Source: a virus | Virus record (IMG/VR): IMGVR_UViG_3300025759_000064 | Location: 1-64,000 of that record | DNA length: 64,000 nucleotides | Strand: one strand, 5' to 3' | Shown: one piece after another, positions 1-64,000 of the stretch | Numbering within the stretch: the stretch's first letter is position 1 | How the letters are laid out: each line of letters starts with the position of its first letter | The notes under the pieces: generated by a model | The model's database searches: none | Seen by the model: the letters and a program-made list of their open reading frames with translations, nothing else | Told to the model about the DNA's origin: nothing | Position numbers and translations under genes: made by a program

Positions 1-3000
1 CCTCTCCACGCTCATTGCCCCACCAATCTATCAGATAGTACTGAGAGGCCACAGATAGGCTTGTTATTCCTTTACCTTCTTCATCGCCCCACCAATCTCT
101 TTCAGTACGTGTTGGGTTTCGTATTGTGCGCACTGGTGTACCGAATGGTCTTGTCATCCTTCTACCGTCACTATATCTTACTTGCCAACCCTCTTGGTCT
201 TGATTTAACATACCTGTGAGATTAGTCTGACGTTCCATGATACCAACGTATGTCGTAGGTTTAGATGCGTTGCTACTACCATCGCTCCACGCATTGCTGT
301 ATGCCTCAGTCTGTACAAGTGGACCTGCATCGTAGTTCAGAGTGTTAGTACCAGCAGCGCTTGAAGCGTCTGCCTCGTATATCGCACGTACGCTATTAAT
401 GTCGTATCTCGGTCTGTTATAGGCTTGACGTACAGCGTTACGGTGTCCATACGGCCTTCTTCTATACTGGTCCATAGCCCCAGTTGATATACCTGATGAA
501 AATGTCAACAAACCGTTGGTTACAGCCCCTCCGGTAGTAGAAGCACTCAATTCAAAAGTAGTAGAGTTAGTTATACTTGAAATCGTTGCACCAGTCGGTA
601 TTCCCGTACCTACCACCATCATTCCGACAACTAGCAGACCAGTATTATCCATTGTTATTGTGGGGTCATTGTTATAATCACAAGTGTTATCTGAAAATAT
701 ATCATCTACCCATTCTAAGTTGCTATTAGATGCGAAATTAGCGCTGGTTGACGTATTATGTACATTCCAAGACGTAGAGGCCATACCGTACAAGTCTAGT
801 TTACTTGTATGTGGACCGCCGCGACTGCCACAAGGCCAATATCCACTAAGCATTAAATTAGTTCCACCAGCATCGTGTGTATTACTATTAGATATCACTT
901 CACCTGTTTTACTTACATTAGGTCTCTTAATTAAGAAATCAAATGGACCTGTACTCATTGCATGTGTGAAATCGTGATAATGTATAGTTTCAAAATGTTC
1001 AGGTAATGAATTATATGCTGCTTTGTTAACTGCATTACCTTTCCAACTACGAGATGTATTATCTGAGAAGTATGTATTAGGTCTACCAAGGTTAGGATGC
1101 CACATACATAGGAATGCATCAGGTACATGATTACTATATGTATCTTGATTACCATTAATTATATCAGGTAATATATTCGCAAATACACTCTTACGTTTAT
1201 TTGTAAGTATTTCACCTGCTGGTAATGTATTGTAACTATGTGTTAAAGTGAGTATTGCATTATCATATATGTTATCCCAAAAACCATCAGCGCCTGATTT
1301 AGCACCTAATGTCAATGTTTTGGGTATATTGATTGTTGCAGCCGTATCTCCGCTAACACTTGTTAGTTCTTTAGAATAGATAGTTCCATTCTTGCCCGTA
1401 TACTGCACTTCTTGTTTATAGTAAGGATACATTGGGAACGTATTTGCGTTATCTACAACTATTGTTCCGCTAGTATTGAAAGATACAACAGTACATTTTG
1501 GATTTAGACTTATACTTTTATTGTATTTATCGTATATGTCAAAGTACAAAGAAGTATATCCGTTAATTGTTAACTGACTTCCTATACTTCCGAAGGTACT
1601 TCTCATAAACATATAGTAATCTTCGGGACTATATTGAGATAGTTTTCTATAATTTGTTGCTTCTGAAACTGCTGACCCGTTATGTTTGATTGCATTCTTG
1701 TGTAATATGCTCCACCATGGTATATGCAAAGTGTGTGCGGGAGTCGCATCGCTAAACATTGTGCTATATGGAAAACCCTTTCTAGTAAATGCGGGGCTTT
1801 CTGTTAATTGTACGCCTACATGGTTATACAACATCAACGGTGGTATGTTCGTAAATTGACTACCTTGGTCATTACTAATATCTAATATCGCTTCATTGAT
1901 GAATACCTCACAACCTCGTACATCTGCTTGCGTTGCTTTCGCTAACACTAATGTCATACCTCCCTTAGTACGGTCTACATTACCATCACTATCCATTTTT
2001 ATGCCAATAACTGTGTTTATCTGTTGACTGGTTAATGCAGCGCCTGAATTATTATGGTAACCGACTAACTGATTATGGAACACGTTAGGTTGTATGACTA
2101 TTTGGTAAGCACCTACTTCCGCAGGGTCGGGGAAGTGTCTGCCTTGTGTATATTCACTAGCGGCCTCAAGTACAATACTGTGTCCTCCGGCTTTATTCAC
2201 TGTCGCTGCTAAAGTTGTGCTTGTACCGTCTGATGACGCTAAAACACCGTAACCGTCATATTTTACACCACTCTCGAACATAAGGGTGAATGCCCCTCCG
2301 TGAATATCGCTGGGCGGCGAAGGTGCGGCGTTTACACCACTAAAATTAATCTCTGCATCCATAGCATGAATGTTCTCTGTTATACCACCTGTGCCTATTG
2401 CTGTGGCTACTGCCGCTTTCTTATTCGTAGATGTTGTATTATCTGCAACTAAACTTGAATCAACAAAACCATTTGTCATTTGGTAATCAATCAAATGTCT
2501 TCTGTATAGGCTTTGGTAAGCAGGGTGCGCCCAGTGTCCGGGTAGCATCGGCATTGTTGGTGTGACGAAGTGATGTCCCATTCTTGGGAATGGCATAGGT
2601 GTCAACACAGGTTTGCTATATGCGTCGTATCCTATTGTCTGTCCTGATACATAGTACAACGTGTTAGCCATATCAGGTGAGTTGCCGCTAACCTCTGCAT
2701 GGTCACGTAATCGACGTGCTGCGAAGAACCTGTTGCTTCCAGCAGGTATGTAATAGGAAGGTACTACTTTTAGATTTGTAACAGTTTGACCTGCCATGAA
2801 TGTGGCAAAGTTGACATCTCCCACCACTGTGATTGTTACGTTATCAGGAACTCCGTCGTTATTAGTATCTTGACCAGCGTAAGTACATACAGCGCCTTCA
2901 TCAGTTGTTGGGTTGTACACACGTAGGAACTTTCGAGTATCTTCTTTAGTACCAAATCCAGCATCGAACACTTGTGGGTCTAATGTAGCGTCTACTGTCA

Positions 3001-6000
3001 ATACGTTAGTGCTAGAATCCCATGCATCGACAGATACTATGTCAGTCTCTACGCCACCTTCATGTGTATAGACAGTTGGATACCTGTGTGTATGTGTGTG
3101 CCCCATCTTTGTGACATGGAAAAATAATGTGCGGTCATGTAACTCATAACTAGTCTGCAATGGAGAGTTGTCATTCCATGCACCTAGTTCTGAATCAAAG
3201 GTTACTGGGTTGATGCGCTCCCAGTTGTGATTTTCATATGTAGGTGCTTGACGTGGGCTTGCTACACTGTTGTCGAATAGATGTCCTATGTGGCTCTCAC
3301 CCATGTCAGGGTGTATCATACCGCCTGTACCAATTGTCTCATGCTGATATGCTTGTATTGGGTCGAATCCTGAACGTACAACTATGTTGCCCGGTATACT
3401 GTTAGGGTCAGGTAACTGTACCTTCAAGTTAGGTATCTTACCACTGTTAGCAAGCGCAGGTGCGTTACCCTTCACACCTCTGTTCTCAGGTATACGGAAT
3501 CCACGTATGATAGTCCCCAGTGGGCTACCACCCTCTATCTTGTGTACTTGCCCTGTCTCATCTCTTACGGTGATGCTTTGGAACTGTATCTCTTCATTTG
3601 GTATGTTTAACACGTTACCAATCTTGTATGGGTGCTTACGCATAAGTTCAGGGTGTGCTAACTCTTGTGCTTGTAGTATAGGCATCATAGCGCTGTTTGT
3701 AGTCTCGAAAGAGAACCTTACGTTACCATATATCTTCTCACCTGTTTGGTATGCGGTGTTGCTCTTTACACGTGTCATCCATGGTACTGCACCAAGACCG
3801 CGAGCGTTGATTGCTGGCATACTGAGGTTACCACCATCCATTCTCTTCCACACTATGTTCTCTACTGAGAAGTTCTTTGCGGCAGAATCTTGATACATCT
3901 GTAATGCGTTTACATCACCCATCCAATAATTAATGGGGAAACCGCTACTATGTGCTGCTGCATATTTATCAGCAGATGTGTTACGTTCTGCATCGTCTGT
4001 ATGTAGTAATGCAGAACCAACAGAATGGTCTAAGTCGAATAGTAAATCACCTGTCTTATTTAGACCCGGTGTAGCGTTTTGCAACTTCAAATCAGTAGGT
4101 GTAGTGCTGTAAAAGTATGAGCCTGAGCCGCCTGAGAATAAAGTATCGGCCCAGTTCCCATTAGATGGTGTGCCGACAGGCACTGTTGTATCTTCAACGA
4201 TTAGAGCCTCTACATTCGGTCCAGCGTTTGCAGGTGCGATGAATCTATCTTGTCCGTGAAATCTTTCGTCCCATTGTGTAGTACCAGCATATGTGATTGG
4301 GTTACTACCTTGTCCTATGACTTGTAACCAGTCACCGTTTGCGGTTATTCCATCTCTATCGTACTTTGCAATTAATGAACTCTCACACTCGTAACTGACA
4401 ACTAGGAATGCGCTACTGTACAGCCCCTGTGGTGTTGTTAGTTCCTTAGGTAATGTAGTAGTATAGTTAGTAGGTGCGACCCATTGATTAGCGTTACCCG
4501 CTTCATCTGTATCATTGAAGTTGTAAGTGTAAGTATCCCAACCTAAACCAGCACTACTACCGCTTGTTAAATCTAATTTAGAATAAAAGCCTGATTTAAC
4601 TAAATGAGTACCTAACGCATTTCCTATACCGTCAATTGTAGGTGTGCTTTCGGGACTCCCTTGCATTGGTGCTACAACAGGTATGTTACTATGTACGTTC
4701 ATTACTGTACCAGCAGTTCCGTATGGTGAGAAGTTAAGCATCTCATGGTATGCGCCTAATCCAGCAGCATATCCTGTACCGCTTGTGTTCTTAGTTATCT
4801 TCAAACTATTCAGATAAGAGTATCTCTCACCATGCCAACCTATTGCACCTATTGGCTTTGTTCTATCAACAGCGTCTACAATACCTGAGAAGTGAACTTG
4901 CGTCATATGGTCACGTGCTGATACATTCTCGTTATTGAAACGCATTGTACCTGCTTTACTCCATACATAAAGAGTATAAGAACTAGAAATAGCCTCACTG
5001 AAAGACCCACTTCCATCTTTGAGTACTTCCCACGTTTCAGGCGCTTCTAGTTTATTTAGGCCGTTTAATCTATTAGGTGCGAGATAGAACCTGACTTTCC
5101 AATCGCTACTATCTGCTAATACTTCCCTAGAGTGATAGCAAGCGAATCTAGTATTAGTTCCTTGATGTAACCTAATCCAACCCGATGTGGGTAATTGTTC
5201 TAATGTTATTTGTGAACCGCTCGATGGGCTATCTATGTAATTGCCAGTAGCACTATTATTTACGTAAGTGGATGTGCCAGCAAGCGGTATCCACCCGTAT
5301 CTATCTTGACGCATCGCATTACCCATAGACGGCATGTGTGTGCCACCAAGAGACTTGAGTGCTCCAGCGCCGGGGAATGCGTTTATTGCAGCGCCTAGTA
5401 CAGTAGCGAGTTCTTCGCCGTTCTGACAACGTGTCGCATCTACTACGATGTATTCCATCTTTGCATCTGCTGTCGCTACGGCCTCGCTACCATTTCCTAT
5501 GTAATCTAGAATGCGCCCTGTAAGCACGCCCGAAGTTCTAAACGCAGTAGGGTGTATTTGGTTTGCACGTTCCCAATTGCTACTCAATACTCTAGCAGCA
5601 GATTTACCCGCGTGTGGTGGATTAAATGTAATTTGATTGTCTAACCATGAGCCGCCCGGATGGAAACCACCATCCATGTGCCATACTGTATCTGCCGCCA
5701 TAGTGATACCGAATCCGATAGTAGGCGTATGCATCTTAGGATGTATATGTGTCAAATCATATCCTATTTGTGCTGTGCCTGTAACGTCGTGTGGTGTGCT
5801 ATCATTGAACTGTTGACCATAATGCCTACCGTGTTCAGGTCTTTGTGAGAACTTACCCTTCCAACAGTAACCAGCAGGGCTTTCCCAATTTACCATCGCT
5901 CTCCAATGGAAACCCGCAGTAGCGTCATAGTATACCTTGCTCGGCGGCATGAAATTGTATTTCTCATTTACAATATGATTTGGGAATACATGTCTTGAAT

Positions 6001-9000
6001 TGGCTATTGATTCGTCTAACGGTATAGAAGCCCACGTGCTACCACTTACGATAACTCTACCCGGAAACGGCTCTTTGGTATTAGCAGCATTACCGCTATC
6101 CGCATCTGCTACTTCTTGTGTAAATGGGAACGCTTGACCCGGACCAAATATTAGGTACGTAGTTTTGTTCTCTACGCTAGTATCCACGTGGTCTTCATAT
6201 CGTGCAGTCGGATGAGCAAATCTCAATACAAGCGGTACGGGCTTTGCTTTTATCTCACCTGCGCTATATGTCACACCACCTTTAGATAAATCAGGTGCTA
6301 GTATGTTCTGTTGATTGAATGCAGGTGGAGTAATACTACCACGATGCTGATTACACAACGCAGCGCCGGGGAAGAAGGCAAACATTGCATTTCCGTCTAA
6401 CATAGCGTAACTCGTAGATATTTCATTTGCATTCTGTAATCCAGTTACACCAGTCGGTCCAGTAGAATATGGATGGGTGTAGAAAGTAGAATAGTCGTTT
6501 TGCGTACCATCGTTTACGTCGAGTGTTACACCGCTAAATCCACCACCAAAGAACAACGGCACGCTGTGGTCTTTGCTACTCTTACCACCACGGAAGTAGA
6601 CTATTGGTTCAGAGAATACGCTACCGAGTGAACGCAATCCGTCAAACTCCTTGTTATTATGGCGTTGCAATATATTTGCTTTAGCCATAGATTGTGGAAA
6701 GTCATCTCCCGCATCTGCTGTTAACCAACTTAATTCTTGTCGAGGGTCAGTACCTGTTTTACTTTCTGCTTCAATAGGATAGTCGCCTAACCATATAGTC
6801 GCTCTTTCACCAACTGGTAATATGACGTTACTTGCTGTCGCACCTGACGGTATAAGAAAGGGGTCTACCTCTCTAGCAGCAGATACTGTAACTTCGGTAG
6901 TCCAATTACTTTGAGAACTACCAAAGTGAACAACGGGGTTATCAATCATTGGTAGTATATGGTCGCCGGATGAACGTGTAAATTGTATACCCTTTAATCC
7001 TTCATTCCAAGTAGAAGTATCAATCGGAGTATTAGTTGAGTCAACTAGATTAGGTGACGCTGTGTTTGAGTTTGGACCTCTTGATACAGTGGTTATTTCA
7101 AGTAAGGTATAGGGTATGTAACCGCAATCGATACCTTGACTAGCATCTATATTTGTGTTAGTTACTGGTCTTGTTCCATGGCCTGTACTTGTACTTGTAT
7201 CAAAATCCCATTCGCCGTTTGTTACCCTATCAACTCTTCTCACTTCACCAAACTCTAAGTGTGACGCATGAATACCATAATCTCGCTTTACAACGCTACT
7301 ATAAGATTGATTAAGAGGAATTATCGGACTTTGGGTATTATACGCTCTAATTCGTATTGCATCATCTTTTACACCCCATTCACCAAAGGTTCTACCATCA
7401 GTGGTATACATCTCTCTGCAATCAAATACATGTCCTTCTTCCGTGTTTATCTCATTACCTGCGTTAATTGCAGCAGCAGTTACAGCAGCAATTAATTCAT
7501 CTGTTACAAGCGTAGTCCAATTTAATACAGAAGCGATTAGTACATCATCGGGTAGTGTTACTAGACCAGTGCAACCGTAGAATGTATCATGGTCTCTCGA
7601 TGCATAAGACACTGTAATTCCAACATCTGCTGCTGCATCATAATCTGTAATTTGTATAATACCATTTTTCTTTGGAAATCCTAAGTATCCTAAGAGGTCA
7701 CCTTTACCACTAAAAGCAGTGCTATATGGTGTTCCACCACCTTGATATGGTGAATTATCAAACGTAATCGCCAAAGTTCCAGCACTCGTATCTTCGACAG
7801 CGCTGACGTGCATTACAGCATTTGGGGCACTAACGCCTCTCCATCTAGCACCTTTCCAATACTGCAATGTTTTTGTGACACCGCTTGCATCTGTATCTAA
7901 TCTACCTGTCGCATCACCAACACCATGCATGTGTTTACCTATTGTAAATCCACCTTGTCCTACATCCCTGTCGTCGAAGAAAACACATACTTCATCCTCA
8001 ATAGTAGAAGGTAATGTGGTATTACTGTTTGCAAACGATTCACCTATCTTACGATAAATGTATCTAATACCGTTTTCTACACCTAAGTTGTCTTTGAATC
8101 TAAAACCGTATAATTGTCCGTTACCTATGTTATCAGAAATTATGTTCGATGTTGGTACGTGGCTTGAATAATCTGAACCAGTATGAGCAGTGCCTTGAGC
8201 GTTAAATGCGCCATACCTATTATTGAACTTAGTCTCACCTATTTTACCAAAACCCCAAGTTCCGACATCGGGCGCAAATCCCGGTACACCGCTTGCTACT
8301 AATCCGCCAAAGTTTATTCTTGAGATAGCCTTTTTACCGACTCTTAAACCCTTGACTAATGAAGATGATGAACCTTTAATGTCTAAAGATTCTGTATTTA
8401 TTGTATTGTGACTCTTTCCGCTTATTGAATCAGACACTGCTCTCAATACGCTACTATCTTCAAACTCAGCGACACTTTCTATTTCTTCACCACTTTCTAC
8501 CGATGTAACGTATTGTTGCAGTGTAGTAATGGGGGCAAACGGTCTACCATGCTTGTTTAATGGCATAGGCGCTGGATGCATATTTTCACCCTCTCTTTCG
8601 TCAGGTAACGCCCAAAAGTTACGCCATCTTCCACCGTGTCCTACTAAGAATTGTGGTTGATAGACACTTTGTCCTTTACTATTATCAAGCCACACACAGA
8701 AGTTTCTACCACTTGCGCCCGGCACTGTACTATGTATGACAATGGTGTACCCTGTATCTCCGTTTAGGTCTTGTACCTCTCTACCTATGTGAGCGCGTAT
8801 GTATCCCATGTGAGTACCCTTGTCACCATTATCTACATTCCAAAATGGTGAAGGGTCATGTGCTGAACCAGTTAGTAGTCTACCGTTTAACGCCGCATGT
8901 TGATTGATTAATCTAACAGCCTCTTCTGTTGCAGATAGCGTATCTACAACCCCATCTTTTTGACTAATCTCACCTAAATCTAATGTTAAACGTCTAACGA

Positions 9001-12000
9001 AGTCCATGTCTTTCCATTGTGGGAGGTGTTGCAATCTACTCTCAGTATGACTAGTCAAGTCTAAAGATGAACTTCTAATACCCTTTAGGCACAAAAATGC
9101 TGGTATAACTCTAGTACCATCAGGGGTATCAAAGAAAGTAGAGGGGTCTCTTAACGAACAATCATTTGTTGCTTCTCTATGTTCTATTAATTTCTTTACA
9201 AACGAGTTTGCATTGTCATTAGGTATTCTAGTGAATGAATGTTTTGCATTTGCTCTTTTATGTAAAACAACAGAATCATCAGTTCTAGGTGTAAGACTAT
9301 ATCCAATTCTAAATCCTGATGTAGTACCACCATAGGAATATCCGGTATGTATGTGATGACCGTGTGCTTTACCGTATAATCTAGCACCCTCTATTTTTCT
9401 ACCATCTGTCGGTAAAGCAGTAGCCAAACTAGCAATAGTACTGCTATCAATTAAATCACTAGTGTGTCTATTTGCTAAGTCGTGTGCATAAGCACTTTCA
9501 ATGAACTTAGATTGCTGTGTACTTCGTATGTATGGGTTCTGCGATAAGAAGCCATTTGTAACATCTATTTGTGTAGTCCACGGACTTGGACCAGCGCCAT
9601 TATATGCAGCGTTGACTTTGTGTAATTCACTTCTTCTTGAATTACCACTTTCTACCACTTCTTTAGGCCAGCCTATTTGTGTAGCCTGTGAACTAGTCTG
9701 CACTTGCATGTGTATATCTTGGAATGCGATGAACTCTTTGTCATGTGCCACGTTGTATAGTAATACACGCGCATGTTCGTCAGTAGACAAGTAAGGGTCG
9801 ATATAGGCTACAACGGGTGCTTGTGCAGATGTAAGTCCGAGTGCTAGATAATTTTCTTCAACTGTTCTGTTTACGTGTTGCACATAGTTTCTTGCAGTTT
9901 CTAAACAAGTATTACCAATCAAGAAGTTTTCTAGAGGAATACTATCTCTTGGGTTAGTTGTATCTAATTCACCCGCGCCATTATCAAACGCATTCCATAC
10001 TTGTGATTCGTTCAACACACCTCTACTCTTAGCAAACAAACCCTCAACCGCATGTGGGTTGTTATACGACATATTTGCCCATACGGTATCACCGTTGCGT
10101 AATCCACCTTGTGCGTATGGATTTAACCACGTAGCGTTTAGTACAGCGTCTTTATCTTCATAGTCGCCAGTCCATACTGCAAGTTTAGCATTAGATGGAA
10201 TAATTGGCCCAGTAGCAGTTAAAGTAACGGTTTGAGTGCCGTTTGCATCAGCACTACCGATACTACTAACTAACCCTATTCTTCGTATTTTGTCCGTTCC
10301 GGTATCTTCCCAATAGTAGAGCGTATCGTCTTTCTTGACGTTCATACCATGTAGGTCATTGACATTTTTACCACTAGCACCGTCAATAGTTATGGTAGAT
10401 GATGTGCTCCCATTTGCAGTGATTGTGACATCAGTAATATTTAGGCTGTTCTTCAATTCACGATAGTATTGAGAACCATCAGCAACTTCTGCTGTAATCG
10501 CTGTACCAAGAATACTTCTGCATTTTCTCGCTAATATTATTTTAGCACCCTCAGGCAAACCGTCTGTTTGTAAGTTTTCATCATCGCTAACGGTTCTTGC
10601 TGTTCCAGCGCCTATGGTTATGGTGGTCGCTGTTACCGCCGTTACCACCCCTACAATAACACCCCCATCATCGTAAAGATTACTACCTACTGAAAATACA
10701 GTAGTAGCATCCACCCCTTCAACGTCAAATGCTGAGGTAGTACCTCCGGTTGTTATGTTTTTCTTAATCACGCCCGTAGAGTATTTATTTGGGGTAAATC
10801 CTGTTGATGTATTGTAAACAAGCACAATACTGTTTTTAGGTACTGCTGTGATTGTCGCACCAGTTAGTGTTTTAATGTGACCGTGATATTGAAACTTATG
10901 GATAGTACCATTATCATCGTATTGTACTTCGTATCCTAAATCTCCAACAGCAGAAGGTGGTGGAGTGTCGTAACCTAAATCGGGAAACTTAGCAAAATCT
11001 TCGGGAGATAACGTTACAATTACTGCTTTATCTTCACCGGATAACGATACTGTTTTTGTAGATAAACTCGTACCACTAGCACGCCTAGATTGTATTTGTG
11101 CAGCGTGTGGATTACTTTCAGGTCCAGCCTTAAACTCAACTGCGCTAACATACTGACGTAATCCGTAATCCACATTACCCCCTTGTGTTTTTACACTAGC
11201 GGTATCATAGTAATATTCATCTCTATTCTCAAAGTCTGATGATGGGGTTATTTCATCAGATGCCATAGGTGTATTACCTTCTTCAAACCCTACACCTCCT
11301 AGATAGACTGGTTGCCCTGCGGCTAAGTCCTCAAAGAAACCCTCGCTATGACCATATGTCATGTCGTCATCTGCTAATGCTAGATACTTGTCAGTAGCAG
11401 GTGCATTTGTATAAAAAGCCCATTTTCCATTAGCCAACCAAACTTTTCTATATCGATAAACGTCATTAGCGAAGCCTTTGTATTCATCTACGTCTGTGTG
11501 AGATTCAGGAAATACGTTCGGGTCATTCACATAAAGTCTCTTATCTGTATTCGATACTCTTCTATATTCAGTGATAAATGTAGAATTAACATATTCTCTT
11601 TTTGCTAATGCAATAGAATAAGCGGAATGCGCTTCTCTATCTGCTGGCTCTGTGTCTATAAATCTTCTACCAACTGGGCTAGGATTGTAAGTATGCGCAG
11701 TATGTGTAGCATCTACATGTATTTTGAATGCGTTATCAGGACCAACAGATGGGGCAAAGAATTGTTTAGAGAAAAATGGTATTTCTGCAACTGCTCTAGT
11801 ACTAGCGTATTGAGTGCCTAGTTGGTAATCATGTTGTACATCGCTCATAGATTGATGCATTCTATCGTTTACAGTAGTGCCGTTTTCTAATTTACTTTCT
11901 TCTCCAAAATTAGGCTCATTATATATTGTAAAGTTAGCGTATATATCTACTCCCACACTACTATGCCCTTCCATCATACCGTTTGCGCGTAGCAAGTTTT

Positions 12001-15000
12001 GTACGGTGGTGTATTCAGTACCATCTGAGCCGATATAATATCCGCTACCTACACTTTGTAATGTAAATACGAATGTGTTACCTGTTTTACTACTATATCT
12101 AGCGTTACTACCGTCTACAAAGTACACTCTTCCATAGCGAGTAAACCCATACGTACCCCAACTTGCTAAATCTTCACTTTCATTATTAAGAGGTTTAACG
12201 TATAATGTTCCGACAGTATCGCCTACACTACTAGCACCCGTAGGCACATTCAACCTAGTCACACTTACAGCGTACGACCTGCGTGTAGAGTATGCTTCGT
12301 GTGCTAACATACTGCGCTGGAATACTGGTCTAGTATCCATAGCACCTTGACCCGGACCACCAAGTGTAACAGTAACAACAGGTGCGTTAGGTTCTATCTC
12401 CTTGACTATATGCGAGTCAGGGCTACCTTTGCCAGTAAAATCAATTGAACGAGATACTAAACTATCTCCTACACCAATGCAACTTAATGTAGTGTAGCCG
12501 CCTTCATTACCTTCGCTTTCTTCTATCGACCTCACCTTTGCTCTACTCATTAAGTAAAGTATAGTTGCCCTATTGAATCTAGTAGACAAATTAACATTAG
12601 CAAGTTGCATACTTCTTCTTCGGTCAGTAGGCTGAATGAAGATTCTGAAATCAGCATTGTTCGTGTCTGCTAAGATATGGTTGTCTATTATATCGTATGT
12701 TTCGTGTATAGGCGATGAAGAAGATACAGTTCCAGTATCAAATTGCCCAGCAGAACCACTATCTAACACTACATCAGGTGCTAGTCTAGAATAACTACCT
12801 TTATCGGTCAAGGTTTTAGTTTGGTCTATTTTGTTTAGATACAGTCTATTGAATGCAGAATTATGTAGACCGCTTGTGCTCACAGATTCAATTATGGCTT
12901 GCGGTGTACCGTTTTGTATAGAGTCTGCATTATTTCTTGGAGTATAATTAGCAGGTGTTAACGTCTCATCAACTTCTGTATCGGCAGAATATCCTTCCGA
13001 AGTATCACCTACTAAACCGTGTTCTTGTACTACTGGACTATCGATTCCTAAATCAGATGCATACACATCTATGTATCCGCCGGGCGCATGTAGTGTCATA
13101 CCTGAACCAATTGCATGAATTATAGAATCGTAAATATACTCTGCACCGCTTACCAATGTATCAGACGAAGGTACAGTTTTCTCTACCATTAGTAGAGGTT
13201 GAACAGTACCACTCATACTTGCACCAGTCAAATCAATCGCATTGTAATGTATTTCTACAAATGGGGAAAGAGATGGTGTTAAGTCTGTTAATCTAGGTAC
13301 GTGAAGTATAGCGACTCTACTTTCTTTAGAGGGGGTAACGTGATAATCTCTAATGTTACTATCGTGATGAGTTTCATCGTTATTCGCATCATACTTGTTG
13401 TATTGCGGTATCGGACCTTTTAGAGCAAATGGGGTGTAATCAAAATCAGGACCACCTATTGCAATCAGTTTTCTTTTACCAGCAGGTGGGCTACTAGTAC
13501 CGTTGTAAGAATTGAATGCTACGCTTACTGTGCTAGAACTAACAACGTTATCTATTACCACATCGCTAAAATCTCTATACACATCTACTAAACTATTTAC
13601 AGTAACTTGTTTTTCTATTCCTTTATGCATATCGCTATACATCACGTCAACAATATCTGCGTTACCGTTACCTTGTTGGTCTATTATTTCATCAATAGCC
13701 TTTGGTAACATGCGTAAGAAAGTGTGTCCTTCAACATGATTCTTAATGTGTCTACCGCTATGTCCTATTTGGAAATCTTCGCTCAGAGTAGTAGGCCACA
13801 CTACTGCAAATGGATTATTTGCATCAGATGTGGTTGTAGCAATAGCACTAGAATAAACAAATCCATGGTTTTCAAAATCACTTTCATCGATTATCATTTG
13901 CCCTGTTCTATCTATAATCTGAGAAGTATAATGAGGCGGTTGATATGGTTTAGATGTTCCACTATCAATCAATAAGTCTGCACCAACTACAACGAAGTGA
14001 TTATCTACATTAGCACTTCTAGAAGTATTCAGAACACCTATTAATCCGTTATTACTATTACTTGTATTAATAAAATCTAAATGGATACTAGATACAGTTA
14101 ATGTAGGGTTTGTATTTTCTAGATTATTTATAGAATGTAATCTTAATCTTTCAGGAGGTTTTTGATTAGGTTTACTTGTTGAAGGCGTTATACCATCAGG
14201 ATTAACTAATATATTGTATGGTACATGAGATATACTTCTAACAACAGTTGAGCCTGAGGAAGAATCTAACACCTCGTAATTACCTGAACTGTACGGTGAA
14301 GAAGTAAAATCAATAGTACCAGTAGTTACTGTATTGCCCGTAAGTTTTGATGCGAGTAACTGAGCATCTGTTTTTGTCATAGTTAATACTGATAACCCAC
14401 TACTACTTGTGTGTGCACTGTAAGTAAAAACATCTTCAATAGGAGCGATAGGCTCTTCAAATCTGTATAGAAGTAAAGTATCACTATCCGATAACGGAGA
14501 GTTACCTTCTATCATTGAAGTCTTGAATGATGCATTAAGATGAATGCCTTCCATCGTACCTCTAAACTTACCACCTTTACCTCCGATGTATGTTTGCTTG
14601 GTAGAGGGCTTTAGCGCTAAGTCTCTGTCTTTGATTGATTGTCTTACAACTAACTCCCCGTTAATGTATAATTCTATGGCTGTGGTTCTTACAGTCGCTA
14701 TTACATGAATCAAAGGTCTATGGTTTTTGTTTAGTTCTGTTGCATCATCTCTGCTACTAACGAATCTATTGTAAGAATCTTGTAAACCTTGATACTCAAT
14801 ATGCGGATATACAGTACCTTCGTATCTATCTGTTGCTAAGGTTGCTGTGGTTAGATAATATCTTTCTTCAATACCTCTACCTTCCATAAATACCTCAAAA
14901 GTTGCTGGACCGGGCGTGTCTATATTACCGAGTGAAAGTTTGTATTGACCTTCTTTCTCTATTATTGTACCGCCACAATCAGGCATTACCCACGCTTCTA

Positions 15001-15205
15001 TTGTTAGATACTTATTGAAAATACCTGATGTTGCTACACTGTCACGTGTAGATAATGGCGCATTCTCAGATAGGATAACTCGCACATCGTCAGTCCCTCT
15101 TGTGGTTCTGTGTCCTAATTCGCTAAAGTCACCTTCGGGCACTATGATACTGTCAGTAATACCATTGAAAAAGAAACCATGAGTCTTACGGCTAATTACT
15201 GTCAA
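1..15205 (-). CDS. Giant distal tail / receptor-binding protein, C-terminus beyond window
   Basis: One minus-strand frame is open from about 15205 to the left edge, giving at least 5,068 residues without a stop. I read it through and confirmed that the frame at both ends and at several internal points (near 3392, 7673 and 12710) is the same. No ATG fits the start. An in-frame TAA lies just upstream, and a TTG at 15203-15205 follows GGGGGA by six bases, so TTG is chosen; a GTG shortly after is the alternative. Residues about 45-200 look like a LamG/concanavalin-A-like lectin fold (LTIEAWVMP, then ELYINGELV, then IGGKGG). Residues about 4,838-4,900 form an Ig-like module also found in the tail tube protein. 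The rest is rich in Gly, Ser, Thr, Asn and aromatics with almost no Cys, typical of fibre or adhesin proteins. It directly follows the tail genes, so a baseplate/fibre role is inferred. Confidence 0.85.
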   Translation of the reverse strand, partial: MTVISRKTHGFFFNGITDSIIVPEGDFSELGHRTTRGTDDVRVILSENAPLSTRDSVATSGIFNKYLTIEAWVMPDCGGTIIEKEGQYKLSLGNIDTPGPATFEVFMEGRGIEERYYLTTATLATDRYEGTVYPHIEYQGLQDSYNRFVSSRDDATELNKNHRPLIHVIATVRTTAIELYINGELVVRQSIKDRDLALKPSTKQTYIGGKGGKFRGTMEGIHLNASFKTSMIEGNSPLSDSDTLLLYRFEEPIAPIEDVFTYSAHTSSSGLSVLTMTKTDAQLLASKLTGNTVTTGTIDFTSSPYSSGNYEVLDSSSGSTVVRSISHVPYNILVNPDGITPSTSKPNQKPPERLRLHSINNLENTNPTLTVSSIHLDFINTSNSNNGLIGVLNTSRSANVDNHFVVVGADLLIDSGTSKPYQPPHYTSQIIDRTGQMIIDESDFENHGFVYSSAIATTTSDANNPFAVVWPTTLSEDFQIGHSGRHIKNHVEGHTFLRMLPKAIDEIIDQQGNGNADIVDVMYSDMHKGIEKQVTVNSLVDVYRDFSDVVIDNVVSSSTVSVAFNSYNGTSSPPAGKRKLIAIGGPDFDYTPFALKGPIPQYNKYDANNDETHHDSNIRDYHVTPSKESRVAILHVPRLTDLTPSLSPFVEIHYNAIDLTGASMSGTVQPLLMVEKTVPSSDTLVSGAEYIYDSIIHAIGSGMTLHAPGGYIDVYASDLGIDSPVVQEHGLVGDTSEGYSADTEVDETLTPANYTPRNNADSIQNGTPQAIIESVSTSGLHNSAFNRLYLNKIDQTKTLTDKGSYSRLAPDVVLDSGSAGQFDTGTVSSSSPIHETYDIIDNHILADTNNADFRIFIQPTDRRRSMQLANVNLSTRFNRATILYLMSRAKVRSIEESEGNEGGYTTLSCIGVGDSLVSRSIDFTGKGSPDSHIVKEIEPNAPVVTVTLGGPGQGAMDTRPVFQRSMLAHEAYSTRRSYAVSVTRLNVPTGASSVGDTVGTLYVKPLNNESEDLASWGTYGFTRYGRVYFVDGSNARYSSKTGNTFVFTLQSVGSGYYIGSDGTEYTTVQNLLRANGMMEGHSSVGVDIYANFTIYNEPNFGEESKLENGTTVNDRMHQSMSDVQHDYQLGTQYASTRAVAEIPFFSKQFFAPSVGPDNAFKIHVDATHTAHTYNPSPVGRRFIDTEPADREAHSAYSIALAKREYVNSTFITEYRRVSNTDKRLYVNDPNVFPESHTDVDEYKGFANDVYRYRKVWLANGKWAFYTNAPATDKYLALADDDMTYGHSEGFFEDLAAGQPVYLGGVGFEEGNTPMASDEITPSSDFENRDEYYYDTASVKTQGGNVDYGLRQYVSAVEFKAGPESNPHAAQIQSRRASGTSLSTKTVSLSGEDKAVIVTLSPEDFAKFPDLGYDTPPPSAVGDLGYEVQYDDNGTIHKFQYHGHIKTLTGATITAVPKNSIVLVYNTSTGFTPNKYSTGVIKKNITTGGTTSAFDVEGVDATTVFSVGSNLYDDGGVIVGVVTAVTATTITIGAGTARTVSDDENLQTDGLPEGAKIILARKCRSILGTAITAEVADGSQYYRELKNSLNITDVTITANGSTSSTITIDGASGKNVNDLHGMNVKKDDTLYYWEDTGTDKIRRIGLVSSIGSADANGTQTVTLTATGPIIPSNAKLAVWTGDYEDKDAVLNATWLNPYAQGGLRNGDTVWANMSYNNPHAVEGLFAKSRGVLNESQVWNAFDNGAGELDTTNPRDSIPLENFLIGNTCLETARNYVQHVNRTVEENYLALGLTSAQAPVVAYIDPYLSTDEHARVLLYNVAHDKEFIAFQDIHMQVQTSSQATQIGWPKEVVESGNSRRSELHKVNAAYNGAGPSPWTTQIDVTNGFLSQNPYIRSTQQSKFIESAYAHDLANRHTSDLIDSSTIASLATALPTDGRKIEGARLYGKAHGHHIHTGYSYGGTTSGFRIGYSLTPRTDDSVVLHKRANAKHSFTRIPNDNANSFVKKLIEHREATNDCSLRDPSTFFDTPDGTRVIPAFLCLKGIRSSSLDLTSHTESRLQHLPQWKDMDFVRRLTLDLGEISQKDGVVDTLSATEEAVRLINQHAALNGRLLTGSAHDPSPFWNVDNGDKGTHMGYIRAHIGREVQDLNGDTGYTIVIHSTVPGASGRNFCVWLDNSKGQSVYQPQFLVGHGGRWRNFWALPDEREGENMHPAPMPLNKHGRPFAPITTLQQYVTSVESGEEIESVAEFEDSSVLRAVSDSISGKSHNTINTESLDIKGSSSSLVKGLRVGKKAISRINFGGLVASGVPGFAPDVGTWGFGKIGETKFNNRYGAFNAQGTAHTGSDYSSHVPTSNIISDNIGNGQLYGFRFKDNLGVENGIRYIYRKIGESFANSNTTLPSTIEDEVCVFFDDRDVGQGGFTIGKHMHGVGDATGRLDTDASGVTKTLQYWKGARWRGVSAPNAVMHVSAVEDTSAGTLAITFDNSPYQGGGTPYSTAFSGKGDLLGYLGFPKKNGIIQITDYDAAADVGITVSYASRDHDTFYGCTGLVTLPDDVLIASVLNWTTLVTDELIAAVTAAAINAGNEINTEEGHVFDCREMYTTDGRTFGEWGVKDDAIRIRAYNTQSPIIPLNQSYSSVVKRDYGIHASHLEFGEVRRVDRVTNGEWDFDTSTSTGHGTRPVTNTNIDASQGIDCGYIPYTLLEITTVSRGPNSNTASPNLVDSTNTPIDTSTWNEGLKGIQFTRSSGDHILPMIDNPVVHFGSSQSNWTTEVTVSAAREVDPFLIPSGATASNVILPVGERATIWLGDYPIEAESKTGTDPRQELSWLTADAGDDFPQSMAKANILQRHNNKEFDGLRSLGSVFSEPIVYFRGGKSSKDHSVPLFFGGGFSGVTLDVNDGTQNDYSTFYTHPYSTGPTGVTGLQNANEISTSYAMLDGNAMFAFFPGAALCNQHRGSITPPAFNQQNILAPDLSKGGVTYSAGEIKAKPVPLVLRFAHPTARYEDHVDTSVENKTTYLIFGPGQAFPFTQEVADADSGNAANTKEPFPGRVIVSGSTWASIPLDESIANSRHVFPNHIVNEKYNFMPPSKVYYDATAGFHWRAMVNWESPAGYCWKGKFSQRPEHGRHYGQQFNDSTPHDVTGTAQIGYDLTHIHPKMHTPTIGFGITMAADTVWHMDGGFHPGGSWLDNQITFNPPHAGKSAARVLSSNWERANQIHPTAFRTSGVLTGRILDYIGNGSEAVATADAKMEYIVVDATRCQNGEELATVLGAAINAFPGAGALKSLGGTHMPSMGNAMRQDRYGWIPLAGTSTYVNNSATGNYIDSPSSGSQITLEQLPTSGWIRLHQGTNTRFACYHSREVLADSSDWKVRFYLAPNRLNGLNKLEAPETWEVLKDGSGSFSEAISSSYTLYVWSKAGTMRFNNENVSARDHMTQVHFSGIVDAVDRTKPIGAIGWHGERYSYLNSLKITKNTSGTGYAAGLGAYHEMLNFSPYGTAGTVMNVHSNIPVVAPMQGSPESTPTIDGIGNALGTHLVKSGFYSKLDLTSGSSAGLGWDTYTYNFNDTDEAGNANQWVAPTNYTTTLPKELTTPQGLYSSAFLVVSYECESSLIAKYDRDGITANGDWLQVIGQGSNPITYAGTTQWDERFHGQDRFIAPANAGPNVEALIVEDTTVPVGTPSNGNWADTLFSGGSGSYFYSTTPTDLKLQNATPGLNKTGDLLFDLDHSVGSALLHTDDAERNTSADKYAAAHSSGFPINYWMGDVNALQMYQDSAAKNFSVENIVWKRMDGGNLSMPAINARGLGAVPWMTRVKSNTAYQTGEKIYGNVRFSFETTNSAMMPILQAQELAHPELMRKHPYKIGNVLNIPNEEIQFQSITVRDETGQVHKIEGGSPLGTIIRGFRIPENRGVKGNAPALANSGKIPNLKVQLPDPNSIPGNIVVRSGFDPIQAYQHETIGTGGMIHPDMGESHIGHLFDNSVASPRQAPTYENHNWERINPVTFDSELGAWNDNSPLQTSYELHDRTLFFHVTKMGHTHTHRYPTVYTHEGGVETDIVSVDAWDSSTNVLTVDATLDPQVFDAGFGTKEDTRKFLRVYNPTTDEGAVCTYAGQDTNNDGVPDNVTITVVGDVNFATFMAGQTVTNLKVVPSYYIPAGSNRFFAARRLRDHAEVSGNSPDMANTLYYVSGQTIGYDAYSKPVLTPMPFPRMGHHFVTPTMPMLPGHWAHPAYQSLYRRHLIDYQMTNGFVDSSLVADNTTSTNKKAAVATAIGTGGITENIHAMDAEINFSGVNAAPSPPSDIHGGAFTLMFESGVKYDGYGVLASSDGTSTTLAATVNKAGGHSIVLEAASEYTQGRHFPDPAEVGAYQIVIQPNVFHNQLVGYHNNSGAALTSQQINTVIGIKMDSDGNVDRTKGGMTLVLAKATQADVRGCEVFINEAILDISNDQGSQFTNIPPLMLYNHVGVQLTESPAFTRKGFPYSTMFSDATPAHTLHIPWWSILHKNAIKHNGSAVSEATNYRKLSQYSPEDYYMFMRSTFGSIGSQLTINGYTSLYFDIYDKYNKSISLNPKCTVVSFNTSGTIVVDNANTFPMYPYYKQEVQYTGKNGTIYSKELTSVSGDTAATINIPKTLTLGAKSGADGFWDNIYDNAILTLTHSYNTLPAGEILTNKRKSVFANILPDIINGNQDTYSNHVPDAFLCMWHPNLGRPNTYFSDNTSRSWKGNAVNKAAYNSLPEHFETIHYHDFTHAMSTGPFDFLIKRPNVSKTGEVISNSNTHDAGGTNLMLSGYWPCGSRGGPHTSKLDLYGMASTSWNVHNTSTSANFASNSNLEWVDDIFSDNTCDYNNDPTITMDNTGLLVVGMMVVGTGIPTGATISSITNSTTFELSASTTGGAVTNGLLTFSSGISTGAMDQYRRRPYGHRNAVRQAYNRPRYDINSVRAIYEADASSAAGTNTLNYDAGPLVQTEAYSNAWSDGSSNASKPTTYVGIMERQTNLTGMLNQDQEGWQVRYSDGRRMTRPFGTPVRTIRNPTRTERDWWGDEEGKGITSLSVASQYYLIDWWGNERGE
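514..693 (-). repeat. Ig-like module, copy A (in the giant tail gene)
   Basis: This 180-bp stretch aligns without gaps and in the same codon frame to 19681-19860 in the tail tube gene. Positions 543-577 are 35 bases identical to 19710-19744. Both copies encode a module running from CDYNNDPTITMD through GTGIP and STTFELSASTTGG, a bacterial-Ig-like beta-sandwich common in virion surface proteins. Confidence 0.9.
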
Positions 15206-15224
15206 TTGTCTTCCCCCAAGTTAT

Positions 15225-16361
15225 CTAAGATAGAATCAAATTATCTATCGGTGCGAATATCATATTAAAATTATAAACCGATTCTCCAGCATCGTATGTG
15301 ATATCAAACTTTTGCACTGACCCTTGTATACCAGTAGTTTCTTCTTTCATAGAAAAATCTACACTGGCTGGTAAATTATTTCCTTCCGATGTTTTGTCTA
15401 GTCCATCGTAGTTACCAGTAGGCATGAAAAAGTTTCTTGCAACGTATTGGTCGCCACCAGTTGCTTTCAAAGTAGAATTATACGGTATCTGTATACCAAC
15501 AATGTAATCTTTAAGTTCTTGCGCTCTACCGTTTCTTAACAGTGAATTGTTAATAAAATCGCTCACTCGACCTCTTCTCTTACTGTTGTTGATTATACCG
15601 TATAAATCCATAGTTTTGTCACCAGCAGATTTCTTTCCACCGTCTGACCCTCCGGCAAACTTAGTAACCGACGGTTCTTGTGCTGGTTTTACACCATGGG
15701 TGAAGTCAGGCGTGCTTATGCCCATGCCGCTATTTTTACCTAAACTAGTCATTGCAATGTTTACTATACAATTAAGCGATTCATTATTGTAGTTCACGCC
15801 CTCTTGTAATGTAGCAGTGAAGTCAGAAGAGTATTGTGCGTTTATGTAATCTCTGACAGCAGTTGCCAGTTGTACAGAAGTAGCATTACTTGCATTTACT
15901 AAAATAGTCGGTGTACCCCCTGTTCCGGCATTAGCATCATATTGAGTCGTATCGCTTGTGTTACCACCATCGGTTCTAGAAGCAACGTTTGTAAAACGAA
16001 TCTGTTTTTCATCAGCGCTTACTGCTGTATCAAAAGTCTGTAATTTTATAACACCAGTATGGGTATATAATTTTTCTAGATTTTTTGTTGTGGTGAATTG
16101 AAGGCCACTTTTTGTAGTACCAAAATTAATCGTACCACTGTATGCTGTACTCTTTGTGCCTTCTCTATCATCTGCAATAATACCTTGAATATTTATCATG
16201 GCTTTGTTTATGTTTAAGTCCATACCTACACGCTTACTACCAGTAAAAGGTAAAGCCATTCCACCCACTTTTCTAGAAGTAGAAAGAACCATAGTAGTAG
16301 CATCTAATTCGATGGTGTTACCGTTTTCTTGTATTAGTCTAATCGGAATGCCCCCAGCCAT
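15225..16361 (-). CDS. Tail-associated virion protein (distal tail candidate)
   Basis: A 378-residue protein between the tape-measure-like gene and the giant tail gene, the usual place for a distal tail or tail-tip component. I do not recognise a named family. The N-terminus (IPIRLIQENGNTIELDATT) and the C-terminus (VQKFDITYDAGESVYNFNMI) are beta-strand rich; the middle (about 115-260) is Gly/Ser/Asn-rich and reads like a surface insertion. No Cys cluster or membrane segment apart from a single Cys. It starts at ATG five bases after the tape-measure stop and ends 20 bases before the giant gene's start, so it is part of one tail operon. Position supports a structural role; the exact role is inferred. 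Confidence 0.6.
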   Translation of the reverse strand: MAGGIPIRLIQENGNTIELDATTMVLSTSRKVGGMALPFTGSKRVGMDLNINKAMINIQGIIADDREGTKSTAYSGTINFGTTKSGLQFTTTKNLEKLYTHTGVIKLQTFDTAVSADEKQIRFTNVASRTDGGNTSDTTQYDANAGTGGTPTILVNASNATSVQLATAVRDYINAQYSSDFTATLQEGVNYNNESLNCIVNIAMTSLGKNSGMGISTPDFTHGVKPAQEPSVTKFAGGSDGGKKSAGDKTMDLYGIINNSKRRGRVSDFINNSLLRNGRAQELKDYIVGIQIPYNSTLKATGGDQYVARNFFMPTGNYDGLDKTSEGNNLPASVDFSMKEETTGIQGSVQKFDITYDAGESVYNFNMIFAPIDNLILS

Positions 16362-16365
16362 TCAA

Positions 16366-17211
16366 TCACCTACCTCTTCCTACACCACCGATGCTGCGTG
16401 ACATTTCTTGTTGCACTAAGTCGCTGATTTCTCTAGCCAATTCTCTTTTATCAGTACGGTCAGTAAGTCCACTTAGATTGAATGTCATATTGAAAGTGTG
16501 CCCTCCACCGCCACTAGGTGAATCTCCACCTCCACCGCCACCAGTGACAGCGTTTATGGCACTGCTTCCTAAATCTTTGACTCCACCAACTACTGATTTG
16601 CCAAAATTAAATATTCCCTTAAGAGCGCCACCAATTGCATCGAACATTCTACCTAATGTTTTATCGTATACAGTTTGCATTACACTTGCAACGGTATTCC
16701 AAGCACTGCTTATTGTATCAAATACACCTAACGCTGCTGTTTTTAGTCTATCAAATGGTTTTCCAATAATGGCTTCAAATGTAGCACTCATTCCATTAAA
16801 AATTAATGTACCAATAGTTCTGATTCCGTTAAAGGCTAAGGTAGCACCTGCTTTTAATCCCGACCATAGTTTACCAAAAGTACCATTCCATATAGTTTTG
16901 ACATTATCTAGGGCTTTACCCCACTCACCTTTGAATATGTTAACCCAAAACATCATTGCCTCTTTCATTAAGTTCCATATTGGTACAACGGTAGCGTTCC
17001 ATATCGTTACTATTGCATTTGTTAAAGGCTCAAAGGCTTCTTTAATTCCATCAAATACTTTTCTCGCTACTTTACCAGCAGCCCTGAATGCTTTACCGAG
17101 TGCCTTACCTATACTGCTGGCTACACTACCGAGTGTACTCATTGTACTACCTATGCCGCTAAGACTACTAGATACACTGGCTAAAGAATTGAGTAATGCT
17201 CCTAATGCCAT
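16366..17211 (-). CDS. Short tape-measure-like tail protein
   Basis: A 281-residue protein with a Ser/Gly/Ala-rich helical start (residues 1-50), several amphipathic or hydrophobic helices (about 60-200), a run of glycines near 225-240, and a C-terminal tail (FNMTFNLSGLTDRTDKRELA) like the ends of many tape-measure proteins. It follows the two-frame tail assembly chaperones, the classic tape-measure position. Tape-measure proteins usually exceed 600 residues; at roughly 1.5 angstrom per residue this one would set a tail of only about 40 nm, so either the tail is short or the length is set elsewhere. No peptidase or lysozyme insert is visible. Confidence 0.65.
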   Translation of the reverse strand: MALGALLNSLASVSSSLSGIGSTMSTLGSVASSIGKALGKAFRAAGKVARKVFDGIKEAFEPLTNAIVTIWNATVVPIWNLMKEAMMFWVNIFKGEWGKALDNVKTIWNGTFGKLWSGLKAGATLAFNGIRTIGTLIFNGMSATFEAIIGKPFDRLKTAALGVFDTISSAWNTVASVMQTVYDKTLGRMFDAIGGALKGIFNFGKSVVGGVKDLGSSAINAVTGGGGGGDSPSGGGGHTFNMTFNLSGLTDRTDKRELAREISDLVQQEMSRSIGGVGRGR

Positions 17212-17212
17212 A

Positions 17213-17850
17213 CTAATCTTCTCCTTCTAAAAATGAATAATCGAAATCTACCACGTCTGTGCTTTCTGTACTATTTTCTAGGTTTTGTTTTCTCTCTGCA
17301 ATACGCTCTTCTTCATTAATAGCAAGCGCCCAAGATAGGGATTGTTTGAATATCGCCTCGCTCATCTGATAAACCTCATGTAGTGATATGTTGTAATGTT
17401 TCGCCACGATGTATGCGAACAACTGCATCTGCATCTCTAAATCGCTAGGGTTTTTAATTACCTTTTTCTTTAGAAATTGCCGAACTCTCAGTTGTTCGCT
17501 TTCGTAAAACCCCCTTGCATTGCCTCCGCCAGTTCATCGGGCTTTGGTAATAGAGAGGCTATTTGTTGACCGACATATGCATTTAGGTTCATCATGTCGT
17601 CTACGGTAAGGTCGGGGTTCGTTCTTACGACCCAGTTTGAAAATGCGTAACGCCAGTATCCTTCAAGATTCAGCGATATATCATCACCATCCATCTGAAA
17701 CATACTTTGTGCGGCTTGTTGTACATCAAAGAAAGTTAATTCTCTAATCCATACTTCCATCATTAAATCAGGATTTTCTTTGTCTACACGGATTTCGTGT
17801 CGCTGTTCATTCTTCTTCGCCAGTAAGTTCTGTTTGTCTACTATCGTCAT
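17213..17850 (-). CDS. Tail assembly chaperone, -1 frameshift fusion (gpGT type)
   Basis: The chaperone frame 17488-17850 and the following frame ending at 17213 can be joined by a -1 ribosomal slip on GGGTTTT (17506-17512). From the slip site the -1 frame has no stop down to 17213: it reads YESEQLRVRQFLKKKV, then NPSDLEMQMQLFAYIVAKHY. The fusion would be 212 residues (115 + 97). In many long-tailed phages the G protein and the G-T fusion chaperone the tape measure in just this arrangement, between tail tube and tape measure. The downstream frame has ATG codons near 17434 but no clear ribosome binding site, which favours the fusion over a separate gene. Confidence 0.75.
17488..17850 (-). CDS. 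Tail assembly chaperone (gpG type, unshifted product)
   Basis: A 120-residue acidic protein; residues about 20-60 include VDKENPDLMMEVWIRELTFFD, and the helical middle ends in LLPKPDELAEAMQGGFTK. The size, the position between tail tube and tape measure, and the slippery site five codons before the stop fit the abundant G-type chaperone. The start ATG follows GGAAGTGA and overlaps the last 44 bases of the SAP-domain gene in another frame. Sequence family not recognised directly; the call rests on context plus the frameshift. Confidence 0.7.
   Translation of the reverse strand: MTIVDKQNLLAKKNEQRHEIRVDKENPDLMMEVWIRELTFFDVQQAAQSMFQMDGDDISLNLEGYWRYAFSNWVVRTNPDLTVDDMMNLNAYVGQQIASLLPKPDELAEAMQGGFTKANN
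17506..17512 (-). promoter_or_regulatory. -1 ribosomal frameshift slippery heptamer GGGTTTT
   Basis: Read on the minus strand, the zero-frame codons are GGG GGT TTT ACG. The heptamer G-GGT-TTT matches the X-XXY-YYZ rule for -1 slippage, and the -1 frame stays open for 97 codons. It sits near the end of the chaperone gene, as in lambda-like tail chaperone genes. Confidence 0.75.
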
Positions 17851-18556
17851 CTGTTGTCACTTCCTCGGTTGCAGCCTCTTGCGAGGGGGCATCCGGTGTT
17901 ACATTAGCAGACTCTTGCGAATGGGCTTCTGTTACACCTTGTGTCGGTTGCTCGACAATACCTGCGTCATCGTGTCGTAGCCTTAACACTACCTCAGATT
18001 TAGTACCGCGAATAGTGATTCCGCGTGCTTTACATTCTTTTTGGAGTTCTCTTACGGTGAAAGAGTTGTAATCAATTTCCCCACCAAACGGATTATCAAC
18101 TTCGGGGACTATCATCATTTCTTCATCATCTTTAGTATTATTTTTGACAGGTCTTTCAATAACAATTCCCACTGTATCTTCGATAGCGTTTTCAACAACT
18201 TCAACAACTTCTTCCACCTTCTCTTGTATCTCTTCTACCACGTCTTCTACTACTTCGCTTATTGCGCCCCTAGCAGCCTCTACCCATGAAGGTTCTTCTT
18301 CCTCTATTTTCTCGATAATTGTTTCAACAGGCGTGTCTTCTATCTCTCTAGCAATCGGCTCAAACACAGTTTCTTCGGTAATTGTCTTACCTTCGTTAAT
18401 CATTCTTAGAACCATAGAGTCTACTACGTTTCTAGAATTAGTTTTGAACAACTCTTCGTTGTACGGTATATCGACACTATTGATTAACCAATAAACATAC
18501 TTTTCGTGAGAATTACGAGAGTAGAATTGAACTCTTTTTACAGCAGTTGGTAACAC
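17807..18556 (-). CDS. SAP-domain acidic protein in tail operon
   Basis: A 249-residue protein. Residues 1-60 are a basic/aromatic helical start (FYSRNSHEKYVYWLIN). Residues 70-150 are highly acidic with a long Glu/Val-rich helix likely to form a coiled coil. Residues about 166-195 match a SAP motif (FTVRELQKECKARG, then TKSEVVLRL), a helix-turn-helix fold that often binds DNA. The tail (200-249) is acidic, Gln/Thr-rich and probably disordered. It lies between the tail tube and the chaperones. A SAP-type motif in virion proteins may contact genome ends or another protein; which one applies here is unknown. Confidence 0.6.
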   Translation of the reverse strand: MLPTAVKRVQFYSRNSHEKYVYWLINSVDIPYNEELFKTNSRNVVDSMVLRMINEGKTITEETVFEPIAREIEDTPVETIIEKIEEEEPSWVEAARGAISEVVEDVVEEIQEKVEEVVEVVENAIEDTVGIVIERPVKNNTKDDEEMMIVPEVDNPFGGEIDYNSFTVRELQKECKARGITIRGTKSEVVLRLRHDDAGIVEQPTQGVTEAHSQESANVTPDAPSQEAATEEVTTDDDSRQTELTGEEE

Positions 18557-18565
18557 TATTTCACC

Positions 18566-20845
18566 TCAAGCATGTATGACTGTATCGACAGCAATAACCT
18601 TGACTGATTTAGGTAGAATCTTTAGTTTAGCCATTAGTGGTCCTTTATCCTCAGGCACAGGCAATGGTGCTTCGACAATGTAGTAGTCATCCATTAGTAT
18701 GTCAATAGATTCTGCCGTACCACTAGATACTTGTTTTGTAAATGACAAGCGTATCATGTCTGAATCAGTTTGTTCAGTCTCATCTGTATCATCAAAGTTT
18801 TCCACTGCTCTACGCATATTGTGGTAGAACAATGGGTCGTCTACGATTATCTCCATCTCAAGGTCATACTCTGTTTTACCCTCTACTGCTAGTGTAGGGT
18901 TACGAGTGCCAGCAAATGGAACTTGGTCAGTAGCACTGTTTGCTATATTAGCCGCACCAATAGTATAATACTGCTCTACACCAGTCTTACCGTTTAACGT
19001 GAATGAAACAACTTGACCCAGTGTTGTTCCTAACATAGATATAGAACCGTTGTAAAACATAAACGGTTTCTGTGTACCTTTGCCTATACCCGATATTTTT
19101 CTTTTCACTTCTGTATTAGCAGTATCTTCAAAGAGTCTGTGCGTATTGTATCTATCTCCCTTGTTACTTGCTTCTAATCTACCAGTATCTGTATAACATA
19201 ATGCTGAGTCAAAGTTTGCTGTCAATCTTAGAGCAGCGTCTGTGTCTGTGGTTAGTGAGAAATCTTTAACTTTACAGCCTCTAAAGACCCGTGTTAGTTG
19301 TTTTGAATCTCCTGTACCACCATCGGTAGTACCATCGTTACTGTCTATGTCTCTTCTTCTAACACTGACTTCCATAGCAAAAGAAGGCACAGTTGTACGA
19401 GAAAAGAAAAGATGGTTAACTGGATTAGTTAAAGCACCAGTTGTAGTATCTCTATGAGGACTACCATTGCTACTATCTGTTGCATATCTAGCAAACTCTA
19501 CTACTGTATTATCTTCATACGAAAATTGTAAAGGGTCGTCTAACCAAACTTTACCAGCACCACCAGTTACAGTAATGGCTACTATTCTTCTTGCTTCTTC
19601 TTTCATAGCCTTATCAATTATCTGTGTAGCATTTACATTCGGCCATGCAGAAATATCTCTTGGGTCAAAAGTTAGAGTGCCATTAGTTACGCTACCGCCT
19701 GTGGTGGATGCACTCAATTCAAAAGTAGTAGAGTTAGTTATACTAGATACTGTCGCACCACTAGGAATACCTGTACCGGACACAGACATACCAACAATTA
19801 ACTTAGCAGTACTATCCATTGTAATAGTTGGGTCATTGTTGTAGTCACAAGTAGCGTCTGTAAATACTTCTGCATTTACATTTGTATCTCTGTAACTCTG
19901 CACATCTACTTTGTCAACACCTTCTGTATTGTCGCCACCGAGTAAGAAAACATAGTCACCTACACCTATATCTGTTCCATCGATTGCTGGATTAGTGCTA
20001 CCACTACTATCAAATGCTATGTAAGAATCTCCTGAATAAACAGCAGAAGATAAAGAAAATGTATCACTAGCATGACCATCTTGTCTCACAGTCGCCGCAT
20101 TTACAACTTCGTGCCCTAGACAATAATAGAACCATCTGCCATTATGTATGTTACACTCAAATGAGCCACCAACATTAGTAAATCTACCCGGCACTTGAAC
20201 TGCTACATCTCTACCAAGCCCAACAACATGGTATCTCTTGAGGTCTACTTTAGTCTCAGGAAGTGCAACAGTGCTTACCAGTCCAACGAATTGGTCAGTC
20301 AATACACTCTCGGCAGATGCGTTTGCAGCATCAGCATGTTCCATACCTACATCAATTGCGGGTGTAGTAAAAGGTAAGATAGTCATTACGTCATTAGCCT
20401 TAGATGCTTGGTCTGCTGCTGTGTGATTTGTCTTTAATGCAGGTGTTACCGTAATCTCAGTTTTACCATCATTGTCATTATTAGCGTCATTACAAACTTC
20501 TTGTTTGATTATAGTATACATTCTACCCGATACTGCATAATCATCTTGTGTGTCCCAATTAGGACTAGAAGATGCTATTGTGAATATAACTTTGCTACCG
20601 ACTAACATACCATTTGGATATTCTAATATTCCAGCGTTTACAGGGGTATTAGCGCTACCACCACTTAATACGATTACACTAGTGTCTTTTACTAAATCTT
20701 GGTGCGGTGCGTTAGCGGCATTAGCCCCAGTATCAAAAGATGCTGTGAATGTAAAAGCGCTTGCGTATCCGTGTTCTAATCTCACTCCAGTTTCGTGTCC
20801 GAATGTAATCTCGGACAAATCACCCTTGTATACTGTCGATGGCAT
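18566..20845 (-). CDS. Major tail tube protein with Ig-like insertion
   Basis: A 759-residue, beta-rich protein placed between the tail completion gene and the tail assembly chaperones, where the major tail protein is expected. The C-terminal part has tube-protein-like text (FYNGSISMLGTTLGQVVSFT; then DLEMEIIVDDPLFYHNM). Residues about 332-391 are an Ig-like module nearly identical to one in the giant tail gene. It is two to three times longer than typical tube proteins, consistent with added surface domains. It starts at ATG just after the preceding gene. A sheath-like role cannot be excluded, but no second tube gene is seen. Confidence 0.65.
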   Translation of the reverse strand: MPSTVYKGDLSEITFGHETGVRLEHGYASAFTFTASFDTGANAANAPHQDLVKDTSVIVLSGGSANTPVNAGILEYPNGMLVGSKVIFTIASSSPNWDTQDDYAVSGRMYTIIKQEVCNDANNDNDGKTEITVTPALKTNHTAADQASKANDVMTILPFTTPAIDVGMEHADAANASAESVLTDQFVGLVSTVALPETKVDLKRYHVVGLGRDVAVQVPGRFTNVGGSFECNIHNGRWFYYCLGHEVVNAATVRQDGHASDTFSLSSAVYSGDSYIAFDSSGSTNPAIDGTDIGVGDYVFLLGGDNTEGVDKVDVQSYRDTNVNAEVFTDATCDYNNDPTITMDSTAKLIVGMSVSGTGIPSGATVSSITNSTTFELSASTTGGSVTNGTLTFDPRDISAWPNVNATQIIDKAMKEEARRIVAITVTGGAGKVWLDDPLQFSYEDNTVVEFARYATDSSNGSPHRDTTTGALTNPVNHLFFSRTTVPSFAMEVSVRRRDIDSNDGTTDGGTGDSKQLTRVFRGCKVKDFSLTTDTDAALRLTANFDSALCYTDTGRLEASNKGDRYNTHRLFEDTANTEVKRKISGIGKGTQKPFMFYNGSISMLGTTLGQVVSFTLNGKTGVEQYYTIGAANIANSATDQVPFAGTRNPTLAVEGKTEYDLEMEIIVDDPLFYHNMRRAVENFDDTDETEQTDSDMIRLSFTKQVSSGTAESIDILMDDYYIVEAPLPVPEDKGPLMAKLKILPKSVKVIAVDTVIHA
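19681..19860 (-). repeat. Ig-like module, copy B (in the tail tube gene)
   Basis: The partner of 514-693: ungapped over 180 bp, same codon phase, with 35 identical bases at 19710-19744. The copies differ mostly at third positions outside that core, so they look like a duplication or recombination between two virion genes followed by drift. Confidence 0.9.
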
Positions 20846-20859
20846 GGCTCTCTCTCACC

Positions 20860-21309
20860 TCATGGGATTAACTCTGCAAAGATAACAACTTCTATCTGAA
20901 AGGTCATTCTATACAGTTTTTTGCTTCTATCTGATAAATCGGTACGTGTTTTGTACACAAGTCTATCGAAATTGACACCATCACCTTTTCTTTTAAGATG
21001 TACGCATCTTCTTAATTCGTTCTCCATCTTTTTTAGTTGGTCTCTACTTCTCGTAGTACGCATATCTACTGTGATGTTGATACGTGTAGTGACGAAATCA
21101 TACAGCATTTCAGGTAACTCTTCGTTATGTGCCGTTTCAAAGACCATTACATAATCCGTTCTATCAAGGTCAAGTCTCTTTCCACGCTCAGGTGTTTCAT
21201 CTGCTACATCAATAATAACGGGTTTGAAATTATTAGTATTGGCTCTATTCCAATTATTCTTTAGTACACCTAGTACTACATCAATACCTTCATCGAATGT
21301 TGCTACCAT
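20860..21309 (-). CDS. Tail completion / terminator-like protein
   Basis: A 149-residue protein directly upstream of the tail tube gene. It starts FDEGIDVVLGVLKNNWNR and contains alternating strands (RINITVDMRTTRSRDQLKKM; ends FQIEVVIFAEL). This resembles small alpha/beta tail-terminator or head-tail joining proteins in size, layout and position. I see no catalytic motif. It overlaps the next upstream gene by seven bases, consistent with translational coupling. The call is from context and predicted fold rather than from a recognised family. Confidence 0.55.
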   Translation of the reverse strand: MVATFDEGIDVVLGVLKNNWNRANTNNFKPVIIDVADETPERGKRLDLDRTDYVMVFETAHNEELPEMLYDFVTTRINITVDMRTTRSRDQLKKMENELRRCVHLKRKGDGVNFDRLVYKTRTDLSDRSKKLYRMTFQIEVVIFAELIP

Positions 21310-21635
21310 TTCGCAAACTCCTTCTTACGCTTTTCACGCTCATGGGCTTTGAAATCGGGTACTAACTTGCCCCCATCGTTTTTGACTTTGTATTCCATCA
21401 GTCCCGGCGATTCGGTCATCATGCGTCTATTGACTCTATCTTTCAACGCTTTTTCTTGTTCAACTGTCATTTCTTCCGGCTCTAACTCTCTTTCTGAGCG
21501 CTCAACAGCCTTACGATATTCAGATGGCCCTTCTGTAATAGCCTTCTGTAAATCCGCTTGGTATTCTTTTTTACTTAGTTCTAAAGTTATGGCTTCTTTC
21601 CATTCTTTGTAAACTATTTTCTCTGTATCACTCAA
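21303..21635 (-). CDS. Small charged connector-region protein
   Basis: A 110-residue, highly charged, helical protein (KEWKEAITLELSKKEYQADL near the start; REKRKKEFAKW at the end) with no Cys and no membrane segment. It overlaps its neighbours on both sides by a few bases, within the connector/tail-completion cluster. Family not recognised. A head-tail joining or assembly role is plausible from position only. Confidence 0.6.
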   Translation of the reverse strand: MSDTEKIVYKEWKEAITLELSKKEYQADLQKAITEGPSEYRKAVERSERELEPEEMTVEQEKALKDRVNRRMMTESPGLMEYKVKNDGGKLVPDFKAHEREKRKKEFAKW

Positions 21636-23193
21636 AGGCTATCACCTCTATGTAACGTGGGAATGTCTTTTCTATATCCATTTTATAGAGTTGAATCTTG
21701 GATGCTAAGTCTACGTTTTGTGTACCTTCGGGTATCAATACGCTTCGGTCATCACTCATTAGTAAATCGATAGCAACCATCTTTGTGCAAATATCTTCTA
21801 TTGCTTTGTCTACGTATCTCTCACCGTATATGTATGATGTCTTAATCGCATTCCACTCAAAGAAAGGGTATGAATTATTGAAGTAGATAATACCCATTTC
21901 ATGGTCTATCCACCAATCTCGTAATCTACCTTGGTCGCCGCTCGCACTTCCGCCCTGTAAATCGACTTGTAAGGTATCCTGTTTTAGTGTCCCAGTAATA
22001 TCAGATAGAGCAGAGCCTACGACTATTGCGCAGCCAGTAAATGTAGTATCTGTTTTACCTGTATATCTAAACACATCTCCACTAGCATCTACTACAACAC
22101 CAGCGTTTGCAAATCCGGCAGTACTATCGACAGTAATTGTAGTGCTACTCAAACTAGAGAATGTCGCACTATTAGACTGCGTTTGACTCAATTCTATATT
22201 ACTATCAGTAACTACGATACTACATGATTCACCAGCAGTAGTTTGCCTCATACTACTAATCTTTACAATGCCTGTACCATAGTCAGAGTTAGCAGTAGCG
22301 AGAAACTCGTTATGCACTGCTACGTTACTAGTGCTACCTTCTAGTGTAAAGTTAGGAGAGAAGACAACATCGGTTTTACCGACTCTATCTTCTTTATTGA
22401 TTAAGTCAGCAAGATTCTGCGCAGTTGTTACCTTATCGAAGTCAGCACGCCAATTCGCAGTACCAGTGCCGATTGTCAACAAAGATGCGCTTCCATTGCC
22501 GGGTGAAATAACTATTGAACCTGTTAAAGCCCTCACATCATCGGGTAATTTTATTCTAGCCTCAGCAGCAGCGATTTCTCTGTAATCATCACCTTGCCAC
22601 AGTTCTAGTCTCAAGATTTGTTGCACGTTTCTAAATAACAAGGGACTAGTACCTACATAATCAGTATAGTATCTACGTCTATACGGTTTGTATGTATCGA
22701 AGTTGATGTATTCTGCTTGTACCAAATATGGTCTCCAAGCGTTGTGAGTTCTGTTGTCGATGTGGTCTTGCATACGAAGTATAACTTCATCAACTTTCTT
22801 TTTTGTAATACCTCTAACTCTACCATCGGTAAACGAGGCTTGATTCTGTACATAGGCGTTATCTGCAACTTCAAAATTAGCATGAGTGATTGAATCTGCA
22901 AAACCCAATCTAACACCATTAATTGTTGACGTTATTCCGTTGATGGTTCTTTCTAATCCTAATGGGTCTGCATCACTATAAATTAGTAAAGTATCACCGA
23001 CAGTAAATCCGATGTTTCTATAATCAGCACCAGTAACAAATATACCAGTCGCTTCGGAATCGGAACTAACTAGTATTGCTTCTTGTGGACCTATGTCTAG
23101 TAAGTCGGCTACTTTCTGTGCTGTGGTGTAGACAACTGCTGTTGGGTCGAGTGGTCTTGTTTCTCCTTCACCCGGACTAAACACTTGTGGCAT
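21628..23193 (-). CDS. Head-tail connector (adaptor) with beta-rich insert
   Basis: A 521-residue protein. The helical N- and C-terminal parts (KKKVDEVILRMQDHIDNRTH near 135; AIEDICTKMVAIDLLM near 470) resemble adaptor proteins that sit under the portal. The middle (about 215-440) is Ser/Thr/Gly-rich beta sequence, including TTITVDSTAGFANAG and FRYTGKTDTTFTGC, a repeat type often found in virion decorations. Its place after the capsid genes and before tail completion agrees. The large insertion suggests surface exposure on the neck. Confidence 0.55.
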   Translation of the reverse strand: MPQVFSPGEGETRPLDPTAVVYTTAQKVADLLDIGPQEAILVSSDSEATGIFVTGADYRNIGFTVGDTLLIYSDADPLGLERTINGITSTINGVRLGFADSITHANFEVADNAYVQNQASFTDGRVRGITKKKVDEVILRMQDHIDNRTHNAWRPYLVQAEYINFDTYKPYRRRYYTDYVGTSPLLFRNVQQILRLELWQGDDYREIAAAEARIKLPDDVRALTGSIVISPGNGSASLLTIGTGTANWRADFDKVTTAQNLADLINKEDRVGKTDVVFSPNFTLEGSTSNVAVHNEFLATANSDYGTGIVKISSMRQTTAGESCSIVVTDSNIELSQTQSNSATFSSLSSTTITVDSTAGFANAGVVVDASGDVFRYTGKTDTTFTGCAIVVGSALSDITGTLKQDTLQVDLQGGSASGDQGRLRDWWIDHEMGIIYFNNSYPFFEWNAIKTSYIYGERYVDKAIEDICTKMVAIDLLMSDDRSVLIPEGTQNVDLASKIQLYKMDIEKTFPRYIEVIAFE

Positions 23194-23492
23194 TAAAGTC
23201 GCGCCTCCTCATTACGTGTACCGAGGTTATACTCCATAGGTTTACCGCATGAACCACAAGTTGCTCTCCATAAGAAGTGTAGTAATCCACAGTGTTTACA
23301 GCGCGTACCTGCTCCTATATCGAGTACATCTGCGATTTCACTAGTTCTAGCCCTCTGTTTAGAGGTAATACCAGCCAAAGGTGAGTCTGTATTCACAGTA
23401 TGAGCGTCGTATGTAACATCTGCGCGTACTGTTTGTTTTGCTGCTCTGCTAATGTCATCGATATCAAGCGTTTGTAACTCGAACCCTGACAT
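23193..23492 (-). CDS. Zinc-ribbon protein of the head-tail region
   Basis: A 99-residue protein with one four-cysteine zinc ribbon at about residues 63-80 (CKHCG, 12 residues, CGSCG). The N-terminal half is polar and probably unstructured. Its ATG precedes the connector gene and its stop overlaps the connector start. Such ribbons are frequent in archaeal and archaeal-virus proteins. Role not recognised. Confidence 0.6.
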   Translation of the reverse strand: MSGFELQTLDIDDISRAAKQTVRADVTYDAHTVNTDSPLAGITSKQRARTSEIADVLDIGAGTRCKHCGLLHFLWRATCGSCGKPMEYNLGTRNEEARL

Positions 23493-23511
23493 TCACTCAC
23501 ACCACCTTCTA

Positions 23512-23706
23512 TTATGCTTTCTGATATACTACTAAGAATATATTACCCAATACTGTAATCGGCTCTACTGAAATTATTTTTGCACTAGCATAACCAGTTA
23601 ATGCTTCAATGTCAGTAGTCATAGCAGTGCTTAACGCACCGTCATTACCCGCACCTGAGAAGTCTCTAGGGCTGTAAGGTCCAATTACTTGTATTGCTTT
23701 AACCAT
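23512..23706 (-). CDS. Small hypothetical virion-region protein
   Basis: A 64-residue protein (starts MVKAIQVIGPYSPRDFSGAG; ends TVLGNIFLVVYQKA) with no Cys and no catalytic motif. Strand-rich ends suggest a small beta protein. It lies in the capsid-to-connector run of short genes where decoration and head-completion proteins are common. Family not recognised. Confidence 0.55.
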   Translation of the reverse strand: MVKAIQVIGPYSPRDFSGAGNDGALSTAMTTDIEALTGYASAKIISVEPITVLGNIFLVVYQKA

Positions 23707-23722
23707 CTAGGTCACCGCCTAA

Positions 23723-23998
23723 TCAGCGCTTTCCTAGTGCCCACCAACGACCAGTGTTACCGCTTACGCAATCTATTGTAAGAGAACCGGGTGCAGCAGT
23801 CGTAACGATAGCGAATGCTCCGTCTACTCCTCCACCTGAGTTATCTTCGGTATCACCGATTACGTCTGCTGCAAGTATTTGCGATAGTCCTGTGACTATT
23901 GTTCCGGTGTCTACGCTTGCTGCGTTCCATGTGCCAGTGACCATCATTAAGTCACCTAATACGTGCGTTCTGTTATCTTTTGTACTGCTAAATGCCAT
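23723..23998 (-). CDS. Small hypothetical protein, possible capsid decoration
   Basis: A 91-residue Gly/Thr/Val-rich, beta-type protein (TGTIVTGLSQILAADVIGDT; ends LTIDCVSGNTGRWWALGKR). It resembles in composition the 132-residue protein near the capsid gene. Both read like small head-decoration proteins, but I cannot name a family. Confidence 0.5.
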   Translation of the reverse strand: MAFSSTKDNRTHVLGDLMMVTGTWNAASVDTGTIVTGLSQILAADVIGDTEDNSGGGVDGAFAIVTTAAPGSLTIDCVSGNTGRWWALGKR

Positions 23999-24002
23999 TT
24001 TC

Positions 24003-24443
24003 TTATTCCTCCGTTATTTCTGTTTCTACTGCTTCTTCAATTGCTTCTTCTACTGGAGTCTCTTCGACTACAATTTCTTCTACAATTTCAGGAGCGGCTT
24101 CGACTATGACTTCTTCGACAGGGGCTGGGCTTAAGACATCTTCCACCATTGCAAGCAATGAGGACTTTGTTTTGTATCCATTAGATACTTGTACGCCCTT
24201 ATCTCTTAACCATGAAGCAATGTCTGCTTTTACCCAGCCACTATCAGGTATTCCGTCGTTTAGTAAATCGTATGCCGCGCCTTCTATTACAAACAATGTT
24301 GGTTTTAGTTGCCTTTTATTAGCATCTAACCAATCTTGTGTAACCTCTACTACTTGACCCCTAATCCAGTCACCCATAGAAGTGTCTGCATTAGGTCTCA
24401 TGTAGAGATTACCAATGTATGTAACTGTTGGCAGTAAAACCAC
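24003..24443 (-). CDS. HeH/SAP-like helical protein with acidic tail
   Basis: A 146-residue protein. Residues about 70-110 read like a HeH/SAP-type two-helix motif (ADIASWLRDKGVQVSNGYKT then SSLLAMVEDVL), found in phage neck or head-completion proteins. Residues 112-146 are almost only Glu, Val, Ala, Pro and Thr, an acidic and likely disordered tail like that of the SAP protein at 17807-18556. Position just after the capsid genes fits a small head or neck protein. DNA binding is possible but not shown. Confidence 0.55.
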   Translation of the reverse strand: MVLLPTVTYIGNLYMRPNADTSMGDWIRGQVVEVTQDWLDANKRQLKPTLFVIEGAAYDLLNDGIPDSGWVKADIASWLRDKGVQVSNGYKTKSSLLAMVEDVLSPAPVEEVIVEAAPEIVEEIVVEETPVEEAIEEAVETEITEE

Positions 24444-24444
24444 C

Positions 24445-24843
24445 TCAGTTGTAGAATACTACAAGTTGTCCGCTAGTTACAGTTCCGGTTGTAGGTAATG
24501 TGACTACCAAACCGCTTATGGTTGCGCCGAGCGTTTGTGCGTTTGCGCTTGTTCCGCCAGTTGCTATTGCTGTGAGAATTGCACTTGCACCGCCGCTTAG
24601 TGTGACGGTTGCTCCGTTAGTTGTTGAACCTAATGTAATCAGTGCCATCTTAGGTGCTGGGTCGTATCCGTTTGCTCCATCGCTGTTTACTGCGCTGAAT
24701 GTGCCCGGACCTCCGCCCGGATATGATGTGTCTGCTGCTCCGTCTAACCACTCAGTAGTGCTGTGTGAACCCGCTCTGAGTTCCCATGCACCTACTAGTG
24801 TTGCCGTTGTACTGCTTCCTGTTACTGTCAATGTATCTGCCAT
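24445..24843 (-). CDS. Probable capsid decoration protein
   Basis: A 132-residue Ala/Gly/Thr/Ser-rich protein with alternating hydrophobic strands and no charge-rich helix (MADTLTVTGSSTTATLVGAW; ends TTGTVTSGQLVVFYN). It follows the major capsid gene by a 37-base gap, the usual place of a head decoration or stabilisation protein. The beta-sandwich character is seen in the sequence; the decoration role is inferred. Confidence 0.55.
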   Translation of the reverse strand: MADTLTVTGSSTTATLVGAWELRAGSHSTTEWLDGAADTSYPGGGPGTFSAVNSDGANGYDPAPKMALITLGSTTNGATVTLSGGASAILTAIATGGTSANAQTLGATISGLVVTLPTTGTVTSGQLVVFYN

Positions 24844-24880
24844 ATCTTTTTCCTCCGTTTATATTATCTCCAAGACAACC

Positions 24881-26050
24881 TCACTTAAGGTCTCTTACGC
24901 TCCCTTGTGCTCCGAAGAAAGTGGTCCATAGTTCTCCCATGGTACGGTATAGTCCTTCTTGGCCTAGTCTGTTAATTGCGAATGGGTCACCAGTTTCGAT
25001 ACCACTCTCAAAGTATTGTGTTGGAATTGCTGTACTAAAGTGCAAGTAGTCTGTGTCTAGGTAGTAGATTCTTGATAGTGTATCTGCTGCCATGTTCTTT
25101 GTTGGGATGATTGGTACACCGTTGTATGTTGCTACGATGAAACCAGCCTCGATTCCGGGTACACCCTTTACACCGTTGTAGGTAGGGGTAACTCTCTTCT
25201 CTTCCATGAACCTCTGTTGTGATTGTAGAAGTTGTTGGATTCTCATTAGAGTATCGTATCCAGTTAGCATAACTTTCGGGTTTCCACCACGAATCCACAT
25301 CTTTTGGAACATCTCGTCTAGTAAGTCTAGAGATAGTGTTCTGTCAGTAGGTGTACCGCTAGAAGCGTTAACACTCATTTCTGCGTTTGACCATGAGTTT
25401 GCACTCCTGTCAATACTGTACATATCCATATCTCCGTCTGCACTTACGTGCCCTGATGCAGCGCTAACTCCTGTTGTTGCGTTTGCACTGTTTTGGAAAC
25501 CGGAAGTAACTCGGTCAAGAGACTCGAAGTTGTTACCTGCGACTGTATCTACGTCAGTACACATCATTTTGTTGATTACCTCAGCGTGATGTTTACCCAT
25601 TTCCTCTTTCATTACAGAGCGTATGTCTCCCATTCCGTCATCCTTGTCAGCAAGGAAGATTGCAGTTTCAGACATATCGAATGTGTGTGCGATAGTCTTT
25701 GGTTTTGCTGCTACATGTTGGAATGTAGGTTTGATTGTTTCAGGTAGTGTTGCGTTCTCTGCAACTCCGCTTCCAGTAATTGCACCAGCATTTGGTCTGC
25801 CAGTGATAACGCGCCATCCGCTTCTATCCCACGGTTTCTTTGGTAGTATAGAGAATGCATTGAACTCTTGGTTCAATTGTGACCATACTTTGCGACCATA
25901 GATTGCTTGGTATGTTCCACCTGTTGTTGACAGCATAGGGCTGTCGGCCTTGAGTAATTCACTACCGGAGTATGAGTAACCCATTGCGTTACCTGCTCCA
26001 TAGTAGTATCTTTCCATGTCAGTTATTGTTCGTACATAATTTCGTGCCAT
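24881..26050 (-). CDS. Major capsid protein (HK97 fold)
   Basis: A 389-residue protein downstream of the protease/scaffold gene, the canonical HK97-type order. It has an N-terminal arm (about 1-50), a P-domain and E-loop-like region (SGVAENATLPETIKPTFQHV near 95-115), a spine-helix stretch (SVMKEEMGKHHAEVINKMM) and a C-terminal A-domain with a nucleotide-free core (NPKVMLTGYDTLMRIQQLLQ, then VPIIPTKNM and YYLDTDYLHF). It begins with ATG after GGAGA. No other candidate capsid protein is present. The HK97-fold call is from order plus these fold-typical segments. Confidence 0.85.
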   Translation of the reverse strand: MARNYVRTITDMERYYYGAGNAMGYSYSGSELLKADSPMLSTTGGTYQAIYGRKVWSQLNQEFNAFSILPKKPWDRSGWRVITGRPNAGAITGSGVAENATLPETIKPTFQHVAAKPKTIAHTFDMSETAIFLADKDDGMGDIRSVMKEEMGKHHAEVINKMMCTDVDTVAGNNFESLDRVTSGFQNSANATTGVSAASGHVSADGDMDMYSIDRSANSWSNAEMSVNASSGTPTDRTLSLDLLDEMFQKMWIRGGNPKVMLTGYDTLMRIQQLLQSQQRFMEEKRVTPTYNGVKGVPGIEAGFIVATYNGVPIIPTKNMAADTLSRIYYLDTDYLHFSTAIPTQYFESGIETGDPFAINRLGQEGLYRTMGELWTTFFGAQGSVRDLK

Positions 26051-26085
26051 TTTCTTTATCTCCTTTTATTTTTTAATATCTAATC

Positions 26086-27465
26086 TCACTCGAATGCTTT
26101 GGATGCCAAGTTGTGAACTTCGTCCCATGACATGTTAGCCAAATCCTCCGTTGATGGAACTGTTAGTGCTGGTGCACTAGATTCCGATTTTGTGATTGCT
26201 TCTCCTGTTTCTGCTGGAGTAGTGATAGATTCAATGCGCTCTGAAAGTGCACTAATTGCTTTTGTTATCTCGTCTAGAGGACCACGTGCATCATATGCTG
26301 CTGCTTCCGCTTTTGCAATTTCTGCTGAACGCTCGGAAGCGTATCTGTTAGCAAAGTTGCTTTCTAGAGAGCCACGGAACTCTTCTTCAAGAGCAGCCGC
26401 TTTGTATACTTCGTATGCAGACTCGATGTCTGAATCTGATAATGTTGCAGGGTTAATGAAATCTGATTTCTTAACACTTCCACCGCTACCTGTTGTAGCA
26501 GCAATAGCCCCAGTTGAAGGATTTCCGCCTTCTTGTGTTCTACCCGGTGCTTGACCAGTTAGACCTTTGTGATTTGCTGAGATTTCCTCAGGTGTTGAAC
26601 CCATGTTTTGTTTTTCTAGGTTATCAAAGTGAACACGTGCCTCAGCAGTGTCAACTCCAGCACTCTTTAGAGTGTCTTCCATCCAGTTAAGATAGTCAGA
26701 TGTGATAACATCAGAATATTCTGACTTTTCTACATCAGCATCTTCTTTCTTTTTATCATCTTTCATATCTTCTTTCTTACCGTCTTTCTTGTCAGCGATA
26801 GCCTCTTTCAATGCTGGTGGCATTTCGCCTTTCTCCATATCGTCAAGCCTACCTTCTAAACGAGATAGTACGCTGCCAAGTTGTTTCATCATTTCATTAT
26901 CGTTTTCTGTTTCTGTCAATTTATTCACTTCCGTGTTATTTTTATCTTCTTTGAGTATGCTAAATGTTGCTTCGGGATTGATGCCTTTTTCACAAATCGT
27001 TATTTCGTGTAGTTCCAGTTTACTAATTTCTTGGTAATCTCCTCGTTTTGGGTCTGATTTTCTGACTCTCTTAAACGCTTGACCACCGATACTGAATCCT
27101 CTGAGAACGCCTTTTCTGATTTCTGCTGAAACCTCTTTTGCTTTCTCGATGTCGTCACGCAGTTTTACTACCACAAACATTCCGACATCATCGACTTCGC
27201 TTTTCCACAACCTCCCTTCGTTATCTGTATAATTCGGTACTACATCTCCAACTTGTATATTACTGTGAGCCAATTGAACGTTTCTGTATGACGGATTTTC
27301 CATGAACTTCCGAAATGCGTGTTTCAATGCCTCCTTTGTTATTACGTCGCCTTGCTTGTCTACAACTTCCACACTGGCATAGCCAGCGACGATGAGGTCA
27401 TTAGCACCCTTAAGGATACCAATTGTCTCTTCGCCAGTTCTGAATAGTTGTTTACTACCGAGCAC
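26086..27465 (-). CDS. Prohead protease fused to scaffold-like domain
   Basis: A 459-residue protein starting at GTG (an in-frame TAA lies just upstream). Residues 20-165 match the HK97-type prohead serine protease: catalytic His67 in AHSNIQVGDV, Ser125 in LRGFSIGGQA, and the C-terminal ELHEITICEKGINPEA signature. Residues about 185-459 are long, charged, helical and Lys/Glu/Asp-rich, as expected of an internal scaffold. The end (LANMSWDEVHNLASKAF) is echoed by the C-terminus of the protein at 33472-33819. Likely function: guides capsid assembly inside the prohead, then cleaves scaffold and other inner proteins during maturation. Confidence 0.85.
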   Translation of the reverse strand: MLGSKQLFRTGEETIGILKGANDLIVAGYASVEVVDKQGDVITKEALKHAFRKFMENPSYRNVQLAHSNIQVGDVVPNYTDNEGRLWKSEVDDVGMFVVVKLRDDIEKAKEVSAEIRKGVLRGFSIGGQAFKRVRKSDPKRGDYQEISKLELHEITICEKGINPEATFSILKEDKNNTEVNKLTETENDNEMMKQLGSVLSRLEGRLDDMEKGEMPPALKEAIADKKDGKKEDMKDDKKKEDADVEKSEYSDVITSDYLNWMEDTLKSAGVDTAEARVHFDNLEKQNMGSTPEEISANHKGLTGQAPGRTQEGGNPSTGAIAATTGSGGSVKKSDFINPATLSDSDIESAYEVYKAAALEEEFRGSLESNFANRYASERSAEIAKAEAAAYDARGPLDEITKAISALSERIESITTPAETGEAITKSESSAPALTVPSTEDLANMSWDEVHNLASKAFE

Positions 27466-27510
27466 ACTAACCCTTGTTACGTAATGCCTTACTACATATA
27501 TGCTGCGGGA

Positions 27511-30500
27511 CTACTCATCAAGGTTTTTATCATCAAAAACGCTAGACTGCGAGGCTGTTTGTTTCTTTTTCTGTTTTCTACCCGGATAATCTTCGGGTTT
27601 CTCCAAGTCCTCAGTAGGTCGTTTCTTCATATCCCAATCGGGTAAAGACTGCTCTGCTGTCAAAGAAGTAGGCCCGCGTGGGCTTTCTACGCCCCCACCA
27701 ACATCTATCCCTAAACCACGTCCGGCCATGTTACTATGTCCTTTTTCCATCTTATCTAATGCTCTTTCAATAAGTAAAAGCGCTTTTGCCATTTCATTAG
27801 GCTTCATAATTAAATTGCTATCTTTCTTTGGTTTTAGAATGCCAGCGCTTTGTTCTTCTATTTTATCAGAATCAATGTGATTAACAGCAACCTCGCTGTC
27901 TCCCTTTACTTCTAACTCTTCTTTTAACAATTCAGTTAATCCTTCTTGCCAATAAGACTCAAGACTCTTTGCTAACTTTAACGAGTAATCTGAGGCAGTA
28001 ATTTCTCCTATCGCAGCAACAGGGTTGACTGCTTGATTATCTACAATATCATATTTCACGACATCTTCGGGCAATCTAATAATAAAGTGACTATCATCAA
28101 TCTCCATAGTAAATGGAACATGGTAAGTAATATCAGATTTAGCAAGCATAACCCACTTCGGGTGTTTCTCTTCACCTTTCATGTATGTAGACTTAGCATC
28201 ACGTAGTAATAATTTATCAGAATCTTTGCCTAATTCTTTTACAGCATCTTCTAATCCAACTTCATCTGTGATTCTAATGTCGGATGGACTAGGTACAAAG
28301 ACAGGATGATAACTTTCAAATTGTCCTCTTAAGATTTTGATTCTCTCGCGTGTAGTTAGTTCGGTTACATCATCCGTGTCGTATAGCAGAATATCATTAA
28401 TGTAAAACTCACCATCATTTAATATCCCATCAATAACAAAGTTTTTCTTACAGGCTGCTCTAAACGATGCTCTCATTTCATCTTCACAAGATTGCTTTAC
28501 GCCATTTTCATCTTCTAATTCAACACGCCCATTCTTTTTACTAACCTTACATCTCTTTCCGTCTTTCTGTATAGAAACTACCCATTCTCCTGTAAAGCCT
28601 CTTAATTCGGACATATCTTTAATATCAAATATTCTATGTAAAGGTTCTATCAAAGGTATTTCCTTTGGTAAATCTGCTTTTGAAATATTTGTGAAACTGT
28701 CACTAGGCGTTTGACCAGTATCGTTTTGAGTTAACTGAGTAGGATTTTGTTGAAATGGCTCTGCGTTTGTTAACATAGATTCAACGTGTTGAGGTGAATG
28801 TGTATCTTTGTGTAAAGATTGTAAATATGTTAACGGTAGAGAATGAAACTTTTCTTCTGAGGTATTTGTACCAACACTAATATTTCCATTGTAATCATGT
28901 TCTGCACCTATTTCGGCTTGGCCGCTCCATCCCCAATCCATCAAACCGCTAGTAAAGTGGTCTTGCGGTACAGCCCCTTCTAAACTTCTAAGAGGTTTTA
29001 CTGGCGCTGTCATCCAACCTATTTCTTTCTTAGTTGCAACGGGTACATTTGGTTTCAAATCGATATCGGGGCTAGTATCAAAAGAAAGAATATTACTTGC
29101 AATATCTTTTCTTCTTGCGTGATGGTATTCTAATGATGAGTGTCCTCTTTGACTTTGATGTAATAGCGTCCCTTCATTACTTTTATTATGAGCATTATGG
29201 AGTTTGCTAAGTTTAGTCAATGGTGACGGTGCTTGATGGTATTGTAATCCATATCCTCCTAACTTCATTTCATTTCTTGCATTTTGATGTAAAAAGTTTA
29301 ATCCTTTGTATGAAGGATTTCTTTTGAATAACCCACGCGCTCTATCAGCATCCCTATTAGTGGTTGTAGAGATTTGTCCTTCTTTCGGATGTCCTTTAGG
29401 ATATACGTTGCCTGTATCCTTTCTATCGGGCGGAAAACCAGCCTTTGCTTCTCTGTATAAATTATCTAAGTGAGTGTGAACATCACCGTGTCCTTTACCA
29501 TCAAACAATTTTTTATCATCGGGATGCCATTGCAACGGCTTACCATCAACACTCATTGTAGCAAGTTGACCTATGCTGTAAGCATGTACTGGACCGGATA
29601 AAGTTTGTAAATATCTTTGCGCATGTTCTTTATGAGCATCGTCGTTAGGTAAATCTAACATTTCTAATACATCTTGTACCCCATGTTTACTTGGGTCAAT
29701 TACGTTATTTGTTAATGGGCCTAAAGTTTTCATTTGATTTGCTAAATTATAATGAGTATCAGATGTCATATCTTCTTCTTTCTTAGTATAATGATGAGCG
29801 CGAATAGATATATTATGGTCGCCATCCATGTAAAGACCTCGCTGTGCATCTTTTACCCCTCTTAATGTATTGAGTAATGCTTTTGGATTATCAGGGTGAA
29901 ACGCATTAGGATGTTCTTTTTCAATCGCGGGTTTTATTTTTGTTCTAAAATATTCAGCAACCGCTTGTCTATCGTCGGTATGAGCCTCTTCCATATTTTT
30001 TCTCACATTACCCCTATCGCCCTGTTTTTTAGACCCTGTACTAGTATACTCTCTTTTTCTTTTTTCTTTCATTCCCATATCAGACTTAATTTCTTTTATT
30101 TTGTCTCGCAAAGAAGTTATGATTTCAGAGTCCTTCGCCCCACGTTGTTCTATGTCTAATTCGTTTTGCAACATCTCTAAATGTTCTATGTCTTTTCCAC
30201 TTACTACATCCCCTACGGTTTTTATCGATGCGGAAGGAAGATTAGTCATTACTGTATCTAAATCATCTGTGGTAGAAAGATAATTACGGTTGTTTTCTAT
30301 ATCTGACCATTTAATAAAATTATTAGCAGGTGAATTAGGTGGTGAGGCTCTACGATTTATAGTAGAAAGTAAATGCGAATGACCTGCTAACATATTGATT
30401 GAAGTTTCGTCTTTACCTGCTTTACTTCTTGCTGTATACGGATTATATGAAAAAATATTGTTTTTATCTAATTCTCTAGTAGTACGGCTTTTCCCATCAT

Positions 30501-32925
30501 AACCGACCCAGCCATTTTCTTCTTCATCTCCATATTCTAATATTGGTGCTAGACCCGGTGAACGGGTATGGTCGTGGTCGGAACTGTTAGTCTTGTTGGT
30601 TCTACCTTTACCTCTTTTACTCCCAGTTTTATATTGAGAATGTACAGTAGCATCTGTTTTTGATAATATACCTAGAGCGCTTGTATGATTAGGTACACCA
30701 TATTCTAAGTAATCAGAATGTAAATGTCCGTATGCACCTACTGTTTTAGGATTGGCTTCTATCTTTCCCCCTTCTACTTTTTCTCCTAAAGCAGATATAT
30801 TTCCTTCAAAATCATGCGCTTTGAAATCATGTAAGATTTCTGCTAGTGTGGTGATAGGTCTACCGTGACCCCCAACGTTTGCAAAAGCGTGTGAGAAAGG
30901 ATACGCTAAGGTTCTATACTTTCCGTCATGGTCATAAAAATGTTTTTCGTCACCTTCTTTCAATAAAGGATTATCTTTTCGTGGACCATTTGGAGTTCTA
31001 AACGTAGTTAATGCGTTTCTTATAGGTTTAGCCATTTCAGAAATACCCATGTGTGTTTGTAATTCTTTTTTTACGGCTTTCATTACGTCTTTCGATAAGA
31101 AAGGCTCTTTTTGCCCCTTAAACATAGAATGCATAGACGGTGATAAATCATCTTGATTGTAACCCACAAGTTTGTGTAAGCCGTCGGGACTCAAGAGAAT
31201 ATGACTTCCATCTGATAATTTTTTAGCAAAAGCCTCTTTTAGAGTACCGCCTTCTTTCAAAACTTTCTCATACTCTTTAATATCACTTGGGCTAAAAGGT
31301 GGTAAGTTTCTTTGTGCTGGTCCATGTTCACCCGCTTCAAAATATTCTAATAATTTATCACCTTCATAGTGGTCTTCTATATTGTCTATGAGATGTTGGT
31401 AAGCGGTTTTGTCAAACATTTTTTTCTTTGTATCATTTTCATCGTACGAATAAGGCTCACCTTCGTGTACGAAACCATCTTTTAGATAGACACCTTTTAG
31501 CGCTTTGGCTACCATTCCTTCTGTTCCGAGTCTAGTATTATCAGTATCTGCTTCTATATGTTTAGCCTTATTAGCGCCCGGATGCTTTTGACTTCTAGTC
31601 CAATGGTCTACCTCTGCATTATTTCTCATTTGCATATTGGCTTTTATTCTATGCATGTGTATTCTTTGACCATCGGGTAAAGTAACAGACTGATGCGCTG
31701 GGTTGTCTGTACCGTATTTATCTATATGTTCTATAACTAAACTTCTTTCTTTTGGGGATAAAAACTCTAAACCTTTATTCCATGTATCCCAACCCATACT
31801 ATGACCATGAGGTATTTTTTCTGTATCGGCTAAAGTAGACCTACCCCTTGCATCTAAATCATCATAAGGATTATCACTAATTTTAGGTTCTATCGTTTCC
31901 GTGAAAATATCATTACTATCTAATTTTTTCATTCTATCGTTAAAATGGGCTTCTTCTAAATCCATACCCTGACTTTCTAACTCTTTTACAAGTTTAGGGT
32001 TTTCTTTTTGCCATCTTTTGAAATCTCTTAACCTTAGAGTATGTTGGTGTTTAGTGTCACTTTCATGCCCATCATTACCACCTAAGAAAGATAGTTGTCT
32101 TGATTTTCTGTTTTTGTTTACACCATGATAAACACCATGGTCTTTATTTCTATCTCTTTCATTGTAGTCTAACTTGTGGGCGTTTTCTATCTCCATACCC
32201 TTTTCCGCCCACTTGTTATCCGAAAGATAGTATTCTCTCAACATGTTTTCCCACTCAGGCATTCCGGTATCGACTCTTCTTTTACGAACTGGATGATGTT
32301 TTTCATCAAACGGGTTAGCATCTAAGTAGTGCTTTTCTGTAAATGCCGTAGGTTCAATAGATGCTGGTATATTACTACGTAAATTATCTCGCCCTTCTTT
32401 CCCACCATCGAAGGCAATTCTAAAAGGATTAAATTGAGGCCACATAGAGTGTTTCATAGTATGTGGAATCATATTTCTTGCACGATATGGACCATATTTT
32501 TCACCGTCTTTTTGTGGGCTGTGTAACGGATAATTATACTTTTTATTATCGTTTTCATCCCAAGTCCGTTTTGCTCTTCCAATCGTTTTTATTCTTCTTG
32601 GTTCTTTTCCTTCTTCTTGTATGTGTCTAAATACAGTATCTCGCCAATTATGGTCTGTGCCATACGATTTAGCCATCGCTGGTCTAAAGTTGTGCATTGT
32701 GCCAAACTCTGTTTTTTTCTCTTTAGCCTTAGATAGAATATATTCACTGAAAGAATCGCACACAACGTCAACATCTATTTTCTCATATGTGATGTTATGA
32801 TTCTCTAAGTTCATCTTAGAAATTAGATAATCTCCAACCTCTTGTTCCGGTGGAGTATTATCGTAAATTGCTTTTAGCAATTCAGTACGGTGTCTGATGT
32901 AAACTTGTATCGCATCTTCTTCCAT
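27511..32925 (-). CDS. Very large inner virion protein with degenerate DNA-ligase-like domain
   Basis: The frame begins at 32973, but ATG at 32923-32925 follows GAGAGGGAATGTC and avoids most overlap with the small gene upstream, giving 1,804 residues. Residues 1-1410 are His/Asn/Lys/Asp-rich and not recognised. Residues about 1425-1680 resemble the nucleotidyltransferase core of ATP-dependent DNA ligases: motif I-like VVSIQKDGKR, motif III-like FVIDGILNDGE, motif IV/V-like DKLLLRDAKSTYMKG and PKWVMLAKSD. At the nucleotide-accepting lysine (K in KxDG) there is Gln1453, so catalysis is doubtful. The C-terminal 100 residues are Lys/Pro-rich. It lies between portal and protease genes, so a virion-internal or injected protein is inferred. 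Confidence 0.6.
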   Translation of the reverse strand: MEEDAIQVYIRHRTELLKAIYDNTPPEQEVGDYLISKMNLENHNITYEKIDVDVVCDSFSEYILSKAKEKKTEFGTMHNFRPAMAKSYGTDHNWRDTVFRHIQEEGKEPRRIKTIGRAKRTWDENDNKKYNYPLHSPQKDGEKYGPYRARNMIPHTMKHSMWPQFNPFRIAFDGGKEGRDNLRSNIPASIEPTAFTEKHYLDANPFDEKHHPVRKRRVDTGMPEWENMLREYYLSDNKWAEKGMEIENAHKLDYNERDRNKDHGVYHGVNKNRKSRQLSFLGGNDGHESDTKHQHTLRLRDFKRWQKENPKLVKELESQGMDLEEAHFNDRMKKLDSNDIFTETIEPKISDNPYDDLDARGRSTLADTEKIPHGHSMGWDTWNKGLEFLSPKERSLVIEHIDKYGTDNPAHQSVTLPDGQRIHMHRIKANMQMRNNAEVDHWTRSQKHPGANKAKHIEADTDNTRLGTEGMVAKALKGVYLKDGFVHEGEPYSYDENDTKKKMFDKTAYQHLIDNIEDHYEGDKLLEYFEAGEHGPAQRNLPPFSPSDIKEYEKVLKEGGTLKEAFAKKLSDGSHILLSPDGLHKLVGYNQDDLSPSMHSMFKGQKEPFLSKDVMKAVKKELQTHMGISEMAKPIRNALTTFRTPNGPRKDNPLLKEGDEKHFYDHDGKYRTLAYPFSHAFANVGGHGRPITTLAEILHDFKAHDFEGNISALGEKVEGGKIEANPKTVGAYGHLHSDYLEYGVPNHTSALGILSKTDATVHSQYKTGSKRGKGRTNKTNSSDHDHTRSPGLAPILEYGDEEENGWVGYDGKSRTTRELDKNNIFSYNPYTARSKAGKDETSINMLAGHSHLLSTINRRASPPNSPANNFIKWSDIENNRNYLSTTDDLDTVMTNLPSASIKTVGDVVSGKDIEHLEMLQNELDIEQRGAKDSEIITSLRDKIKEIKSDMGMKEKRKREYTSTGSKKQGDRGNVRKNMEEAHTDDRQAVAEYFRTKIKPAIEKEHPNAFHPDNPKALLNTLRGVKDAQRGLYMDGDHNISIRAHHYTKKEEDMTSDTHYNLANQMKTLGPLTNNVIDPSKHGVQDVLEMLDLPNDDAHKEHAQRYLQTLSGPVHAYSIGQLATMSVDGKPLQWHPDDKKLFDGKGHGDVHTHLDNLYREAKAGFPPDRKDTGNVYPKGHPKEGQISTTTNRDADRARGLFKRNPSYKGLNFLHQNARNEMKLGGYGLQYHQAPSPLTKLSKLHNAHNKSNEGTLLHQSQRGHSSLEYHHARRKDIASNILSFDTSPDIDLKPNVPVATKKEIGWMTAPVKPLRSLEGAVPQDHFTSGLMDWGWSGQAEIGAEHDYNGNISVGTNTSEEKFHSLPLTYLQSLHKDTHSPQHVESMLTNAEPFQQNPTQLTQNDTGQTPSDSFTNISKADLPKEIPLIEPLHRIFDIKDMSELRGFTGEWVVSIQKDGKRCKVSKKNGRVELEDENGVKQSCEDEMRASFRAACKKNFVIDGILNDGEFYINDILLYDTDDVTELTTRERIKILRGQFESYHPVFVPSPSDIRITDEVGLEDAVKELGKDSDKLLLRDAKSTYMKGEEKHPKWVMLAKSDITYHVPFTMEIDDSHFIIRLPEDVVKYDIVDNQAVNPVAAIGEITASDYSLKLAKSLESYWQEGLTELLKEELEVKGDSEVAVNHIDSDKIEEQSAGILKPKKDSNLIMKPNEMAKALLLIERALDKMEKGHSNMAGRGLGIDVGGGVESPRGPTSLTAEQSLPDWDMKKRPTEDLEKPEDYPGRKQKKKQTASQSSVFDDKNLDE

Positions 32926-32936
32926 GACATTCCCTC

Positions 32937-33083
32937 TCAGCCTCCGGTATTGTACCTTTGGTAATAAGGACAATCTCTGAGTGAAAGCCCCCTTGCTTGT
33001 TTACAACCTTCGTATGCGGTTGCACCACACATTTTACATGGGTCCATTTGTGCAACGCCTTTCTTGACGTACACTTTATTCAA
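32937..33083 (-). CDS. Small Cys-rich zinc-binding protein (48 aa)
   Basis: A 48-codon frame starting at TTG 33081-33083 (just after the stop of the previous gene, with GAGGGATAAGA upstream) or at the internal ATG (MDPCKMCGATAYEGCKQARG). Cys residues at positions 16, 19, 27 and 38 form a CxxC-x7-C-x10-C pattern that could hold one zinc. It fills the gap between two genes on the same strand. Family not recognised. Confidence 0.55.
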   Translation of the reverse strand: MNKVYVKKGVAQMDPCKMCGATAYEGCKQARGLSLRDCPYYQRYNTGG

Positions 33084-33085
33084 TC

Positions 33086-33472
33086 TTATCCCTCAACAAG
33101 ACGGTCTACTGTATCGTGAGTGTTAACTTTCAAAGTGTCTAAATTAACACTTTCACTAGATGCACCTTTGTTAGCAATATCTTCTGAATCTAAAAGACTT
33201 TGATTTGTGTGATAGAAAGCGTTGTATGTTTGACCGCCAGTTTCTATGTTAAATTGTACACCTTCCGGCTGTGTACCAAAACTTGTTTCTTTGTGATGAG
33301 TGCCTTTCTTCATAGAGGTGCATCCCGTTTTCATCATACAATCCATTTTTTTCATACCACAAGAAGGGCACTTTGCTTCTTTTTCAAGAGTATCTAGTCT
33401 CTCTGCTATTTCTTCTGCTTTTCTTAACATCTCGTATGCCTTAGGTGAGGCCGCTTCATATCTAGGTTTCAT
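33086..33472 (-). CDS. Hypothetical protein with Cys-rich motif
   Basis: A 128-residue protein. The N-terminal helix (EEIAERLDTLEKEAKCPSCG) runs into a Cys-rich patch (CPSCGMKKMDCMMKTGC) that may bind metal. The C-terminal half is polar (TFGT.. and FNIETGGQTYNAFYHTN segments). The stop of the upstream gene overlaps its ATG, so it is coupled to the scaffold-motif protein. Family not recognised. Confidence 0.6.
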   Translation of the reverse strand: MKPRYEAASPKAYEMLRKAEEIAERLDTLEKEAKCPSCGMKKMDCMMKTGCTSMKKGTHHKETSFGTQPEGVQFNIETGGQTYNAFYHTNQSLLDSEDIANKGASSESVNLDTLKVNTHDTVDRLVEG

Positions 33473-33819
33473 TAATACATCTCCTTTACTTCTCTATGCT
33501 GGTCTGCCATTTCATGTATATCGTCCCAACTCATTTCGTGAATCTGTTCGTTAGAATATTTATCAGGGTTATTTTCATCTTGTTTGAGTATAGTACCTGA
33601 TGATGTTTCCATATCTGCTCTAAAGGCATCAACAGTAACATCTTCCGACAATGGTGTAGAATAAGGCACGTAACCTGCTTTTCTCAAAATTATTTGCGGA
33701 TTATCCATTGCTTTTCGTAGCATGGCATTTTCAGCACGAACAGATTGAATATCTCTATCCATGGTTTCCATTTTAGAAATTAGAGCATTCATTAAACGCT
33801 CAGTTACATCTTCTTCCAT
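33472..33819 (-). CDS. Coiled-coil protein sharing the scaffold C-terminal motif
   Basis: A 115-residue protein with an N-terminal coiled coil (residues 1-45; KMETMDRDIQSVRAENAMLR) and a C-terminal segment EQIHEMSWDDIHEMADQHR closely matching the end of the prohead protease/scaffold (LANMSWDEVHNLASKAF). A shared C-terminal helix in two head-assembly proteins suggests docking to the same partner, perhaps the capsid protein. A minor scaffold or head protein is the best guess. Confidence 0.6.
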   Translation of the reverse strand: MEEDVTERLMNALISKMETMDRDIQSVRAENAMLRKAMDNPQIILRKAGYVPYSTPLSEDVTVDAFRADMETSSGTILKQDENNPDKYSNEQIHEMSWDDIHEMADQHREVKEMY

Positions 33820-33828
33820 TCTAAAGCC

Positions 33829-34206
33829 TCAGTTACCGGGAGAATAACGTCCGTATGTGCCTCTTGCTGGCTTCATTTGTGAATTAGTTCTTGAGGACAT
33901 AATTGTTCCATTTAATTGTCTATCTCTCATTGAAGGGTCGAAGTTAGAACCAGTTTTGTTAAACTTTAGAACTGGGCTTCTGTGTTCCCATCCATTGTCG
34001 GGAGTAACTACTTCTGTTTCTGCTTTCTTTATTGCAAACTCTAAGTCTGTTTCCATGTTAGTTGCATACTTTAATAATTCATTTAGATGTTGGCGTGCGT
34101 CGTCTGCATTACCGTCTTCTAGAGCCTTAGTAAAAGCCTCATTATGTGCGGTCATTTTTCTAGCCATTGGATGCATTTTCAATAAGTCCATGTGGTTCAC
34201 TACCAT
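33829..34206 (-). CDS. Hypothetical head-region helical protein
   Basis: A 125-residue protein just downstream of the portal gene. Residues 1-65 are helical (LLKMHPMARKMTAHNEAFTK; then DARQHLNELLKYATNMETDL). Residues 75-125 are basic, Ser/Asn/Arg-rich and probably disordered. No Cys or catalytic motif is seen. Virion assembly role inferred from position only. Confidence 0.55.
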   Translation of the reverse strand: MVVNHMDLLKMHPMARKMTAHNEAFTKALEDGNADDARQHLNELLKYATNMETDLEFAIKKAETEVVTPDNGWEHRSPVLKFNKTGSNFDPSMRDRQLNGTIMSSRTNSQMKPARGTYGRYSPGN

Positions 34207-34231
34207 TTGCGTGTATGCGATGCTACTTTAA

Positions 34232-35962
34232 TTATGCGCCTTTTATCCGTCTAGAGTTCATTAAAGCGCGAGAATTGTTCTGCGCAACTGAATTAGGAGG
34301 ACCGCGTTGTTGAACACTGGTTACTGGTGACCCAATACCCGGACTTCCTCTATTTTGAGGAGAGGCTGGTCCTCTTGGAGTACGGATACCCATACCCTCA
34401 CCACCGGGCTGTGATGGTGGCATCGCATTAGCCAACAAACCCGGAGGACTTGCGCCCATTTGTTGAGCCATTGGGCCACCGCTTCCGGGTGACATTCCTT
34501 GAGGCGGTTGCATTCCCGGCGGCATCGGAGGTGCGCCATCTTGTTGCTCATTCATCTGTCGATAAGTAAATCGTATATCTCTATCTCCCTGTTCCATTAA
34601 TTCAGGCTTGTATCCAAGCATCATCATTCTTTGTGCAAGGTTAACTTCCATCTCATCTCTTCGTAATCGAGTAATCTCATCTTCTTCTTCATTCGGATAA
34701 AGAGTCAACTTCCAATCTGTTACTTCCATTTGTCTTAACATTCTAGGAAATAGAACTTGCGTGTAGACTTTCTGACCAAACTCAACAGCCCTGTTAGTTA
34801 CAAGTATTTGCATACCTTCGTTATTTAATCCGCCGGATTTTCCGCTATCAATCATAAAGATACTACTTACACCAAAGAATGCTGCTATTCTATTACGCAT
34901 CTCATCTCTAACAGGAATATATTGCATCTCTTCTAACGTATCCATGAACTTTACCCAATTCACACCACCTCTACCAGTTTGGCTTTCAATACCAATTTTA
35001 GGTATGTAGTGTGGGTCTCTTTCCATTTTTTCGTCTACACTTTTCCAAAATGATTTCATTGATTCTAGATTATCTGTGGTCACAGAGATAATTCCTTTTG
35101 GACTTCTTCTCTTCTGATATGAGGTATACATGTAATTATCCATTGCAGTAAGTGTCATAGCCTGTCTCCACATTGTGTTCACAGGACTTCTACCATACAA
35201 TTTAGATGGGTTGTATTTACTAATGTGTATTACTTCTCCTTCTAAGTAATACTGTGTTTTACCACTACCAGCCATATTTGCATAGTGCGCTTCTTGCATA
35301 TTATTGCCGCAAACTTCACACTTGTCATCTTGACCGGGATAGGAGATTTGGTCTCTATGAAGAGGACATACTTTGTATCTTCCACCTCGCACACCGCGCT
35401 TATCAGATATAATTCTCATAAAGATAGGGTCGCCTCTAATCAATTCTTTAACCCTGTAAAACTTAATGTCCGATGTTTCGGGGTCTACGAAATATTCTTT
35501 TACACAGATTAAGAAAGCATCATCTACTATTTCTAAATCTCTTTCTATTTCTTGCAACACGTGCATGAAATCTTGTTCCATAGAGTTTTGTTGCTCTAGT
35601 AACCACTTAGGGTAGATTAGTTGTTGTACGTCAGGCTGTTTTACTTCCCCTCCACATAACTTACAACTATCTACTTCGTGAGTATATTCTTCACCGCAGT
35701 CCTTGCACTTGTGCTGAAACTTCTTTTCCCAATAATAACCTCTTCTAAATATCTCTTGTCCTAGTTTAGAAATTACAGTTCTAAGAATCAAGTTTTCTTG
35801 TGATACTGCATAAAGCGCTGGAATAGTAATACCTTGTGCTAATACAGGCTCTTGAATACCAGTTGTGTATAACGGCATTTGCGGCTCAGGAGTTGTTCTA
35901 CTTCTAAACGGACTACCTAATGCAGAGATTAATCGACCTATTCTTCCTTGTTCTTCTGCCAT
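34232..35962 (-). CDS. Portal protein with two zinc-ribbon insertions
   Basis: A 576-residue protein with portal-type sequence: PSKLYGRSPVNTMWRQAMTL (about 250-270), RRSPKGIISVTTDNLESMKS, the stem-like stretch MRNRIAAFFGVSSIFMIDSG, and a helical C-terminus. The last 110 residues are Pro/Gly/Met/Gln-rich. Unusually, two four-ligand metal sites are inserted in the N-terminal half: Cys86/89/100/103, and Cys199 with Cys215/218 and possibly His202. The portal forms the ring through which DNA is packaged. It is two bases from the LAGLIDADG gene and close to TerL, as in packaging modules. Confidence 0.85.
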   Translation of the reverse strand: MAEEQGRIGRLISALGSPFRSRTTPEPQMPLYTTGIQEPVLAQGITIPALYAVSQENLILRTVISKLGQEIFRRGYYWEKKFQHKCKDCGEEYTHEVDSCKLCGGEVKQPDVQQLIYPKWLLEQQNSMEQDFMHVLQEIERDLEIVDDAFLICVKEYFVDPETSDIKFYRVKELIRGDPIFMRIISDKRGVRGGRYKVCPLHRDQISYPGQDDKCEVCGNNMQEAHYANMAGSGKTQYYLEGEVIHISKYNPSKLYGRSPVNTMWRQAMTLTAMDNYMYTSYQKRRSPKGIISVTTDNLESMKSFWKSVDEKMERDPHYIPKIGIESQTGRGGVNWVKFMDTLEEMQYIPVRDEMRNRIAAFFGVSSIFMIDSGKSGGLNNEGMQILVTNRAVEFGQKVYTQVLFPRMLRQMEVTDWKLTLYPNEEEDEITRLRRDEMEVNLAQRMMMLGYKPELMEQGDRDIRFTYRQMNEQQDGAPPMPPGMQPPQGMSPGSGGPMAQQMGASPPGLLANAMPPSQPGGEGMGIRTPRGPASPQNRGSPGIGSPVTSVQQRGPPNSVAQNNSRALMNSRRIKGA

Positions 35963-35963
35963 A

Positions 35964-37106
35964 TTATATCGCCTCCGCCCATTTTGTTATATCGTCGGCT
36001 TGCACTCCCCATTCCGAAAGGAGCGCATTCGACTTATTGGTATCATCGCTCCAATTGTAGTATCTTACGACTTTCTTTAATTCTTCTTTCTTTAATCCAT
36101 CGTTTTCTTCTATGTATGCTAAAACCGCTTTTGCTTGAGTTTTCTTCATTTCTAAAAACGGTAATATACCTTTCAATAGTTTACTAATATCTGCCTTAGA
36201 ATAAAATTGTAATCTGTGTTGACTTCTTTGATTATCTTTGTATATTTTTTGGTCTAATTGTAAAACACCGCAATCTAAAGTTTTTTGCAATTGTTCACAA
36301 TGTACTTTACCTCTTGAACCAGTAGCGATAAATCCGGCTCTAGGTTCACCTCTCCCTGTAATTGTAATATACCCATCTGCATCTAAGAAACCCGCAGCAT
36401 ACGCCCATGGGTCTTTTATGATTAATCCAGTTCTATCCATTTTTACAAATGTGCCTCTAGATGCCCCGGCCATAATATCTACTTCTTCCCCATACATACT
36501 GAGTAATTTTGCTAATTTCATAGATGTCATACTTTTGTGTAATATATTTCTATCGTAAAGATTAGCAAATAACGTTCTACCGCTCATAGTACCTTTTTCT
36601 AAAAGTATTTCAGCACTTTTTACTAACGCCTCTCGGTCTTTTTCATTTAGTCTATCCATTTGATGAAGTGTACTTTTCCATACTTTCCTTGCATCTCTTT
36701 TACCGTCCATTGCAGCCACCCATGCTTTTTTCTGTTCGTCTTGCCACACATCTTCATATTCTTCAAGCATTTTCAAAGCGTCGTCTGATTTCTGCCATTG
36801 GTGACAGGCTCTTTGTAAACTAACTCTACGAGAGTCGCCAAACTTTCTCAAGGCTTTCATATTATTATCAGACATTCCTAATTCTTTTATCACATCAGAG
36901 TATTGCTCACACCAACTATGCATTTTTAGAGTAGCATCTAATTCCATACTTTTCATAGCCCGTATATCTTCTATGGCTTTATCAATAAACTCTTTTTCAT
37001 CTTTGTTGCTTCTTCTAGCCTTTCTAAGTCGATGTACTAACTCTGTCGCAGAATAACCTAAATTGGCTTCAAACCAACCATCGTTATTCTTAGAAAAAGT
37101 ATTCAT
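35964..37106 (-). CDS. LAGLIDADG-type protein between TerL and portal
   Basis: A 380-residue protein. Residues 1-225 are helical and charged, and not recognised. Residues about 232-340 carry a single LAGLIDADG helix (AAGFLDADGYITITGRGEPR) followed by text typical of the homing endonuclease fold (GKVHCEQLQKTLDCGVLQLD, then RLQFYSKADISKLL). One motif per chain implies a dimer if it cuts DNA. It has its own start and stop, so it is not an intein. It may be a free-standing homing endonuclease riding in the packaging module, or a domesticated DNA-binding protein given the long N-terminal domain. Confidence 0.7.
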   Translation of the reverse strand: MNTFSKNNDGWFEANLGYSATELVHRLRKARRSNKDEKEFIDKAIEDIRAMKSMELDATLKMHSWCEQYSDVIKELGMSDNNMKALRKFGDSRRVSLQRACHQWQKSDDALKMLEEYEDVWQDEQKKAWVAAMDGKRDARKVWKSTLHQMDRLNEKDREALVKSAEILLEKGTMSGRTLFANLYDRNILHKSMTSMKLAKLLSMYGEEVDIMAGASRGTFVKMDRTGLIIKDPWAYAAGFLDADGYITITGRGEPRAGFIATGSRGKVHCEQLQKTLDCGVLQLDQKIYKDNQRSQHRLQFYSKADISKLLKGILPFLEMKKTQAKAVLAYIEENDGLKKEELKKVVRYYNWSDDTNKSNALLSEWGVQADDITKWAEAI

Positions 37107-37107
37107 T

Positions 37108-37185
37108 TTAAGAACTCCAGTACACCCAATTCTCTATCCAAAAAGTATTATTTTCCCATTCATCTTTCATTATTGTATCATTCAT
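37108..37185 (-). CDS. Possible 25-residue ORF between TerL and LAGLIDADG gene
   Basis: The gap after the TerL stop holds ATG 37183-37185, placed five bases after a perfect GGTGA (37191-37195). It encodes 25 residues, rich in Trp, Asn and Glu (MKDEWENNTFWIENWVYW). The well-placed ribosome binding site argues that it is translated; the small size keeps confidence low. It could also be a leader that couples the two large genes. Confidence 0.4.
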   Translation of the reverse strand: MNDTIMKDEWENNTFWIENWVYWSS

Positions 37186-37194
37186 CTTCTTCAC

Positions 37195-38676
37195 CTATGG
37201 TATCATTATCGAGTCATTTTTGCTTTCGCCCTTAAACCACTCATCAAATCCGGGCATGTAATCATCTAAGAGTGTAATGCTTCCCTTGAACTCCTTAGAT
37301 GCCCAATTTGCTAGTGCTAAACTCATCGCCAAGTCATCATGTACGCCTACACTTTCTAGTTTACCATTTTTCTGCATTCCGAATCTATTCAACTCTTGCT
37401 CAACTTTGTGAGTGTAGGTTCTACTTCTTTCATCACCATATGGTAATTTGATGTGGCCTTGTTCAAATGCGAGTAATAAACTCATAAACAACGACTCTTT
37501 ACGAGTACGAGTAGTCATAAATACTCTAATTGGCATATCTGCTCTCAACTCTCTCATTTCTTGTTCTAACATACGCTGAAAATTATTACCTTCAAGTTGA
37601 ATTAAATCAGGACTAAATCGACTATTTAGTAATACCATCATTCTTTTCTGAGCCATAGAAGACATACCTCTCTCATGTACCACGTGAACTATTTCTTTTG
37701 TTGCTTCACCGGGCTTTTGTCGCATCACAGTTATAGCGGTAAAATCGGCATTTTTATCAGATGATATAGCGGGGTCGTGTCCCACAAAATGTTGACCAAA
37801 GACTCCGTTTGCTTCACCTTCTTCGTTATAGAAAGTTTCAGCCCTGTCAATCAAAACAAGTTTAGGGTCTCTACATTTTTCTAATAATGGGCCGGGGAAC
37901 ATACTCGCCACGTCGTGAATCGGCTCACATAGGTATTCACGGCTAAACTGTATTGCTGGCATAGACATTCTTCTTTTCTCTAAAGATTCTAAATCCCATC
38001 TTTCAGGCCATAAGGCAACTCCTTCTTGGTTTATTGCTGGATAAGTTTCTACTCTAAAAGTTTCTTTTTGTTCTAATTCAGCGTATAAATCGTTGTAACT
38101 GAAAGGAGTTCCTACCATCATTAACTTACTACTGTGGTGAAGCACAGGTAACAAAACACCGTAAAACCAATCTGCTGTTTTAGCAAGTTCACTTGCAGTA
38201 GTACCCCATAGAATATCGTCACATACAACAATGTCAGGGTGGAAACCACGTGTAGCACCTCCAACTGACTTTGCCATCATACGGCTACCATTGGAAAACT
38301 CGAAGTAAGATTTAGCCCAAGGTTTACCCTGTGGCTTCAAATCTCTAAGTATATCGTGCCCTTCTATTGTATTACGTACAAAGCGCATGTGTTCAAGAGT
38401 TTGTTCAAGGGAGTGTGAGAATATCATAACGTGGGTATTAGGTTTGAATGCCGCTAACCATAACGCATACATCATAAAGAAAACTGATTTTCCGTGGTCT
38501 CTTGACGCTTTAACACAAAAATACTGAGATTCTTCTAATCCTTCTTTCCAAGATTCGTGATGGTGATTGTACATGAAACCTAGCATATCTACAAAAAAGT
38601 ACTTGAAAGATTTCTTAGACATCTCCGTATCCATATTAAGAATAAAGGCATCCATTTCTTCCTTATTCTTACTCAT
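37195..38676 (-). CDS. terL: Terminase large subunit
   Basis: A 493-residue packaging motor. The ATPase domain shows Walker A at residues 57-64 (ASRDHGKS, an Arg/His variant of the usual loop), Walker B at 149-154 (IVVCDD), and the coupling motif near 188 (MVGTPFS). The C-terminal RNase-H-like nuclease begins with Asp301 in FVGHDPAISSDKNADFTA, and further acidic residues lie in HDDLAMSLALAN near 460. It cuts and drives genome DNA through the portal. It overlaps the gene before it by four bases (ATGA type). Length and motif order are those of ordinary tailed-virus TerL proteins. Confidence 0.93.
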   Translation of the reverse strand: MSKNKEEMDAFILNMDTEMSKKSFKYFFVDMLGFMYNHHHESWKEGLEESQYFCVKASRDHGKSVFFMMYALWLAAFKPNTHVMIFSHSLEQTLEHMRFVRNTIEGHDILRDLKPQGKPWAKSYFEFSNGSRMMAKSVGGATRGFHPDIVVCDDILWGTTASELAKTADWFYGVLLPVLHHSSKLMMVGTPFSYNDLYAELEQKETFRVETYPAINQEGVALWPERWDLESLEKRRMSMPAIQFSREYLCEPIHDVASMFPGPLLEKCRDPKLVLIDRAETFYNEEGEANGVFGQHFVGHDPAISSDKNADFTAITVMRQKPGEATKEIVHVVHERGMSSMAQKRMMVLLNSRFSPDLIQLEGNNFQRMLEQEMRELRADMPIRVFMTTRTRKESLFMSLLLAFEQGHIKLPYGDERSRTYTHKVEQELNRFGMQKNGKLESVGVHDDLAMSLALANWASKEFKGSITLLDDYMPGFDEWFKGESKNDSIMIP

Positions 38677-39338
38677 AAATACTCCTGTCGTAAAGCATTC
38701 ATTGGATGGTAATTATTACTATCATTAAACCAATTTTGGTCTTTACTCTCCTGTCGTAGAGATTGCATAGCAGCATTAGTCGGTGACGGTGACTCTTCTT
38801 CTGTAAACTCATCGTCTACTATCTGACGAGGAGGTGGTAATTGTTTTGGAGATGCGATTGTAGATACAGTAGTATTATTCTCAGGTGTACCCATTCCTTT
38901 CCCTCTTCTTACCCCGATTTGTGCTCCTAAAGTAGTAGAATACGGTTGTGCGGTTCGCCCCCCAGTATAAGCAGCAGTACCTATATTCGCCATCCCACTA
39001 AAGTCAAGCGGTTCACCACTAGAACTCAAATTGTAAAATGTGCTAAGACCGCCTAACCCAGCACCTGCATATAGACCCGCTCTGCCTAATCTTTTAGCCC
39101 ATTTTTCTCCATGTTTACCTTGTTCGACAGTGGCAGTACCATCTGTGGGTAATGCTCCGGGCGATGTAACGTTGCCCTGTTTGTCATACGTTCCATAAAC
39201 TGCATCCTCAGGTGTAACCCAATTTGGTAGATTATACATGACATTACCAAAACCACCTCCCGATTGACCACCACCCATCATAAAGGCTGACGATGGATTA
39301 GCACCAGCGTCTTTTCTAATAACGTAAACTTTACCCAT
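38673..39338 (-). CDS. Gly-rich hypothetical protein upstream of TerL
   Basis: A 221-residue Gly/Ser/Thr-rich protein with a short Gly/Ala-rich hydrophobic stretch near 90-115 (RAGLYAGAGLGGLSTFYNLS), weak as a membrane segment. The C-terminal 60 residues are Gln/Asn/Pro-rich. It ends in an ATGA overlap with terL. Family not recognised; no link to small terminases is visible. Confidence 0.55.
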   Translation of the reverse strand: MGKVYVIRKDAGANPSSAFMMGGGQSGGGFGNVMYNLPNWVTPEDAVYGTYDKQGNVTSPGALPTDGTATVEQGKHGEKWAKRLGRAGLYAGAGLGGLSTFYNLSSSGEPLDFSGMANIGTAAYTGGRTAQPYSTTLGAQIGVRRGKGMGTPENNTTVSTIASPKQLPPPRQIVDDEFTEEESPSPTNAAMQSLRQESKDQNWFNDSNNYHPMNALRQEYL

Positions 39339-41765
39339 TTAGACACCCCCGAATGAAACCTTGACCACTTTAACTACTCTATCGGAATAGCCGTATGTCT
39401 TAGATATTCTCTCCCAATCGCCTTTAGTGTTTAATATTGTACTAACATCCATAGATGTGATGTCTAGCATTTTCGCTAAGTAAAGAATGTCTGTAATAGA
39501 ATCTACGCTTAAATTATTAGAAGGTAAATGCTTGATAATTTCATCATCTTTTCGAGCATCTTCTATTTGTAATATTTCTACTGCTTTAATTAGTCTATCC
39601 ATGGCGGCATTATGCCCATCTTTACTTTTAGTAGGATAGTCAGAAAGAAAACGTTGGTAGGGGTCACCCATATTTTGTTGAAACTCTCGTTGTCTCTGAG
39701 AAGATACTACACCAACTGGTGGTACTTGGGTTTCTCCGGGGTAAAGCACTTGCGCTTGCTGAGGATGGTATTGTGGTCGAGGTAATCTAGACATTACATT
39801 TTGTACTGTTTCAGGAGACGCATAACCAAACTTTGCTCTCATTTGTTGGTCAGGAGTTATTTTTTTATTTGCAACTAATTGACGAAAGTGTTCTGTATTT
39901 GGGTCTACTTGCAATTGTGCTCTTCTTGCAGCATCGCTTAGTGGTGGTGGCGCACCACTAGTTGCAGCCGGAGGTGCACCGCCGGAAACTGGAACAGGTG
40001 CACCGGATATACCTTTTTCTTTACCCGGTTGTGGTTTTAATGTGGTTTCTTCGGGTTGCATAGATGCGCCGACTGGTGACATAGATGATGTCATGTCTGA
40101 ATATCTAATGTGTTCTGGCACACCTAATTGCCCCCTATCTTCGTGTGTACCTCCTTGAAGTATATTGTCTACAATTGGTTGTAATTGCTGTAATTCTTCT
40201 TGTGAAGGTATTTCTTTTCTTTCATGTCCCCCCGCTATGGTGTGGCTATGAAACAAATGGTCTAGCATTATTTTTACATTAGGCGCAGCCGCTCTTGTTT
40301 CAGGAGTATCATACAATCTAATTTTTGCCGCTTTCAAATCTTCGGGCGATAAATCATCTTCTGCATGATTGATTCCCTGAGATGCTGCAAGCACAACATT
40401 ACTCCATGCGTCTTTTGCTCTATTATGATGACCTATACCTCCTCTTACTTGATGTTGCTTATACGCTTCAATTTTTTCAGTATGGCTCATAAAATGGTCA
40501 AGCCCTTTTCCTTCTTCTGCTGTATCTCCATATCTCTGCCCATATAGATGATTCATTTTTCCAACAGTTTGACCTGCTTGTTTTATACTCCCATCTTCAT
40601 TAAACTTAGGATTTCTATTTTCACCGTAAACTGCTTGAAACGCTGGAAACTGAGATAAATAATTAGCCGCTTCTAATTGTCCTTGAGGTGTTTGTAATAA
40701 TACTTTTAGCGGCTTACCGTTTATTTCACCGGGTATATTTGCTAAATGTTTCATAGCCCCTGCGCTATCAACTATCAAGTTATTAACAACCCCTTCTCTA
40801 TTTTTCCCAGTTACTAAAGCCATGTGATGAAGAAAACTATCTACTGTTTGTTTTCTTGTTTGTCTTTTTCCACCCGGTGCTGCATCAATTTGAGGTATGT
40901 AGTAAACGTTAGGATAATGATGGGCTATTCCCCAAGATGTAATATTTTGAAAGGCTCTACTATCAGGTATTCTACTACCCCATTTTAATCTTTGACTTCC
41001 GTGTAATCTATCACCATCTAATTTACCTGAGTCTATCGAATTAGCACCAAACTGCATCCCACCTTTTCCATCAGGAACTAAATGTAATCTATGTGGTTTT
41101 ACATAAGGTTTCTTTACCCAACTATGTTTTTGCGGATTAGGATGTCCCAGTTGTGCCATAACTTCTCCAAGTTGTTTATTGAAAGGTATAGCATAAGATT
41201 CTAGATAAGTGCCACTTCTATGATTATCGCCGTGTCTATTAGTATACGTTGTAATTAAATTACCATCTTGAGTATAATTACTTCTTACTCTATGGTCTTG
41301 TTCCGTTAATGGTGCTAAATGCATTTTTCTCCAACCAACGCTATCTACATTAGGTAAATGATTGTCTTCTTTATGGTTTTGATTATGCATATCTATGGCT
41401 TTTTGAATTACATCTTTTGCTGGCGCTTTTATTCCATGTTCTAACAAAGAGTCCCCAACTGCACGTATTATTCCGTCAATACCATGCATGTGTTCTCCGC
41501 CGGATTCATCAGCGTATATTTGTTCTCCATGCATACCTGTTTTCCAATCACCGGGAAAAACGTGACCCATTCCGGGCACCCCCGTTTCTTCTTCCGAGTG
41601 AGCGCCAGTGTGAGCAAACGCTGGAATATCAGGCATATTTGGGTCTCGGTTATGAGCCTCAGGCGGTGGGAATCTTAGAGGATTCATTTTACCTGCAAAT
41701 AAACTATAATTACCATCGCCCTTTCTAAGTAGAAGAGATTTCATAATTATAGAGGATTTAATCAT
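39339..41765 (-). CDS. Large hypothetical virion-module protein (808 aa)
   Basis: An 808-residue protein, rich in His, Asn, Gly and Pro in its first two thirds. Residues about 545-700 are Pro/Gln/Ala-rich linker. The last 80 residues are helical (MDRLIKAVEILQIEDARKDD, then SITDILYLAKMLDITSMDVS). Its composition resembles the N-terminal part of the 1,804-residue protein, which suggests a common type of inner virion protein, but I find no shared motif. It begins with ATG overlapping the previous stop. Confidence 0.6.
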   Translation of the reverse strand: MIKSSIIMKSLLLRKGDGNYSLFAGKMNPLRFPPPEAHNRDPNMPDIPAFAHTGAHSEEETGVPGMGHVFPGDWKTGMHGEQIYADESGGEHMHGIDGIIRAVGDSLLEHGIKAPAKDVIQKAIDMHNQNHKEDNHLPNVDSVGWRKMHLAPLTEQDHRVRSNYTQDGNLITTYTNRHGDNHRSGTYLESYAIPFNKQLGEVMAQLGHPNPQKHSWVKKPYVKPHRLHLVPDGKGGMQFGANSIDSGKLDGDRLHGSQRLKWGSRIPDSRAFQNITSWGIAHHYPNVYYIPQIDAAPGGKRQTRKQTVDSFLHHMALVTGKNREGVVNNLIVDSAGAMKHLANIPGEINGKPLKVLLQTPQGQLEAANYLSQFPAFQAVYGENRNPKFNEDGSIKQAGQTVGKMNHLYGQRYGDTAEEGKGLDHFMSHTEKIEAYKQHQVRGGIGHHNRAKDAWSNVVLAASQGINHAEDDLSPEDLKAAKIRLYDTPETRAAAPNVKIMLDHLFHSHTIAGGHERKEIPSQEELQQLQPIVDNILQGGTHEDRGQLGVPEHIRYSDMTSSMSPVGASMQPEETTLKPQPGKEKGISGAPVPVSGGAPPAATSGAPPPLSDAARRAQLQVDPNTEHFRQLVANKKITPDQQMRAKFGYASPETVQNVMSRLPRPQYHPQQAQVLYPGETQVPPVGVVSSQRQREFQQNMGDPYQRFLSDYPTKSKDGHNAAMDRLIKAVEILQIEDARKDDEIIKHLPSNNLSVDSITDILYLAKMLDITSMDVSTILNTKGDWERISKTYGYSDRVVKVVKVSFGGV

Positions 41766-43642
41766 GGAGTTCTACCGCCTCGACTTGTTAAGTGGTCTAA
41801 AGGGTTGATTCCAAAAGTACGAGGGTCATTAGTTGCATCTTCCGTTGCACCTTCCGGCCTAGTAGTTTCTTTAGTGGGCGCATTATTATGCGCTGGTAAA
41901 TTACTAGCAGAACCTACGTTTGAATCACCTTTACCTTTTTTCTTGGTTTCTTTTCTTTTCATCGCTCTTCGAGCGTCGTTAACGAGTTGGCGAAGTTCGG
42001 CCATGTCATAGTATGATAGTCCCCGCTTTTGTAATTCGCTACCTTCTCCAACTTCACTAGTCATCACAGGTGCACCTTGTATAGCAGAACTAGGTAATCT
42101 AGGTCTGTAAGTTGGACTCTGACCGGACATACCCTGAACACCAACGCCCATTCTTGGTTGCGACATTACAGGTGGACTAGGTATACTAGGCGATGGTAAT
42201 GTAGCCCTGCGCGGTGAAGATGGGGGCATTAGTGGTGGTGGTCTAATAGACCTAAGTGCAGGTCTTCTCATTTGTTGCGCTTGTCCGGGTAGTAAACTTT
42301 GCAATGTACCACCGCCAGTCAAACCTGCTTTGTAAGAACGTGCACCGAATCTTGACGGTGTAGATGAAACGGTTCGTATGTTACCTAAACGCTTTCGTGC
42401 CTCAGATTGACCGAGGTATTGTCTGTATCTTTGTACATCTTTAGACATAGGTTGTTTAGTTTTTACACCCCTGTGAGACATTTCGACAGCAAGATGCGCT
42501 CTACTTAATCCAGTTTTCTTCCCACCAGCAATACCACGCATTCTAGCCTTGGCTCTTCTAGATGTAGCACTGCCGGGTGTCATTCCGCCCGGTGGTCTCT
42601 TGAACTCACCAGTTGAAGGTCGCCATTTCTTCTGCCTTTCTTTATGTGCTTTTCTTGCTTTTGCCCCTTTCTTTCTTTTCGGCTTTTTACCTACAAAGCC
42701 CTGTCTCTCGCTTTTGAGTAATTGAAATGCTATTTCTATGGGATTACCTTTCAAATCACCCATCATTGACTGGTCAAAAGACGGTTGTGAGTTTTTATGT
42801 TTCAACGCTTTCAGAGTAGCCATGTACATACTCATATTAATCACTGCTAAATCTTCGTGATTCATGTCGTGATAATTAGTTTGATTTCTCATATTTTGTA
42901 AAAGGTTATTAGCAGGGTCTGACAATTGCCTTGGAGCACCTCGCGGAGAACGACTCATCACCATGTAATCATGTAATAGTTTCAAATCACTTTCAGTTTC
43001 ACGCAATTGAGGCTCAAATGCCGCAACACCTTCATTGCTTCTTGTCAACTCATTTACAGCATCGTCATGGTCTTGTACCATTGGATGATTTACATTCATG
43101 TGTAAGAGTGGATATCTGTTTTCATCAAATGAGTTACCAAACATACTCATCTCATTTATATCACCATCTAAATATGACTGTAAATGTTCATCTTTGTATG
43201 CTTTTAATAATTGGAATGCTATTTCCATAGGTTCTCCCATGGCAAAGTTCTGCCCTCCGGCAAAACCCGGCCCTCTAGCCTGATTTGCTAAACTTGTAAG
43301 TGCGCCGTAATTACCCGGAGTACCAGTCATCAAAGATGGCTCTAACTCATTATCAAACTTAGTAGGTTGTAAATCTTCATCTTCATCTTCAACGGCAGGT
43401 AAGTCAGCAGTTGTAATAGAAAGATGTTTTAATCGCTTCATTTCATTTGCTCTATCTTTACGTTCTTGTTTTTTACGGTCAATACGAGCATCACGATGTT
43501 CTGTATCTTCTCCGCCGTATGCACCTTCTTCTTCGTGATTTGCGCGGAACATGTGAGAAGATTCACTTCTCGGTCCATACATTCGCGTATCGCTACCCGT
43601 ACTTGTCATACCTGATTTTAGAATACGCACAGGTTTACTCAT
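41762..43642 (-). CDS. Basic multi-linker protein with two internal helix tags
   Basis: The ATG at 43640-43642 follows GCGGGGGTTCAAC and is preferred over one five codons earlier; 626 residues. It has two internal copies of the helix tag common in this genome: GEPMEIAFQLLKAYKDE (near 135) and GNPIEIAFQLLKSER (near 300). After the second copy comes a very basic stretch (KKPKRKKGAKARKAHKERQK) and a long Pro/Arg/Ser-rich disordered region (about 330-540), as in DNA-condensing or internal virion proteins. The last 90 residues include a helix (MAELRQLVNDARRAMKRKE). Tag copies separated by linkers suggest a precursor cut by the prohead protease; this is inference. Confidence 0.6.
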   Translation of the reverse strand: MSKPVRILKSGMTSTGSDTRMYGPRSESSHMFRANHEEEGAYGGEDTEHRDARIDRKKQERKDRANEMKRLKHLSITTADLPAVEDEDEDLQPTKFDNELEPSLMTGTPGNYGALTSLANQARGPGFAGGQNFAMGEPMEIAFQLLKAYKDEHLQSYLDGDINEMSMFGNSFDENRYPLLHMNVNHPMVQDHDDAVNELTRSNEGVAAFEPQLRETESDLKLLHDYMVMSRSPRGAPRQLSDPANNLLQNMRNQTNYHDMNHEDLAVINMSMYMATLKALKHKNSQPSFDQSMMGDLKGNPIEIAFQLLKSERQGFVGKKPKRKKGAKARKAHKERQKKWRPSTGEFKRPPGGMTPGSATSRRAKARMRGIAGGKKTGLSRAHLAVEMSHRGVKTKQPMSKDVQRYRQYLGQSEARKRLGNIRTVSSTPSRFGARSYKAGLTGGGTLQSLLPGQAQQMRRPALRSIRPPPLMPPSSPRRATLPSPSIPSPPVMSQPRMGVGVQGMSGQSPTYRPRLPSSAIQGAPVMTSEVGEGSELQKRGLSYYDMAELRQLVNDARRAMKRKETKKKGKGDSNVGSASNLPAHNNAPTKETTRPEGATEDATNDPRTFGINPLDHLTSRGGRTP

Positions 43643-44039
43643 GTTGAACCCCCGCAAAATTAAATGACGTTAACATAACAAGTTTTCCGATATTACGATA
43701 AAACAAAGGAACGGTAGATGGGGTAGTAAACTTTGTACCCATTTCTTCACAGTGTTCTAAATAATTATAGCAACTATGACGTATTTGTTCTCTTAACGGT
43801 AAAACAATTTCAGGTTCATCAGTATCATCTAATTGTTTCACACATTCTATAATATGCATTAAACTATCTTCATTAACTAGGACATTGGCTTCTTTGAATG
43901 CATGGTATCTAAAACGTTCTGTTACCTTGACACAATAATCAAAGAACAAAGGATATTGTGATTTTTCCATATTTTCACCCGATAAGAATGAAAGATAGCC
44001 CGGATGCTGTGTTTGCATTAAATCAACCACAGGTATCAC
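43635..44039 (-). CDS. Hypothetical helical protein
   Basis: A 134-residue, mostly helical protein (DYCVKVTERFRYHAFKEANV; LPLREQIRHSCYNYLEHCEE) with no metal motif. It overlaps the upstream zinc-HTH gene by four bases and the downstream tag protein by eight, so all three are translationally coupled. Being next to the candidate small terminase it may act in packaging, but this is only positional. Confidence 0.55.
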   Translation of the reverse strand: MIPVVDLMQTQHPGYLSFLSGENMEKSQYPLFFDYCVKVTERFRYHAFKEANVLVNEDSLMHIIECVKQLDDTDEPEIVLPLREQIRHSCYNYLEHCEEMGTKFTTPSTVPLFYRNIGKLVMLTSFNFAGVQHE

Positions 44040-44719
44040 AGCACTTCCTCCATCTCTGCTTGTAATTTACTTTTAATTCTCTTCCAACTATCAGGACTTT
44101 CTTTTGCAAGTTCAACTTTTAGAATATTGATAGTTTGATTAACTTGTGTACCATCTGTTTGTGTACCCCATTTATCTTGAAAGCCAGTTAAATCTTTTAT
44201 TGATTCTCTTACTTCTTTATGTAAAGTAACTGCATTTCTTACAAAGCCTTCTTCATGCACACTACCTTCTTCCATCAATTCAGACAACTTGTTGTTTAAT
44301 TTTTCAACATTGCTTCTTAAAACAGTTATTTCATTTCCAACCGTAATTGCGACCTCAGTTGCTGCTGACCTTTGAACCAACGGCTGAAAGTGATGTTTCA
44401 TGTGATGATACACAGTAGTCTCCTTAATACCTAGTTCTTCTGCAATTAATTCAGATTGAGTACCATCGGAAAAGAATCGATTTTCATATTCTGCTCTATT
44501 CTCACTTGAACAAATTACGCAAGAAGGGTTTGCGGCCATATGGTATTGACCCATGTGATTACGGTAATGTCGGTCAGCAGTATTAGCCCTCCAACCCATA
44601 TCTTTATCCAACTGTTCACAGGATATTTCGCCACTTTTGATGGCCTCCTCAAGCACACTTCTGTCGTCACTTTGACAGAACGCGCATGAACGTTTCATAA
44701 CTGGCTCTCGCTCAACCAT
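44036..44719 (-). CDS. Tandem zinc-HTH protein, candidate small terminase subunit
   Basis: A 227-residue protein. The N-terminal half has two copies of the same module: CxxC (12/15), then a helix-turn-helix-like stretch, then His residues (51, 55); and again CxxC (67/70), EELGIKETTVYHHMKHHF with His at 105-110. The second half is a long coiled coil (EITVLRSNVEKLNNKLSEL) and a C-terminal helix. DNA-binding HTH plus coiled-coil oligomerisation is the plan of small terminases, and it lies in the packaging module. It could instead be a transcription regulator. A second possible ATG is at 44698. Confidence 0.6.
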   Translation of the reverse strand: MVEREPVMKRSCAFCQSDDRSVLEEAIKSGEISCEQLDKDMGWRANTADRHYRNHMGQYHMAANPSCVICSSENRAEYENRFFSDGTQSELIAEELGIKETTVYHHMKHHFQPLVQRSAATEVAITVGNEITVLRSNVEKLNNKLSELMEEGSVHEEGFVRNAVTLHKEVRESIKDLTGFQDKWGTQTDGTQVNQTINILKVELAKESPDSWKRIKSKLQAEMEEVL

Positions 44720-44755
44720 GTGTGACCGGAATACTATGTGGTTAATCAGGGTTGC

Positions 44756-45016
44756 TTAGATAAACCGCGTTATTCTCTGATATATAGAGGTCAAGAGTAT
44801 AAAGGAAAAAAATACTCCCACCATATACATTGACATTTCTGATTGGCTAATATCAGCATTCTTGAATATTAAAATCCCCATGAACACAAGTATAGCACTA
44901 ATGAGTTGTACCATTACCATATCTACTATAACTTCTCTTTTTGGAGCAAGCATGTGCATTGACATATCTGCTATTTGTCTAGGTACTGGTACACCGAAAT
45001 TATTACTACCCATCAT
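44756..45016 (-). CDS. Two-helix membrane protein
   Basis: An 86-residue protein with two predicted membrane segments (VQLISAILVFMGILIF and MYMVGVFFSFILLTSIY) joined by a short polar loop (KNADISQSEMS), and a basic C-terminus (YQRITRFI). The N-terminal 30 residues are cytoplasm-like and polar. It is the downstream end of a run containing a small GTPase and other membrane proteins. A holin-like role fits the topology but there is no specific signature. Confidence 0.6.
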   Translation of the reverse strand: MMGSNNFGVPVPRQIADMSMHMLAPKREVIVDMVMVQLISAILVFMGILIFKNADISQSEMSMYMVGVFFSFILLTSIYQRITRFI

Positions 45017-45660
45017 TATACTCTACCTCCTGTGAGGAAATTACGGAAGAAAGTACCACTACCTTGCGCTACGTTATTTATCAATCCGGGGTCTGCTAAT
45101 GCATTTGTTAATTGACTTTGTAGCATACTTTGTTGAGCATTTTGCAACGTTTGTTGTCTTTGATTATCTGCTTGTGCTATGGTTTGATTTACCATATTAG
45201 TCATAGAGTTCATTTGTGACATTACGTTTTCAGAACTCATAGTCTGTAACTCTGTTGGTAAACTAGCCACATCTAATTTGAATATTCCATTCTCTTCATC
45301 AAAAGTGTAATTAGCATTTTTTAACACATTTAGTAAAGAAAAAGTGTTTATCTGACTAATAACATCTAACAGCATAGGAAATAATTGTGATTGAAGAAAT
45401 CTCTCCACAGGGTAAGAAGTGTTTAACATCGTTAACAAAATCTCTGTATCACTAGGTGGTACAATGGCTTGTTGATTGTAAGGGTCTTGACCAGTAGCAC
45501 CCGCCCACGCTGCGCTTAGAGCACTCGGTTGCTGAGGTTGTTGATACCATTGTTGCGGTGGAGCGGTATATCCACTACCGTAATTTGTGTTAGGCGCTCC
45601 AGTTTGACTTAGATTAAGTGCGCTAGAAGCGGGTTGTTGATTATTCCAATTCATTGTCAT
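45016..45660 (-). CDS. Gln/Asn-rich hypothetical protein of membrane cluster
   Basis: A 214-residue protein. Residues 1-75 are Gln/Pro/Tyr/Asn-rich and disordered. Residues 78-135 are folded-looking (TEILLTMLNTSYPVERFLQS, DVISQINTFSLLNVL). Residues 140-190 are Gln/Asn-rich helix. It overlaps the membrane protein start by one base and the next upstream gene by four. Family not recognised; it probably partners the proteins around it. Confidence 0.5.
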   Translation of the reverse strand: MTMNWNNQQPASSALNLSQTGAPNTNYGSGYTAPPQQWYQQPQQPSALSAAWAGATGQDPYNQQAIVPPSDTEILLTMLNTSYPVERFLQSQLFPMLLDVISQINTFSLLNVLKNANYTFDEENGIFKLDVASLPTELQTMSSENVMSQMNSMTNMVNQTIAQADNQRQQTLQNAQQSMLQSQLTNALADPGLINNVAQGSGTFFRNFLTGGRV

Positions 45661-46625
45661 TGCATACCCTCCAACACTGCTTCCGGTATCAACGGAGGGG
45701 GGTTTATGGTTTGAGCCTGTTGGTTTAGAATATCTTGGAATGCAATGTTAGGCGTAGTCATATCTCTAAGTTCTTTTTGAAACATTCTCATATCAAAAGT
45801 AATTGTCGTAATATCATTATCGCCGCTAACTGGATTAACGTAATGTTGCATTGTAATACCTTTACTTTTTCTTACATCTGCTGAAATCTCAGCAAAGAAA
45901 GGTTCGTATTTAGTAATCATAGGATGTATTGGACCTGTCTGCCCAGCAGTAATAGTAGAAACTGGTACAGTAACTATACTGACTCCTCTTTTTATCTTAT
46001 CACGAAATCGACTAGGTTTCATTTCATCTTCAACATCTTGCTGTTCTTCCCATTTACAAAGTAAATGATACAAATGTAAATGTTCAGGACAATAAGTTGC
46101 TCTCATTTTTCTACCACTTGTTACTCCTTCTCTTGCTATGAATGCTTCTGCCTCACCTGTAACTGGATTTTGCCAGTACATATCCCATAGAGTTTTACCA
46201 GTATCTTCATCACTTATTCTAGAATATAAATTATCATGTTGTATTAATTCTTTTACATTACATCCATCAACACAACAGACAGCAGTATCTTTGTTATACA
46301 TATATTTGCTGTGACGGAATAATCTACGAGGGTCAAATATGGAGCGTTTTGTTGGGCTTAATAATTTGTAAGCCTGACGAATATCTTGTTTTCTTGCTTT
46401 GTAAGGATTAGCGTGCCTCGATGGATAGAAGTTAACCTTAGGCACTTCTATGTTCTTTTCCATAGACATTCTTTGCATCTGTTGTTGTGCTGCTGCTTGT
46501 TCCATTAGAGCAGCATGACTAAAATTAGGATTACCTTGTTGTGATAAAGCCATTAATGTAGCATCATTCACTTGACCTAGATTCGGTTGCTGCTGAGAAT
46601 AAAACGGATTCATGTTCATTACCAT
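45657..46625 (-). CDS. Hypothetical Cys-containing protein (322 aa)
   Basis: The ATG at 46623-46625 follows GGAGTGAT within the end of the AbrB-like gene and is preferred to one 21 codons earlier. The product has 322 residues: a Gln/Met-rich start (NPFYSQQQPNLGQ), a basic region (SRHANPYKARKQDIRQAYKL), then a Cys/His-bearing fold at about 110-205 (CCVDGCNVKELIQHD with a later YCPEHLHLYHLLCKW) that may bind zinc, then strands (GVSIVTVPVSTIT; NDITTITFDMRMFQKEL). Not recognised. It sits between the AbrB-like gene and the membrane cluster. Confidence 0.55.
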   Translation of the reverse strand: MVMNMNPFYSQQQPNLGQVNDATLMALSQQGNPNFSHAALMEQAAAQQQMQRMSMEKNIEVPKVNFYPSRHANPYKARKQDIRQAYKLLSPTKRSIFDPRRLFRHSKYMYNKDTAVCCVDGCNVKELIQHDNLYSRISDEDTGKTLWDMYWQNPVTGEAEAFIAREGVTSGRKMRATYCPEHLHLYHLLCKWEEQQDVEDEMKPSRFRDKIKRGVSIVTVPVSTITAGQTGPIHPMITKYEPFFAEISADVRKSKGITMQHYVNPVSGDNDITTITFDMRMFQKELRDMTTPNIAFQDILNQQAQTINPPPLIPEAVLEGMQ

Positions 46626-46630
46626 GCGTA

Positions 46631-46810
46631 TCACTCCTGTGGGCTTACTGAAATAGACATTTCGCCATCTTTTACTATTAATGACCACTCTATTTTAGAG
46701 CCAGCAGACAAACCAAATTGCTCTACTATCCACATAGGAATAGTAGTTCTAAGAGAATTACTAGAGCCTCCTGTGGAGACTAAGGCTGTTGTCGACGTGC
46801 CCTTACCCAT
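46631..46810 (-). CDS. AbrB/SpoVT-like small DNA-binding protein (59 aa)
   Basis: A 59-residue frame with ATG at 46808-46810 and TGA at 46631-46633. The stretch SLRTTIPMWIVEQFGLSAGS followed by KIEWSLIVKDGEMSISV is the swapped-hairpin pattern of AbrB/SpoVT/MazE proteins, which bind DNA as dimers and are very common in archaea. It has its own frame with good spacing to both neighbours. It may be a transcription regulator of the late operon. Found by reading the gap between larger genes. Confidence 0.7.
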   Translation of the reverse strand: MGKGTSTTALVSTGGSSNSLRTTIPMWIVEQFGLSAGSKIEWSLIVKDGEMSISVSPQE

Positions 46811-46852
46811 GTCTCTCGCACACCCTACTCATCTAAAAGGTCACTGTTGAGG

Positions 46853-47578
46853 TCAGTAATCTACCATCTCTAATAATGTGTTTTCTACATTCCATCCTAT
46901 ACGTGTTGCCATGAAAGAACGTCTTGTTGGAATACCTGCTTTTTGTAATCTAATTAGGTCTTCTCTAAAAGGGTCAAATATCTTATGTTCTCCAATTCTA
47001 CCTTCTCTCCATAATTGAGCGGCCTTGTTATCAAAATATCTATCCGCTTTATTAGCAACTAGAAGAATCATTTTTGGTGCATACTTTTTCCCTTTTCTCC
47101 AACTTTTCCAATTTCTATATCTATAATTTCTTTCTATTATATTATCTACTAAAAATCTAAATCCACCTATTTGGGTTAAAGCATCGTCGCCACCTTTGAA
47201 AGCCCTATCATCAAACATAAATATCGCATATTCGCATTGTCTAGCGACCATATCATCTATCCAAAGATTCCAATATCTTTCTTCTCCACCTAAATCAGCA
47301 GAGTGAATAACTCTTCTCTCTCCTTCCCAACGCACTCTTTTACGTGTAGGTTTAGGTAAAATATAGCGAGTTATTAATTTGAAATGTTTAGTCCTTTCGT
47401 GTTCAGGTATTTCTTCCATTTCACCGGGCGTAGTCATATATTTGTCTAAAGTAGTTTTACCAACCATAGACGCGCCATATATTCCCACTCTTCTAGATTT
47501 CCAATTATTGTAGGCTTGTTTACCGTATAAGGCTACACCCACTAATATACTGCCGCTTGCCGCAACCATATCAATCAA
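46853..47578 (-). CDS. Membrane-anchored Ras/Arf-like small GTPase
   Basis: A 241-residue protein. Residues 4-19 are a likely membrane anchor (MVAASGSILVGVALYG). The GTPase core has a P-loop at 35-42 (GASMVGKT), G3 at 95-98 (DLGG, then EERYW) and G4 at 176-179 (NKAD). These are the diagnostic motifs of the Ras/Arf/Rag superfamily, in order and with normal spacing. A candidate switch I Thr is at 49-50. Residues 150-165 are an unusually basic/aromatic insertion (RNYRYRNWKSWRKGKK). The gene overlaps the next membrane-protein gene by four bases. It likely acts at a membrane as a GTP switch; the target is unknown. Confidence 0.8.
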   Translation of the reverse strand: MIDMVAASGSILVGVALYGKQAYNNWKSRRVGIYGASMVGKTTLDKYMTTPGEMEEIPEHERTKHFKLITRYILPKPTRKRVRWEGERRVIHSADLGGEERYWNLWIDDMVARQCEYAIFMFDDRAFKGGDDALTQIGGFRFLVDNIIERNYRYRNWKSWRKGKKYAPKMILLVANKADRYFDNKAAQLWREGRIGEHKIFDPFREDLIRLQKAGIPTRRSFMATRIGWNVENTLLEMVDY

Positions 47579-47862
47579 CTAAACTTATTTGTTAACCATG
47601 TTCCAAAGTCTGCTACTTTTTGATATACCCATTCAACTGTCATTTCCCATAAGTTCCAATCTGTATTGGCTTCCATTGCAGAAACAGCCATTGCTGCACC
47701 GACAGAACATAATATTGTTCTAATCCAACCCAGTCCCCATTCGTAGGTATTATCTACTGTATTTGCTAAATGCATAGCACGCAGTGTTTCTTCAACTGAA
47801 TCATCACCAACATTGCGAAAAATACGCAATGGAGAAGGAATTAACTGTCCGGGTAGTACCAT
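47575..47862 (-). CDS. Small membrane protein coupled to the GTPase
   Basis: A 95-residue protein with one probable membrane helix (WIRTILCSVGAAMAVSAM, about 46-63), flanked by a polar N-terminus and an amphipathic, Trp-rich C-terminus (WNLWEMTVEWVYQKVADFGT). Its stop overlaps the ATG of the GTPase, so the two are probably made in step. Family not recognised. It may anchor or receive the GTPase. Confidence 0.6.
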   Translation of the reverse strand: MVLPGQLIPSPLRIFRNVGDDSVEETLRAMHLANTVDNTYEWGLGWIRTILCSVGAAMAVSAMEANTDWNLWEMTVEWVYQKVADFGTWLTNKFS

Positions 47863-47873
47863 ACTGCTTTACC

Positions 47874-48539
47874 TCAGGAGGCTTTGTATCTTAAATCCGG
47901 CGTACCGTCTTTCTTTAATCGCTGATTTGTTGGTTGCCCATCTCTTGGTGGTATAGGTAATGTTCGTGGAGGTAAGTTAGACTGGCTTGTCATTGCATCT
48001 ACTGCTCTTTGTGTATTCGACAAACCTAGATTCATCGGTGCTTCTTTTTGTGCAGAATGAGTAGGTACTCCAAATGGATTAGCGGTGTTATGATAATCAC
48101 CAGCGACACCATCGGATATATTACTACCATTAAAGAACTGACTATTTTGCATTATTCTACTAGGGTCTTCTTGCATTAAACGTAATTCATGTTCTAATTG
48201 TAATTCCATTTGTCTTAATTCTAAGTCTGCTCTACGTTGGTCAAAACCCATTTGTTGCTGTCTATACATGTTTTGTCTATTTCTTTGCATTTCAGCAACT
48301 TCTACTTTTTCTTTCATAGATTGTTCAAAGAACATTTTGAATAAGTAATAGGCTATTGTTTGTACTGCGAGCGCACCCATAGCATACGTCATTCCATTAA
48401 TAGTGGAATTAGCATTAGCCCCTGTTGGTAACCATAACCCTGAACTATACACTCCTACTGCTACTCCTACTAACGCAGATTGGGACAAAATTAGCCCTGT
48501 CATTTTCATTTCATTTGTATCTCCGATGTCTCTACTCAT
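47874..48539 (-). CDS. Two-helix membrane protein with coiled coil
   Basis: A 221-residue protein. Two membrane segments (about 15-32 LILSQSALVGVAVGVYSSG and 48-68 YAMGALAVQTIAYYLFKMFF) are followed by a long Gln/Glu/Arg-rich coiled coil (about 70-125; FDQRRADLELRQMELQLEHE) and a polar Pro/Asn-rich tail. It heads the GTPase/membrane run and sits just after an intergenic element with a likely promoter. A membrane scaffold that presents a coiled coil to the cytoplasm is a reasonable reading. Confidence 0.6.
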   Translation of the reverse strand: MSRDIGDTNEMKMTGLILSQSALVGVAVGVYSSGLWLPTGANANSTINGMTYAMGALAVQTIAYYLFKMFFEQSMKEKVEVAEMQRNRQNMYRQQQMGFDQRRADLELRQMELQLEHELRLMQEDPSRIMQNSQFFNGSNISDGVAGDYHNTANPFGVPTHSAQKEAPMNLGLSNTQRAVDAMTSQSNLPPRTLPIPPRDGQPTNQRLKKDGTPDLRYKAS

Positions 48540-48586
48540 ACTGTGACCTCGCTCTAGCCCACGGTGGGGGTCATCTTAAGCCTTAT

Positions 48587-48670
48587 CTGTCCGAATATTC
48601 TAATGTCTTGTATATACATAAAGAATAATATGTACTATTGTATAGATAGACAATCGGAATCATCGGACAG
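48587..48670. repeat. Intergenic inverted-repeat element, copy 1
   Basis: Arms at 48587-48600 (CTGTCCGAATATTC) and 48657-48670 are inverted with 12 of 14 matches. Three motif blocks recur in the same order at 58975-59085: TCCGA plus TCTAATGT (48590-48606), AAGAATAATA (48621-48630), and AATCGGAAnCnTCGGACA (48652-48669). The centre is AT-rich and, on the minus strand, offers a TATA-like TTTATGTATATAC for the gene ending at 47874. Likely an operator or replication-protein site. Confidence 0.6.
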
Positions 48671-49136
48671 GCCATATACCTTCAGGTGCATATTTTTGCC
48701 ACATAGATTGAGCCTCAGGTGATTGGTCATTATCAGGGGTTAATGTTTGGTCATAATTAGATAACACTTCTGCCATAGTATCATAGAGATTTTTAGCATA
48801 TCCTCTTTGTCGATAAGGTTGTTCTGTTCTCGCATTCATAACACTGGTAGTGTTTCTATCGCCTAAAGTTCTAGCATTCATTCTATTCCTATCACTAATA
48901 TTCCCAGCGATATTTAATCTAGGTCGTGTTCTTTTCAAAGGTTTACCAAAATAAGTTCCACCGTTTTCTCGCCTTCTAACATCTATGTCTGTTTGTAATA
49001 TTTCATTAGTAACAGGGTCTTGAAAATCAGCAGCCCACGTATCGTGTTCGCCTGATGGTTCAGATGTTACTCTTCTTAATGAATCGGGAATCATAGGCGC
49101 TTTGAGCACAATCCACGCTTGGTCGAAGGCGGTCAT
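48660..49136 (-). CDS. Tagged GNAT-like acetyltransferase
   Basis: A 158-residue protein starting with the shared helix tag (MTAFDQAWIVLKAP). Residues about 105-150 resemble the acetyl-CoA binding part of GNAT enzymes (TEQPYRQRGYAKNLYDTMAE, a Q/RxxGxA-like loop and helix, then AQSMWQKYAPEG). The ribosome binding site GGAGTGAT precedes the ATG. Two other tagged genes (56277-56648 and 56645-57178) have the same plan. The substrate is unknown; the tag may direct it to the virion or another shared partner. Confidence 0.6.
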   Translation of the reverse strand: MTAFDQAWIVLKAPMIPDSLRRVTSEPSGEHDTWAADFQDPVTNEILQTDIDVRRRENGGTYFGKPLKRTRPRLNIAGNISDRNRMNARTLGDRNTTSVMNARTEQPYRQRGYAKNLYDTMAEVLSNYDQTLTPDNDQSPEAQSMWQKYAPEGIWPVR

Positions 49137-49351
49137 TGATTATCACTCCACCAAGTATCTACTTCAGGGTCATTCATCAAATCTTCATTAAAATAATAGA
49201 AATGCTTCTTGTAACAATCATCACATAACATTCTTGGAAAATCAACGCCATCATCAAGTGTATGATTCTGACTGTTTAACAAAGCACCACAATGTGAACA
49301 AGCGCCCACTTCTAATTTTAGCAAAGCCCACGCTTGGTCGAAGGGGTTCAT
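49133..49351 (-). CDS. Tagged zinc-ribbon protein
   Basis: A start at 49349-49351 (TGATGA overlap with the previous stop, GGTGGA upstream) gives MNPFDQAWALLKLEVG, the helix tag, then a four-Cys ribbon (CSHCGALLNSQNH, then CDDCYKKHF); 72 residues in all. A frame four codons longer exists but lacks a better ribosome binding site. The ribbon is of the CxxC-x21-CxxC type. Role unknown; it belongs to the tagged family. Confidence 0.6.
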   Translation of the reverse strand: MNPFDQAWALLKLEVGACSHCGALLNSQNHTLDDGVDFPRMLCDDCYKKHFYYFNEDLMNDPEVDTWWSDNQ

Positions 49352-49710
49352 CAGCAGTTCCACCGTTTGAGCGCTGCGCCCTTCGGTGTTAGTTTTCCAC
49401 CTTTACTGGTCGGTCCTTTGCTCCCACCCATTCTAGCACAGAATGACTTTCTTCTGTTTGCCGCTTTACTACCGGGTTTTAGTGAACTTGGTTTTTTAGT
49501 AACAGGTCTTTTCAAGTTTGCACCTGTCTCTCGCTTGAACTTTGCACGCCCTTTTGCATTTAGACCACCACTTCTGCTATGCCTGTTTGGATTGTAACCG
49601 TGAAATGGTTTTGATTTCTTTTTTGCTTTTTCAAACACAGAATCTAACAGTGCTACTGATGCTTGTTGCATAGGTGTGCAACAGTCACATGTGTCAAATC
49701 CCATAGTCAC
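49351..49710 (-). CDS. Small basic virion-cluster protein (DUF6321-like)
   Basis: A 119-residue, very basic protein starting at GTG (GTGA overlap). A Cys patch near the start (FDTCDCCTPMQQASVALLDS) is followed by the signature GGLNAKGRAKFKRETGANLK, then RRKSFCARMGG and a C-terminal KRWNC. This arrangement is known to me from small conserved proteins of marine tailed viruses; I recall the name DUF6321, from memory only. Function unknown. It travels with the next three small genes in such viruses. Confidence 0.65.
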   Translation of the reverse strand: MTMGFDTCDCCTPMQQASVALLDSVFEKAKKKSKPFHGYNPNRHSRSGGLNAKGRAKFKRETGANLKRPVTKKPSSLKPGSKAANRRKSFCARMGGSKGPTSKGGKLTPKGAALKRWNC

Positions 49711-50015
49711 CGTAACACACCCACCATCTTAACAATTGTTGGCTTTCCGCCCACACCTTGCTTTTTTGCACGTTTTCTTTTTGTTGCTGCTTGCTTCTGA
49801 CCTGATGACATAGAACCTGATGTTTTTGGCGTTTTGCTTGAAACCTTGATTGATGGTCTGCATTTAGGATAACCTTTACTAGATTTATTTGCTTTACTTC
49901 TACCACACGGAGGATGCTTACCATCTTTAGTACGCGACACATCTACCCATTTTTCTTTGAACCAGCGATTTAGGTTCTTAACTACAAGAGTATCATGGCA
50001 AGTACATCGTGTCAT
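49707..50015 (-). CDS. Small basic Cys protein (DUF5872-like)
   Basis: A 102-residue basic protein with the signature WFKEKWVDVSRTKDGKHPPC, then GRSKANKSSKGYPKCRPS, matching a small conserved family of marine and other tailed phages (DUF5872 as I recall it). The Cys residues may bind metal. The C-terminal half is Lys/Ser-rich and probably disordered. It overlaps both neighbours by a few bases. Function unknown. Confidence 0.65.
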   Translation of the reverse strand: MTRCTCHDTLVVKNLNRWFKEKWVDVSRTKDGKHPPCGRSKANKSSKGYPKCRPSIKVSSKTPKTSGSMSSGQKQAATKRKRAKKQGVGGKPTIVKMVGVLR

Positions 50016-50173
50016 ACTACTCCTACCATTTTCTTAATACTCTTTTGTTTATCCATCAATGCGTAACAAGGACATTTAGGAGCGGATGCTGAACATTGAT
50101 TACCCTCAATCATACAAACGCAAGGCGTTTTACTAGTAGCCCCGCAACAACATTTGTCTTTCTTAAGTTTCAT
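50012..50173 (-). CDS. Small Cys-rich protein (53 aa)
   Basis: ATG at 50171-50173 and TGA at 50012-50014 overlap the flanking genes in ATGA fashion. The 53 residues hold eight Cys (KCCCGATSKTPCVCM, then QCSASAPKCPCYAL), enough for two metal sites. It is part of the run of small basic or Cys-rich proteins. Family not recognised. Confidence 0.6.
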   Translation of the reverse strand: MKLKKDKCCCGATSKTPCVCMIEGNQCSASAPKCPCYALMDKQKSIKKMVGVV

Positions 50174-50340
50174 TTTTTCTTTTTCCCCTTAAACTTACCA
50201 CGACAATATTGAACAGCCCACCCGTTTGCATACGCAGATGGGTAAACATCGAACTTTTTCTTTGCGGCTGCTTTTCCAGCAGGGCATAGTTTTTTCCAAA
50301 CCGCATCCATACCAACACAATGACCGCATTCGCAACTCAT
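50170..50340 (-). CDS. Small conserved protein, KFDVYPSAYANGWA type (56 aa)
   Basis: ATG at 50338-50340, TGA at 50170-50172, 56 residues. CECGHC near the start, then KKKFDVYPSAYANGWAVQYC, a motif I know from tiny basic proteins of many marine phages (KFKVYPSAYAN form), then a Lys-rich tail. It is coupled by ATGA overlaps to both neighbours. Function unknown, but the same small genes recur together in other marine tailed viruses. Confidence 0.65.
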   Translation of the reverse strand: MSCECGHCVGMDAVWKKLCPAGKAAAKKKFDVYPSAYANGWAVQYCRGKFKGKKKK

Positions 50341-51902
50341 TTTTTCACCTTAACCCTGCGAAGTGTACCTTTATTTTTGAAATGCCTTGCTCTATTTGAG
50401 TGTGCACTCTCTAAAGTTAATTTTCCACCTTGCGTGTGGCTGACATCTTTACCACCTTTTCCGTATATGCCCCGCTTCCTACGCTCTGTGTTTAATTGCT
50501 CACGATACTTTACACGCTTAGGTGTCTTTTGATATTGCTTGTCATACTCTAATTTGTGAGCAAATGCTGCTGGCGACTTGCGCTCTTTGAGCAACTGATA
50601 GGCTATGTCCATTGGTTCGCTGGCTAGTTTCCGATTTTTCCACTCAAAACGGGTAGTATATTCAGGATGGTCTTCGGGAAGCAACGACATTGGAGGACGT
50701 TCTTTACTTGGCTCAAGCCGTCTATATTCATTTTCAAAATGTCGTCTGTTCTCCCTTTTTTGTTTTTCATAATACCTATTGAACTCCTTTATTGAATCCC
50801 AATAGTCTTGTTCATTATAATCTTTTATATTTCCATATCCGTATAATCTTTCAGAGCCTTCATCTCGCTCGTATGGTTGGATATTGCTGAAATAATCATA
50901 TAACATATTTTCATCCATATCTTCGTCTTCCTGAATATTTTTAAGCAACTGGAGGGCTATGTCCATTGGACTACCTTTAGTCAATTCGTAGATTTCATCT
51001 TTAGTTTTACCATAAAATAAATTATGTAACTCATCTGCATCCATATCTTCTATCTTTTTTCGTTTAATCGGCTTACCCCAAGGTAAAGGTTTGTCGCTCC
51101 ATCTACTAATTCGGCCACTTGGCCTTCTGTCTGTATTACTAATATTACGACCTAAATTGGGAGTGCCCATCTCTAGTGTTTCGTCTTTATAATGTCGTCG
51201 CAATGGTACTTCAACTAAACTTTCACGTGGAATATTTTCATCATGCTCAATAAACGCTTCTGCTAAATCTTCTTTTGCTTCGTCACTATCTCTTCTGTGC
51301 ACTTTTCCGTATTTATCAAGATTTCCACGTACATAAACTAACTTATCGGGGGCATTATGGGTGTATAAATTATTAATATCTCCCATTGTATTATTTGAAA
51401 CCCAAGTTCCAGCCTTTGCATTTTTTAATCCAGCGAAAAGTTTTCGCGCGCGGGGATGATACTTACCATCTCTATGCGCACCTGCCATATAATACGGTAC
51501 ATTTGATATAGGGTCTTTCCTCCATCTCGAATTAGGGTCTTCCCAAACAGGGTCATTATCATGGGGTATTTCAGGAATCAGTGGTGGAAGTCTTGGGTCA
51601 CCTTCTTCATAGTTTATATTAGAGCCATCTTGCGGTACAGGTTCTCCCGCAGGTCTATGCGCCCCTTGTACACGAACAGCCCTAACGGGGTCCCATCCTT
51701 CCCAACCAGTTGTGTAATCTAATCTAGGGTCATGCATTGGCAACTTTGTTTGATAATTATTTTCAATTGTGTACTCCGGGTGATTTGGAAACAATTGCGC
51801 TCTTCTCGCTTGTTCCATCATATCCATATATTCTTTCGATTCTTTAATAGCCTCTTCATCTTCTAACGATTTTAGAAAAGCCCAAGATTTGTTAAACACC
51901 AT
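50337..51902 (-). CDS. Multi-tag acidic/basic protein, possible internal virion precursor
   Basis: ATG at 51900-51902 gives MVFNKSWAFLKSLEDEE, the helix tag, and is preferred to a frame 30 codons longer that overlaps the gene before. The 521-residue product has two further internal tags: GSPMDIALQLLKNIQ (about 315) and SEPMDIAYQLLKERKSP (about 455). Between them are polar, Asp/Glu/Asn/Pro-rich stretches; the C-terminal 70 residues are strongly basic (GIYGKGGKDVSHTQGGKLTL). A tag-linker-tag layout suggests processing into pieces by the prohead protease, by analogy to internal head proteins; not proven. Confidence 0.6.
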   Translation of the reverse strand: MVFNKSWAFLKSLEDEEAIKESKEYMDMMEQARRAQLFPNHPEYTIENNYQTKLPMHDPRLDYTTGWEGWDPVRAVRVQGAHRPAGEPVPQDGSNINYEEGDPRLPPLIPEIPHDNDPVWEDPNSRWRKDPISNVPYYMAGAHRDGKYHPRARKLFAGLKNAKAGTWVSNNTMGDINNLYTHNAPDKLVYVRGNLDKYGKVHRRDSDEAKEDLAEAFIEHDENIPRESLVEVPLRRHYKDETLEMGTPNLGRNISNTDRRPSGRISRWSDKPLPWGKPIKRKKIEDMDADELHNLFYGKTKDEIYELTKGSPMDIALQLLKNIQEDEDMDENMLYDYFSNIQPYERDEGSERLYGYGNIKDYNEQDYWDSIKEFNRYYEKQKRENRRHFENEYRRLEPSKERPPMSLLPEDHPEYTTRFEWKNRKLASEPMDIAYQLLKERKSPAAFAHKLEYDKQYQKTPKRVKYREQLNTERRKRGIYGKGGKDVSHTQGGKLTLESAHSNRARHFKNKGTLRRVKVKK

Positions 51903-51903
51903 T

Positions 51904-52113
51904 CTAAATCCATCCTGATGTCCTCTTTGATTGTTGTGTCTTAGGTTGTGACGTAGGTTGAGGCGGATTGGCTTGCATATTTCTTTTAGCATCTGCGTTT
52001 TTAGCCATTATCATGTCTTGTAGAGACATAAAGCGACCTGAGCCGGGAGGATATTCGTGCATATCAATGGGGTCTGCTTTGAGAAATTGCCAAGCCTCAT
52101 TGAATGCGGTCAA
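51904..52113 (-). CDS. Small tagged protein (TTG start)
   Basis: GGTGA lies five bases before a TTG at 52111-52113, and starting there gives MTAFNEAWQFLK, the helix tag in its usual first position. A GTG nine bases upstream overlaps the previous stop and has no such ribosome binding site, so TTG is chosen; 69 residues. The rest is polar with PGSGRFMSLQDMIMAKNADA and a Gln/Pro tail. Family otherwise unknown. Confidence 0.6.
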   Translation of the reverse strand: MTAFNEAWQFLKADPIDMHEYPPGSGRFMSLQDMIMAKNADAKRNMQANPPQPTSQPKTQQSKRTSGWI

Positions 52114-52118
52114 CCCAA

Positions 52119-53264
52119 TCACCTATTTGCAAAAACATCTTTTGGCATACGAGGTCTTGGTTTGTTAGGGTCTGCAAATCGTGGGTCACCCGGTCTAGGC
52201 GCACCACGTGGTTTTCGCATTTCAGGCATACCTTCCGCCATTATTGCAGCCCGTTCCGCTTCATTCATTTCCGCTTGGCGTGCATCTTCATCACCAAACT
52301 CAGGTTTACCGTATGGCGGTCCTAAATCTTCCCCATCATATTCAGGAAAACCTTCATCATCGTATCTACTTGGACCGGGCATACTATCTCTAGTGTAATT
52401 ATTCGCCCCTTTTCTATGTAAATCTTCGTCTATAAAACGTTGAGGAGACATATCAGGAAGATTTCGTGCTCTGACGTGTTCGGGTAAATTAGATATTCTA
52501 AAGTTTTGCTTCAACATTTCAAATGCTTTTTGCATAGGTTTACCCCTGCCGGGGATTCGATGTAGCATTTTTGAATTGATAAGTTCTTGTAATTTTGCCT
52601 CACTTGCTGCTCTTTTACCAAGTTTAGTGTTTTTTAACGCTTCTTGCAAAAATGGGGCATAATCATCCTTAAAATCCCGCACCTCTTTATTAGTTGGGTG
52701 TGTTTGTTGGTATGAGTAAGATTGTGGTGCTTTGGTTCTTCTTTGGTTATCTTTGTTAGCATAAGCATTCATTTGGTCCATAGGGTCATCTACACTTCCA
52801 TATGGCATACTATCGGCGTAGTACTCAGGGTGCATATCTAACGTTGGGGTTTTACCATCACGGTAATCTAATGCACTTTCATTTGCACGAAGATTCAGAT
52901 TTGGCAAGTCTGCATTTTCGTCATTATAACTACCTGATGTCAAATGGGGGTTTTCTTTCATGCGCCTCTGCATCATCCCATATATCGCAGGGTGTATAGT
53001 ACCCGCACCCTCTTGCCTCTCTCCGACATCAGGGCCTTCTCCTTGGTAAGTGATTTCTGCTAGATTGGCTCTGTCATAAGCAGGTTCAAACATTTGATGC
53101 TCAGGTAGCGCTTTCAAGGTCTGCCACGATTTCTTCATAGGCATAGAGCCGTATTTCTTCATGTTCGGTGTAGCGGCATCGGTGGGCTTAGTTTTCATTT
53201 TTGGCCCAATGCTGATAATTACAGCAACGCCCTTTTTCTTTTTCTTGTCTTTCATTTTAATCAC
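52119..53264 (-). CDS. Tagged hypothetical protein with second internal tag
   Basis: A 381-residue protein. The first 30 residues are Lys-rich with short hydrophobic strands (KKKKKGVAVIISIGPKMKTK). A tag-like segment follows (MPMKKSWQTLKALP, about 42-55), and a second copy lies near 243-255 (GKPMQKAFEMLKQN). The remainder is Asp/Asn/Pro/Arg-rich. It ends in overlap with the next tagged gene. Same general plan as the 521- and 626-residue tagged proteins. Confidence 0.55.
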   Translation of the reverse strand: MIKMKDKKKKKGVAVIISIGPKMKTKPTDAATPNMKKYGSMPMKKSWQTLKALPEHQMFEPAYDRANLAEITYQGEGPDVGERQEGAGTIHPAIYGMMQRRMKENPHLTSGSYNDENADLPNLNLRANESALDYRDGKTPTLDMHPEYYADSMPYGSVDDPMDQMNAYANKDNQRRTKAPQSYSYQQTHPTNKEVRDFKDDYAPFLQEALKNTKLGKRAASEAKLQELINSKMLHRIPGRGKPMQKAFEMLKQNFRISNLPEHVRARNLPDMSPQRFIDEDLHRKGANNYTRDSMPGPSRYDDEGFPEYDGEDLGPPYGKPEFGDEDARQAEMNEAERAAIMAEGMPEMRKPRGAPRPGDPRFADPNKPRPRMPKDVFANR

Positions 53265-53266
53265 TT

Positions 53267-53614
53267 TTAATTTTGATATTGTGGATTATTTTGCTGGTAC
53301 GGTGGCCTTTCATGCTCAAATGGGTTTCTTTTAGCCTCAAATGGTTTGGGTTGATGAGGTTGGTAAGGGTTGTAAGGTAGGTTGTTATCATTTGGATTAC
53401 CTTGTCCGTATGGCGCATTTTGCTTCATTCTCTCCATGTACTCGTCCAAAGTTCGCTGTTTACCTTCTTTTGATGGAGAGGGGGCGTAAGGGTTAGGTTG
53501 AGGATTATTTCGGTAAGGTTGGTTAGATGGATTGGAAGGCATTGCTCGGTGGTATAAATAATTCGGGTTAGGTGCGCTTTTCAAAAACGTCCACGCTGTT
53601 TCAAATGCTGTCAT
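53267..53614 (-). CDS. Tagged Asn/Pro-rich protein
   Basis: A 115-residue protein: helix tag (MTAFETAWTFLKSAPNPN), then a Pro/Asn/Gln/Tyr-rich disordered region to the end (NDNNLPYNPYQPHQPKPFEA). AAGGAGA precedes the ATG. Apart from the tag it has no recognisable domain, which makes the tag the likely functional part. Confidence 0.55.
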   Translation of the reverse strand: MTAFETAWTFLKSAPNPNYLYHRAMPSNPSNQPYRNNPQPNPYAPSPSKEGKQRTLDEYMERMKQNAPYGQGNPNDNNLPYNPYQPHQPKPFEAKRNPFEHERPPYQQNNPQYQN

Positions 53615-53874
53615 TCTCCTTGACCCCCTCTAAATGACTCAAACCATTCGGGATGGTTCTGTCTGTAAAAATCAATTATTTTAGCATCTTCTTCGTGGTC
53701 ATCTATTTTTTCACGTAATTTTGAAGCCTTTTGCTTCTTTTTACGGCTATCAGACCTTGTTTTACCAGTTTGATTCAGTGCCTCTTCCATGTAACTTGGC
53801 ATATCGTGCTGCATAGCAACTTGAGAGGAGGGGGACATTTTTAGCACATTTATTGCTGCATCTATTGGATTCAT
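53611..53874 (-). CDS. Small tagged charged protein
   Basis: ATG at 53872-53874 follows GGTGA and gives MNPIDAAINVLKMSPSS, a diverged tag; a GTG three codons upstream is the alternative. Residues 40-87 are strongly charged (KKKQKASKLREKIDDHEEDA) and likely helical. 87 residues. It is the first minus-strand gene left of the plus-strand island and shares the intergenic region with it. Confidence 0.55.
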   Translation of the reverse strand: MNPIDAAINVLKMSPSSQVAMQHDMPSYMEEALNQTGKTRSDSRKKKQKASKLREKIDDHEEDAKIIDFYRQNHPEWFESFRGGQGE

Positions 53875-54055
53875 TTTATTCACCTTTTACGCATCGGCGT
53901 GGTAACTACGTGCACCGCTAGTAATGCGATATGTCTAATATGTTACGCTCTATCCTGAGGGCGTGGTGGCTTCCATTCCGCAGGGTCAAGTTGTTGTAAG
54001 TTCTTCTTCTTTCCACATTCATTACCTCAAAAAAAATAAGCAGACTGGTGGGAAT
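53875..54055. other. Divergent intergenic region
   Basis: About 180 bases between diverging genes. It contains GCGATATGTCTAATATGTT (near 53927-53945), which resembles the TCTAATGT block of the elements at 48.6 and 59.0 kb and offers TATA-like sequence on both strands (CTAATATG / CATATTAG). No RNA gene or ORF of note. Confidence 0.4.
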
Positions 54056-54679
54056 ATGGAAGTCACCGCACCTGTTTTGGTTACTAAAGGCGTAGGAGAA
54101 ACAGCGCTAAACTTGGGCGCTCTTGCACTTGCACCATTTACTGGTGGTATGTCGGCAGTTGCCTTAGGAGCAGCAAGAGGCGCACAGGCATTGAGAGCGG
54201 TAAAAGCAGCAAAAGGTGCAAAAACTGCCGTAGGAACTACTCAAGCCGCTAAAACTACTGCTGGTAAAGTTGCAGTTAAAGACCCAATGGCTATGGCAAA
54301 CGCAAGACATGCAGAGCAAATAGCAGAGGCTGGTGAAAGCGGAGGTAGATTAGGTCAATTGCGAAGTAGAGCAGTAACACCAACGGCGGCAGAAGAATTA
54401 GAGGCTGCAACTTCAAATCAAGCAAGAATGAAAGATATAGCAAGCACTACTGATGCAGCAGCAGAAGCGGAAAAAAATCTTGCCGAATTACATGAGCAAC
54501 AAAAAACTGCAACAGATACAGCAGGGGCTGCTGCTGTTGTGGGAGTACAAGGCACAAACGCTGCCGCACAACAAAAACAGGCACAACAAAAAGCCGAAAT
54601 GGAAAGAATAGAAGGATTAGCGGAAGATGCTAGGTCAAAAGCCAGCACCGGAACTGGTGGGAAGGTAGCGGTGGCATGA
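54056..54679 (+). CDS. Ala-rich protein with hydrophobic segment, plus-strand island
   Basis: A 207-residue protein from ATG 54056-54058 (GGTGGG upstream), inside an otherwise minus-strand arm. Residues 15-50 are Gly/Ala/Leu hydrophobic (LNLGALALAPFTGGMSAVAL), like a membrane-active segment, followed by Lys/Ala-rich helix (LRAVKAAKGAKTAV). Residues 110-200 are Ala/Gln/Glu-rich helix, possibly coiled. The stop overlaps the next gene's start. Codons look richer in Ala and GC than its neighbours. Not recognised; membrane penetration or lysis is possible. Confidence 0.6.
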   Translation: MEVTAPVLVTKGVGETALNLGALALAPFTGGMSAVALGAARGAQALRAVKAAKGAKTAVGTTQAAKTTAGKVAVKDPMAMANARHAEQIAEAGESGGRLGQLRSRAVTPTAAEELEAATSNQARMKDIASTTDAAAEAEKNLAELHEQQKTATDTAGAAAVVGVQGTNAAAQQKQAQQKAEMERIEGLAEDARSKASTGTGGKVAVA

Positions 54680-54789
54680 TTGCCATGGCTCTAAAAGGCT
54701 ACATTAAACTGCAATTAGCCCAAATGATACAGCATTTGATTGTCGGCTTAGGACTTGTAGTTGTAGTTACTGTTATACTTTTATCTTAG
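54676..54789 (+). CDS. Tiny single-span membrane protein (37 aa)
   Basis: ATG 54676-54678 overlaps the preceding TGA; TAG is at 54787-54789. The 37 residues are a basic/amphipathic start (ALKGYIKLQLAQMIQHL) and one hydrophobic span (IVGLGLVVVVTVILL). The last 17 bases overlap, tail to tail, the end of the HMG-CoA-lyase-like gene on the other strand. With the previous gene it may form a two-part membrane system such as a holin pair. Confidence 0.6.
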   Translation: MIAMALKGYIKLQLAQMIQHLIVGLGLVVVVTVILLS

Positions 54790-55621
54790 TATTTACAAAC
54801 TTGACTAGCGGTTCTAAGTCTTTAAGCGTAACACCACAATCAAGATTCTCTCTATCAGCCCAGTGTACTAACTGTTCTGTGGCTAAATTGCCCCCTGAGC
54901 CGGGTACAAACGGGCAACCGCCCATTCCTCCAATGCTAGAATCGAACTGTGTGATGCCGCAATCGAAGCCAGCAGACAGATTATCGTACATTCTGCCCTC
55001 TCTTACACCGTGATGTAGGTGCAATGCGATATTTGCATCTATCTTTCTGTCAGTTAAACGCATTACTTTGCGTATCATCGATGGGTTAGCATTACCTATG
55101 GTGTCAGACAAAACTATTGTATCGCCTAAGGTATTTGCCCATTCCATGGTTTTTAGCATGTCTTTTGGCGGTATTTCGCCCATAATCGGGCATCCAAAAG
55201 ATGTAGAAAGGTAAACTCTGACGTTTTTGGTCGGTATTCTGTCTAATGCGCCACTGTATTCAGCAAAAATTGTGTTTAGGTTTTTACCTAAGTTATTGAC
55301 ATTGAAGTAGTTTGACGGTGAGAAAAAAATATTATATTTTTCTACACCAACAGACTTTGCCCTTTCAACACCCACACGGTTTGGCACTAACATACCCAAG
55401 TTGTGCGTAGAGGCTAAATCTTGCACTTTGAGGAATACTACTTCGCTATCAGCCATATTTGGAACTCTGTCAGGATTGACCATTGAGCCAATTTCAATAT
55501 TTTTGATACCCGTATTTGCAATTTTACGTATCAAAGTCACCTTATCGTGCGTAGATGTGATTGTATCTGCGCTCTGCAACCCATCGCGTGGTCCTACTTC
55601 GTAGATTGAAAAGTCGCTCAT
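54773..55621 (-). CDS. HMG-CoA lyase-family enzyme (DRE-TIM aldolase)
   Basis: From ATG 55619-55621 (TAATG overlap, GGGAG upstream) the product is 282 residues; a frame seven codons longer overlaps the previous gene. The start YEVGPRDGLQ carries the Arg12-Asp13 pair of the DRE-TIM family. SMVNPDRVPNMAD matches the second hallmark of HMG-CoA lyase; His201 and His203 (HLHHG) would bind the divalent metal; GGMGGCPFVPGSGGNLATE contains Cys236 and Asn244 of the active-site loop. All key residues are present, so the enzyme is probably active. The known family reaction splits HMG-CoA into acetoacetate and acetyl-CoA; related members cleave other acids. A metabolic gene in a virion arm is unusual. 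Confidence 0.85.
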   Translation of the reverse strand: MSDFSIYEVGPRDGLQSADTITSTHDKVTLIRKIANTGIKNIEIGSMVNPDRVPNMADSEVVFLKVQDLASTHNLGMLVPNRVGVERAKSVGVEKYNIFFSPSNYFNVNNLGKNLNTIFAEYSGALDRIPTKNVRVYLSTSFGCPIMGEIPPKDMLKTMEWANTLGDTIVLSDTIGNANPSMIRKVMRLTDRKIDANIALHLHHGVREGRMYDNLSAGFDCGITQFDSSIGGMGGCPFVPGSGGNLATEQLVHWADRENLDCGVTLKDLEPLVKFVNTKIKV

Positions 55622-56280
55622 TATTCTGTCTCCCAATCCCACATATCGGGTCTTTCAGTTTCACCAACACCCCCACCGTAAGCCAAATCTTTAATGTCTC
55701 TCGGCACATTGCCCCAAGTAGATTCATCATGCCAATTCATTGGCTGCCCTACGTTTTTACCCTGTCTCATCATAACTAATCGGTGCGGGTCAATCGCCTC
55801 ATGGATAAGCCCTTCAGGAAATCCTTCAGGACTTTGTTTTGCGTTCCTCCACTGCGCATCGAGATTTTTCGCGCCCTCAGGTGTCATACGAATCCCAACC
55901 ATTGAATGTCCCATTCCTTTTCCACTAGGCGTAGCACCAGCGTATGCGGGTGTAACATTACGAAAATCGGGTTTAGTCACCCAAAATCCTTTACCCCCAC
56001 CACGTGTAGTATCAAACTTTTTGTCATTTTTACCAGCCATTACATCTTCCCATTGCGAATTATCTTCTCCATAACCACGGTTTGCGTTTTGCGGCAAAGG
56101 CTGCAAACCTCGATTATCAATATCTTGCATATATTCGCTCGGTACAACACGCATCATCGACATCGGCCCAGCCCGACTAGGAAAATCTGCATGGTATTGA
56201 CCCAAGGTAGTTTGGTCAGGGTGCAATTCAGGATACAAAGGTGACTTTAGAACAGCCCATGCTTGGTCAAAGGGGTTCAT
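55621..56280 (-). CDS. Tagged protein, possible ADP-ribosyltransferase-like fold
   Basis: ATG 56278-56280 follows GGGAGGGT and starts MNPFDQAWAVLKSP, the tag; 219 residues. After a linker the sequence MRVVPSEYMQDIDNRGLQP, then GKGFWVTKPDFRNV and LIHEAIDPHRLVMM, has the strand/helix order and wording of small ART-like folds (KptA/DarT type). I do not see a clear catalytic triad, so this is a tentative fold call. It overlaps the lyase gene by one base. Confidence 0.5.
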   Translation of the reverse strand: MNPFDQAWAVLKSPLYPELHPDQTTLGQYHADFPSRAGPMSMMRVVPSEYMQDIDNRGLQPLPQNANRGYGEDNSQWEDVMAGKNDKKFDTTRGGGKGFWVTKPDFRNVTPAYAGATPSGKGMGHSMVGIRMTPEGAKNLDAQWRNAKQSPEGFPEGLIHEAIDPHRLVMMRQGKNVGQPMNWHDESTWGNVPRDIKDLAYGGGVGETERPDMWDWETE

Positions 56281-56648
56281 TGTTGACCCTCCCGATTCGC
56301 CCAAAAACCCTCAGCATCCTCGCTCTGCATGTGATTAGTGTTCTGCACAGTAAGTCCAGTAATTTTCTCAGCGTGGTTGTACATGTCCGTGGCTATACCC
56401 CCTCTCCGAAAACTCGGATGCGTGTAACTAGCCAAAGGAATCAAGTTACCGTCAGCCACTGAAAACTTTGCATAACCATATTTTATGGGCTTTTGGTCGT
56501 ATTTATCCAAACCCTGTATGGCCGCAACCTGTAAATTACCATGTTTATCGTATTCATGCTGCAACGAGAAATCTTCGGGGTCTCCGTAGTAAGGGAAATC
56601 CGGTTTAGGCATTTTGAGTACAGCCCACGCTCGGTCGAAGGCAGTCAT
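56277..56648 (-). CDS. Tagged GNAT-like acetyltransferase
   Basis: A 123-residue protein: tag (MTAFDRAWAVLKMPKPD), strands (NLQVAAIQGLDKYDQKPIKY; ADGNLIPLASYTHP), then SFRRGGIATDMYNHAEKITG, the RxxGxA-like acetyl-CoA loop of GNAT enzymes, and a C-terminal QSEDAEGFWANR like the final GNAT strand/helix. It is shorter than usual GNATs (about 150), so the N-terminal strands are reduced. Coupled by ATGA overlaps on both sides. Confidence 0.65.
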   Translation of the reverse strand: MTAFDRAWAVLKMPKPDFPYYGDPEDFSLQHEYDKHGNLQVAAIQGLDKYDQKPIKYGYAKFSVADGNLIPLASYTHPSFRRGGIATDMYNHAEKITGLTVQNTNHMQSEDAEGFWANREGQQ

Positions 56649-57178
56649 TCATGCACCCCATCATACGGCCAACGTAGTCTTATCCCTCTATAATCATCTT
56701 GAAACTTAGTGTGAGCAGAACGCCTCTCATCTCCCTCATACGGCAATTCCATGTGTTTTGCCCAAAATGGGGCTGAGGATGCGCTTAACTGACTCGGAAA
56801 TGTCGTTAGCCTAGCATTTTTCTTCTTCGCCATCTCATTCGCCAAATTATAAACACCCGTCATCAAACCTCTTCTTCTGTAACCCTCTCTAGTTTTTGCA
56901 TGAGAAGTTTTCCATTCAGGGCCATAATGCTCGCTAATATGATTAACAGCAAGCGGTTTTCCATCATTATCCATAATTCTTGTATTTAGCCCATACATAT
57001 CATATTCCGACACCATTGGATAGATTTTGTTTGTTTGAGGGTCTTGAAATTGTGCTTCCATCCCACCGTCTTGTACGTCAGCCTCCTTAATGGGGTCCCA
57101 CCCTTCTATTTCTTTAATTGAGCCGGGGATTATCGGCATCTTGAGTATAGCCCACGCAATGTCGAATGCGTTTACCAT
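56645..57178 (-). CDS. Tagged GNAT-like acetyltransferase, first late gene
   Basis: ATG 57176-57178 after GTGTGAGGCGC starts MVNAFDIAWAILKMP (the tag); a GTG three codons earlier is possible. 177 residues. GNAT features: YRRRGLMTGVYNLANEMAKK (acetyl-CoA loop and helix) and QLSASSAPFWAKH near the end. It is the first gene of the leftward arm, next to the repeat-rich strand switch. On the minus strand CGATATAGAG lies about 25 bases before the start and could be its TATA box, implying a short or absent leader. Confidence 0.65.
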   Translation of the reverse strand: MVNAFDIAWAILKMPIIPGSIKEIEGWDPIKEADVQDGGMEAQFQDPQTNKIYPMVSEYDMYGLNTRIMDNDGKPLAVNHISEHYGPEWKTSHAKTREGYRRRGLMTGVYNLANEMAKKKNARLTTFPSQLSASSAPFWAKHMELPYEGDERRSAHTKFQDDYRGIRLRWPYDGVHE

Positions 57179-57731
57179 GCGCCTCACACAGCGTTACTCT
57201 ATATCGAACTACCGCTAAATTAGCGTAATGTTAAAACCTTGACCCTTAAACATATGAGACCCGAAGGGGTTTTTTTACCAAAAATATTTTTTTTATTCGA
57301 GCGCTGTATGCGACTATAAGAGCGTAATGCTATTGGCGTAATGCTATCTCTCCGGCTAAGGCAGCGTAATGCTTTGGCGTAATGGGGTACTGCAAGCCTG
57401 TTTCAGACATTACGCCTTGGCGTAATGCCCTGTTGTTGTGGCGTAATGCTTTGTAGTGGGCGTTACGCGGTTGCGTAACGCTTGTACATGTGCCTATGTA
57501 GCAAAGCACGTAAGTCGCGGCTTACAAACGCATCACTGCTCTATGCTTTTCGCCTCACACTTAGCGTGATTATAACGCCAGCCCTTGCACCGCTTTGGAT
57601 TCCCCACCCGTATGGTTGGTGCATTAACAGTGCATCTTCTTCATACTAGGGCGTATTGCTGTTGAGCGTAATGCTTGTGTGCTGCCTGTATTCTTACTCA
57701 TCTCATCTCTTTCAGTCTAACGTTTATCAGT
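57179..57731. other. Non-coding strand-switch region with GCGTAATG iterons (possible origin)
   Basis: No convincing ORF in 550 bases. GCGTAATG occurs forward at 57223, 57322, 57336, 57364, 57377, 57420, 57441 and 57666, inverted at 57408, and as near-copies CGTTACGC 57461 and GCGTAACG 57473. A strongly AT-rich stretch (57270-57300) lies inside the array. Transcription diverges from here. Iterons plus an AT-rich block at a strand switch are typical of viral replication origins or of a master operator. Confidence 0.6.
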
Positions 57732-57757
57732 CTTGACTATATAAACCGAGATTGAAA
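57732..57757 (+). promoter_or_regulatory. Early promoter, copy 1 (TATA box)
   Basis: Contains TGACTATATAAACCGAGATT; 26 bases are identical to 59141-59166. The TATA box ends about 34 bases before ATG 57779, placing transcription start about 57768 and leaving a short leader with GGTGGAGG. The conserved bases after the TATA box (CCGAGATTGA) exceed a basal promoter and may bind a regulator. Confidence 0.8.
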
Positions 57758-57778
57758 GGGTAGGTGGAGGAATCTGAA

Positions 57779-58534
57779 ATGGTAAACGATTTGAAAAACG
57801 ATACCCAAATAACGATGATTGAGCGAATTGCTACGCTCTTGCAGTCACTTGTGACTGTAAGCAAAGCAAAAGGTCGAGGTAAGGTCGACATAGGTAGGTG
57901 GGATGTATCCAAAGGATACCCTGACCCTCTGTATGATGATGAAGCACCTAACACCACATTGACAGCCAAGCAAGCAAGCACTGTACTTGCACGCTTCTGT
58001 CAATCTGTGATTGATAGTGGTTGGAAACCTGCAAGCGAATTGACTGTTAGTCAACATGCACTTGCAGAGACACATACTCTTTCCACAGGAAAGAACAAAG
58101 GCAACGAAGTTCCTGTCTTTGCATACGGCCTGAACAAAGTCCGTGGAAATGCACGTACAGCAATTAGGAAAGCAAAGTTGGCAGCATCACTTGTGACTGC
58201 TCAGGAGAATGGTGGTGCATGGTTTGCTGTTGGTGTAACCAACAAAGATGGCACAGGTAAGGCGTTCCCAAGTGAGAAGAAAGCGAGAAATGCTTATGCA
58301 AACATGACCTATGGTAAGGATTGGTACGACCATCCTGACAAAGAGGCTAGGAAAGCGGAGGCATCAATCCACCGTGGCACATACATAGCCTTCGATGAGA
58401 ATACCATCATCACAAGTGACACAGTGTTCACGACTGATGAAGCCTTGATTGCTGCTGCTAAATCATTAGGCAGCAAAGCAAGCACAGCACGCGGTGCTAA
58501 GACATTCATGAAGAAGCACTTCGCTAAGGCCTGA
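57779..58534 (+). CDS. First early protein, hypothetical (251 aa)
   Basis: ATG 57779 is chosen because GGTGGAGG precedes it and a GTG five codons upstream would lie before the predicted transcription start; 251 residues. Helical, Lys/Ala-rich protein: an N-terminal helix (MIERIATLLQSLVTVSKAKG), a middle with NKVRGNARTAIRKAKLAASL, and a C-terminal Ala/Lys helix (AAKSLGSKASTARGAKTFMK). Basic surface patches suggest nucleic-acid contact. Family not recognised. It is followed by hairpins and a T-tract terminator, so it is probably a single-gene strongly expressed unit. Confidence 0.7.
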   Translation: MVNDLKNDTQITMIERIATLLQSLVTVSKAKGRGKVDIGRWDVSKGYPDPLYDDEAPNTTLTAKQASTVLARFCQSVIDSGWKPASELTVSQHALAETHTLSTGKNKGNEVPVFAYGLNKVRGNARTAIRKAKLAASLVTAQENGGAWFAVGVTNKDGTGKAFPSEKKARNAYANMTYGKDWYDHPDKEARKAEASIHRGTYIAFDENTIITSDTVFTTDEALIAAAKSLGSKASTARGAKTFMKKHFAKA

Positions 58535-58565
58535 GTCTGAGACAGACTAGACGGACATACGCAAG

Positions 58566-58591
58566 CCCTCTGCGGGGATACTCGCAGGGGG
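58566..58591 (+). terminator. Hairpin after first early gene
   Basis: A nine-pair stem (58566-58574 with 58583-58591; one G-T pair) and an eight-base loop, starting 32 bases after the stop codon. No T-run follows directly, so it may protect the RNA end or act with the stronger terminator downstream. Confidence 0.45.
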
Positions 58592-58646
58592 TAGCCCTCA
58601 TACTCTTGGGGGTGCAGGTTTTTCATTCATCCCTGTACCCCCACCC

Positions 58647-58676
58647 CCCCCGCCGCGAGGCAGGGGGTTTTTTTTT
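58647..58676 (+). terminator. Strong stem-loop with T-tract
   Basis: CCCCCGCC pairs with GGC-A-GGGGG (one bulged A) around a GCGA tetraloop, then nine T. This is an intrinsic terminator shape; archaeal RNA polymerase also stops on T-tracts. It would end the transcript of the 57779 gene. Confidence 0.7.
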
Positions 58677-58974
58677 GGCCTAGCCTCACGCATTACGCGG
58701 GCTTGGATTCTGATTCTCTTACGCTCGTCTACGCTATGCGTATCCTTCGCAGAATCCTCTCCAACCATACGGGTGGTAGTCACGCCCGTATCTTGAAAAA
58801 TAATCTCATCTTCTGCGAGAGCGAGACACACCCTGTTGACGCTATCTTAAACTCGCACCCTCATTTCGGTGTGTCCTCAGCACACCCGTTAATCTGCACA
58901 GTTTGTATGGATTCTGCTCATGTGCACATACGCACGTGAGGACAGAGCGGATTCACATAGAAAGAGGGTAATAT
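58677..58974. other. Non-coding region with inverted repeats
   Basis: About 300 bases without a convincing gene and with higher GC than its surroundings. It holds ATACGGG/CCCGTAT (58767-58773/58785-58791) and GACACACC/GGTGTGTC (58825-58832/58868-58875) inverted repeats, plus one inverted GCGTAATG (58691-58698). Short frames on both strands here have no ribosome binding site. A small structured RNA is possible. Confidence 0.4.
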
Positions 58975-59085
58975 TCCGACTTGTCTAATGTACTATCTAA
59001 ACATTATACAGTAATATATAGAAGAGAGACTACAAGAATAATACAATTGTCAATCATACAAATGAATAATCGGAAACCTCGGACA
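58975..59085. repeat. Intergenic element, copy 2
   Basis: Shares with 48587-48670, in the same order, TCCGA plus TCTAATGT (58975-58991), AAGAATAATA (59034-59043) and AATCGGAAnCnTCGGACA (59068-59085). Spacing between outer blocks is about 93 bases here against 62 there. It ends about 55 bases before the second early promoter, so it could be an operator or enhancer-like site. Confidence 0.6.
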
Positions 59086-59140
59086 ATTATCTTTAACACA
59101 CTAGCATATCTATGCTCGAAGTTGACATCAGTTTAGTAGC

Positions 59141-59166
59141 CTTGACTATATAAACCGAGATTGAAA
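59141..59166 (+). promoter_or_regulatory. Early promoter, copy 2 (TATA box)
   Basis: 26 bases identical to 57732-57757. The TATA box begins about 28 bases before ATG 59175, so the transcript should begin at or within a few bases of the start codon, and no ribosome binding site is seen: a leaderless start is likely. It drives the run 59175-60661. Confidence 0.8.
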
Positions 59167-59174
59167 CTAATGCC

Positions 59175-59408
59175 ATGAAAGAGTTGATTACCTCTGACTT
59201 TGCTTTGACAACGAATGACATCTTGAGTAGTGTGAGTATACACTGCTTGACTTGCTGTGTCCCAATACAAGTGGACATGGATGCTTTTCTTTACAGAGAG
59301 TGTGTGGATGGGGAGATGACTGAGAACTACAACATACAATGTGACTGTGATGCTGACGAACAACCTTGCCTTGTGCTACGCACTCATGTACTAGAGGTGG
59401 AAGAATGA
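59175..59408 (+). CDS. Small Cys-rich early protein
   Basis: A 77-residue protein with Cys clusters (IHCLTCCVPIQVDMDAF, then YNIQCDCDADEQPC) that could bind one or two metal ions; otherwise acidic. Its start is probably leaderless (see promoter copy 2). Its stop overlaps the next ATG. Family not recognised. It is the first gene of an early mini-operon of small proteins. Confidence 0.65.
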   Translation: MKELITSDFALTTNDILSSVSIHCLTCCVPIQVDMDAFLYRECVDGEMTENYNIQCDCDADEQPCLVLRTHVLEVEE

Positions 59409-59548
59409 GTTTAACTTACTGCCCTAACTGTGGTTTGAATCCAAATCACCATCAGCCCGACGAACAACAAATATGGGAGAGCGACTATGTGAAAGAACAT
59501 GGTCTGTGCCACTATTGCGTTAATGTAGGAACAGGTGATGATGAATGA
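59405..59548 (+). CDS. Zinc-ribbon mini-protein (47 aa)
   Basis: ATG 59405-59407 overlaps the previous stop (ATGA). The 47 residues are YCPNCG near the start, a His/Asp/Glu-rich centre (NHHQPDEQQIWESDYV) and CHYCVNVG near the end: a single four-Cys ribbon. A longer frame starting at 59366 is not needed. It may be a small regulator that binds nucleic acid or protein. Confidence 0.65.
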   Translation: MSLTYCPNCGLNPNHHQPDEQQIWESDYVKEHGLCHYCVNVGTGDDE

Positions 59549-59691
59549 GTAGTACACACACTAGTAATACTCTTGGCTACATGCGTGGGTACTTTAGATT
59601 GAAGAGAGAGAATGCTGAGTTACTCAAACAGGTTACACAACTACAAGTTTTATGTCGTACACTTGCAGATGAAATAGAAGGTGATTGTTAA
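59545..59691 (+). CDS. Small coiled-coil protein (48 aa)
   Basis: ATG 59545-59547 overlaps the previous stop; TAA 59689-59691 overlaps the next ATG. 48 residues with a heptad-like helix (FRLKRENAELLKQVTQLQVL), suited to dimerisation. Both overlaps support translation. Family not recognised. Confidence 0.6.
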   Translation: MSSTHTSNTLGYMRGYFRLKRENAELLKQVTQLQVLCRTLADEIEGDC

Positions 59692-60266
59692 TGGGTACAC
59701 GCTGTAACATACGTGTTGTTCAAGACACAGGTGATGAGTTGTGGTTCTATCGTCACAATGATGGTTACCCACAGGAAGTTATACCTAGCCTCACACCCTT
59801 GATGGAGAGATTGATAGACGGTACTGTTAGACCTAACGTGAGTCAGTTTTCAGGTTGGTTAATTGTATTAGGACATGAACAACGCACACCTTCATCACAC
59901 TATGGCGGTGGTAATGCTGAACTTGATTGGAAGGTAGGACACTACGAGCCTACCACATGTATGCATGGTGATATAGCATACCTATACACCATTGACCTAG
60001 ATTCAAAGTCAATACGTGTCACATGTGCGTTTGGTAATATGCCGGATGAGGATATAGATTACATTGAACGCACAAAGACAGAGATATGGCAGAAGTACAG
60101 GCAAGCGGGACTAACAGGCGATGACCTCCTAGATTCTAATTGGATACACTATGACACATATGAATGGTATCTAGGAGAATACGAAGTGGAGAGGTTTTTC
60201 TCATTGAAACAAGTAATCAACTTTATGCAAGATTGCGACATACCTGAGTTAGGTGATGATGAATGA
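59691..60266 (+). CDS. Hypothetical early protein (TRCNI type)
   Basis: 191 residues from ATG 59691-59693 (TAATG overlap). It begins MGTRCNIRVVQDTGDELWFY and continues RHNDGYPQEVIPSL, a start I associate with a small family of uncharacterised phage proteins. The middle has WKVGHYEPTTCMHGDIAYLY, then TIDLDSKSIRVTCAFG, alternating strands; the C-terminus is acidic helix. No catalytic motif. Coupled to its neighbours by overlaps. Confidence 0.65.
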   Translation: MGTRCNIRVVQDTGDELWFYRHNDGYPQEVIPSLTPLMERLIDGTVRPNVSQFSGWLIVLGHEQRTPSSHYGGGNAELDWKVGHYEPTTCMHGDIAYLYTIDLDSKSIRVTCAFGNMPDEDIDYIERTKTEIWQKYRQAGLTGDDLLDSNWIHYDTYEWYLGEYEVERFFSLKQVINFMQDCDIPELGDDE

Positions 60267-60574
60267 GTTACGAGTTTGTGATGATAACTTACGTTGTGCG
60301 TGATGGAGACAAGGAACACATAAACCACTACATAATGACGAAGAACAATGCAGAGAAGCACGATGTTGATTTGATACACATGATGTATTACTTGGATGGT
60401 TTTGATACAGATGAGGATGATGAGGTCAATGCAGAGCACATACTGTTACACATGTTAGAACATGAGGAAACACGTGGTTGGGTGACTACGGACTGGGGCA
60501 TGGTAAAGGTTGTTAGAAAAGAACCAATGAGCCGTGAGACTAAGGAACTGTTCAACAGTTACGGGGTGTACTGA
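60263..60574 (+). CDS. Hypothetical acidic early protein
   Basis: A 103-residue acidic protein (starts MSYEFVMITYVVRDGDKEHI; middle DGFDTDEDDEVNAEHILLHM). Alternating strands then helices suggest a small alpha/beta fold. Its start overlaps the previous stop. Acidic small early proteins may be DNA mimics, but I see no specific signature. Confidence 0.6.
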   Translation: MSYEFVMITYVVRDGDKEHINHYIMTKNNAEKHDVDLIHMMYYLDGFDTDEDDEVNAEHILLHMLEHEETRGWVTTDWGMVKVVRKEPMSRETKELFNSYGVY

Positions 60575-60661
60575 ATGAGTATACACAACGAGATAATGAT
60601 GTGGAGAAAACACATAGCAAAATGCAGAGAGCAAGATGCTGACTATATAAACCGAGATTGA
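60575..60661 (+). CDS. Possible 28-residue ORF overlapping a promoter
   Basis: ATG 60575-60577 directly follows the previous stop and runs to TGA 60659-60661; 28 residues, basic (MMWRKHIAKCREQDADYINR). Its last codons are the promoter motif itself, GACTATATAAACCGAGAT read as DYINRD. It may be a real mini-gene or just leftover frame. Confidence 0.35.
   Translation: MSIHNEIMMWRKHIAKCREQDADYINRD
60640..60661 (+). promoter_or_regulatory. Early promoter, copy 3 (TATA box)
   Basis: 22 bases identical to the core of copies 1 and 2. The TATA box is about 38 bases before ATG 60683, with GGGAGAG as ribosome binding site in the short leader. It would drive the ArdC-like/SNF2 operon. Confidence 0.8.
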
Positions 60662-60682
60662 TAAGATAAGGGAGAGATTAAG

Positions 60683-61630
60683 ATGGCTATGAATAAAGAA
60701 CAGAAAAGAGCATACGGTGAAATGAAACAGAAAGAGAATAGTGAGCGTTGGTTCGATAACCTTAGTGCTGCTATCATTGACAACAAGATACCATGGCGTA
60801 AACCATGGAGAGGAGGCACTGCAAGTATGCCGCGTAATTTAGTAAGTAAGAAAGCATATCGTGGTGGTAATGTGATACAATTATGGGTAGCAGGTATGAC
60901 TAATGGTTGGTCTGACTTACGATTTGCTACACGCAAACAGTTGTTAGCAAAGGGTTACTCAATAGAAGGATTGACTAATGACAACGCGGTAAACATACAG
61001 TTCTTCAAGCGTAGTAAGTTCACTGTTGAGAACGAAGATACAGGAGAGGAAGAGACACGCAGCAGATGGTTAGTACGTTGGTACTCTGTATTCTGTGTTG
61101 AACAGTGTGTAGATTACGTAGCACCTGAGACTGATGAAGAAGTGGTAGTAGTGCCTGAGTCTGAGATGATGGTTCACTTCCAAGAGTATATTGATTCACA
61201 AGATACACTAGACTTACACCGTAAAGGTGTACGTGCATACTACAACCTAAGTAAAGATGAGATTGTTATGCCTCCACATGAGTCATTCATATCACCTATT
61301 GGTGAAGTGATGACTGCATTCCATGAGGCTATTCATAGTACGGGTCATGTCAAGAGAGTTGAACGACCACTCAAGTCTAAGTTTGGTTCACCTGAGTATG
61401 CCTTTGAAGAATTGATTGCTGAAATGGGGCAGTTAATCGTGACACTCACACTAGGTGGTGAGTTCAAACCTGATTCAGTGGTTGAAGATAATGCTAACAG
61501 TCAGGCTTACCTTAAGTCATGGTTGGCTGCGTGTAAAGATAAAGATAAGGCTCTCAGTCAAGCGTTTAGCAGTGCTCAAAATGCGGCTGACTATATAATA
61601 AACAGTATACAAAAGGAGGAAGAAGAATGA
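60683..61630 (+). CDS. ArdC-like protein with zinc metallopeptidase motif
   Basis: A 315-residue protein. Residues 15-120 match the ArdC N-terminal single-strand-DNA binding domain (IPWRKPWRGGTASMPRNLVS, then YRGGNVIQLW). The C-terminal domain has a metallopeptidase signature HEAIHSTGH (His214, Glu215, His218) with a likely third ligand in FEELIAEMGQ (near 249). ArdC-type proteins on plasmids and phages are tied to anti-restriction and protection of incoming DNA. Position right after an early promoter fits that. Whether the peptidase is active cannot be told from sequence. Confidence 0.85.
   Translation: MAMNKEQKRAYGEMKQKENSERWFDNLSAAIIDNKIPWRKPWRGGTASMPRNLVSKKAYRGGNVIQLWVAGMTNGWSDLRFATRKQLLAKGYSIEGLTNDNAVNIQFFKRSKFTVENEDTGEEETRSRWLVRWYSVFCVEQCVDYVAPETDEEVVVVPESEMMVHFQEYIDSQDTLDLHRKGVRAYYNLSKDEIVMPPHESFISPIGEVMTAFHEAIHSTGHVKRVERPLKSKFGSPEYAFEELIAEMGQLIVTLTLGGEFKPDSVVEDNANSQAYLKSWLAACKDKDKALSQAFSSAQNAADYIINSIQKEEEE
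61588..61597 (+). promoter_or_regulatory. Partial copy of early promoter core inside ArdC-like gene
   Basis: TGACTATATA matches the first ten bases of the promoter core and lies 30 bases before ATG 61627, though it is inside the 3' end of the ArdC-like gene. The downstream CCGAGATTGA part is missing. It may be a weak internal promoter. Confidence 0.3.
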
Positions 61631-61977
61631 ATGATGAAACAATGAATGATGAAACAATGAATGTTGAAATATATGGGATGGGTGATGAACCACCTAGAGT
61701 GATTGATAAAGAACCTGAGTCAAAGATAGAAAACTTGAATGTGCATGATAATCCTATGGAAACAGCACAGCATATCATTAGAGCGATTGCTGATTATGAT
61801 GAGGACTTGTATGAATTAGTCATGTGCAAACCCGCATCATATCCTGATGAAGAGGATGACAAGTACCACGATGGTACTGCTGACTACGATAACGATGTGG
61901 ATTGGGCTGAGTTACACTCACTGATTGGGGCGTTACAATATATGTCAGAAAGATATTACAAGGAGGAAGAAGAATGA
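61627..61977 (+). CDS. Acidic hypothetical early protein
   Basis: A 116-residue, very acidic protein (net charge strongly negative). Near the start the unit MNDETMNDETMN repeats; later DNPMETAQHIIRAIADYDED and a C-terminal LHSLIGALQYMSERYYKEEE. AGGAGG precedes the ATG. It links the ArdC-like and SNF2 genes by short overlaps. Acidic proteins of this size can mimic DNA, which would fit next to an anti-restriction gene, but no family is recognised. Confidence 0.6.
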   Translation: MNDETMNDETMNVEIYGMGDEPPRVIDKEPESKIENLNVHDNPMETAQHIIRAIADYDEDLYELVMCKPASYPDEEDDKYHDGTADYDNDVDWAELHSLIGALQYMSERYYKEEEE

Positions 61978-64000
61978 TTGATACAACTAGATTTATACCG
62001 AGCAACGAAGATATGCACAAACTAATCAAAGCCTTTGCGTCAGTTCACGTAGAGAATGAGAAAGATGACATCGGGCCTAACAGACCTGACGCACCATTCT
62101 TTGAGAGAGTAGCACGCATGGATAGTATTGATGAAGAAGATTACATCGAGATGGCTGATAGATTCTATAAATACATTAACACACAACTACCAACTATTCA
62201 ACACATCGCTGGCTACCCACCTGAAACAGATTGGTCTCAAGCACTTATTGTATTGAAAGAGAAAGGTGAGAAGGCTAGGGCTGCTAGACTAGAACGTGAA
62301 AAGATACTTGCACAATTTGAAAGAGATAGAGGAGATATACGCCGTTTGTTTATGGATGCGGTGAAGAAGTTACAATGTGAATCAAGCATTAATGCTTTTA
62401 ATGTATCTTTTGTTAGAGTATTACCTGAAACAAACATGATTAGTTTTGCTACGCAGTTGGAGGAAATAGGTATGACATCAGCCGAGGCTCTAGCCGAAGT
62501 TGCTACATGGATGCGTAAGTATGCACAGATGATAGTCTCCAATAATCAGTCAAAAATAGTCCAAATTGAGGAATATGAAGAGGTTTGGTACAGCAGAAAC
62601 GACCCTCACCAACGTTATCCGCGTAAAAGTAAGAGGTTAGCATTGGATTGGGGTACACGTGACTCAGACCTGTATAGGACTCTAAAGAACAAGATACCCT
62701 TCCCCTCATTCAAATGGGATGGGGAGAAAATGTCAGTAGCACTTGATGTTATGGTGATTAATACTGCTGTTAAAATACTACAAGAAATGGGCTATTTTAC
62801 CCATGTAATAGAAGTTTTTGCATCAAAACTTGAAGCAAGTCAACCCACACCTACTAACAGTAGTGGTTATAGTGCCACCTTAAAATCAGATGCTATAATA
62901 CTCAAAGTTCCATTCGATGATACTAATTCAAGGGCTGTAATTAAAAATGTAAATGGTAGGAAATGGTTAGCAGACATCAAAGCATGGTCTGTTCCTCTAT
63001 CGGAAGCAAATGTGTTGATTAAAAAACTAGGTGAGAAAGATGTGTTTGGTGAACAATCAAGTCAGAAACAGAAACTACTCGCTGAGGTAAATAAGATAGA
63101 AGAAGTCAAAACATACCTCATGGGTAAGGCTGAGAGAATAGCAATCAGTGATGCTACCGCTTTACATGACGATGATTTAGTCAAGGACATGAAAGACAGA
63201 CTAGCAGCAATGTTTCCCGCAGGTCGCGAGTTATATCCTTTCCAATACGCTGGTGTTAGGTTTGCTGAGTTAGCAGATGGGAGATGTCTCATTGGTGATG
63301 ACATGGGTGTAGGTAAGACCATCCAAGCAATTGCATACTCAGCCTTACATCAGGAACATTGGCCTGTAATTGTGGTATGCCCTGCTAATCTAAAGTATAA
63401 TTGGGGCAGAGAAATTAGCACTTGGCTACCTAACTCAACTGTTCAAGTGGTAAAGAATGGGAAGGTGGATTTAGAAGGCTGTGACTTTACCGTTATCAAC
63501 TACGACTTAGCAACTAGACAGAAGGATAACTTAGATGCTTTAGGTGCTAATCTAATCATCTTCGATGAATCACATTACTTGAAGAATAGTAAAGCCAAGA
63601 GAACTATTGCTTGTGTATCCGTAGCAGAGAATGCTAACTCAGTTATATGTCTCAGTGGTACACCGATTACTAACAGACCAATTGAACTATTCACTACGCT
63701 TGAGATGATTAAACCTGCTGAATACAAGGGCAACTTCTTCCCTTATGCTAAAAGATATTGTAATGCTCATAACAATGGTTGGGGTTGGGACTTCAACGGT
63801 TCATCCAATGTTGAAGAGTTGCATGAGAAACTAAGAGATATTATGATACGCAGAATGAAGAACGATGTGCTTGAAGAGTTGCCTGATAAGATTAGACAGT
63901 TCATTCCAATAGTACCTAGTACAAAGTATCTAGCAGATTATAGAAGGCTTGCTAGACAATGGCTCAGTGAGTATGACTACTACAAGACAGCAGGTGGTAT
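61974..64000 (+). CDS. SNF2-family helicase with HARP-like domain (3' end beyond window)
   Basis: ATG 61974-61976 overlaps the previous stop, with AGGAGG upstream; 675 codons are in the window. Residues 1-260 are helical and unknown. Residues about 295-350 resemble a HARP domain (GRKWLADIKAWSVPLSEAN), as in SMARCAL1-type annealing helicases. The SNF2 motor follows: motif I GDDMGVGKT at 441-449, Ia/Ib near VVCPANLKYNW, motif II DESH at 531-534, motif III LSGTPITNRP. Such enzymes anneal or remodel DNA and act in fork repair. The C-terminal helicase lobe begins near the right edge and is cut off. Likely role: viral DNA replication or repair. Confidence 0.9.
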   Translation, partial: MIDTTRFIPSNEDMHKLIKAFASVHVENEKDDIGPNRPDAPFFERVARMDSIDEEDYIEMADRFYKYINTQLPTIQHIAGYPPETDWSQALIVLKEKGEKARAARLEREKILAQFERDRGDIRRLFMDAVKKLQCESSINAFNVSFVRVLPETNMISFATQLEEIGMTSAEALAEVATWMRKYAQMIVSNNQSKIVQIEEYEEVWYSRNDPHQRYPRKSKRLALDWGTRDSDLYRTLKNKIPFPSFKWDGEKMSVALDVMVINTAVKILQEMGYFTHVIEVFASKLEASQPTPTNSSGYSATLKSDAIILKVPFDDTNSRAVIKNVNGRKWLADIKAWSVPLSEANVLIKKLGEKDVFGEQSSQKQKLLAEVNKIEEVKTYLMGKAERIAISDATALHDDDLVKDMKDRLAAMFPAGRELYPFQYAGVRFAELADGRCLIGDDMGVGKTIQAIAYSALHQEHWPVIVVCPANLKYNWGREISTWLPNSTVQVVKNGKVDLEGCDFTVINYDLATRQKDNLDALGANLIIFDESHYLKNSKAKRTIACVSVAENANSVICLSGTPITNRPIELFTTLEMIKPAEYKGNFFPYAKRYCNAHNNGWGWDFNGSSNVEELHEKLRDIMIRRMKNDVLEELPDKIRQFIPIVPSTKYLADYRRLARQWLSEYDYYKTAGG

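Follow-up and report, generated by a model that had tools for sequence, protein, structure and literature searches.

Within the order Magrovirales, group A is the Apasviridae and group B the Aoguangviridae. PMC10768690, PMC12999244 and PMC10160649 name Poseidoniales (MGII) archaea as the presumed hosts of magroviruses, and give PolB, a clamp loader, a chaperonin, HMG-CoA lyase and halovirus-like morphogenesis genes as magrovirus features. These viruses are common in the surface ocean, according to PMC10160649, and none has been cultured so far (PMC10768690). Two haloarchaeal systems serve for comparison: HVTV-1, one of the siphoviruses of the Druskaviridae, and HFTV1. According to PMC12494034, cryo-EM of HFTV1 reveals a trimeric tail tip with a predicted glycan-binding domain, which anchors the fibres and is lost on ejection, and a tape measure of ~341 residues that spans a tail of 560 A. 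Proteins of huge phages reach 7,694 aa, and some of these are tentatively regarded as structural (PMC7162821). We describe here a giant gene from the tail module of a marine virus. In size it is like the largest huge-phage proteins, and since those reach 7,694 residues, its length alone is not new.

Gene content and the halovirus-like morphogenesis module

The stretch analysed, hereafter the window (64,000 nucleotides), makes up the opening 64 kb of a virus record of 110,919 bp. Judged by its gene content, this record is a magrovirus, an assignment made at the level of the order (Magrovirales), and hence a marine, tailed, presumed Poseidoniales virus. It encodes a family B DNA polymerase (PF00136, E 2.2e-24), a clamp-loader (RFC) small subunit (E 8.8e-44), an ERCC4 nuclease, a PD-(D/E)XK nuclease, a thermosome (L003:13916-15415, E 3e-122) and an HMG-CoA lyase-like enzyme (window 54773-55642, E 6e-64). 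The polymerase, the clamp-loader subunit, the thermosome, the ERCC4 nuclease and the lyase are shared with magroviruses, as are an HVTV-1-like major capsid protein (MCP) and a circular map of ~112.0 kb, which lies inside the magrovirus range of roughly 90-118 kb. The thermosome was found in all 15 long giant-bearing or MCP-related records that were searched. A search of 50,697 phage records with the MCP gave 11 matches, every one an archaeal virus, with HVTV-1 as the best (33.6%).

Caudoviricetes morphogenesis genes lie on the minus strand and were recognised by family matches: the terminase large subunit (37195..38676), the portal protein (34232..35962), the prohead protease (26086..27465) and the MCP itself, of HK97 fold and SU10/HVTV-1 type (24881..26050). 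Leftward from the capsid gene, and on the same strand, the order is that of HVTV-1: a gp125 homologue, placed by position in the head-tail connection region (21628..23193, hhalign 94.6%), a gp127 homologue (20860..21309, hhalign 94.3%), the 759-aa major tail tube protein corresponding to gp128 (18566..20845, hhalign 93.4%; Phage_tube_2 E 3e-4, below cut-off) and a tail assembly chaperone-like protein resembling gp129 (17488..17850, hhalign 74.5%, E 2.7e-5). A short tape-measure-like protein of 281 aa follows (16366..17211, minus strand), with matches to PHROG tape-measure families at E down to 1.5e-12, and then a 378-aa protein (15225..16361, minus strand), the giant and a 471-aa hub-like protein. 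The 378-aa protein occupies the baseplate-tail-connector position, and its putative role is taken from this position, with no support from sequence; it is conserved, being present at 52 of 55 loci. In several loci of a second clade of relatives (L129:5413-9999, L126:6811-9999, L151:7077-9998), the connector-position gene consists of two tandem members of ~416-860 aa each.

The giant begins 19 nt after the connector-position gene, and its stop touches the start of the hub-like gene. Comparison of the 471-aa protein with HVTV-1 gp133 gave hhalign values of 23-39%, 24% identity over 115 columns and a common 'N.VTVQG' motif, which weakly suggests that it is the hub and the best counterpart of gp133. 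Downstream of it come a 114-aa protein, which is conserved, and two fibre-like proteins (819 and 1,193 residues), which diverge far faster than the giant. The head and tail genes of HVTV-1 and of this virus are collinear up to the tube and chaperone genes, and probably the hub, but the place of the giant, between gp132 and gp133, is empty in HVTV-1. No HVTV-1 tail protein could be linked to the giant, either by hmmsearch with its filters off or by hhalign of 14 slices against 14 proteins, and a counterpart of it is missing from HVTV-1 as well as from three other haloviruses.

Several features were observed elsewhere in the genome. A second very large frame lies between the protease and portal genes (window 27511-32973; 1,820 aa, TTG start), and its only match was a weak one to DNA ligase, below cut-off (E 0.0038). 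An N-terminal tag, AWxxLK (typically 'MTAFDxAWxxLK'), marks nine of 129 non-overlapping ORFs whose proteins are otherwise different, and was seen just once elsewhere in ORFs. Eight tagged ORFs lie on the minus strand of the window (48660-49136, 49133-49363, 50337-51992, 53267-53614, 53611-53883, 55621-56304, 56277-56648 and 56645-57187) and the ninth on the plus strand at L002:17154-17822; the motif may serve these proteins as a shared signal for targeting or packaging. An ArdC-type anti-restriction protein, with an ArdC N-terminal domain and a zincin-like metallopeptidase, is encoded at window 60683-61630.

Extent, start and conservation of the giant frame

The giant frame is a real gene. Its ORF translation runs on the minus strand from window position 15205 to 2, with 5,068 codons from a TTG and no stop, so that an unbroken frame exceeding 5,000 codons with a non-ATG start, as a sequence-only reading of the window had claimed, is indeed present. 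Such a length is far beyond chance: across 200 base shuffles of this DNA, stop-free runs reached at most 165 codons, and the remaining five frames of the real stretch are stop-free for up to 55-181 codons. Codon differences from the relative L085 comprise 1,216 synonymous and 853 non-synonymous ones, which shows the giant to be a protein under constraint. Going upstream from the TTG, a stop in the same frame is reached 5 codons away; the earliest ATG of the frame is codon 74. Six relatives (L103, L105, L106, L107, L109, L112) have an ATG at exactly the codon of the TTG, before an identical 'TVISRK', which makes the TTG credible as start; five others (L101, L102, L108, L110, L111) also have TTG there. 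On these alignments, TTG is well supported as the giant's start codon, though not proven.

The end of the gene had been placed outside the window. The frame does leave the window, but the record itself also ends at this point, which is why the giant runs off. Extending leftward, as had been proposed, did yield the stop, at the opposite end of the record. The record IMGVR_UViG_3300022178_002229 (L012) carries window bases 1-1500 without a difference and, after another 1,083 bases, matches the right end of our record at 99.99% over 8,917 bases; it supplies the 1,082 bases that are absent between the two record ends, and the giant frame is open through this gap. Since L012 bridges both ends, the record represents a cut circle or a permuted genome of ~112.0 kb. 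On the minus strand of the opposite record end (L004), a frame runs in from beyond the edge for 151 residues before its stop at L004:10464, which corresponds to record base ~110464 (G000). The complete giant comprises 5,580 residues and takes up ~15% of the genome; as the sum of its two parts its mass is 607.6 kDa, which agrees with the first estimate of more than 500 kDa. The window holds codons 1-5,068 (2..15205), and the last 512 residues lie outside it; record bases 110464-110919 encode the final 151 of these. The expectation that automatic callers would miss the gene holds mainly as an edge effect of the window and the record, and a 60%-identical relative of the N-terminus is already in UniProt/BFVD, where this best BFVD match (A0A1B1IU10) carries no name.

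In a first clade of relatives (clade 1), we found 78 loci with relatives of its last 1,000 window residues, 77 of them free of stops between the locus edge and the match, while L010 has an internal stop. The first 800 residues match 17 of the 18 clade-1 records searched, with frames open for 5,501-5,690 codons; in the 18th, L063, the contig ends before the N-terminal part. In clade 2, whose N-terminus is 30-37% identical, the giant was matched in all 14 records: eleven frames span 5,173-5,624 codons, a twelfth spans 4,401 and the last two break off at 960 and 1,673, and the four complete frames measure 5,483-5,624 codons. A check seeded with the HVTV-1 MCP, for which 13 of 80 loci were examined, found the giant in nine of nine marine records and in none of four haloviruses. 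One of these marine records, G058 (the record of L306; frame over 27094-30606), has the longest frame seen, of 6,362 codons. Among 24 MCP-bearing records tested, drawn from 80 loci that were kept of 394 stretches and picked mainly for long contigs, 17 matched; the contigs of the other seven end within ~12.4 kb downstream of the MCP, and the queried part begins ~14.5 kb downstream. All tested MCP-bearing magrovirus-like records that reach the giant's position carry it. A scan of GTDB genomes returned the giant on two short contigs only, in MAGs labelled Cytophagaceae and Maricaulis, which we take as mis-binning.

The giant can be aligned end to end at 49-83% identity within clade 1, and between clades 1 and 2 it is collinear at 42-44% identity; 958 columns, counted along the 5,516 residues of L085, are invariant. 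Differences cluster in a few islands (window residues ~1400-1600 and ~4800-4900), and cross-clade consensus identity is 0.25 in the first 200 residues versus 0.41 overall. Judged from these alignments, the whole chain is conserved in magroviruses, and not its length alone. The frame is broken in some contigs (L010, L129/G019, L148/G021, L153), and at most of the breaks inspected two long open frames meet or overlap, the pattern expected from single-base indels.

Predicted domains and shared modules

The first ~250 residues of the giant appear to form a LamG/concanavalin sandwich, weakly suggested by sequence and well supported by the predicted fold, in agreement with the LamG-like head noticed at the outset. 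This N-terminal lectin-type domain (residues ~10-254; 14444..15178, minus strand) matches Laminin_G_3 at E 1.6e-5 and 25.5 bits, under the Pfam gathering cut-off of 27.6, and the family was detected at E<=0.001 in 12 of 28 giant relatives (best 3.4e-8). An AlphaFold model of residues 1-1180 is strand-rich (pLDDT 60.4, pTM 0.53), with the LamG domain mostly at pLDDT 65-90 apart from some weaker stretches, and the head of the model resembles PAPP-A, PTX3, neurexin, laminin and CBM40 at fold Z 12-15. The likeness to this LamG/pentraxin/neurexin/CBM40 fold covers residues 10-254, the head of a 5,580-residue chain. Partial Foldseek matches to clostridial toxin binding domains (query TM-score 0.08-0.11, rmsd ~17-20) were read as the lectin sandwich only.

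For the last 1,180 residues, AlphaFold gave a poor model (pLDDT 37.7) in which a single barrel of ~95 residues stands out as confident; conclusions are drawn from residues ~4566-4660 alone, and absences from the fold lists are no evidence. Both folding alignments (28 and 42 rows) were kept below 92% identity, and the long C-terminal rows L169, L189 and L183 were dropped. The eight best fold matches of the small beta-barrel (1226..1510, minus strand) are all tail proteins of phages or gene-transfer agents, led by phage lambda gpJ (Z 8.4, rmsd 2.8, 76 residues), with unrelated barrels following from Z 6.2 down. Because the rest of the C-terminal model is poor, the resemblance to lambda rests on these ~76 residues, and the rest of gpJ is unmatched; the predicted barrel may be a generic tail barrel. 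Structure prediction, which the sequence-only reading had proposed to run in overlapping pieces, covered the first and last 1,180 residues and recovered the LamG domain and this one barrel. The Ig-like module of the same reading gained no support from sequence families: no Ig family was detected at E<=0.5 in five slices or at E<=0.1 in the C-terminal slice.

Beyond Laminin_G_3 and chance-level rows, the giant gave no PHROG, Pfam or PDB-profile match (PDB profiles covered both ends), and no enzyme or protease family was found in its slices by family profile search. A tblastn search with the first and the last 1,000 residues encoded in the window returned zero matches in 50,697 phage records. 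Internal repeats were likewise absent from 595 slice-versus-slice profile comparisons (highest probability 43%, over 41 columns), and a repetitive giant adhesin was rejected for lack of tandem or dispersed repeats. A tape measure was rejected as well, given the missing PHROG match, the strand-rich head and the separate tape-measure-like gene. The highest 19-residue hydropathy in the window part is 1.85, which is not strongly membrane-like.

One insertion module of the giant (residues ~4835-4917; 455..703, minus strand) is common to the tail tube protein, where sequence comparison places it at residues 329-423 (19586-19870, minus strand). The two copies share 62% amino-acid identity over 95 columns (E 1.5e-31) and, at window 530-703, 77% DNA identity over 172 nt. 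This insertion of ~60-95 aa may have prompted the Ig-like claim. Most relatives have no tube-shared insertion in their giant, and in other records a different insertion is common to the giant, the tube ORF and a small 209-aa protein beside the MCP. The simplest reading of these sequence likenesses would be that exposed modules are exchanged between virion proteins, which fits a location of both the giant and the tube protein on the particle.

Proposed role at the tail tip and competing explanations

We consider it probable that the giant is the tail-tip protein of magroviruses, that is, a baseplate or adhesion-device protein made as one chain of ~5,580 residues and carried on the virion. This proposal follows from its place between the tape-measure-like and connector-position genes on one side and the hub-like gene on the other, and is backed by whole-chain conservation, by the LamG fold and by the tail-protein matches of the C-terminal barrel. 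A few copies would assemble below a short, non-contractile tube, and the conserved body would act as a scaffold that joins tube and hub to the fast-changing fibres encoded just downstream. The LamG head, which is among the parts that differ most between the clades, could bind glycans of the archaeal envelope, and binding would open the hub and let the genome out. By analogy, the tail may plausibly be short and its tip very large, since the tape-measure-like gene is short and the ~341-residue tape measure of HFTV1 spans 560 A. The tip of HFTV1 serves as a model for how the giant may work; it is made of separate proteins (connector gp41, hub gp44 and fibres), unlike the single chain proposed for magroviruses, and profile searches against PDB found no sequence link between the two. 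Against a tail tip, the resemblance to lambda stands just ~2 Z units above unrelated barrels and extends over ~76 residues, known tail proteins have no sequence match to the giant, and the hub assignment is weak.

LamG as a sign of a tail tip is further weakened by the presence of such domains in many predicted phage proteins. The same commonness would suit a virion protein located off the tip, such as a tail-side, neck or outer fibre protein or a capsid decoration or whisker, in which LamG serves reversible adhesion. The insertion modules shared with the tube protein and with the 209-aa neighbour of the MCP, as in surface-exposed decorations, agree with such a location. However, the giant has the hub-like gene as its direct downstream neighbour and the connector-position gene upstream, and its whole-chain conservation is unlike that of typical outer fibres such as those downstream; a position off the tip is unlikely in our view, though it deserves serious weight.

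The giant could also be a polyprotein that is cut by a protease, of the virus or of its host, into several tail proteins which other viruses encode separately. The distal tail of HVTV-1 is spread over several genes, and the barrel near the C-terminus could be part of a different product from the LamG at the N-terminus. Yet none of the HVTV-1 tail proteins matches any slice of the giant, searches of the chain found neither repeats nor a protease family, and hub-like, tube and tape-measure genes exist separately, which makes such processing highly improbable. We give still less credence to a protein that is ejected or secreted to act on the host envelope or inside the cell and that is no stable part of the virion: size and lectin head would be compatible with it, but the gene is embedded in the late tail module, and the searches turned up no enzyme family and, in the window part, nothing strongly membrane-like. 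An assembly artefact or chance read-through, to which the broken frames in a few contigs might point, is refuted by the relatives and has a practically negligible probability, as independent records share the intact frame, shuffled DNA reaches 165 codons and most breaks resemble single-base indels.

Returning to the tail-tip proposal, a bolder version of it appears doubtful to us. One non-repetitive chain of ~600 kDa would replace most of a multi-protein baseplate, representing a class of virion protein without described homologues, and would be folded by the thermosome, for which the chaperonin gene would be kept. Folding of the giant by the virus thermosome is speculation.

A giant tail protein of magroviruses was not described in the literature we searched, and the texts of PMC10768690, PMC12999244 and PMC10160649 that were consulted do not mention one, although an earlier description may exist. 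Already known is the relative of the N-terminus, deposited in UniProt without a name. What seems new is the occurrence, across magroviruses, of a conserved, non-repetitive, single-chain protein of such size in the tail-tip position. PMC10160649 lists Laminin_G_3 as an auxiliary metabolic gene in four magrovirus groups. Among the ORFs scanned here, the sole Laminin_G_3 match is the head of the giant, and since this is a tail-module protein, the label 'auxiliary metabolic gene' is probably wrong for it. Naming the giant corrects this annotation and yields a marker for metaproteomics. A conserved gene that takes up ~15% of the genome and combines a lectin-fold head with the tail-tip gene position offers a handle on how these viruses find and enter Poseidoniales.

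Follow-up and report, generated by a model that had tools for sequence, protein, structure and literature searches.

A ligase-like domain with an apparently dead active site in the giant head-module protein of a putative magrovirus

What does a ligase-like domain do in a protein of 1,804 residues, encoded between the portal and the protease of a tailed virus, when a glutamine stands in the place of its catalytic lysine? The question is raised by one gene (27511-32925, minus strand) in the window, which is the whole stretch of DNA analysed here and covers the first 64,000 bases of a virus record of 110,919 bp. The open frame, which a sequence-only reading of the window had proposed with no strand given, was found to be real: it runs on the minus strand from an ATG at 32925 to a stop at 27511, and the plus strand is full of stops. 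M1 was nearly invariant among the relatives of the giant protein, which supports the ATG start over an upstream TTG. Orthologues of about 1,110-2,560 aa were found at the same place in the relatives. The answer that we favour, with a probability of about two in three, is that the gene encodes a core protein of the magrovirus head module, the ligase-derived C-terminal part of which now serves as a non-catalytic docking or scaffold module.

The source virus reads as a magrovirus from its genes. Magroviruses (order Magrovirales) are tailed viruses of marine Poseidoniales archaea, and the gene content described for them matches that of the record. An HK97-type major capsid protein (MCP), a portal, a large terminase subunit (TerL), and a protease were found together with oppositely oriented archaeal-type replication genes. 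In the record's other half, plus-strand frames were read by eye as family B DNA polymerase (PolB), the RFC small subunit, and PCNA, and further frames as a group II chaperonin and a primase-like protein. The portal was related to those of the haloarchaeal Druskaviridae with 28-29% identity, a relationship that is also stated in the literature on magroviruses.

The head module lies on the minus strand, with TerL at 37195-38676 and the portal gene at 34232-35962 (Pfam Phage_portal; PHROG portal, 1.8e-65; Druskaviridae portals). Three small conserved genes encoding 128, 115, and 125 aa (33086-34206) occupy the gap between the portal and the giant gene. The prohead protease gene (S78; 26086-27465; Pfam Peptidase_S78, 2.8e-9) begins 45 bp downstream of the giant gene and is followed by that of the MCP, which is of the SU10 type with an HK97 fold (24881-26050; Pfam SU10_MCP, 2.4e-12; PHROG major head protein, 3.1e-59). 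A portal and an S78-type protease had already been named as the neighbours in the sequence-only reading, and both identifications were correct. The order portal, small genes, giant gene, protease, and MCP was kept in the loci with enough flanking sequence, with TerL upstream where the flank reached it; the order of the small genes was conserved across the relatives, and the 128-aa gene was undetected in some clades. In every flanked locus, the protease gene was the next gene downstream of the giant gene, except for one contig that ended earlier. The gap between the two frames was about -100 to +60 bases (200-275 bases in six members of one clade), where the small overlaps are no proof of overlapping genes because the frames run from stop to stop. 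In the Druskaviridae, HVTV-1 gp113 (1,048 aa) and gp115 ('zeta toxin', 1,313 aa) are large proteins encoded in the same gap between a homologous portal and the protease; no sequence homology was detectable between these gap proteins and the giant protein.

Two minor observations were made on the neighbouring genes. The C-terminus of the protease (LANMSWDEVHNLASKAFE) and the 115-aa neighbour (33472-33819, minus; IHEMSWDDIHEMADQHREV) have a common MSWD[DE][IV]H motif near their ends, and in one relative (L196) the profiles of the protease and of the 115-aa protein both matched a single frame. Between TerL and the portal, the gene at 35964-37106 (minus) has a C-terminal half resembling LAGLIDADG homing endonucleases (AYAAGFLDADGYITI), with a phrog_5046 match at 5e-7 and a weak match to Pfam LAGLIDADG_3; at the equivalent place in HVTV-1 lies a gene for an HNH endonuclease.

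Scans of IMG/VR yielded 47 close loci, then 86, and then at least 579 virus contigs with relatives of the giant protein. A search of bacterial and archaeal genomes from 84,980 species found no relative, and known phages gave no match to the giant protein or to the sister-clade domain. The motif columns described below were counted in 125 distinct domain sequences from the viral scans, which were the best-scoring relatives (the best 80 loci in each of the larger scans) and were gathered with the tetrapeptide HPKW as an anchor.

Residues of about 1415-1600 of the giant protein were homologous to archaeal-type ATP-dependent DNA ligases. Against the Pfam model DNA_ligase_A_M (PF01068), the protein's own sequence gave an E-value of 0.0037 and 17.4 bits, below the cut-off of 26.2. 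This weak match is not attributed to chance, because the same model was matched by each of 21 diverse relatives from the window's clade and because a sister-led profile and the Foldseek search agreed with it. In the alignment led by the sister clade, 16 of the 19 members matched the model, and the profile of that alignment retrieved PDB entries of archaeal DNA ligases at 1.3e-6 (Thermococcus sibiricus, 4eq5), 1.9e-5, 1.0e-4, and 1.5e-4, its six best matches all being DNA ligases. An AlphaFold2 (AF2) model of aa 1408-1762 had a mean pLDDT of 61, with 70-85 in the core blocks and less than 50 in part of the loop of motifs IV-V. The 29 best Foldseek matches of this model were DNA ligases or ligase-bearing NHEJ complexes (1.1e-6 to 3.5e-5), and poxvirus A20/A22 complexes (8q3r, 8k8s, and 8wpf) appeared from rank 30. 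A nucleotidyltransferase-fold, ligase-like domain in a giant head-module protein, as suggested from the letters of the window, was thus borne out by the model, Foldseek, and the profiles; structure prediction, which had been proposed as the check, returned ligases as the best matches, and the unrelated fold that would have spoken against the idea was not seen. The profiles and the model accordingly argue that the core, at aa ~1430-1605 (28111-28638, minus), belongs by descent to the covalent nucleotidyltransferase fold superfamily. The Snurportin-1 m3G cap-binding domain (PF21974), matched by 9 of 21 members at E<=1 with a best value of 0.0029 and printed scores below the 27-bit cut-off, was rejected.

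In genuine ATP-dependent DNA ligases, motif I (KxDGxR) carries the nucleophilic lysine, motif III contains the glutamate of DGE, motifs IV and V read EGxxxK and WxKxK, and an OB domain, which helps to clamp DNA, follows the nucleotidyltransferase core. The window's domain departs from this pattern in motifs I, III, IV, and V and in the OB domain. Its motif I equivalent is SIQKDGKR (aa 1451-1458; 28552-28575, minus), in which S1451, I, Q1453, K1454, D1455, G1456, K, and R1458 align with KxDGxR and place Gln1453 at the position of the catalytic lysine, as had been read from the window alone. The catalytic lysine column contained W (52), M (17), Y (14), H (13), F (9), Q (8), K (8), and L (4) among the 125 sequences, and the eight lysines occurred in sequences of the QKKPKG or QAKPNG type without KxDG. 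The search for an intact KxDG motif found none in these 125 distinct sequences (best 80 loci per larger scan); a member with an intact active site could exist outside the collected sequences. The motif III glutamate was also gone, position 1501 being I (66), V (25), Y (18), T (12), M (3), or A (1) and never E. In motif IV, E-G was not kept, the glutamate being lost in all clades, and the lysine was replaced by arginine in 122 of the 125; the latter change is not decisive alone, since a genuine ligase described below (L130) also has arginine there. The first lysine of motif V was lost in all clades and replaced mostly by L, M, or V.

The sequence-only reading had offered two fates for this site, substitution by the adjacent Lys1454 or a dead enzyme. 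The residue at the Lys1454 column was Y in 57, P in 30, K in 11, E in 9, and R in 7 of the 125 sequences, with others in the remainder, and even within the window's own clade this position was K, R, V, E, H, or Y and that of Gln1453 was Q, H, L, F, M, or Y. Lys1454 is therefore ruled out as a substitute nucleophile, being unconserved (11/125), and the dead-enzyme alternative stood. A working adenylyltransferase or ligase, in which Lys1454 or, in sister clades, an upstream lysine replaces that of motif I, would fit the closeness of Lys1454 to the canonical position and the lysine found one residue upstream of it in 68 of the 125 relatives (SKWYDGKR and similar), with the DG of motif I largely kept. 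These upstream-lysine sequences occur in different parts of the tree, where the state changes four times. However, no lysine close to motif I is shared by the whole family, the motif III and IV glutamates and the motif V lysine are gone in every clade, and the window's clade has no OB-like segment, so that we regard a working enzyme as very improbable. Judging from its residues, the ligase-like domain is catalytically dead across the family, because the catalytic lysine, the motif III and motif IV glutamates, and the motif V lysine are lost family-wide. Some residual nucleotide chemistry may persist in the clades with the upstream lysine or with a lysine outside KxDG.

Two sister subfamilies have about 100 extra residues after the core, which are OB-like by position and pattern; the Pfam OB models gave no match to this segment, and it was absent from the window's protein and its clade. 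Compared with the archaeal DNA ligase 4eq5, the magrovirus domain shares the nucleotidyltransferase core, the fold, and a recognisable motif IIIa and motif IV-V segment, and in the sister clades the OB-like segment follows in the same order. Unlike the archaeal enzyme, it is devoid of the catalytic residues and is placed at the C-terminus of a giant head-module protein, and the window's clade does not have the OB-like segment.

Although the catalytic residues were lost, the domain was under the strongest constraint in the protein. Within pairs of relatives, pN/pS was 0.07-0.16 for aa 1411-1600 versus 0.15-0.44 for aa 1-1410; synonymous sites were near saturation in several pairs, and the values are to be compared between regions within a pair rather than as absolute figures. 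The ligase-like domain and the C-terminal tail also showed the highest identity and were the most conserved part of the giant protein. The segment of motifs IV-V, RDAKSTYMKGEEKHPKW (aa 1575-1591; 28153-28203, minus), had D, H, P, K, and W in 125/125 sequences, with R in 122, S in 120, T in 123, M in 119, and G in 121. The complete conservation of HPKW is partly built in, as HPKW was the anchor of the collection; alignments gathered by overall similarity without this anchor showed the same invariance of RDAKSTYMKGEEKHPKW.

These results bear on whether a captured ligase has simply decayed here, leaving a fossil domain that no longer serves any function. The lost catalytic motifs and the OB-like segment that is present in two sister subfamilies and absent from the window's clade are what such a fossil might leave, yet the strongest purifying selection of the whole protein and a motif IV-V segment that is near-invariant, also in the collections made without HPKW, are the opposite of decay. 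Decay is ruled out by this constraint, and we give the fossil explanation hardly any credence. The dead ligase domain has probably been repurposed as a structural or binding part, since its catalytic residues are lost and it is nevertheless the most strictly conserved domain.

The remainder of the giant protein was less familiar. The N-terminal region (aa 1-750; 30676-32925, minus) is mostly helical, with a confidently predicted fold (AF2 pLDDT mostly 70-95), and its model gave no Foldseek match at E<=0.001 in the PDB or BFVD, so that a fold of about 750 residues stands without a counterpart in either database; the N-terminal 1,195 aa likewise gave no PDB sequence match of note and no structural match. 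The middle region (aa ~751-1410; 28696-30675, minus) was the least conserved, partly disordered, and variable in length according to the conservation profile, pLDDT, and pN/pS; its pN/pS was the highest in four of six pairs, and the pLDDT values cover aa 751-1195 only. Following the core, a conserved helix and tail at aa ~1700-1790 (ALLLIERALDKMEKG...GLGIDVGGGVESPRGPTSL...LPDWD; 27556-27828, minus) contained invariant columns in three alignments, and the tail had an AF2 pLDDT below 50.

We favour the reading of a head-module core protein on the basis of what the computation shows, namely the homology, the fold class, the loss of catalytic motifs, the strong purifying selection, and the conserved gene order. 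The C-terminal part would descend from an archaeal-type ATP-dependent DNA ligase, the active site of which was presumably lost before the sampled family diversified. The dead domain would then act as a non-catalytic docking or scaffold module, with RDAKSTYMKGEEKHPKW and the conserved C-terminal tail contacting either the packaged DNA or a further component of the head. The large N-terminal part would make up the bulk of the protein, which is encoded beside the protease and would belong to the prohead core or lie within the head. We infer that the protein resides in the prohead or virion, that it has the protease or MCP as a partner, and that its ligase-like domain acts by binding and not by catalysis.

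Large proteins inside the head are known from phage P1, in which the Dar proteins are linked to morphogenesis and co-ejected with DNA, DarA being cut by the prohead protease and DarB being ~2,000 aa (PMC12810830). The giant protein resembles the P1 Dar proteins (DarA, DarB, and Hdf) in its giant size and its tie to head morphogenesis, a likeness by description to a magrovirus protein known from genes, and its gene was found immediately upstream of the protease gene. Reuse of an inactive ligase also has a viral parallel in the polymerase cofactor A20 of vaccinia, whose middle domain is a DNA ligase without catalytic activity (PMC11142717). In the poxviruses (A20 of vaccinia and A22 of mpox, in the polymerase holoenzyme), as in the giant protein, an inactive ligase fold is reused inside a larger viral protein, whereas A20 serves a eukaryotic virus as a processivity cofactor in replication and the magrovirus gene belongs to the head module of a tailed virus of archaea. 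We assume that the two cases of reuse are independent. An A20-type replication cofactor was rejected as the identity of the giant protein, because the resemblance is one of fold only and the relatives carry the gene in their head module.

The sequence-only reading had suggested that the domain binds the packaged genome at DNA ends or nicks, and it could ride with that genome, for example, to protect the last-packaged end or to hold the ends for a host ligase after ejection. The position of the gene near the portal and protease, the OB-like segment retained by the sister clades, and the absence of any other recognisable ligase in all but one of 35 records are compatible with such a role. A ligase fold can also work at DNA ends without catalysing, as two reports assign catalytically inactive Lig4 a structural role in end joining (PMC9638927, PMC10858965). 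Against it, the window's ligase domain is acidic, with a net charge of -6, and its clade does not have the OB-like segment; these two features mildly disfavour DNA as the main partner. DNA binding by the window's domain is possible and not favoured, and we consider the end- or nick-binding role unlikely. Still less likely is a more specific version, in which the dead domain, at the portal or inner shell, would grip the last-packaged end or nicks and couple packaging or ejection to capsid maturation. In the open-licence literature searched, the use of ligase ancestry as a head-module DNA-end sensor in tailed viruses was undescribed. A dead enzyme domain under stronger selection than the rest of a core head protein, in a family represented on at least 579 contigs of viruses, suggests an unrecognised role in the assembly of heads or the delivery of DNA in archaeal tailed viruses.

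The domain also bears on the published gene content of the group. Magroviruses are said to encode an ATP-dependent DNA ligase in a survey and two taxonomy profiles (PMC10160649, PMC12999244, PMC10768690), and the survey was annotated with Pfam hmmsearch at 1e-5. When the records of 35 relatives, including the source record, were searched with the Pfam ligase profile (25 of them being at least 80 kb), they contained the dead domain or nothing, with one exception. The exception, L130 at 1222-2361 (record G003, 12641-13777), was a canonical ATP-dependent ligase of 379 aa with KFDG and with Pfam ligase and OB_2 domains. The dead domain was rejected as a recognisable copy of this ligase, the profile giving only E=0.065 in the wrong region and hence no match. 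Searches for an NAD-dependent ligase in 17 relatives' records and for RNA-ligase-family genes in 16 were both negative. Several dead domains reached the E-value level of the survey (1e-5) or passed the Pfam gathering score. Because a genuine ligase was present in only 1 of 35 records and the survey threshold was reached by several dead domains, many of the published magrovirus "DNA ligase" labels probably refer to this dead domain. If the published annotation rests on it, magroviruses depend on a host ligase, and the reading of an abundant ocean virus group could be corrected.

Several further features of the record were noted. A short motif, approximately M[TN][AP]FDxAWxxLK, was found near the N-terminus of at least seven small minus-strand proteins (48660-49136, 49135-49402, 53267-53614, 53611-53883, 55621-56304, 56277-56648, and 56645-57187), and a variant, xP[MI][DE]IA[FY]QLLK, inside larger minus-strand proteins (41762-43657, 50337-51992, and 52119-53264). 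The motif had 14 matches in the 110.9-kb record versus 0.9 expected in shuffled proteins, with a pattern written after examples had been seen, and its appearance suggests a tag for sorting, docking, or cleavage. Situated among the tagged small genes, the gene at 54773-55642 (minus) was HMG-CoA-lyase-like by inspection; an HMG-CoA-lyase-like gene has been reported for the Aoguangviridae. A near-identical stretch of about 60 residues, DATCDYNNDPTITMD...GTGIP.GAT.SSITNSTTFELSASTTGG, was common to a frame of at least 5,068 aa that is open at the window's end (2-15205, minus) and a 759-aa gene (18566-20845, minus), as a case of domain reuse between the two. Finally, the gene at 60683-61630 (plus) combined ArdC-N and MPTase-PolyVal, corresponding to an antirestriction-type protein with a polyvalent-protein metallopeptidase domain.

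Follow-up and report, generated by a model that had tools for sequence, protein, structure and literature searches.

Unrelated enzymes are sent to the protein shells of bacterial microcompartments and encapsulins by short peptides or amphipathic helices, termed encapsulation peptides and encapsulin cargo peptides, respectively. Those peptides serve cellular compartments, not virions, and to our knowledge no polyprotein form with internal tags exists among them. In bacteriophage T4, about 10 N-terminal residues, the capsid targeting sequence (CTS), suffice to load diverse internal proteins into the prohead; residues 4 and 7 of the CTS act in targeting and residues 8 and 10 in processing, and Alt, an ADP-ribosyltransferase, is likewise packaged and trimmed as an internal protein (PMC9026906, PMC3012670). 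The head proteases of the giant phages phiKZ and SPN3US remove N-terminal propeptides at S/A-x-E or A-x-E (PMC10052503, PMC9026906). MuF toxins of the SPP1 gp7 type join a head-associated N-terminal element to variable enzymatic parts, including ADP-ribosyltransferases (ARTs), metallopeptidases and RelA-like domains (PMC5576092).

Here we describe a ~12-residue helical tag that recurs on over 100 proteins, otherwise unrelated, of viruses infecting abundant marine archaea. The tag is like the T4 CTS (found on IPI–III and Alt, with gp21 as the protease) in being a short sequence of ~10–12 residues at the N-terminus of diverse proteins, with a key position 4 and a probable ART-like cargo. It differs from the CTS in its lineage (archaeal magroviruses with an HVTV-1-like capsid protein), in its sequence, in the far larger number of cargo families per lineage and in its internal and C-terminal copies, which form (tag-cargo)n polyproteins. 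The L/I-x-E site at which the T4 prohead protease removes the CTS is missing, and the candidate cut lies at the tag Lys or at a preceding Glu: the aligned positions contained no conserved Glu after the tag, which ends in a nearly invariant Lys. As in the giant-phage propeptides, Glu comes into play at the internal tags, which are preceded by [GS]-E; in contrast to those propeptides, most of which are long and share no common short tag, the N-terminal magrovirus tags lack Glu. The MuF element is a folded domain (PF04233) present in 1–2 copies per capsid in SPP1, unlike the 11–12-residue helix carried by many magrovirus proteins, and Pfam found no match to PF04233 (Phage_Mu_F) in 110 tagged proteins. 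No published description of the tag was found in the open-access literature searched, a search that lay outside the first magrovirus paper.

Tag copies in the window and the virus that carries them

The window comprises bases 1–64000 of a 110,919-base IMG/VR virus record (a 110.9-kb tailed virus). Its HK97-fold capsid protein has its nearest match, at 33%, in haloarchaeal HVTV-1/HCTV-5. The window also contains an HMG-CoA-lyase-like gene (54773–55642), and the remaining genome encodes a TCP-1-type chaperonin, an RFC-like clamp loader, PolB and an ERCC4 nuclease. An HVTV-like HK97 capsid protein, archaeal replication genes, HMG-CoA lyase and chaperonin are Magrovirales traits, and the last three match the genome profile of the Aoguangviridae (PMC10768690). 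We take the virus to be a magrovirus infecting Poseidoniales (Marine Group II), as judged by gene content. Between the portal and protease genes lies a 1820-residue protein (27511–32973) with a weak match to ATP-dependent DNA ligase (E 0.004), fast-evolving outside the ligase-matching part; the HVTV-1 gene at a similar place, 1313 residues long, carries a zeta toxin annotation.

The first-pass annotation had reported 14 copies of a short helix in 11 proteins. Using the pattern x-[APV]-[FMI]-[DENQK]-x-[AS]-[WFYIL]-x-x-L-K, we located 15 tags, spread over 11 ORFs and each at a minus-strand position from 42713 to 57172 (Table 1), and the tagged genes lie upstream of the terminase gene in the same direction. 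Across the whole genome (120 non-overlapping ORFs, 36,130 residues) the pattern matched 14 times compared with a mean of 0.024 in residue shuffles, the maximum in any of 1000 shuffles being 2, and outside the tagged region only a single weak match was present. The described placement, mostly N-terminal with some internal copies, also held: nine of the 15 tags are at or near N-termini (57172, 56645, 56277, 53871, 53611, 52110, 51902, 49348 and 49133) and six lie deeper, two each in the ORFs ending at 52119, 50337 and 41762, although one of the two in ORF 52119–53264 is only ~40 residues from the ORF start. An Ala-rich ORF of 238 residues on the plus strand (53963–54679) sits amid this minus-strand cluster. 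On the replication side, a plus-strand gene (L003:18154–18822, genome ~81154–81822) starts with MTIHDAWALLKEE, which resembles the tag minus one residue; no other tag-like start was found on this genome's early strand.

Table 1 Tag copies and head genes in the window
Feature	Position	Strand	Remarks
NAFDIAWAILK	57140..57172	-	N-terminal; GNAT ORF 56645-57187
TAFDRAWAVLK	56613..56645	-	N-terminal; GNAT ORF 56277-56648 (weak Pfam GNAT)
NPFDQAWAVLK	56245..56277	-	N-terminal; ART-like ORF 55621-56304
NPIDAAINVLK	53839..53871	-	N-terminal; ORF 53611-53883 (basic, disordered-looking)
TAFETAWTFLK	53579..53611	-	N-terminal; ORF 53267-53614 (Pro/Asn/Gln-rich)
MPMKKSWQTLK	53112..53144	-	near N-terminus; ORF 52119-53264
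KPMQKAFEMLK	52509..52541	-	internal; ORF 52119-53264
TAFNEAWQFLK	52078..52110	-	N-terminal; ORF 51904-52122; orthologues L021, L043, L065
MVFNKSWAFLK	51870..51902	-	N-terminal; polyprotein ORF 50337-51992 (real start probably 51902)
SPMDIALQLLK	50940..50972	-	internal, second module; ORF 50337-51992
LASE-PMDIAYQLLK	50586..50618	-	internal, directly before basic phrog_6437 domain; ORF 50337-51992
NPFDQAWALLK	49316..49348	-	N-terminal; zinc-ribbon-like ORF 49133-49363
TAFDQAWIVLK	49101..49133	-	N-terminal; GNAT-family ORF 48660-49136
AMGE-PMEIAFQLLK	43202..43234	-	internal; ORF 41762-43657
LKGN-PIEIAFQLLK	42713..42745	-	internal, before Lys/Arg-rich stretch; ORF 41762-43657
Terminase	37195-38676	-	head gene
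Portal	34232-35962	-	head gene
Head maturation protease	26086-27465	-	C-terminal scaffold-like region; candidate processing enzyme; hydrophobic-Lys sites at both protease-domain flanks
HK97-fold major capsid protein (MCP)	24881-26050	-	N-arm LLK-AD; K34 A35 D36 invariant including HVTV-1

The DNA encoding the tag had likewise been noted as similar between copies, and the repeat CCACGCTTGGTCGAAGG indeed occurs in two exact copies (49113 and 49328) and in near copies with 1 and 2 mismatches (56625 and 56257, respectively); across viruses, only the peptide is kept. Nearly every synonymous codon is used there (GCT 71, GCG 55 and GCA 46 times for Ala7; TTT 84 and TTC 88 times for Phe; all six codons for Leu), which argues that selection acts on the peptide and not on the DNA.

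Spread among viruses and exchange between cargoes

A back-translated degenerate DNA pattern for M[TN][AP]F[DEN]xAWxxLK matched 106 stretches in IMG/VR and none when the residue order was scrambled. Among the 85,000 prokaryote genomes of GTDB one stretch matched, and its membrane-protein-like start (MNAFKIAWLLFKNN...) is unlike the tag peptide; we attribute this match to chance and rejected the tag as a feature of cellular proteins. A looser pattern matched 259 times in the 50 tag-bearing records longer than 40 kb, compared with 0 matches for the reversed pattern, and the same HK97-type capsid protein (61–100% identity) was present in 47 of these 50 records; the other three may be fragments. 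Conversely, among contigs picked by their capsid protein, tags were found in 27 of the 44 longer than 36 kb and in all 10 longer than 80 kb. HVTV-1, the nearest cultured relative, showed no tag in the 47-kb half of its genome that was searched, which holds the structural genes. The tag is confined to one virus lineage, the magroviruses. It keeps to the capsid-gene strand in 237 of 242 cases. Tagged ORFs interrupt the head-tail operon in four of seven relatives, each time at the junction of the same two genes, with stop and start codons that overlap.

The N-terminal form of the tag reads M-[TNS]-[AP]-F-[DEN]-x-A-W-x-[LVI]-[LVMI]-K; its C-terminal Lys hardly varies, and L-K persists even where one residue is inserted before it. 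The 266 N-terminally tagged proteins fell into 116 body clusters, of which 79 were singletons, and when 110 representatives were aligned, only tag residues formed invariant or near-invariant columns. Thus, the tag has been swapped among unrelated cargoes. In both predicted models obtained, those of the GNAT and ART-like clusters, it forms a helix.

Pfam matched almost nothing among the 110 tagged representatives, and structure prediction was therefore applied to two large clusters. Three GNAT-like enzymes, a possible ART-like fold and a zinc ribbon had been proposed among the tagged proteins of the window. For the GNATs, the AF2 model of ORF 56645–57187 (pLDDT 79.5) returned a list of 50 PDB matches, all of them GNAT-fold acyltransferases (best E 3.5e-4), and the other two members, 56277–56648 and 48660–49136, cluster with it, which confirmed the predicted GNAT fold of this cluster. 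The ART proposal found support of a weaker kind: Foldseek and profile matches of the 55621–56304 family were mostly to ART folds (best E 0.03 and 0.0017) on a weak model (pLDDT 63), and an HGT motif is nearly invariant in the family, which probably has an ADP-ribosyltransferase fold. The zinc ribbon in ORF 49133–49363 had a weak Pfam match (E 0.02). Further tagged cargo comprised SpoT/RelA-type HD hydrolases, ParB-like proteins, zinc ribbons, DUF6321 proteins, the basic phrog_6437 domain and, as read from the sequence, HExxH proteins. The tagged SpoT/RelA-type HD hydrolases (L092:10676–11125 and L090:1640–2059) might act as injected alarmone or nucleotide hydrolases. Not every gene in the tagged region is tagged, as the HMG-CoA lyase gene lies untagged amid tagged genes. 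Three small Lys-rich Cys-containing proteins are also encoded in the window (49351–49710, 49707–50015 and 50170–50340; DUF6321, DUF5872 and KLCPAGKAAAK type); the DUF6321 and KLCP types are tagged in other magroviruses and have CxCxxC-like N-termini in the window, and DUF6321 is common to pelagiphages and cyanophages.

As a set, the ART-like, GNAT, SpoT/HD, ParB-like, HExxH, zinc-ribbon and basic proteins resemble injected effectors. No domain of proven virion location was found directly behind any tag. A virion role has not been proven elsewhere for the phrog_6437 domains behind internal tags or for the DUF6321 family, and they were ruled out as proof of virion location, being present in cyanophages and pelagiphages but unannotated there; in the same comparison, Syn5 gp50 lies near structural genes. 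The distribution and the cargo together support well a virus-specific tag that is encoded on the late strand and can be transferred among effector-like enzymes.

Internal tags and polyproteins

Internal and C-terminal copies follow the form Phi-x-[TAKMR]-[GS]-E-P-M-[DEN]-[IL]-A-[FWMY]-[QR]-L-L-K, with Glu directly before the tag in 82% of internal cases. An ORF has one to four internal tags; the extreme C-terminus carries a tag in 11 cases. In the window, ORF 50337–51992 combines an N-terminal tag with a second (50940–50972) and a third (50586–50618) that precedes a basic domain. The same cargo was found alone or as a module of a polyprotein: L019 (MSPFEQAWRLLK followed by APVYTDDNPPPM) and L036 (LHTGEPMNLAFRLLK followed by APVYTDDNPPPM) are 94.6% identical from the first residue past the tag, while their tags differ, and the GNATs L069 and L197, among others, likewise stand alone in one case and internally in the other, with homology from just after the tag. 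Because homology starts right after the tag Lys, the module border is exactly this lysine, and both tag forms hold the same place. These comparisons demonstrated a (tag-cargo)n polyprotein architecture and bear out well the earlier suggestion that internal copies reside in apparent polyprotein precursors.

Possible role of the tag and competing explanations

We consider it fairly likely, judging from sequence and in line with the first-pass annotation, that this peptide is a portable magrovirus cargo tag that loads late-made proteins into the procapsid. Among known systems the T4 CTS is the nearest working precedent, and the tag shares its size, position and logic. The ~12 residues would form an amphipathic capped helix, its docking face made up of F4, A7, W8 and L11, that would bind the capsid or scaffold protein inside the growing procapsid. 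The virion would then carry effector enzymes and DNA-binding proteins into the host together with the genome. Weighing against this reading are the missing tag in the searched half of the HVTV-1 genome and the phrog_6437 and DUF6321 families, whose virion role is unproven elsewhere. Internal tags would divide polyproteins whose modules the head maturation protease probably separates. More tentatively, and with somewhat less than even confidence, we propose that one helical code loads the capsid with a large and rapidly exchanged effector arsenal, some of it in the form of (tag-cargo)n polyproteins separated by the head protease inside the procapsid, making up a modular delivery system of an abundant group of marine archaeal viruses.

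The cut might fall after the tag Lys or after the Glu that precedes internal tags, and we slightly favour the former. Hydrophobic-Lys sites flank the protease domain and occur in the capsid arm, whose K34-A35-D36 does not vary even when HVTV-1 is included; in this group of archaeal viruses, the K-A-D of the capsid arm and the hydrophobic-Lys protease flanks are candidate sites for maturation cleavage. The HK97 cut lies at K103/S104 (PMC10275583), and T4, phiKZ and SPN3US are cut after Glu (PMC9026906, PMC10052503). A cut after Glu would place Pro right behind it, which is unusual. In the ART-like cargoes the predicted fold begins 1–2 residues past the tag, with little space for a separate downstream cut site. 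The Glu motif Phi-x-[TAKMR]-[GS]-E showed no excess away from tags (41 occurrences compared with 39 ± 6 expected by chance), and was rejected as a general polyprotein protease site on this ground.

Recruitment of the tagged proteins to a hub in the infected cell, such as a replication or assembly site, a chaperonin or a membrane, where they would act late in the producing cell instead of being packaged, appears unlikely to us. A docking helix on late-strand proteins would suit any hub, and the 11 extreme C-terminal tags would suit a docking peptide that needs no cut. However, ART, GNAT and SpoT-type hydrolase activities would presumably be more useful early in the next cell, tagged genes are found inside the head-tail operon, and the untagged HMG-CoA lyase amid tagged genes also speaks against a hub. 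The tag might instead serve mainly as a protease-processing element for docking and cleavage, with no targeting role of its own. This would fit the near-invariance of the terminal Lys with retention of L-K despite an inserted residue, the similar hydrophobic-Lys sites in the capsid arm (LLK-AD) and at both protease-domain flanks together with the HK97 precedent (PMC10275583), and the exact marking of module borders by internal tags. We nevertheless regard it as distinctly improbable, since most tags are N-terminal on single-module proteins, where an element used for cleavage only would be pointless, and the F/A/W face is conserved far beyond the needs of a cleavage site.

Short DNA repeats within a genome would aid cassette recombination, and the peptide could be the by-product of a DNA or RNA element, either such a recombination site or a translation leader; the free variation of synonymous codons makes this very improbable, and a leader at the start site is excluded by the copies that lie internally or at C-termini. 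Similarity due to chance or low complexity, or derivation of every tagged protein from a single ancestor, would at most account for paralogous bodies such as the three GNATs of the window. Both were refuted by the residue shuffles (14 matches compared with a mean of 0.024), by the scrambled control (0 matches) and by the 116 body clusters without detectable mutual similarity, and their probability is next to nil.

If the packaging reading is true, engineered capsids would gain a short, portable signal for their loading, and the capsid-targeting principle of T4 would extend to archaeal viruses, with tagged polyproteins as a new twist. In that case a single short pattern would also list the proteins that these viruses bring into Poseidoniales cells, and dozens of orphan genes would become testable candidates for effectors or anti-defence proteins.
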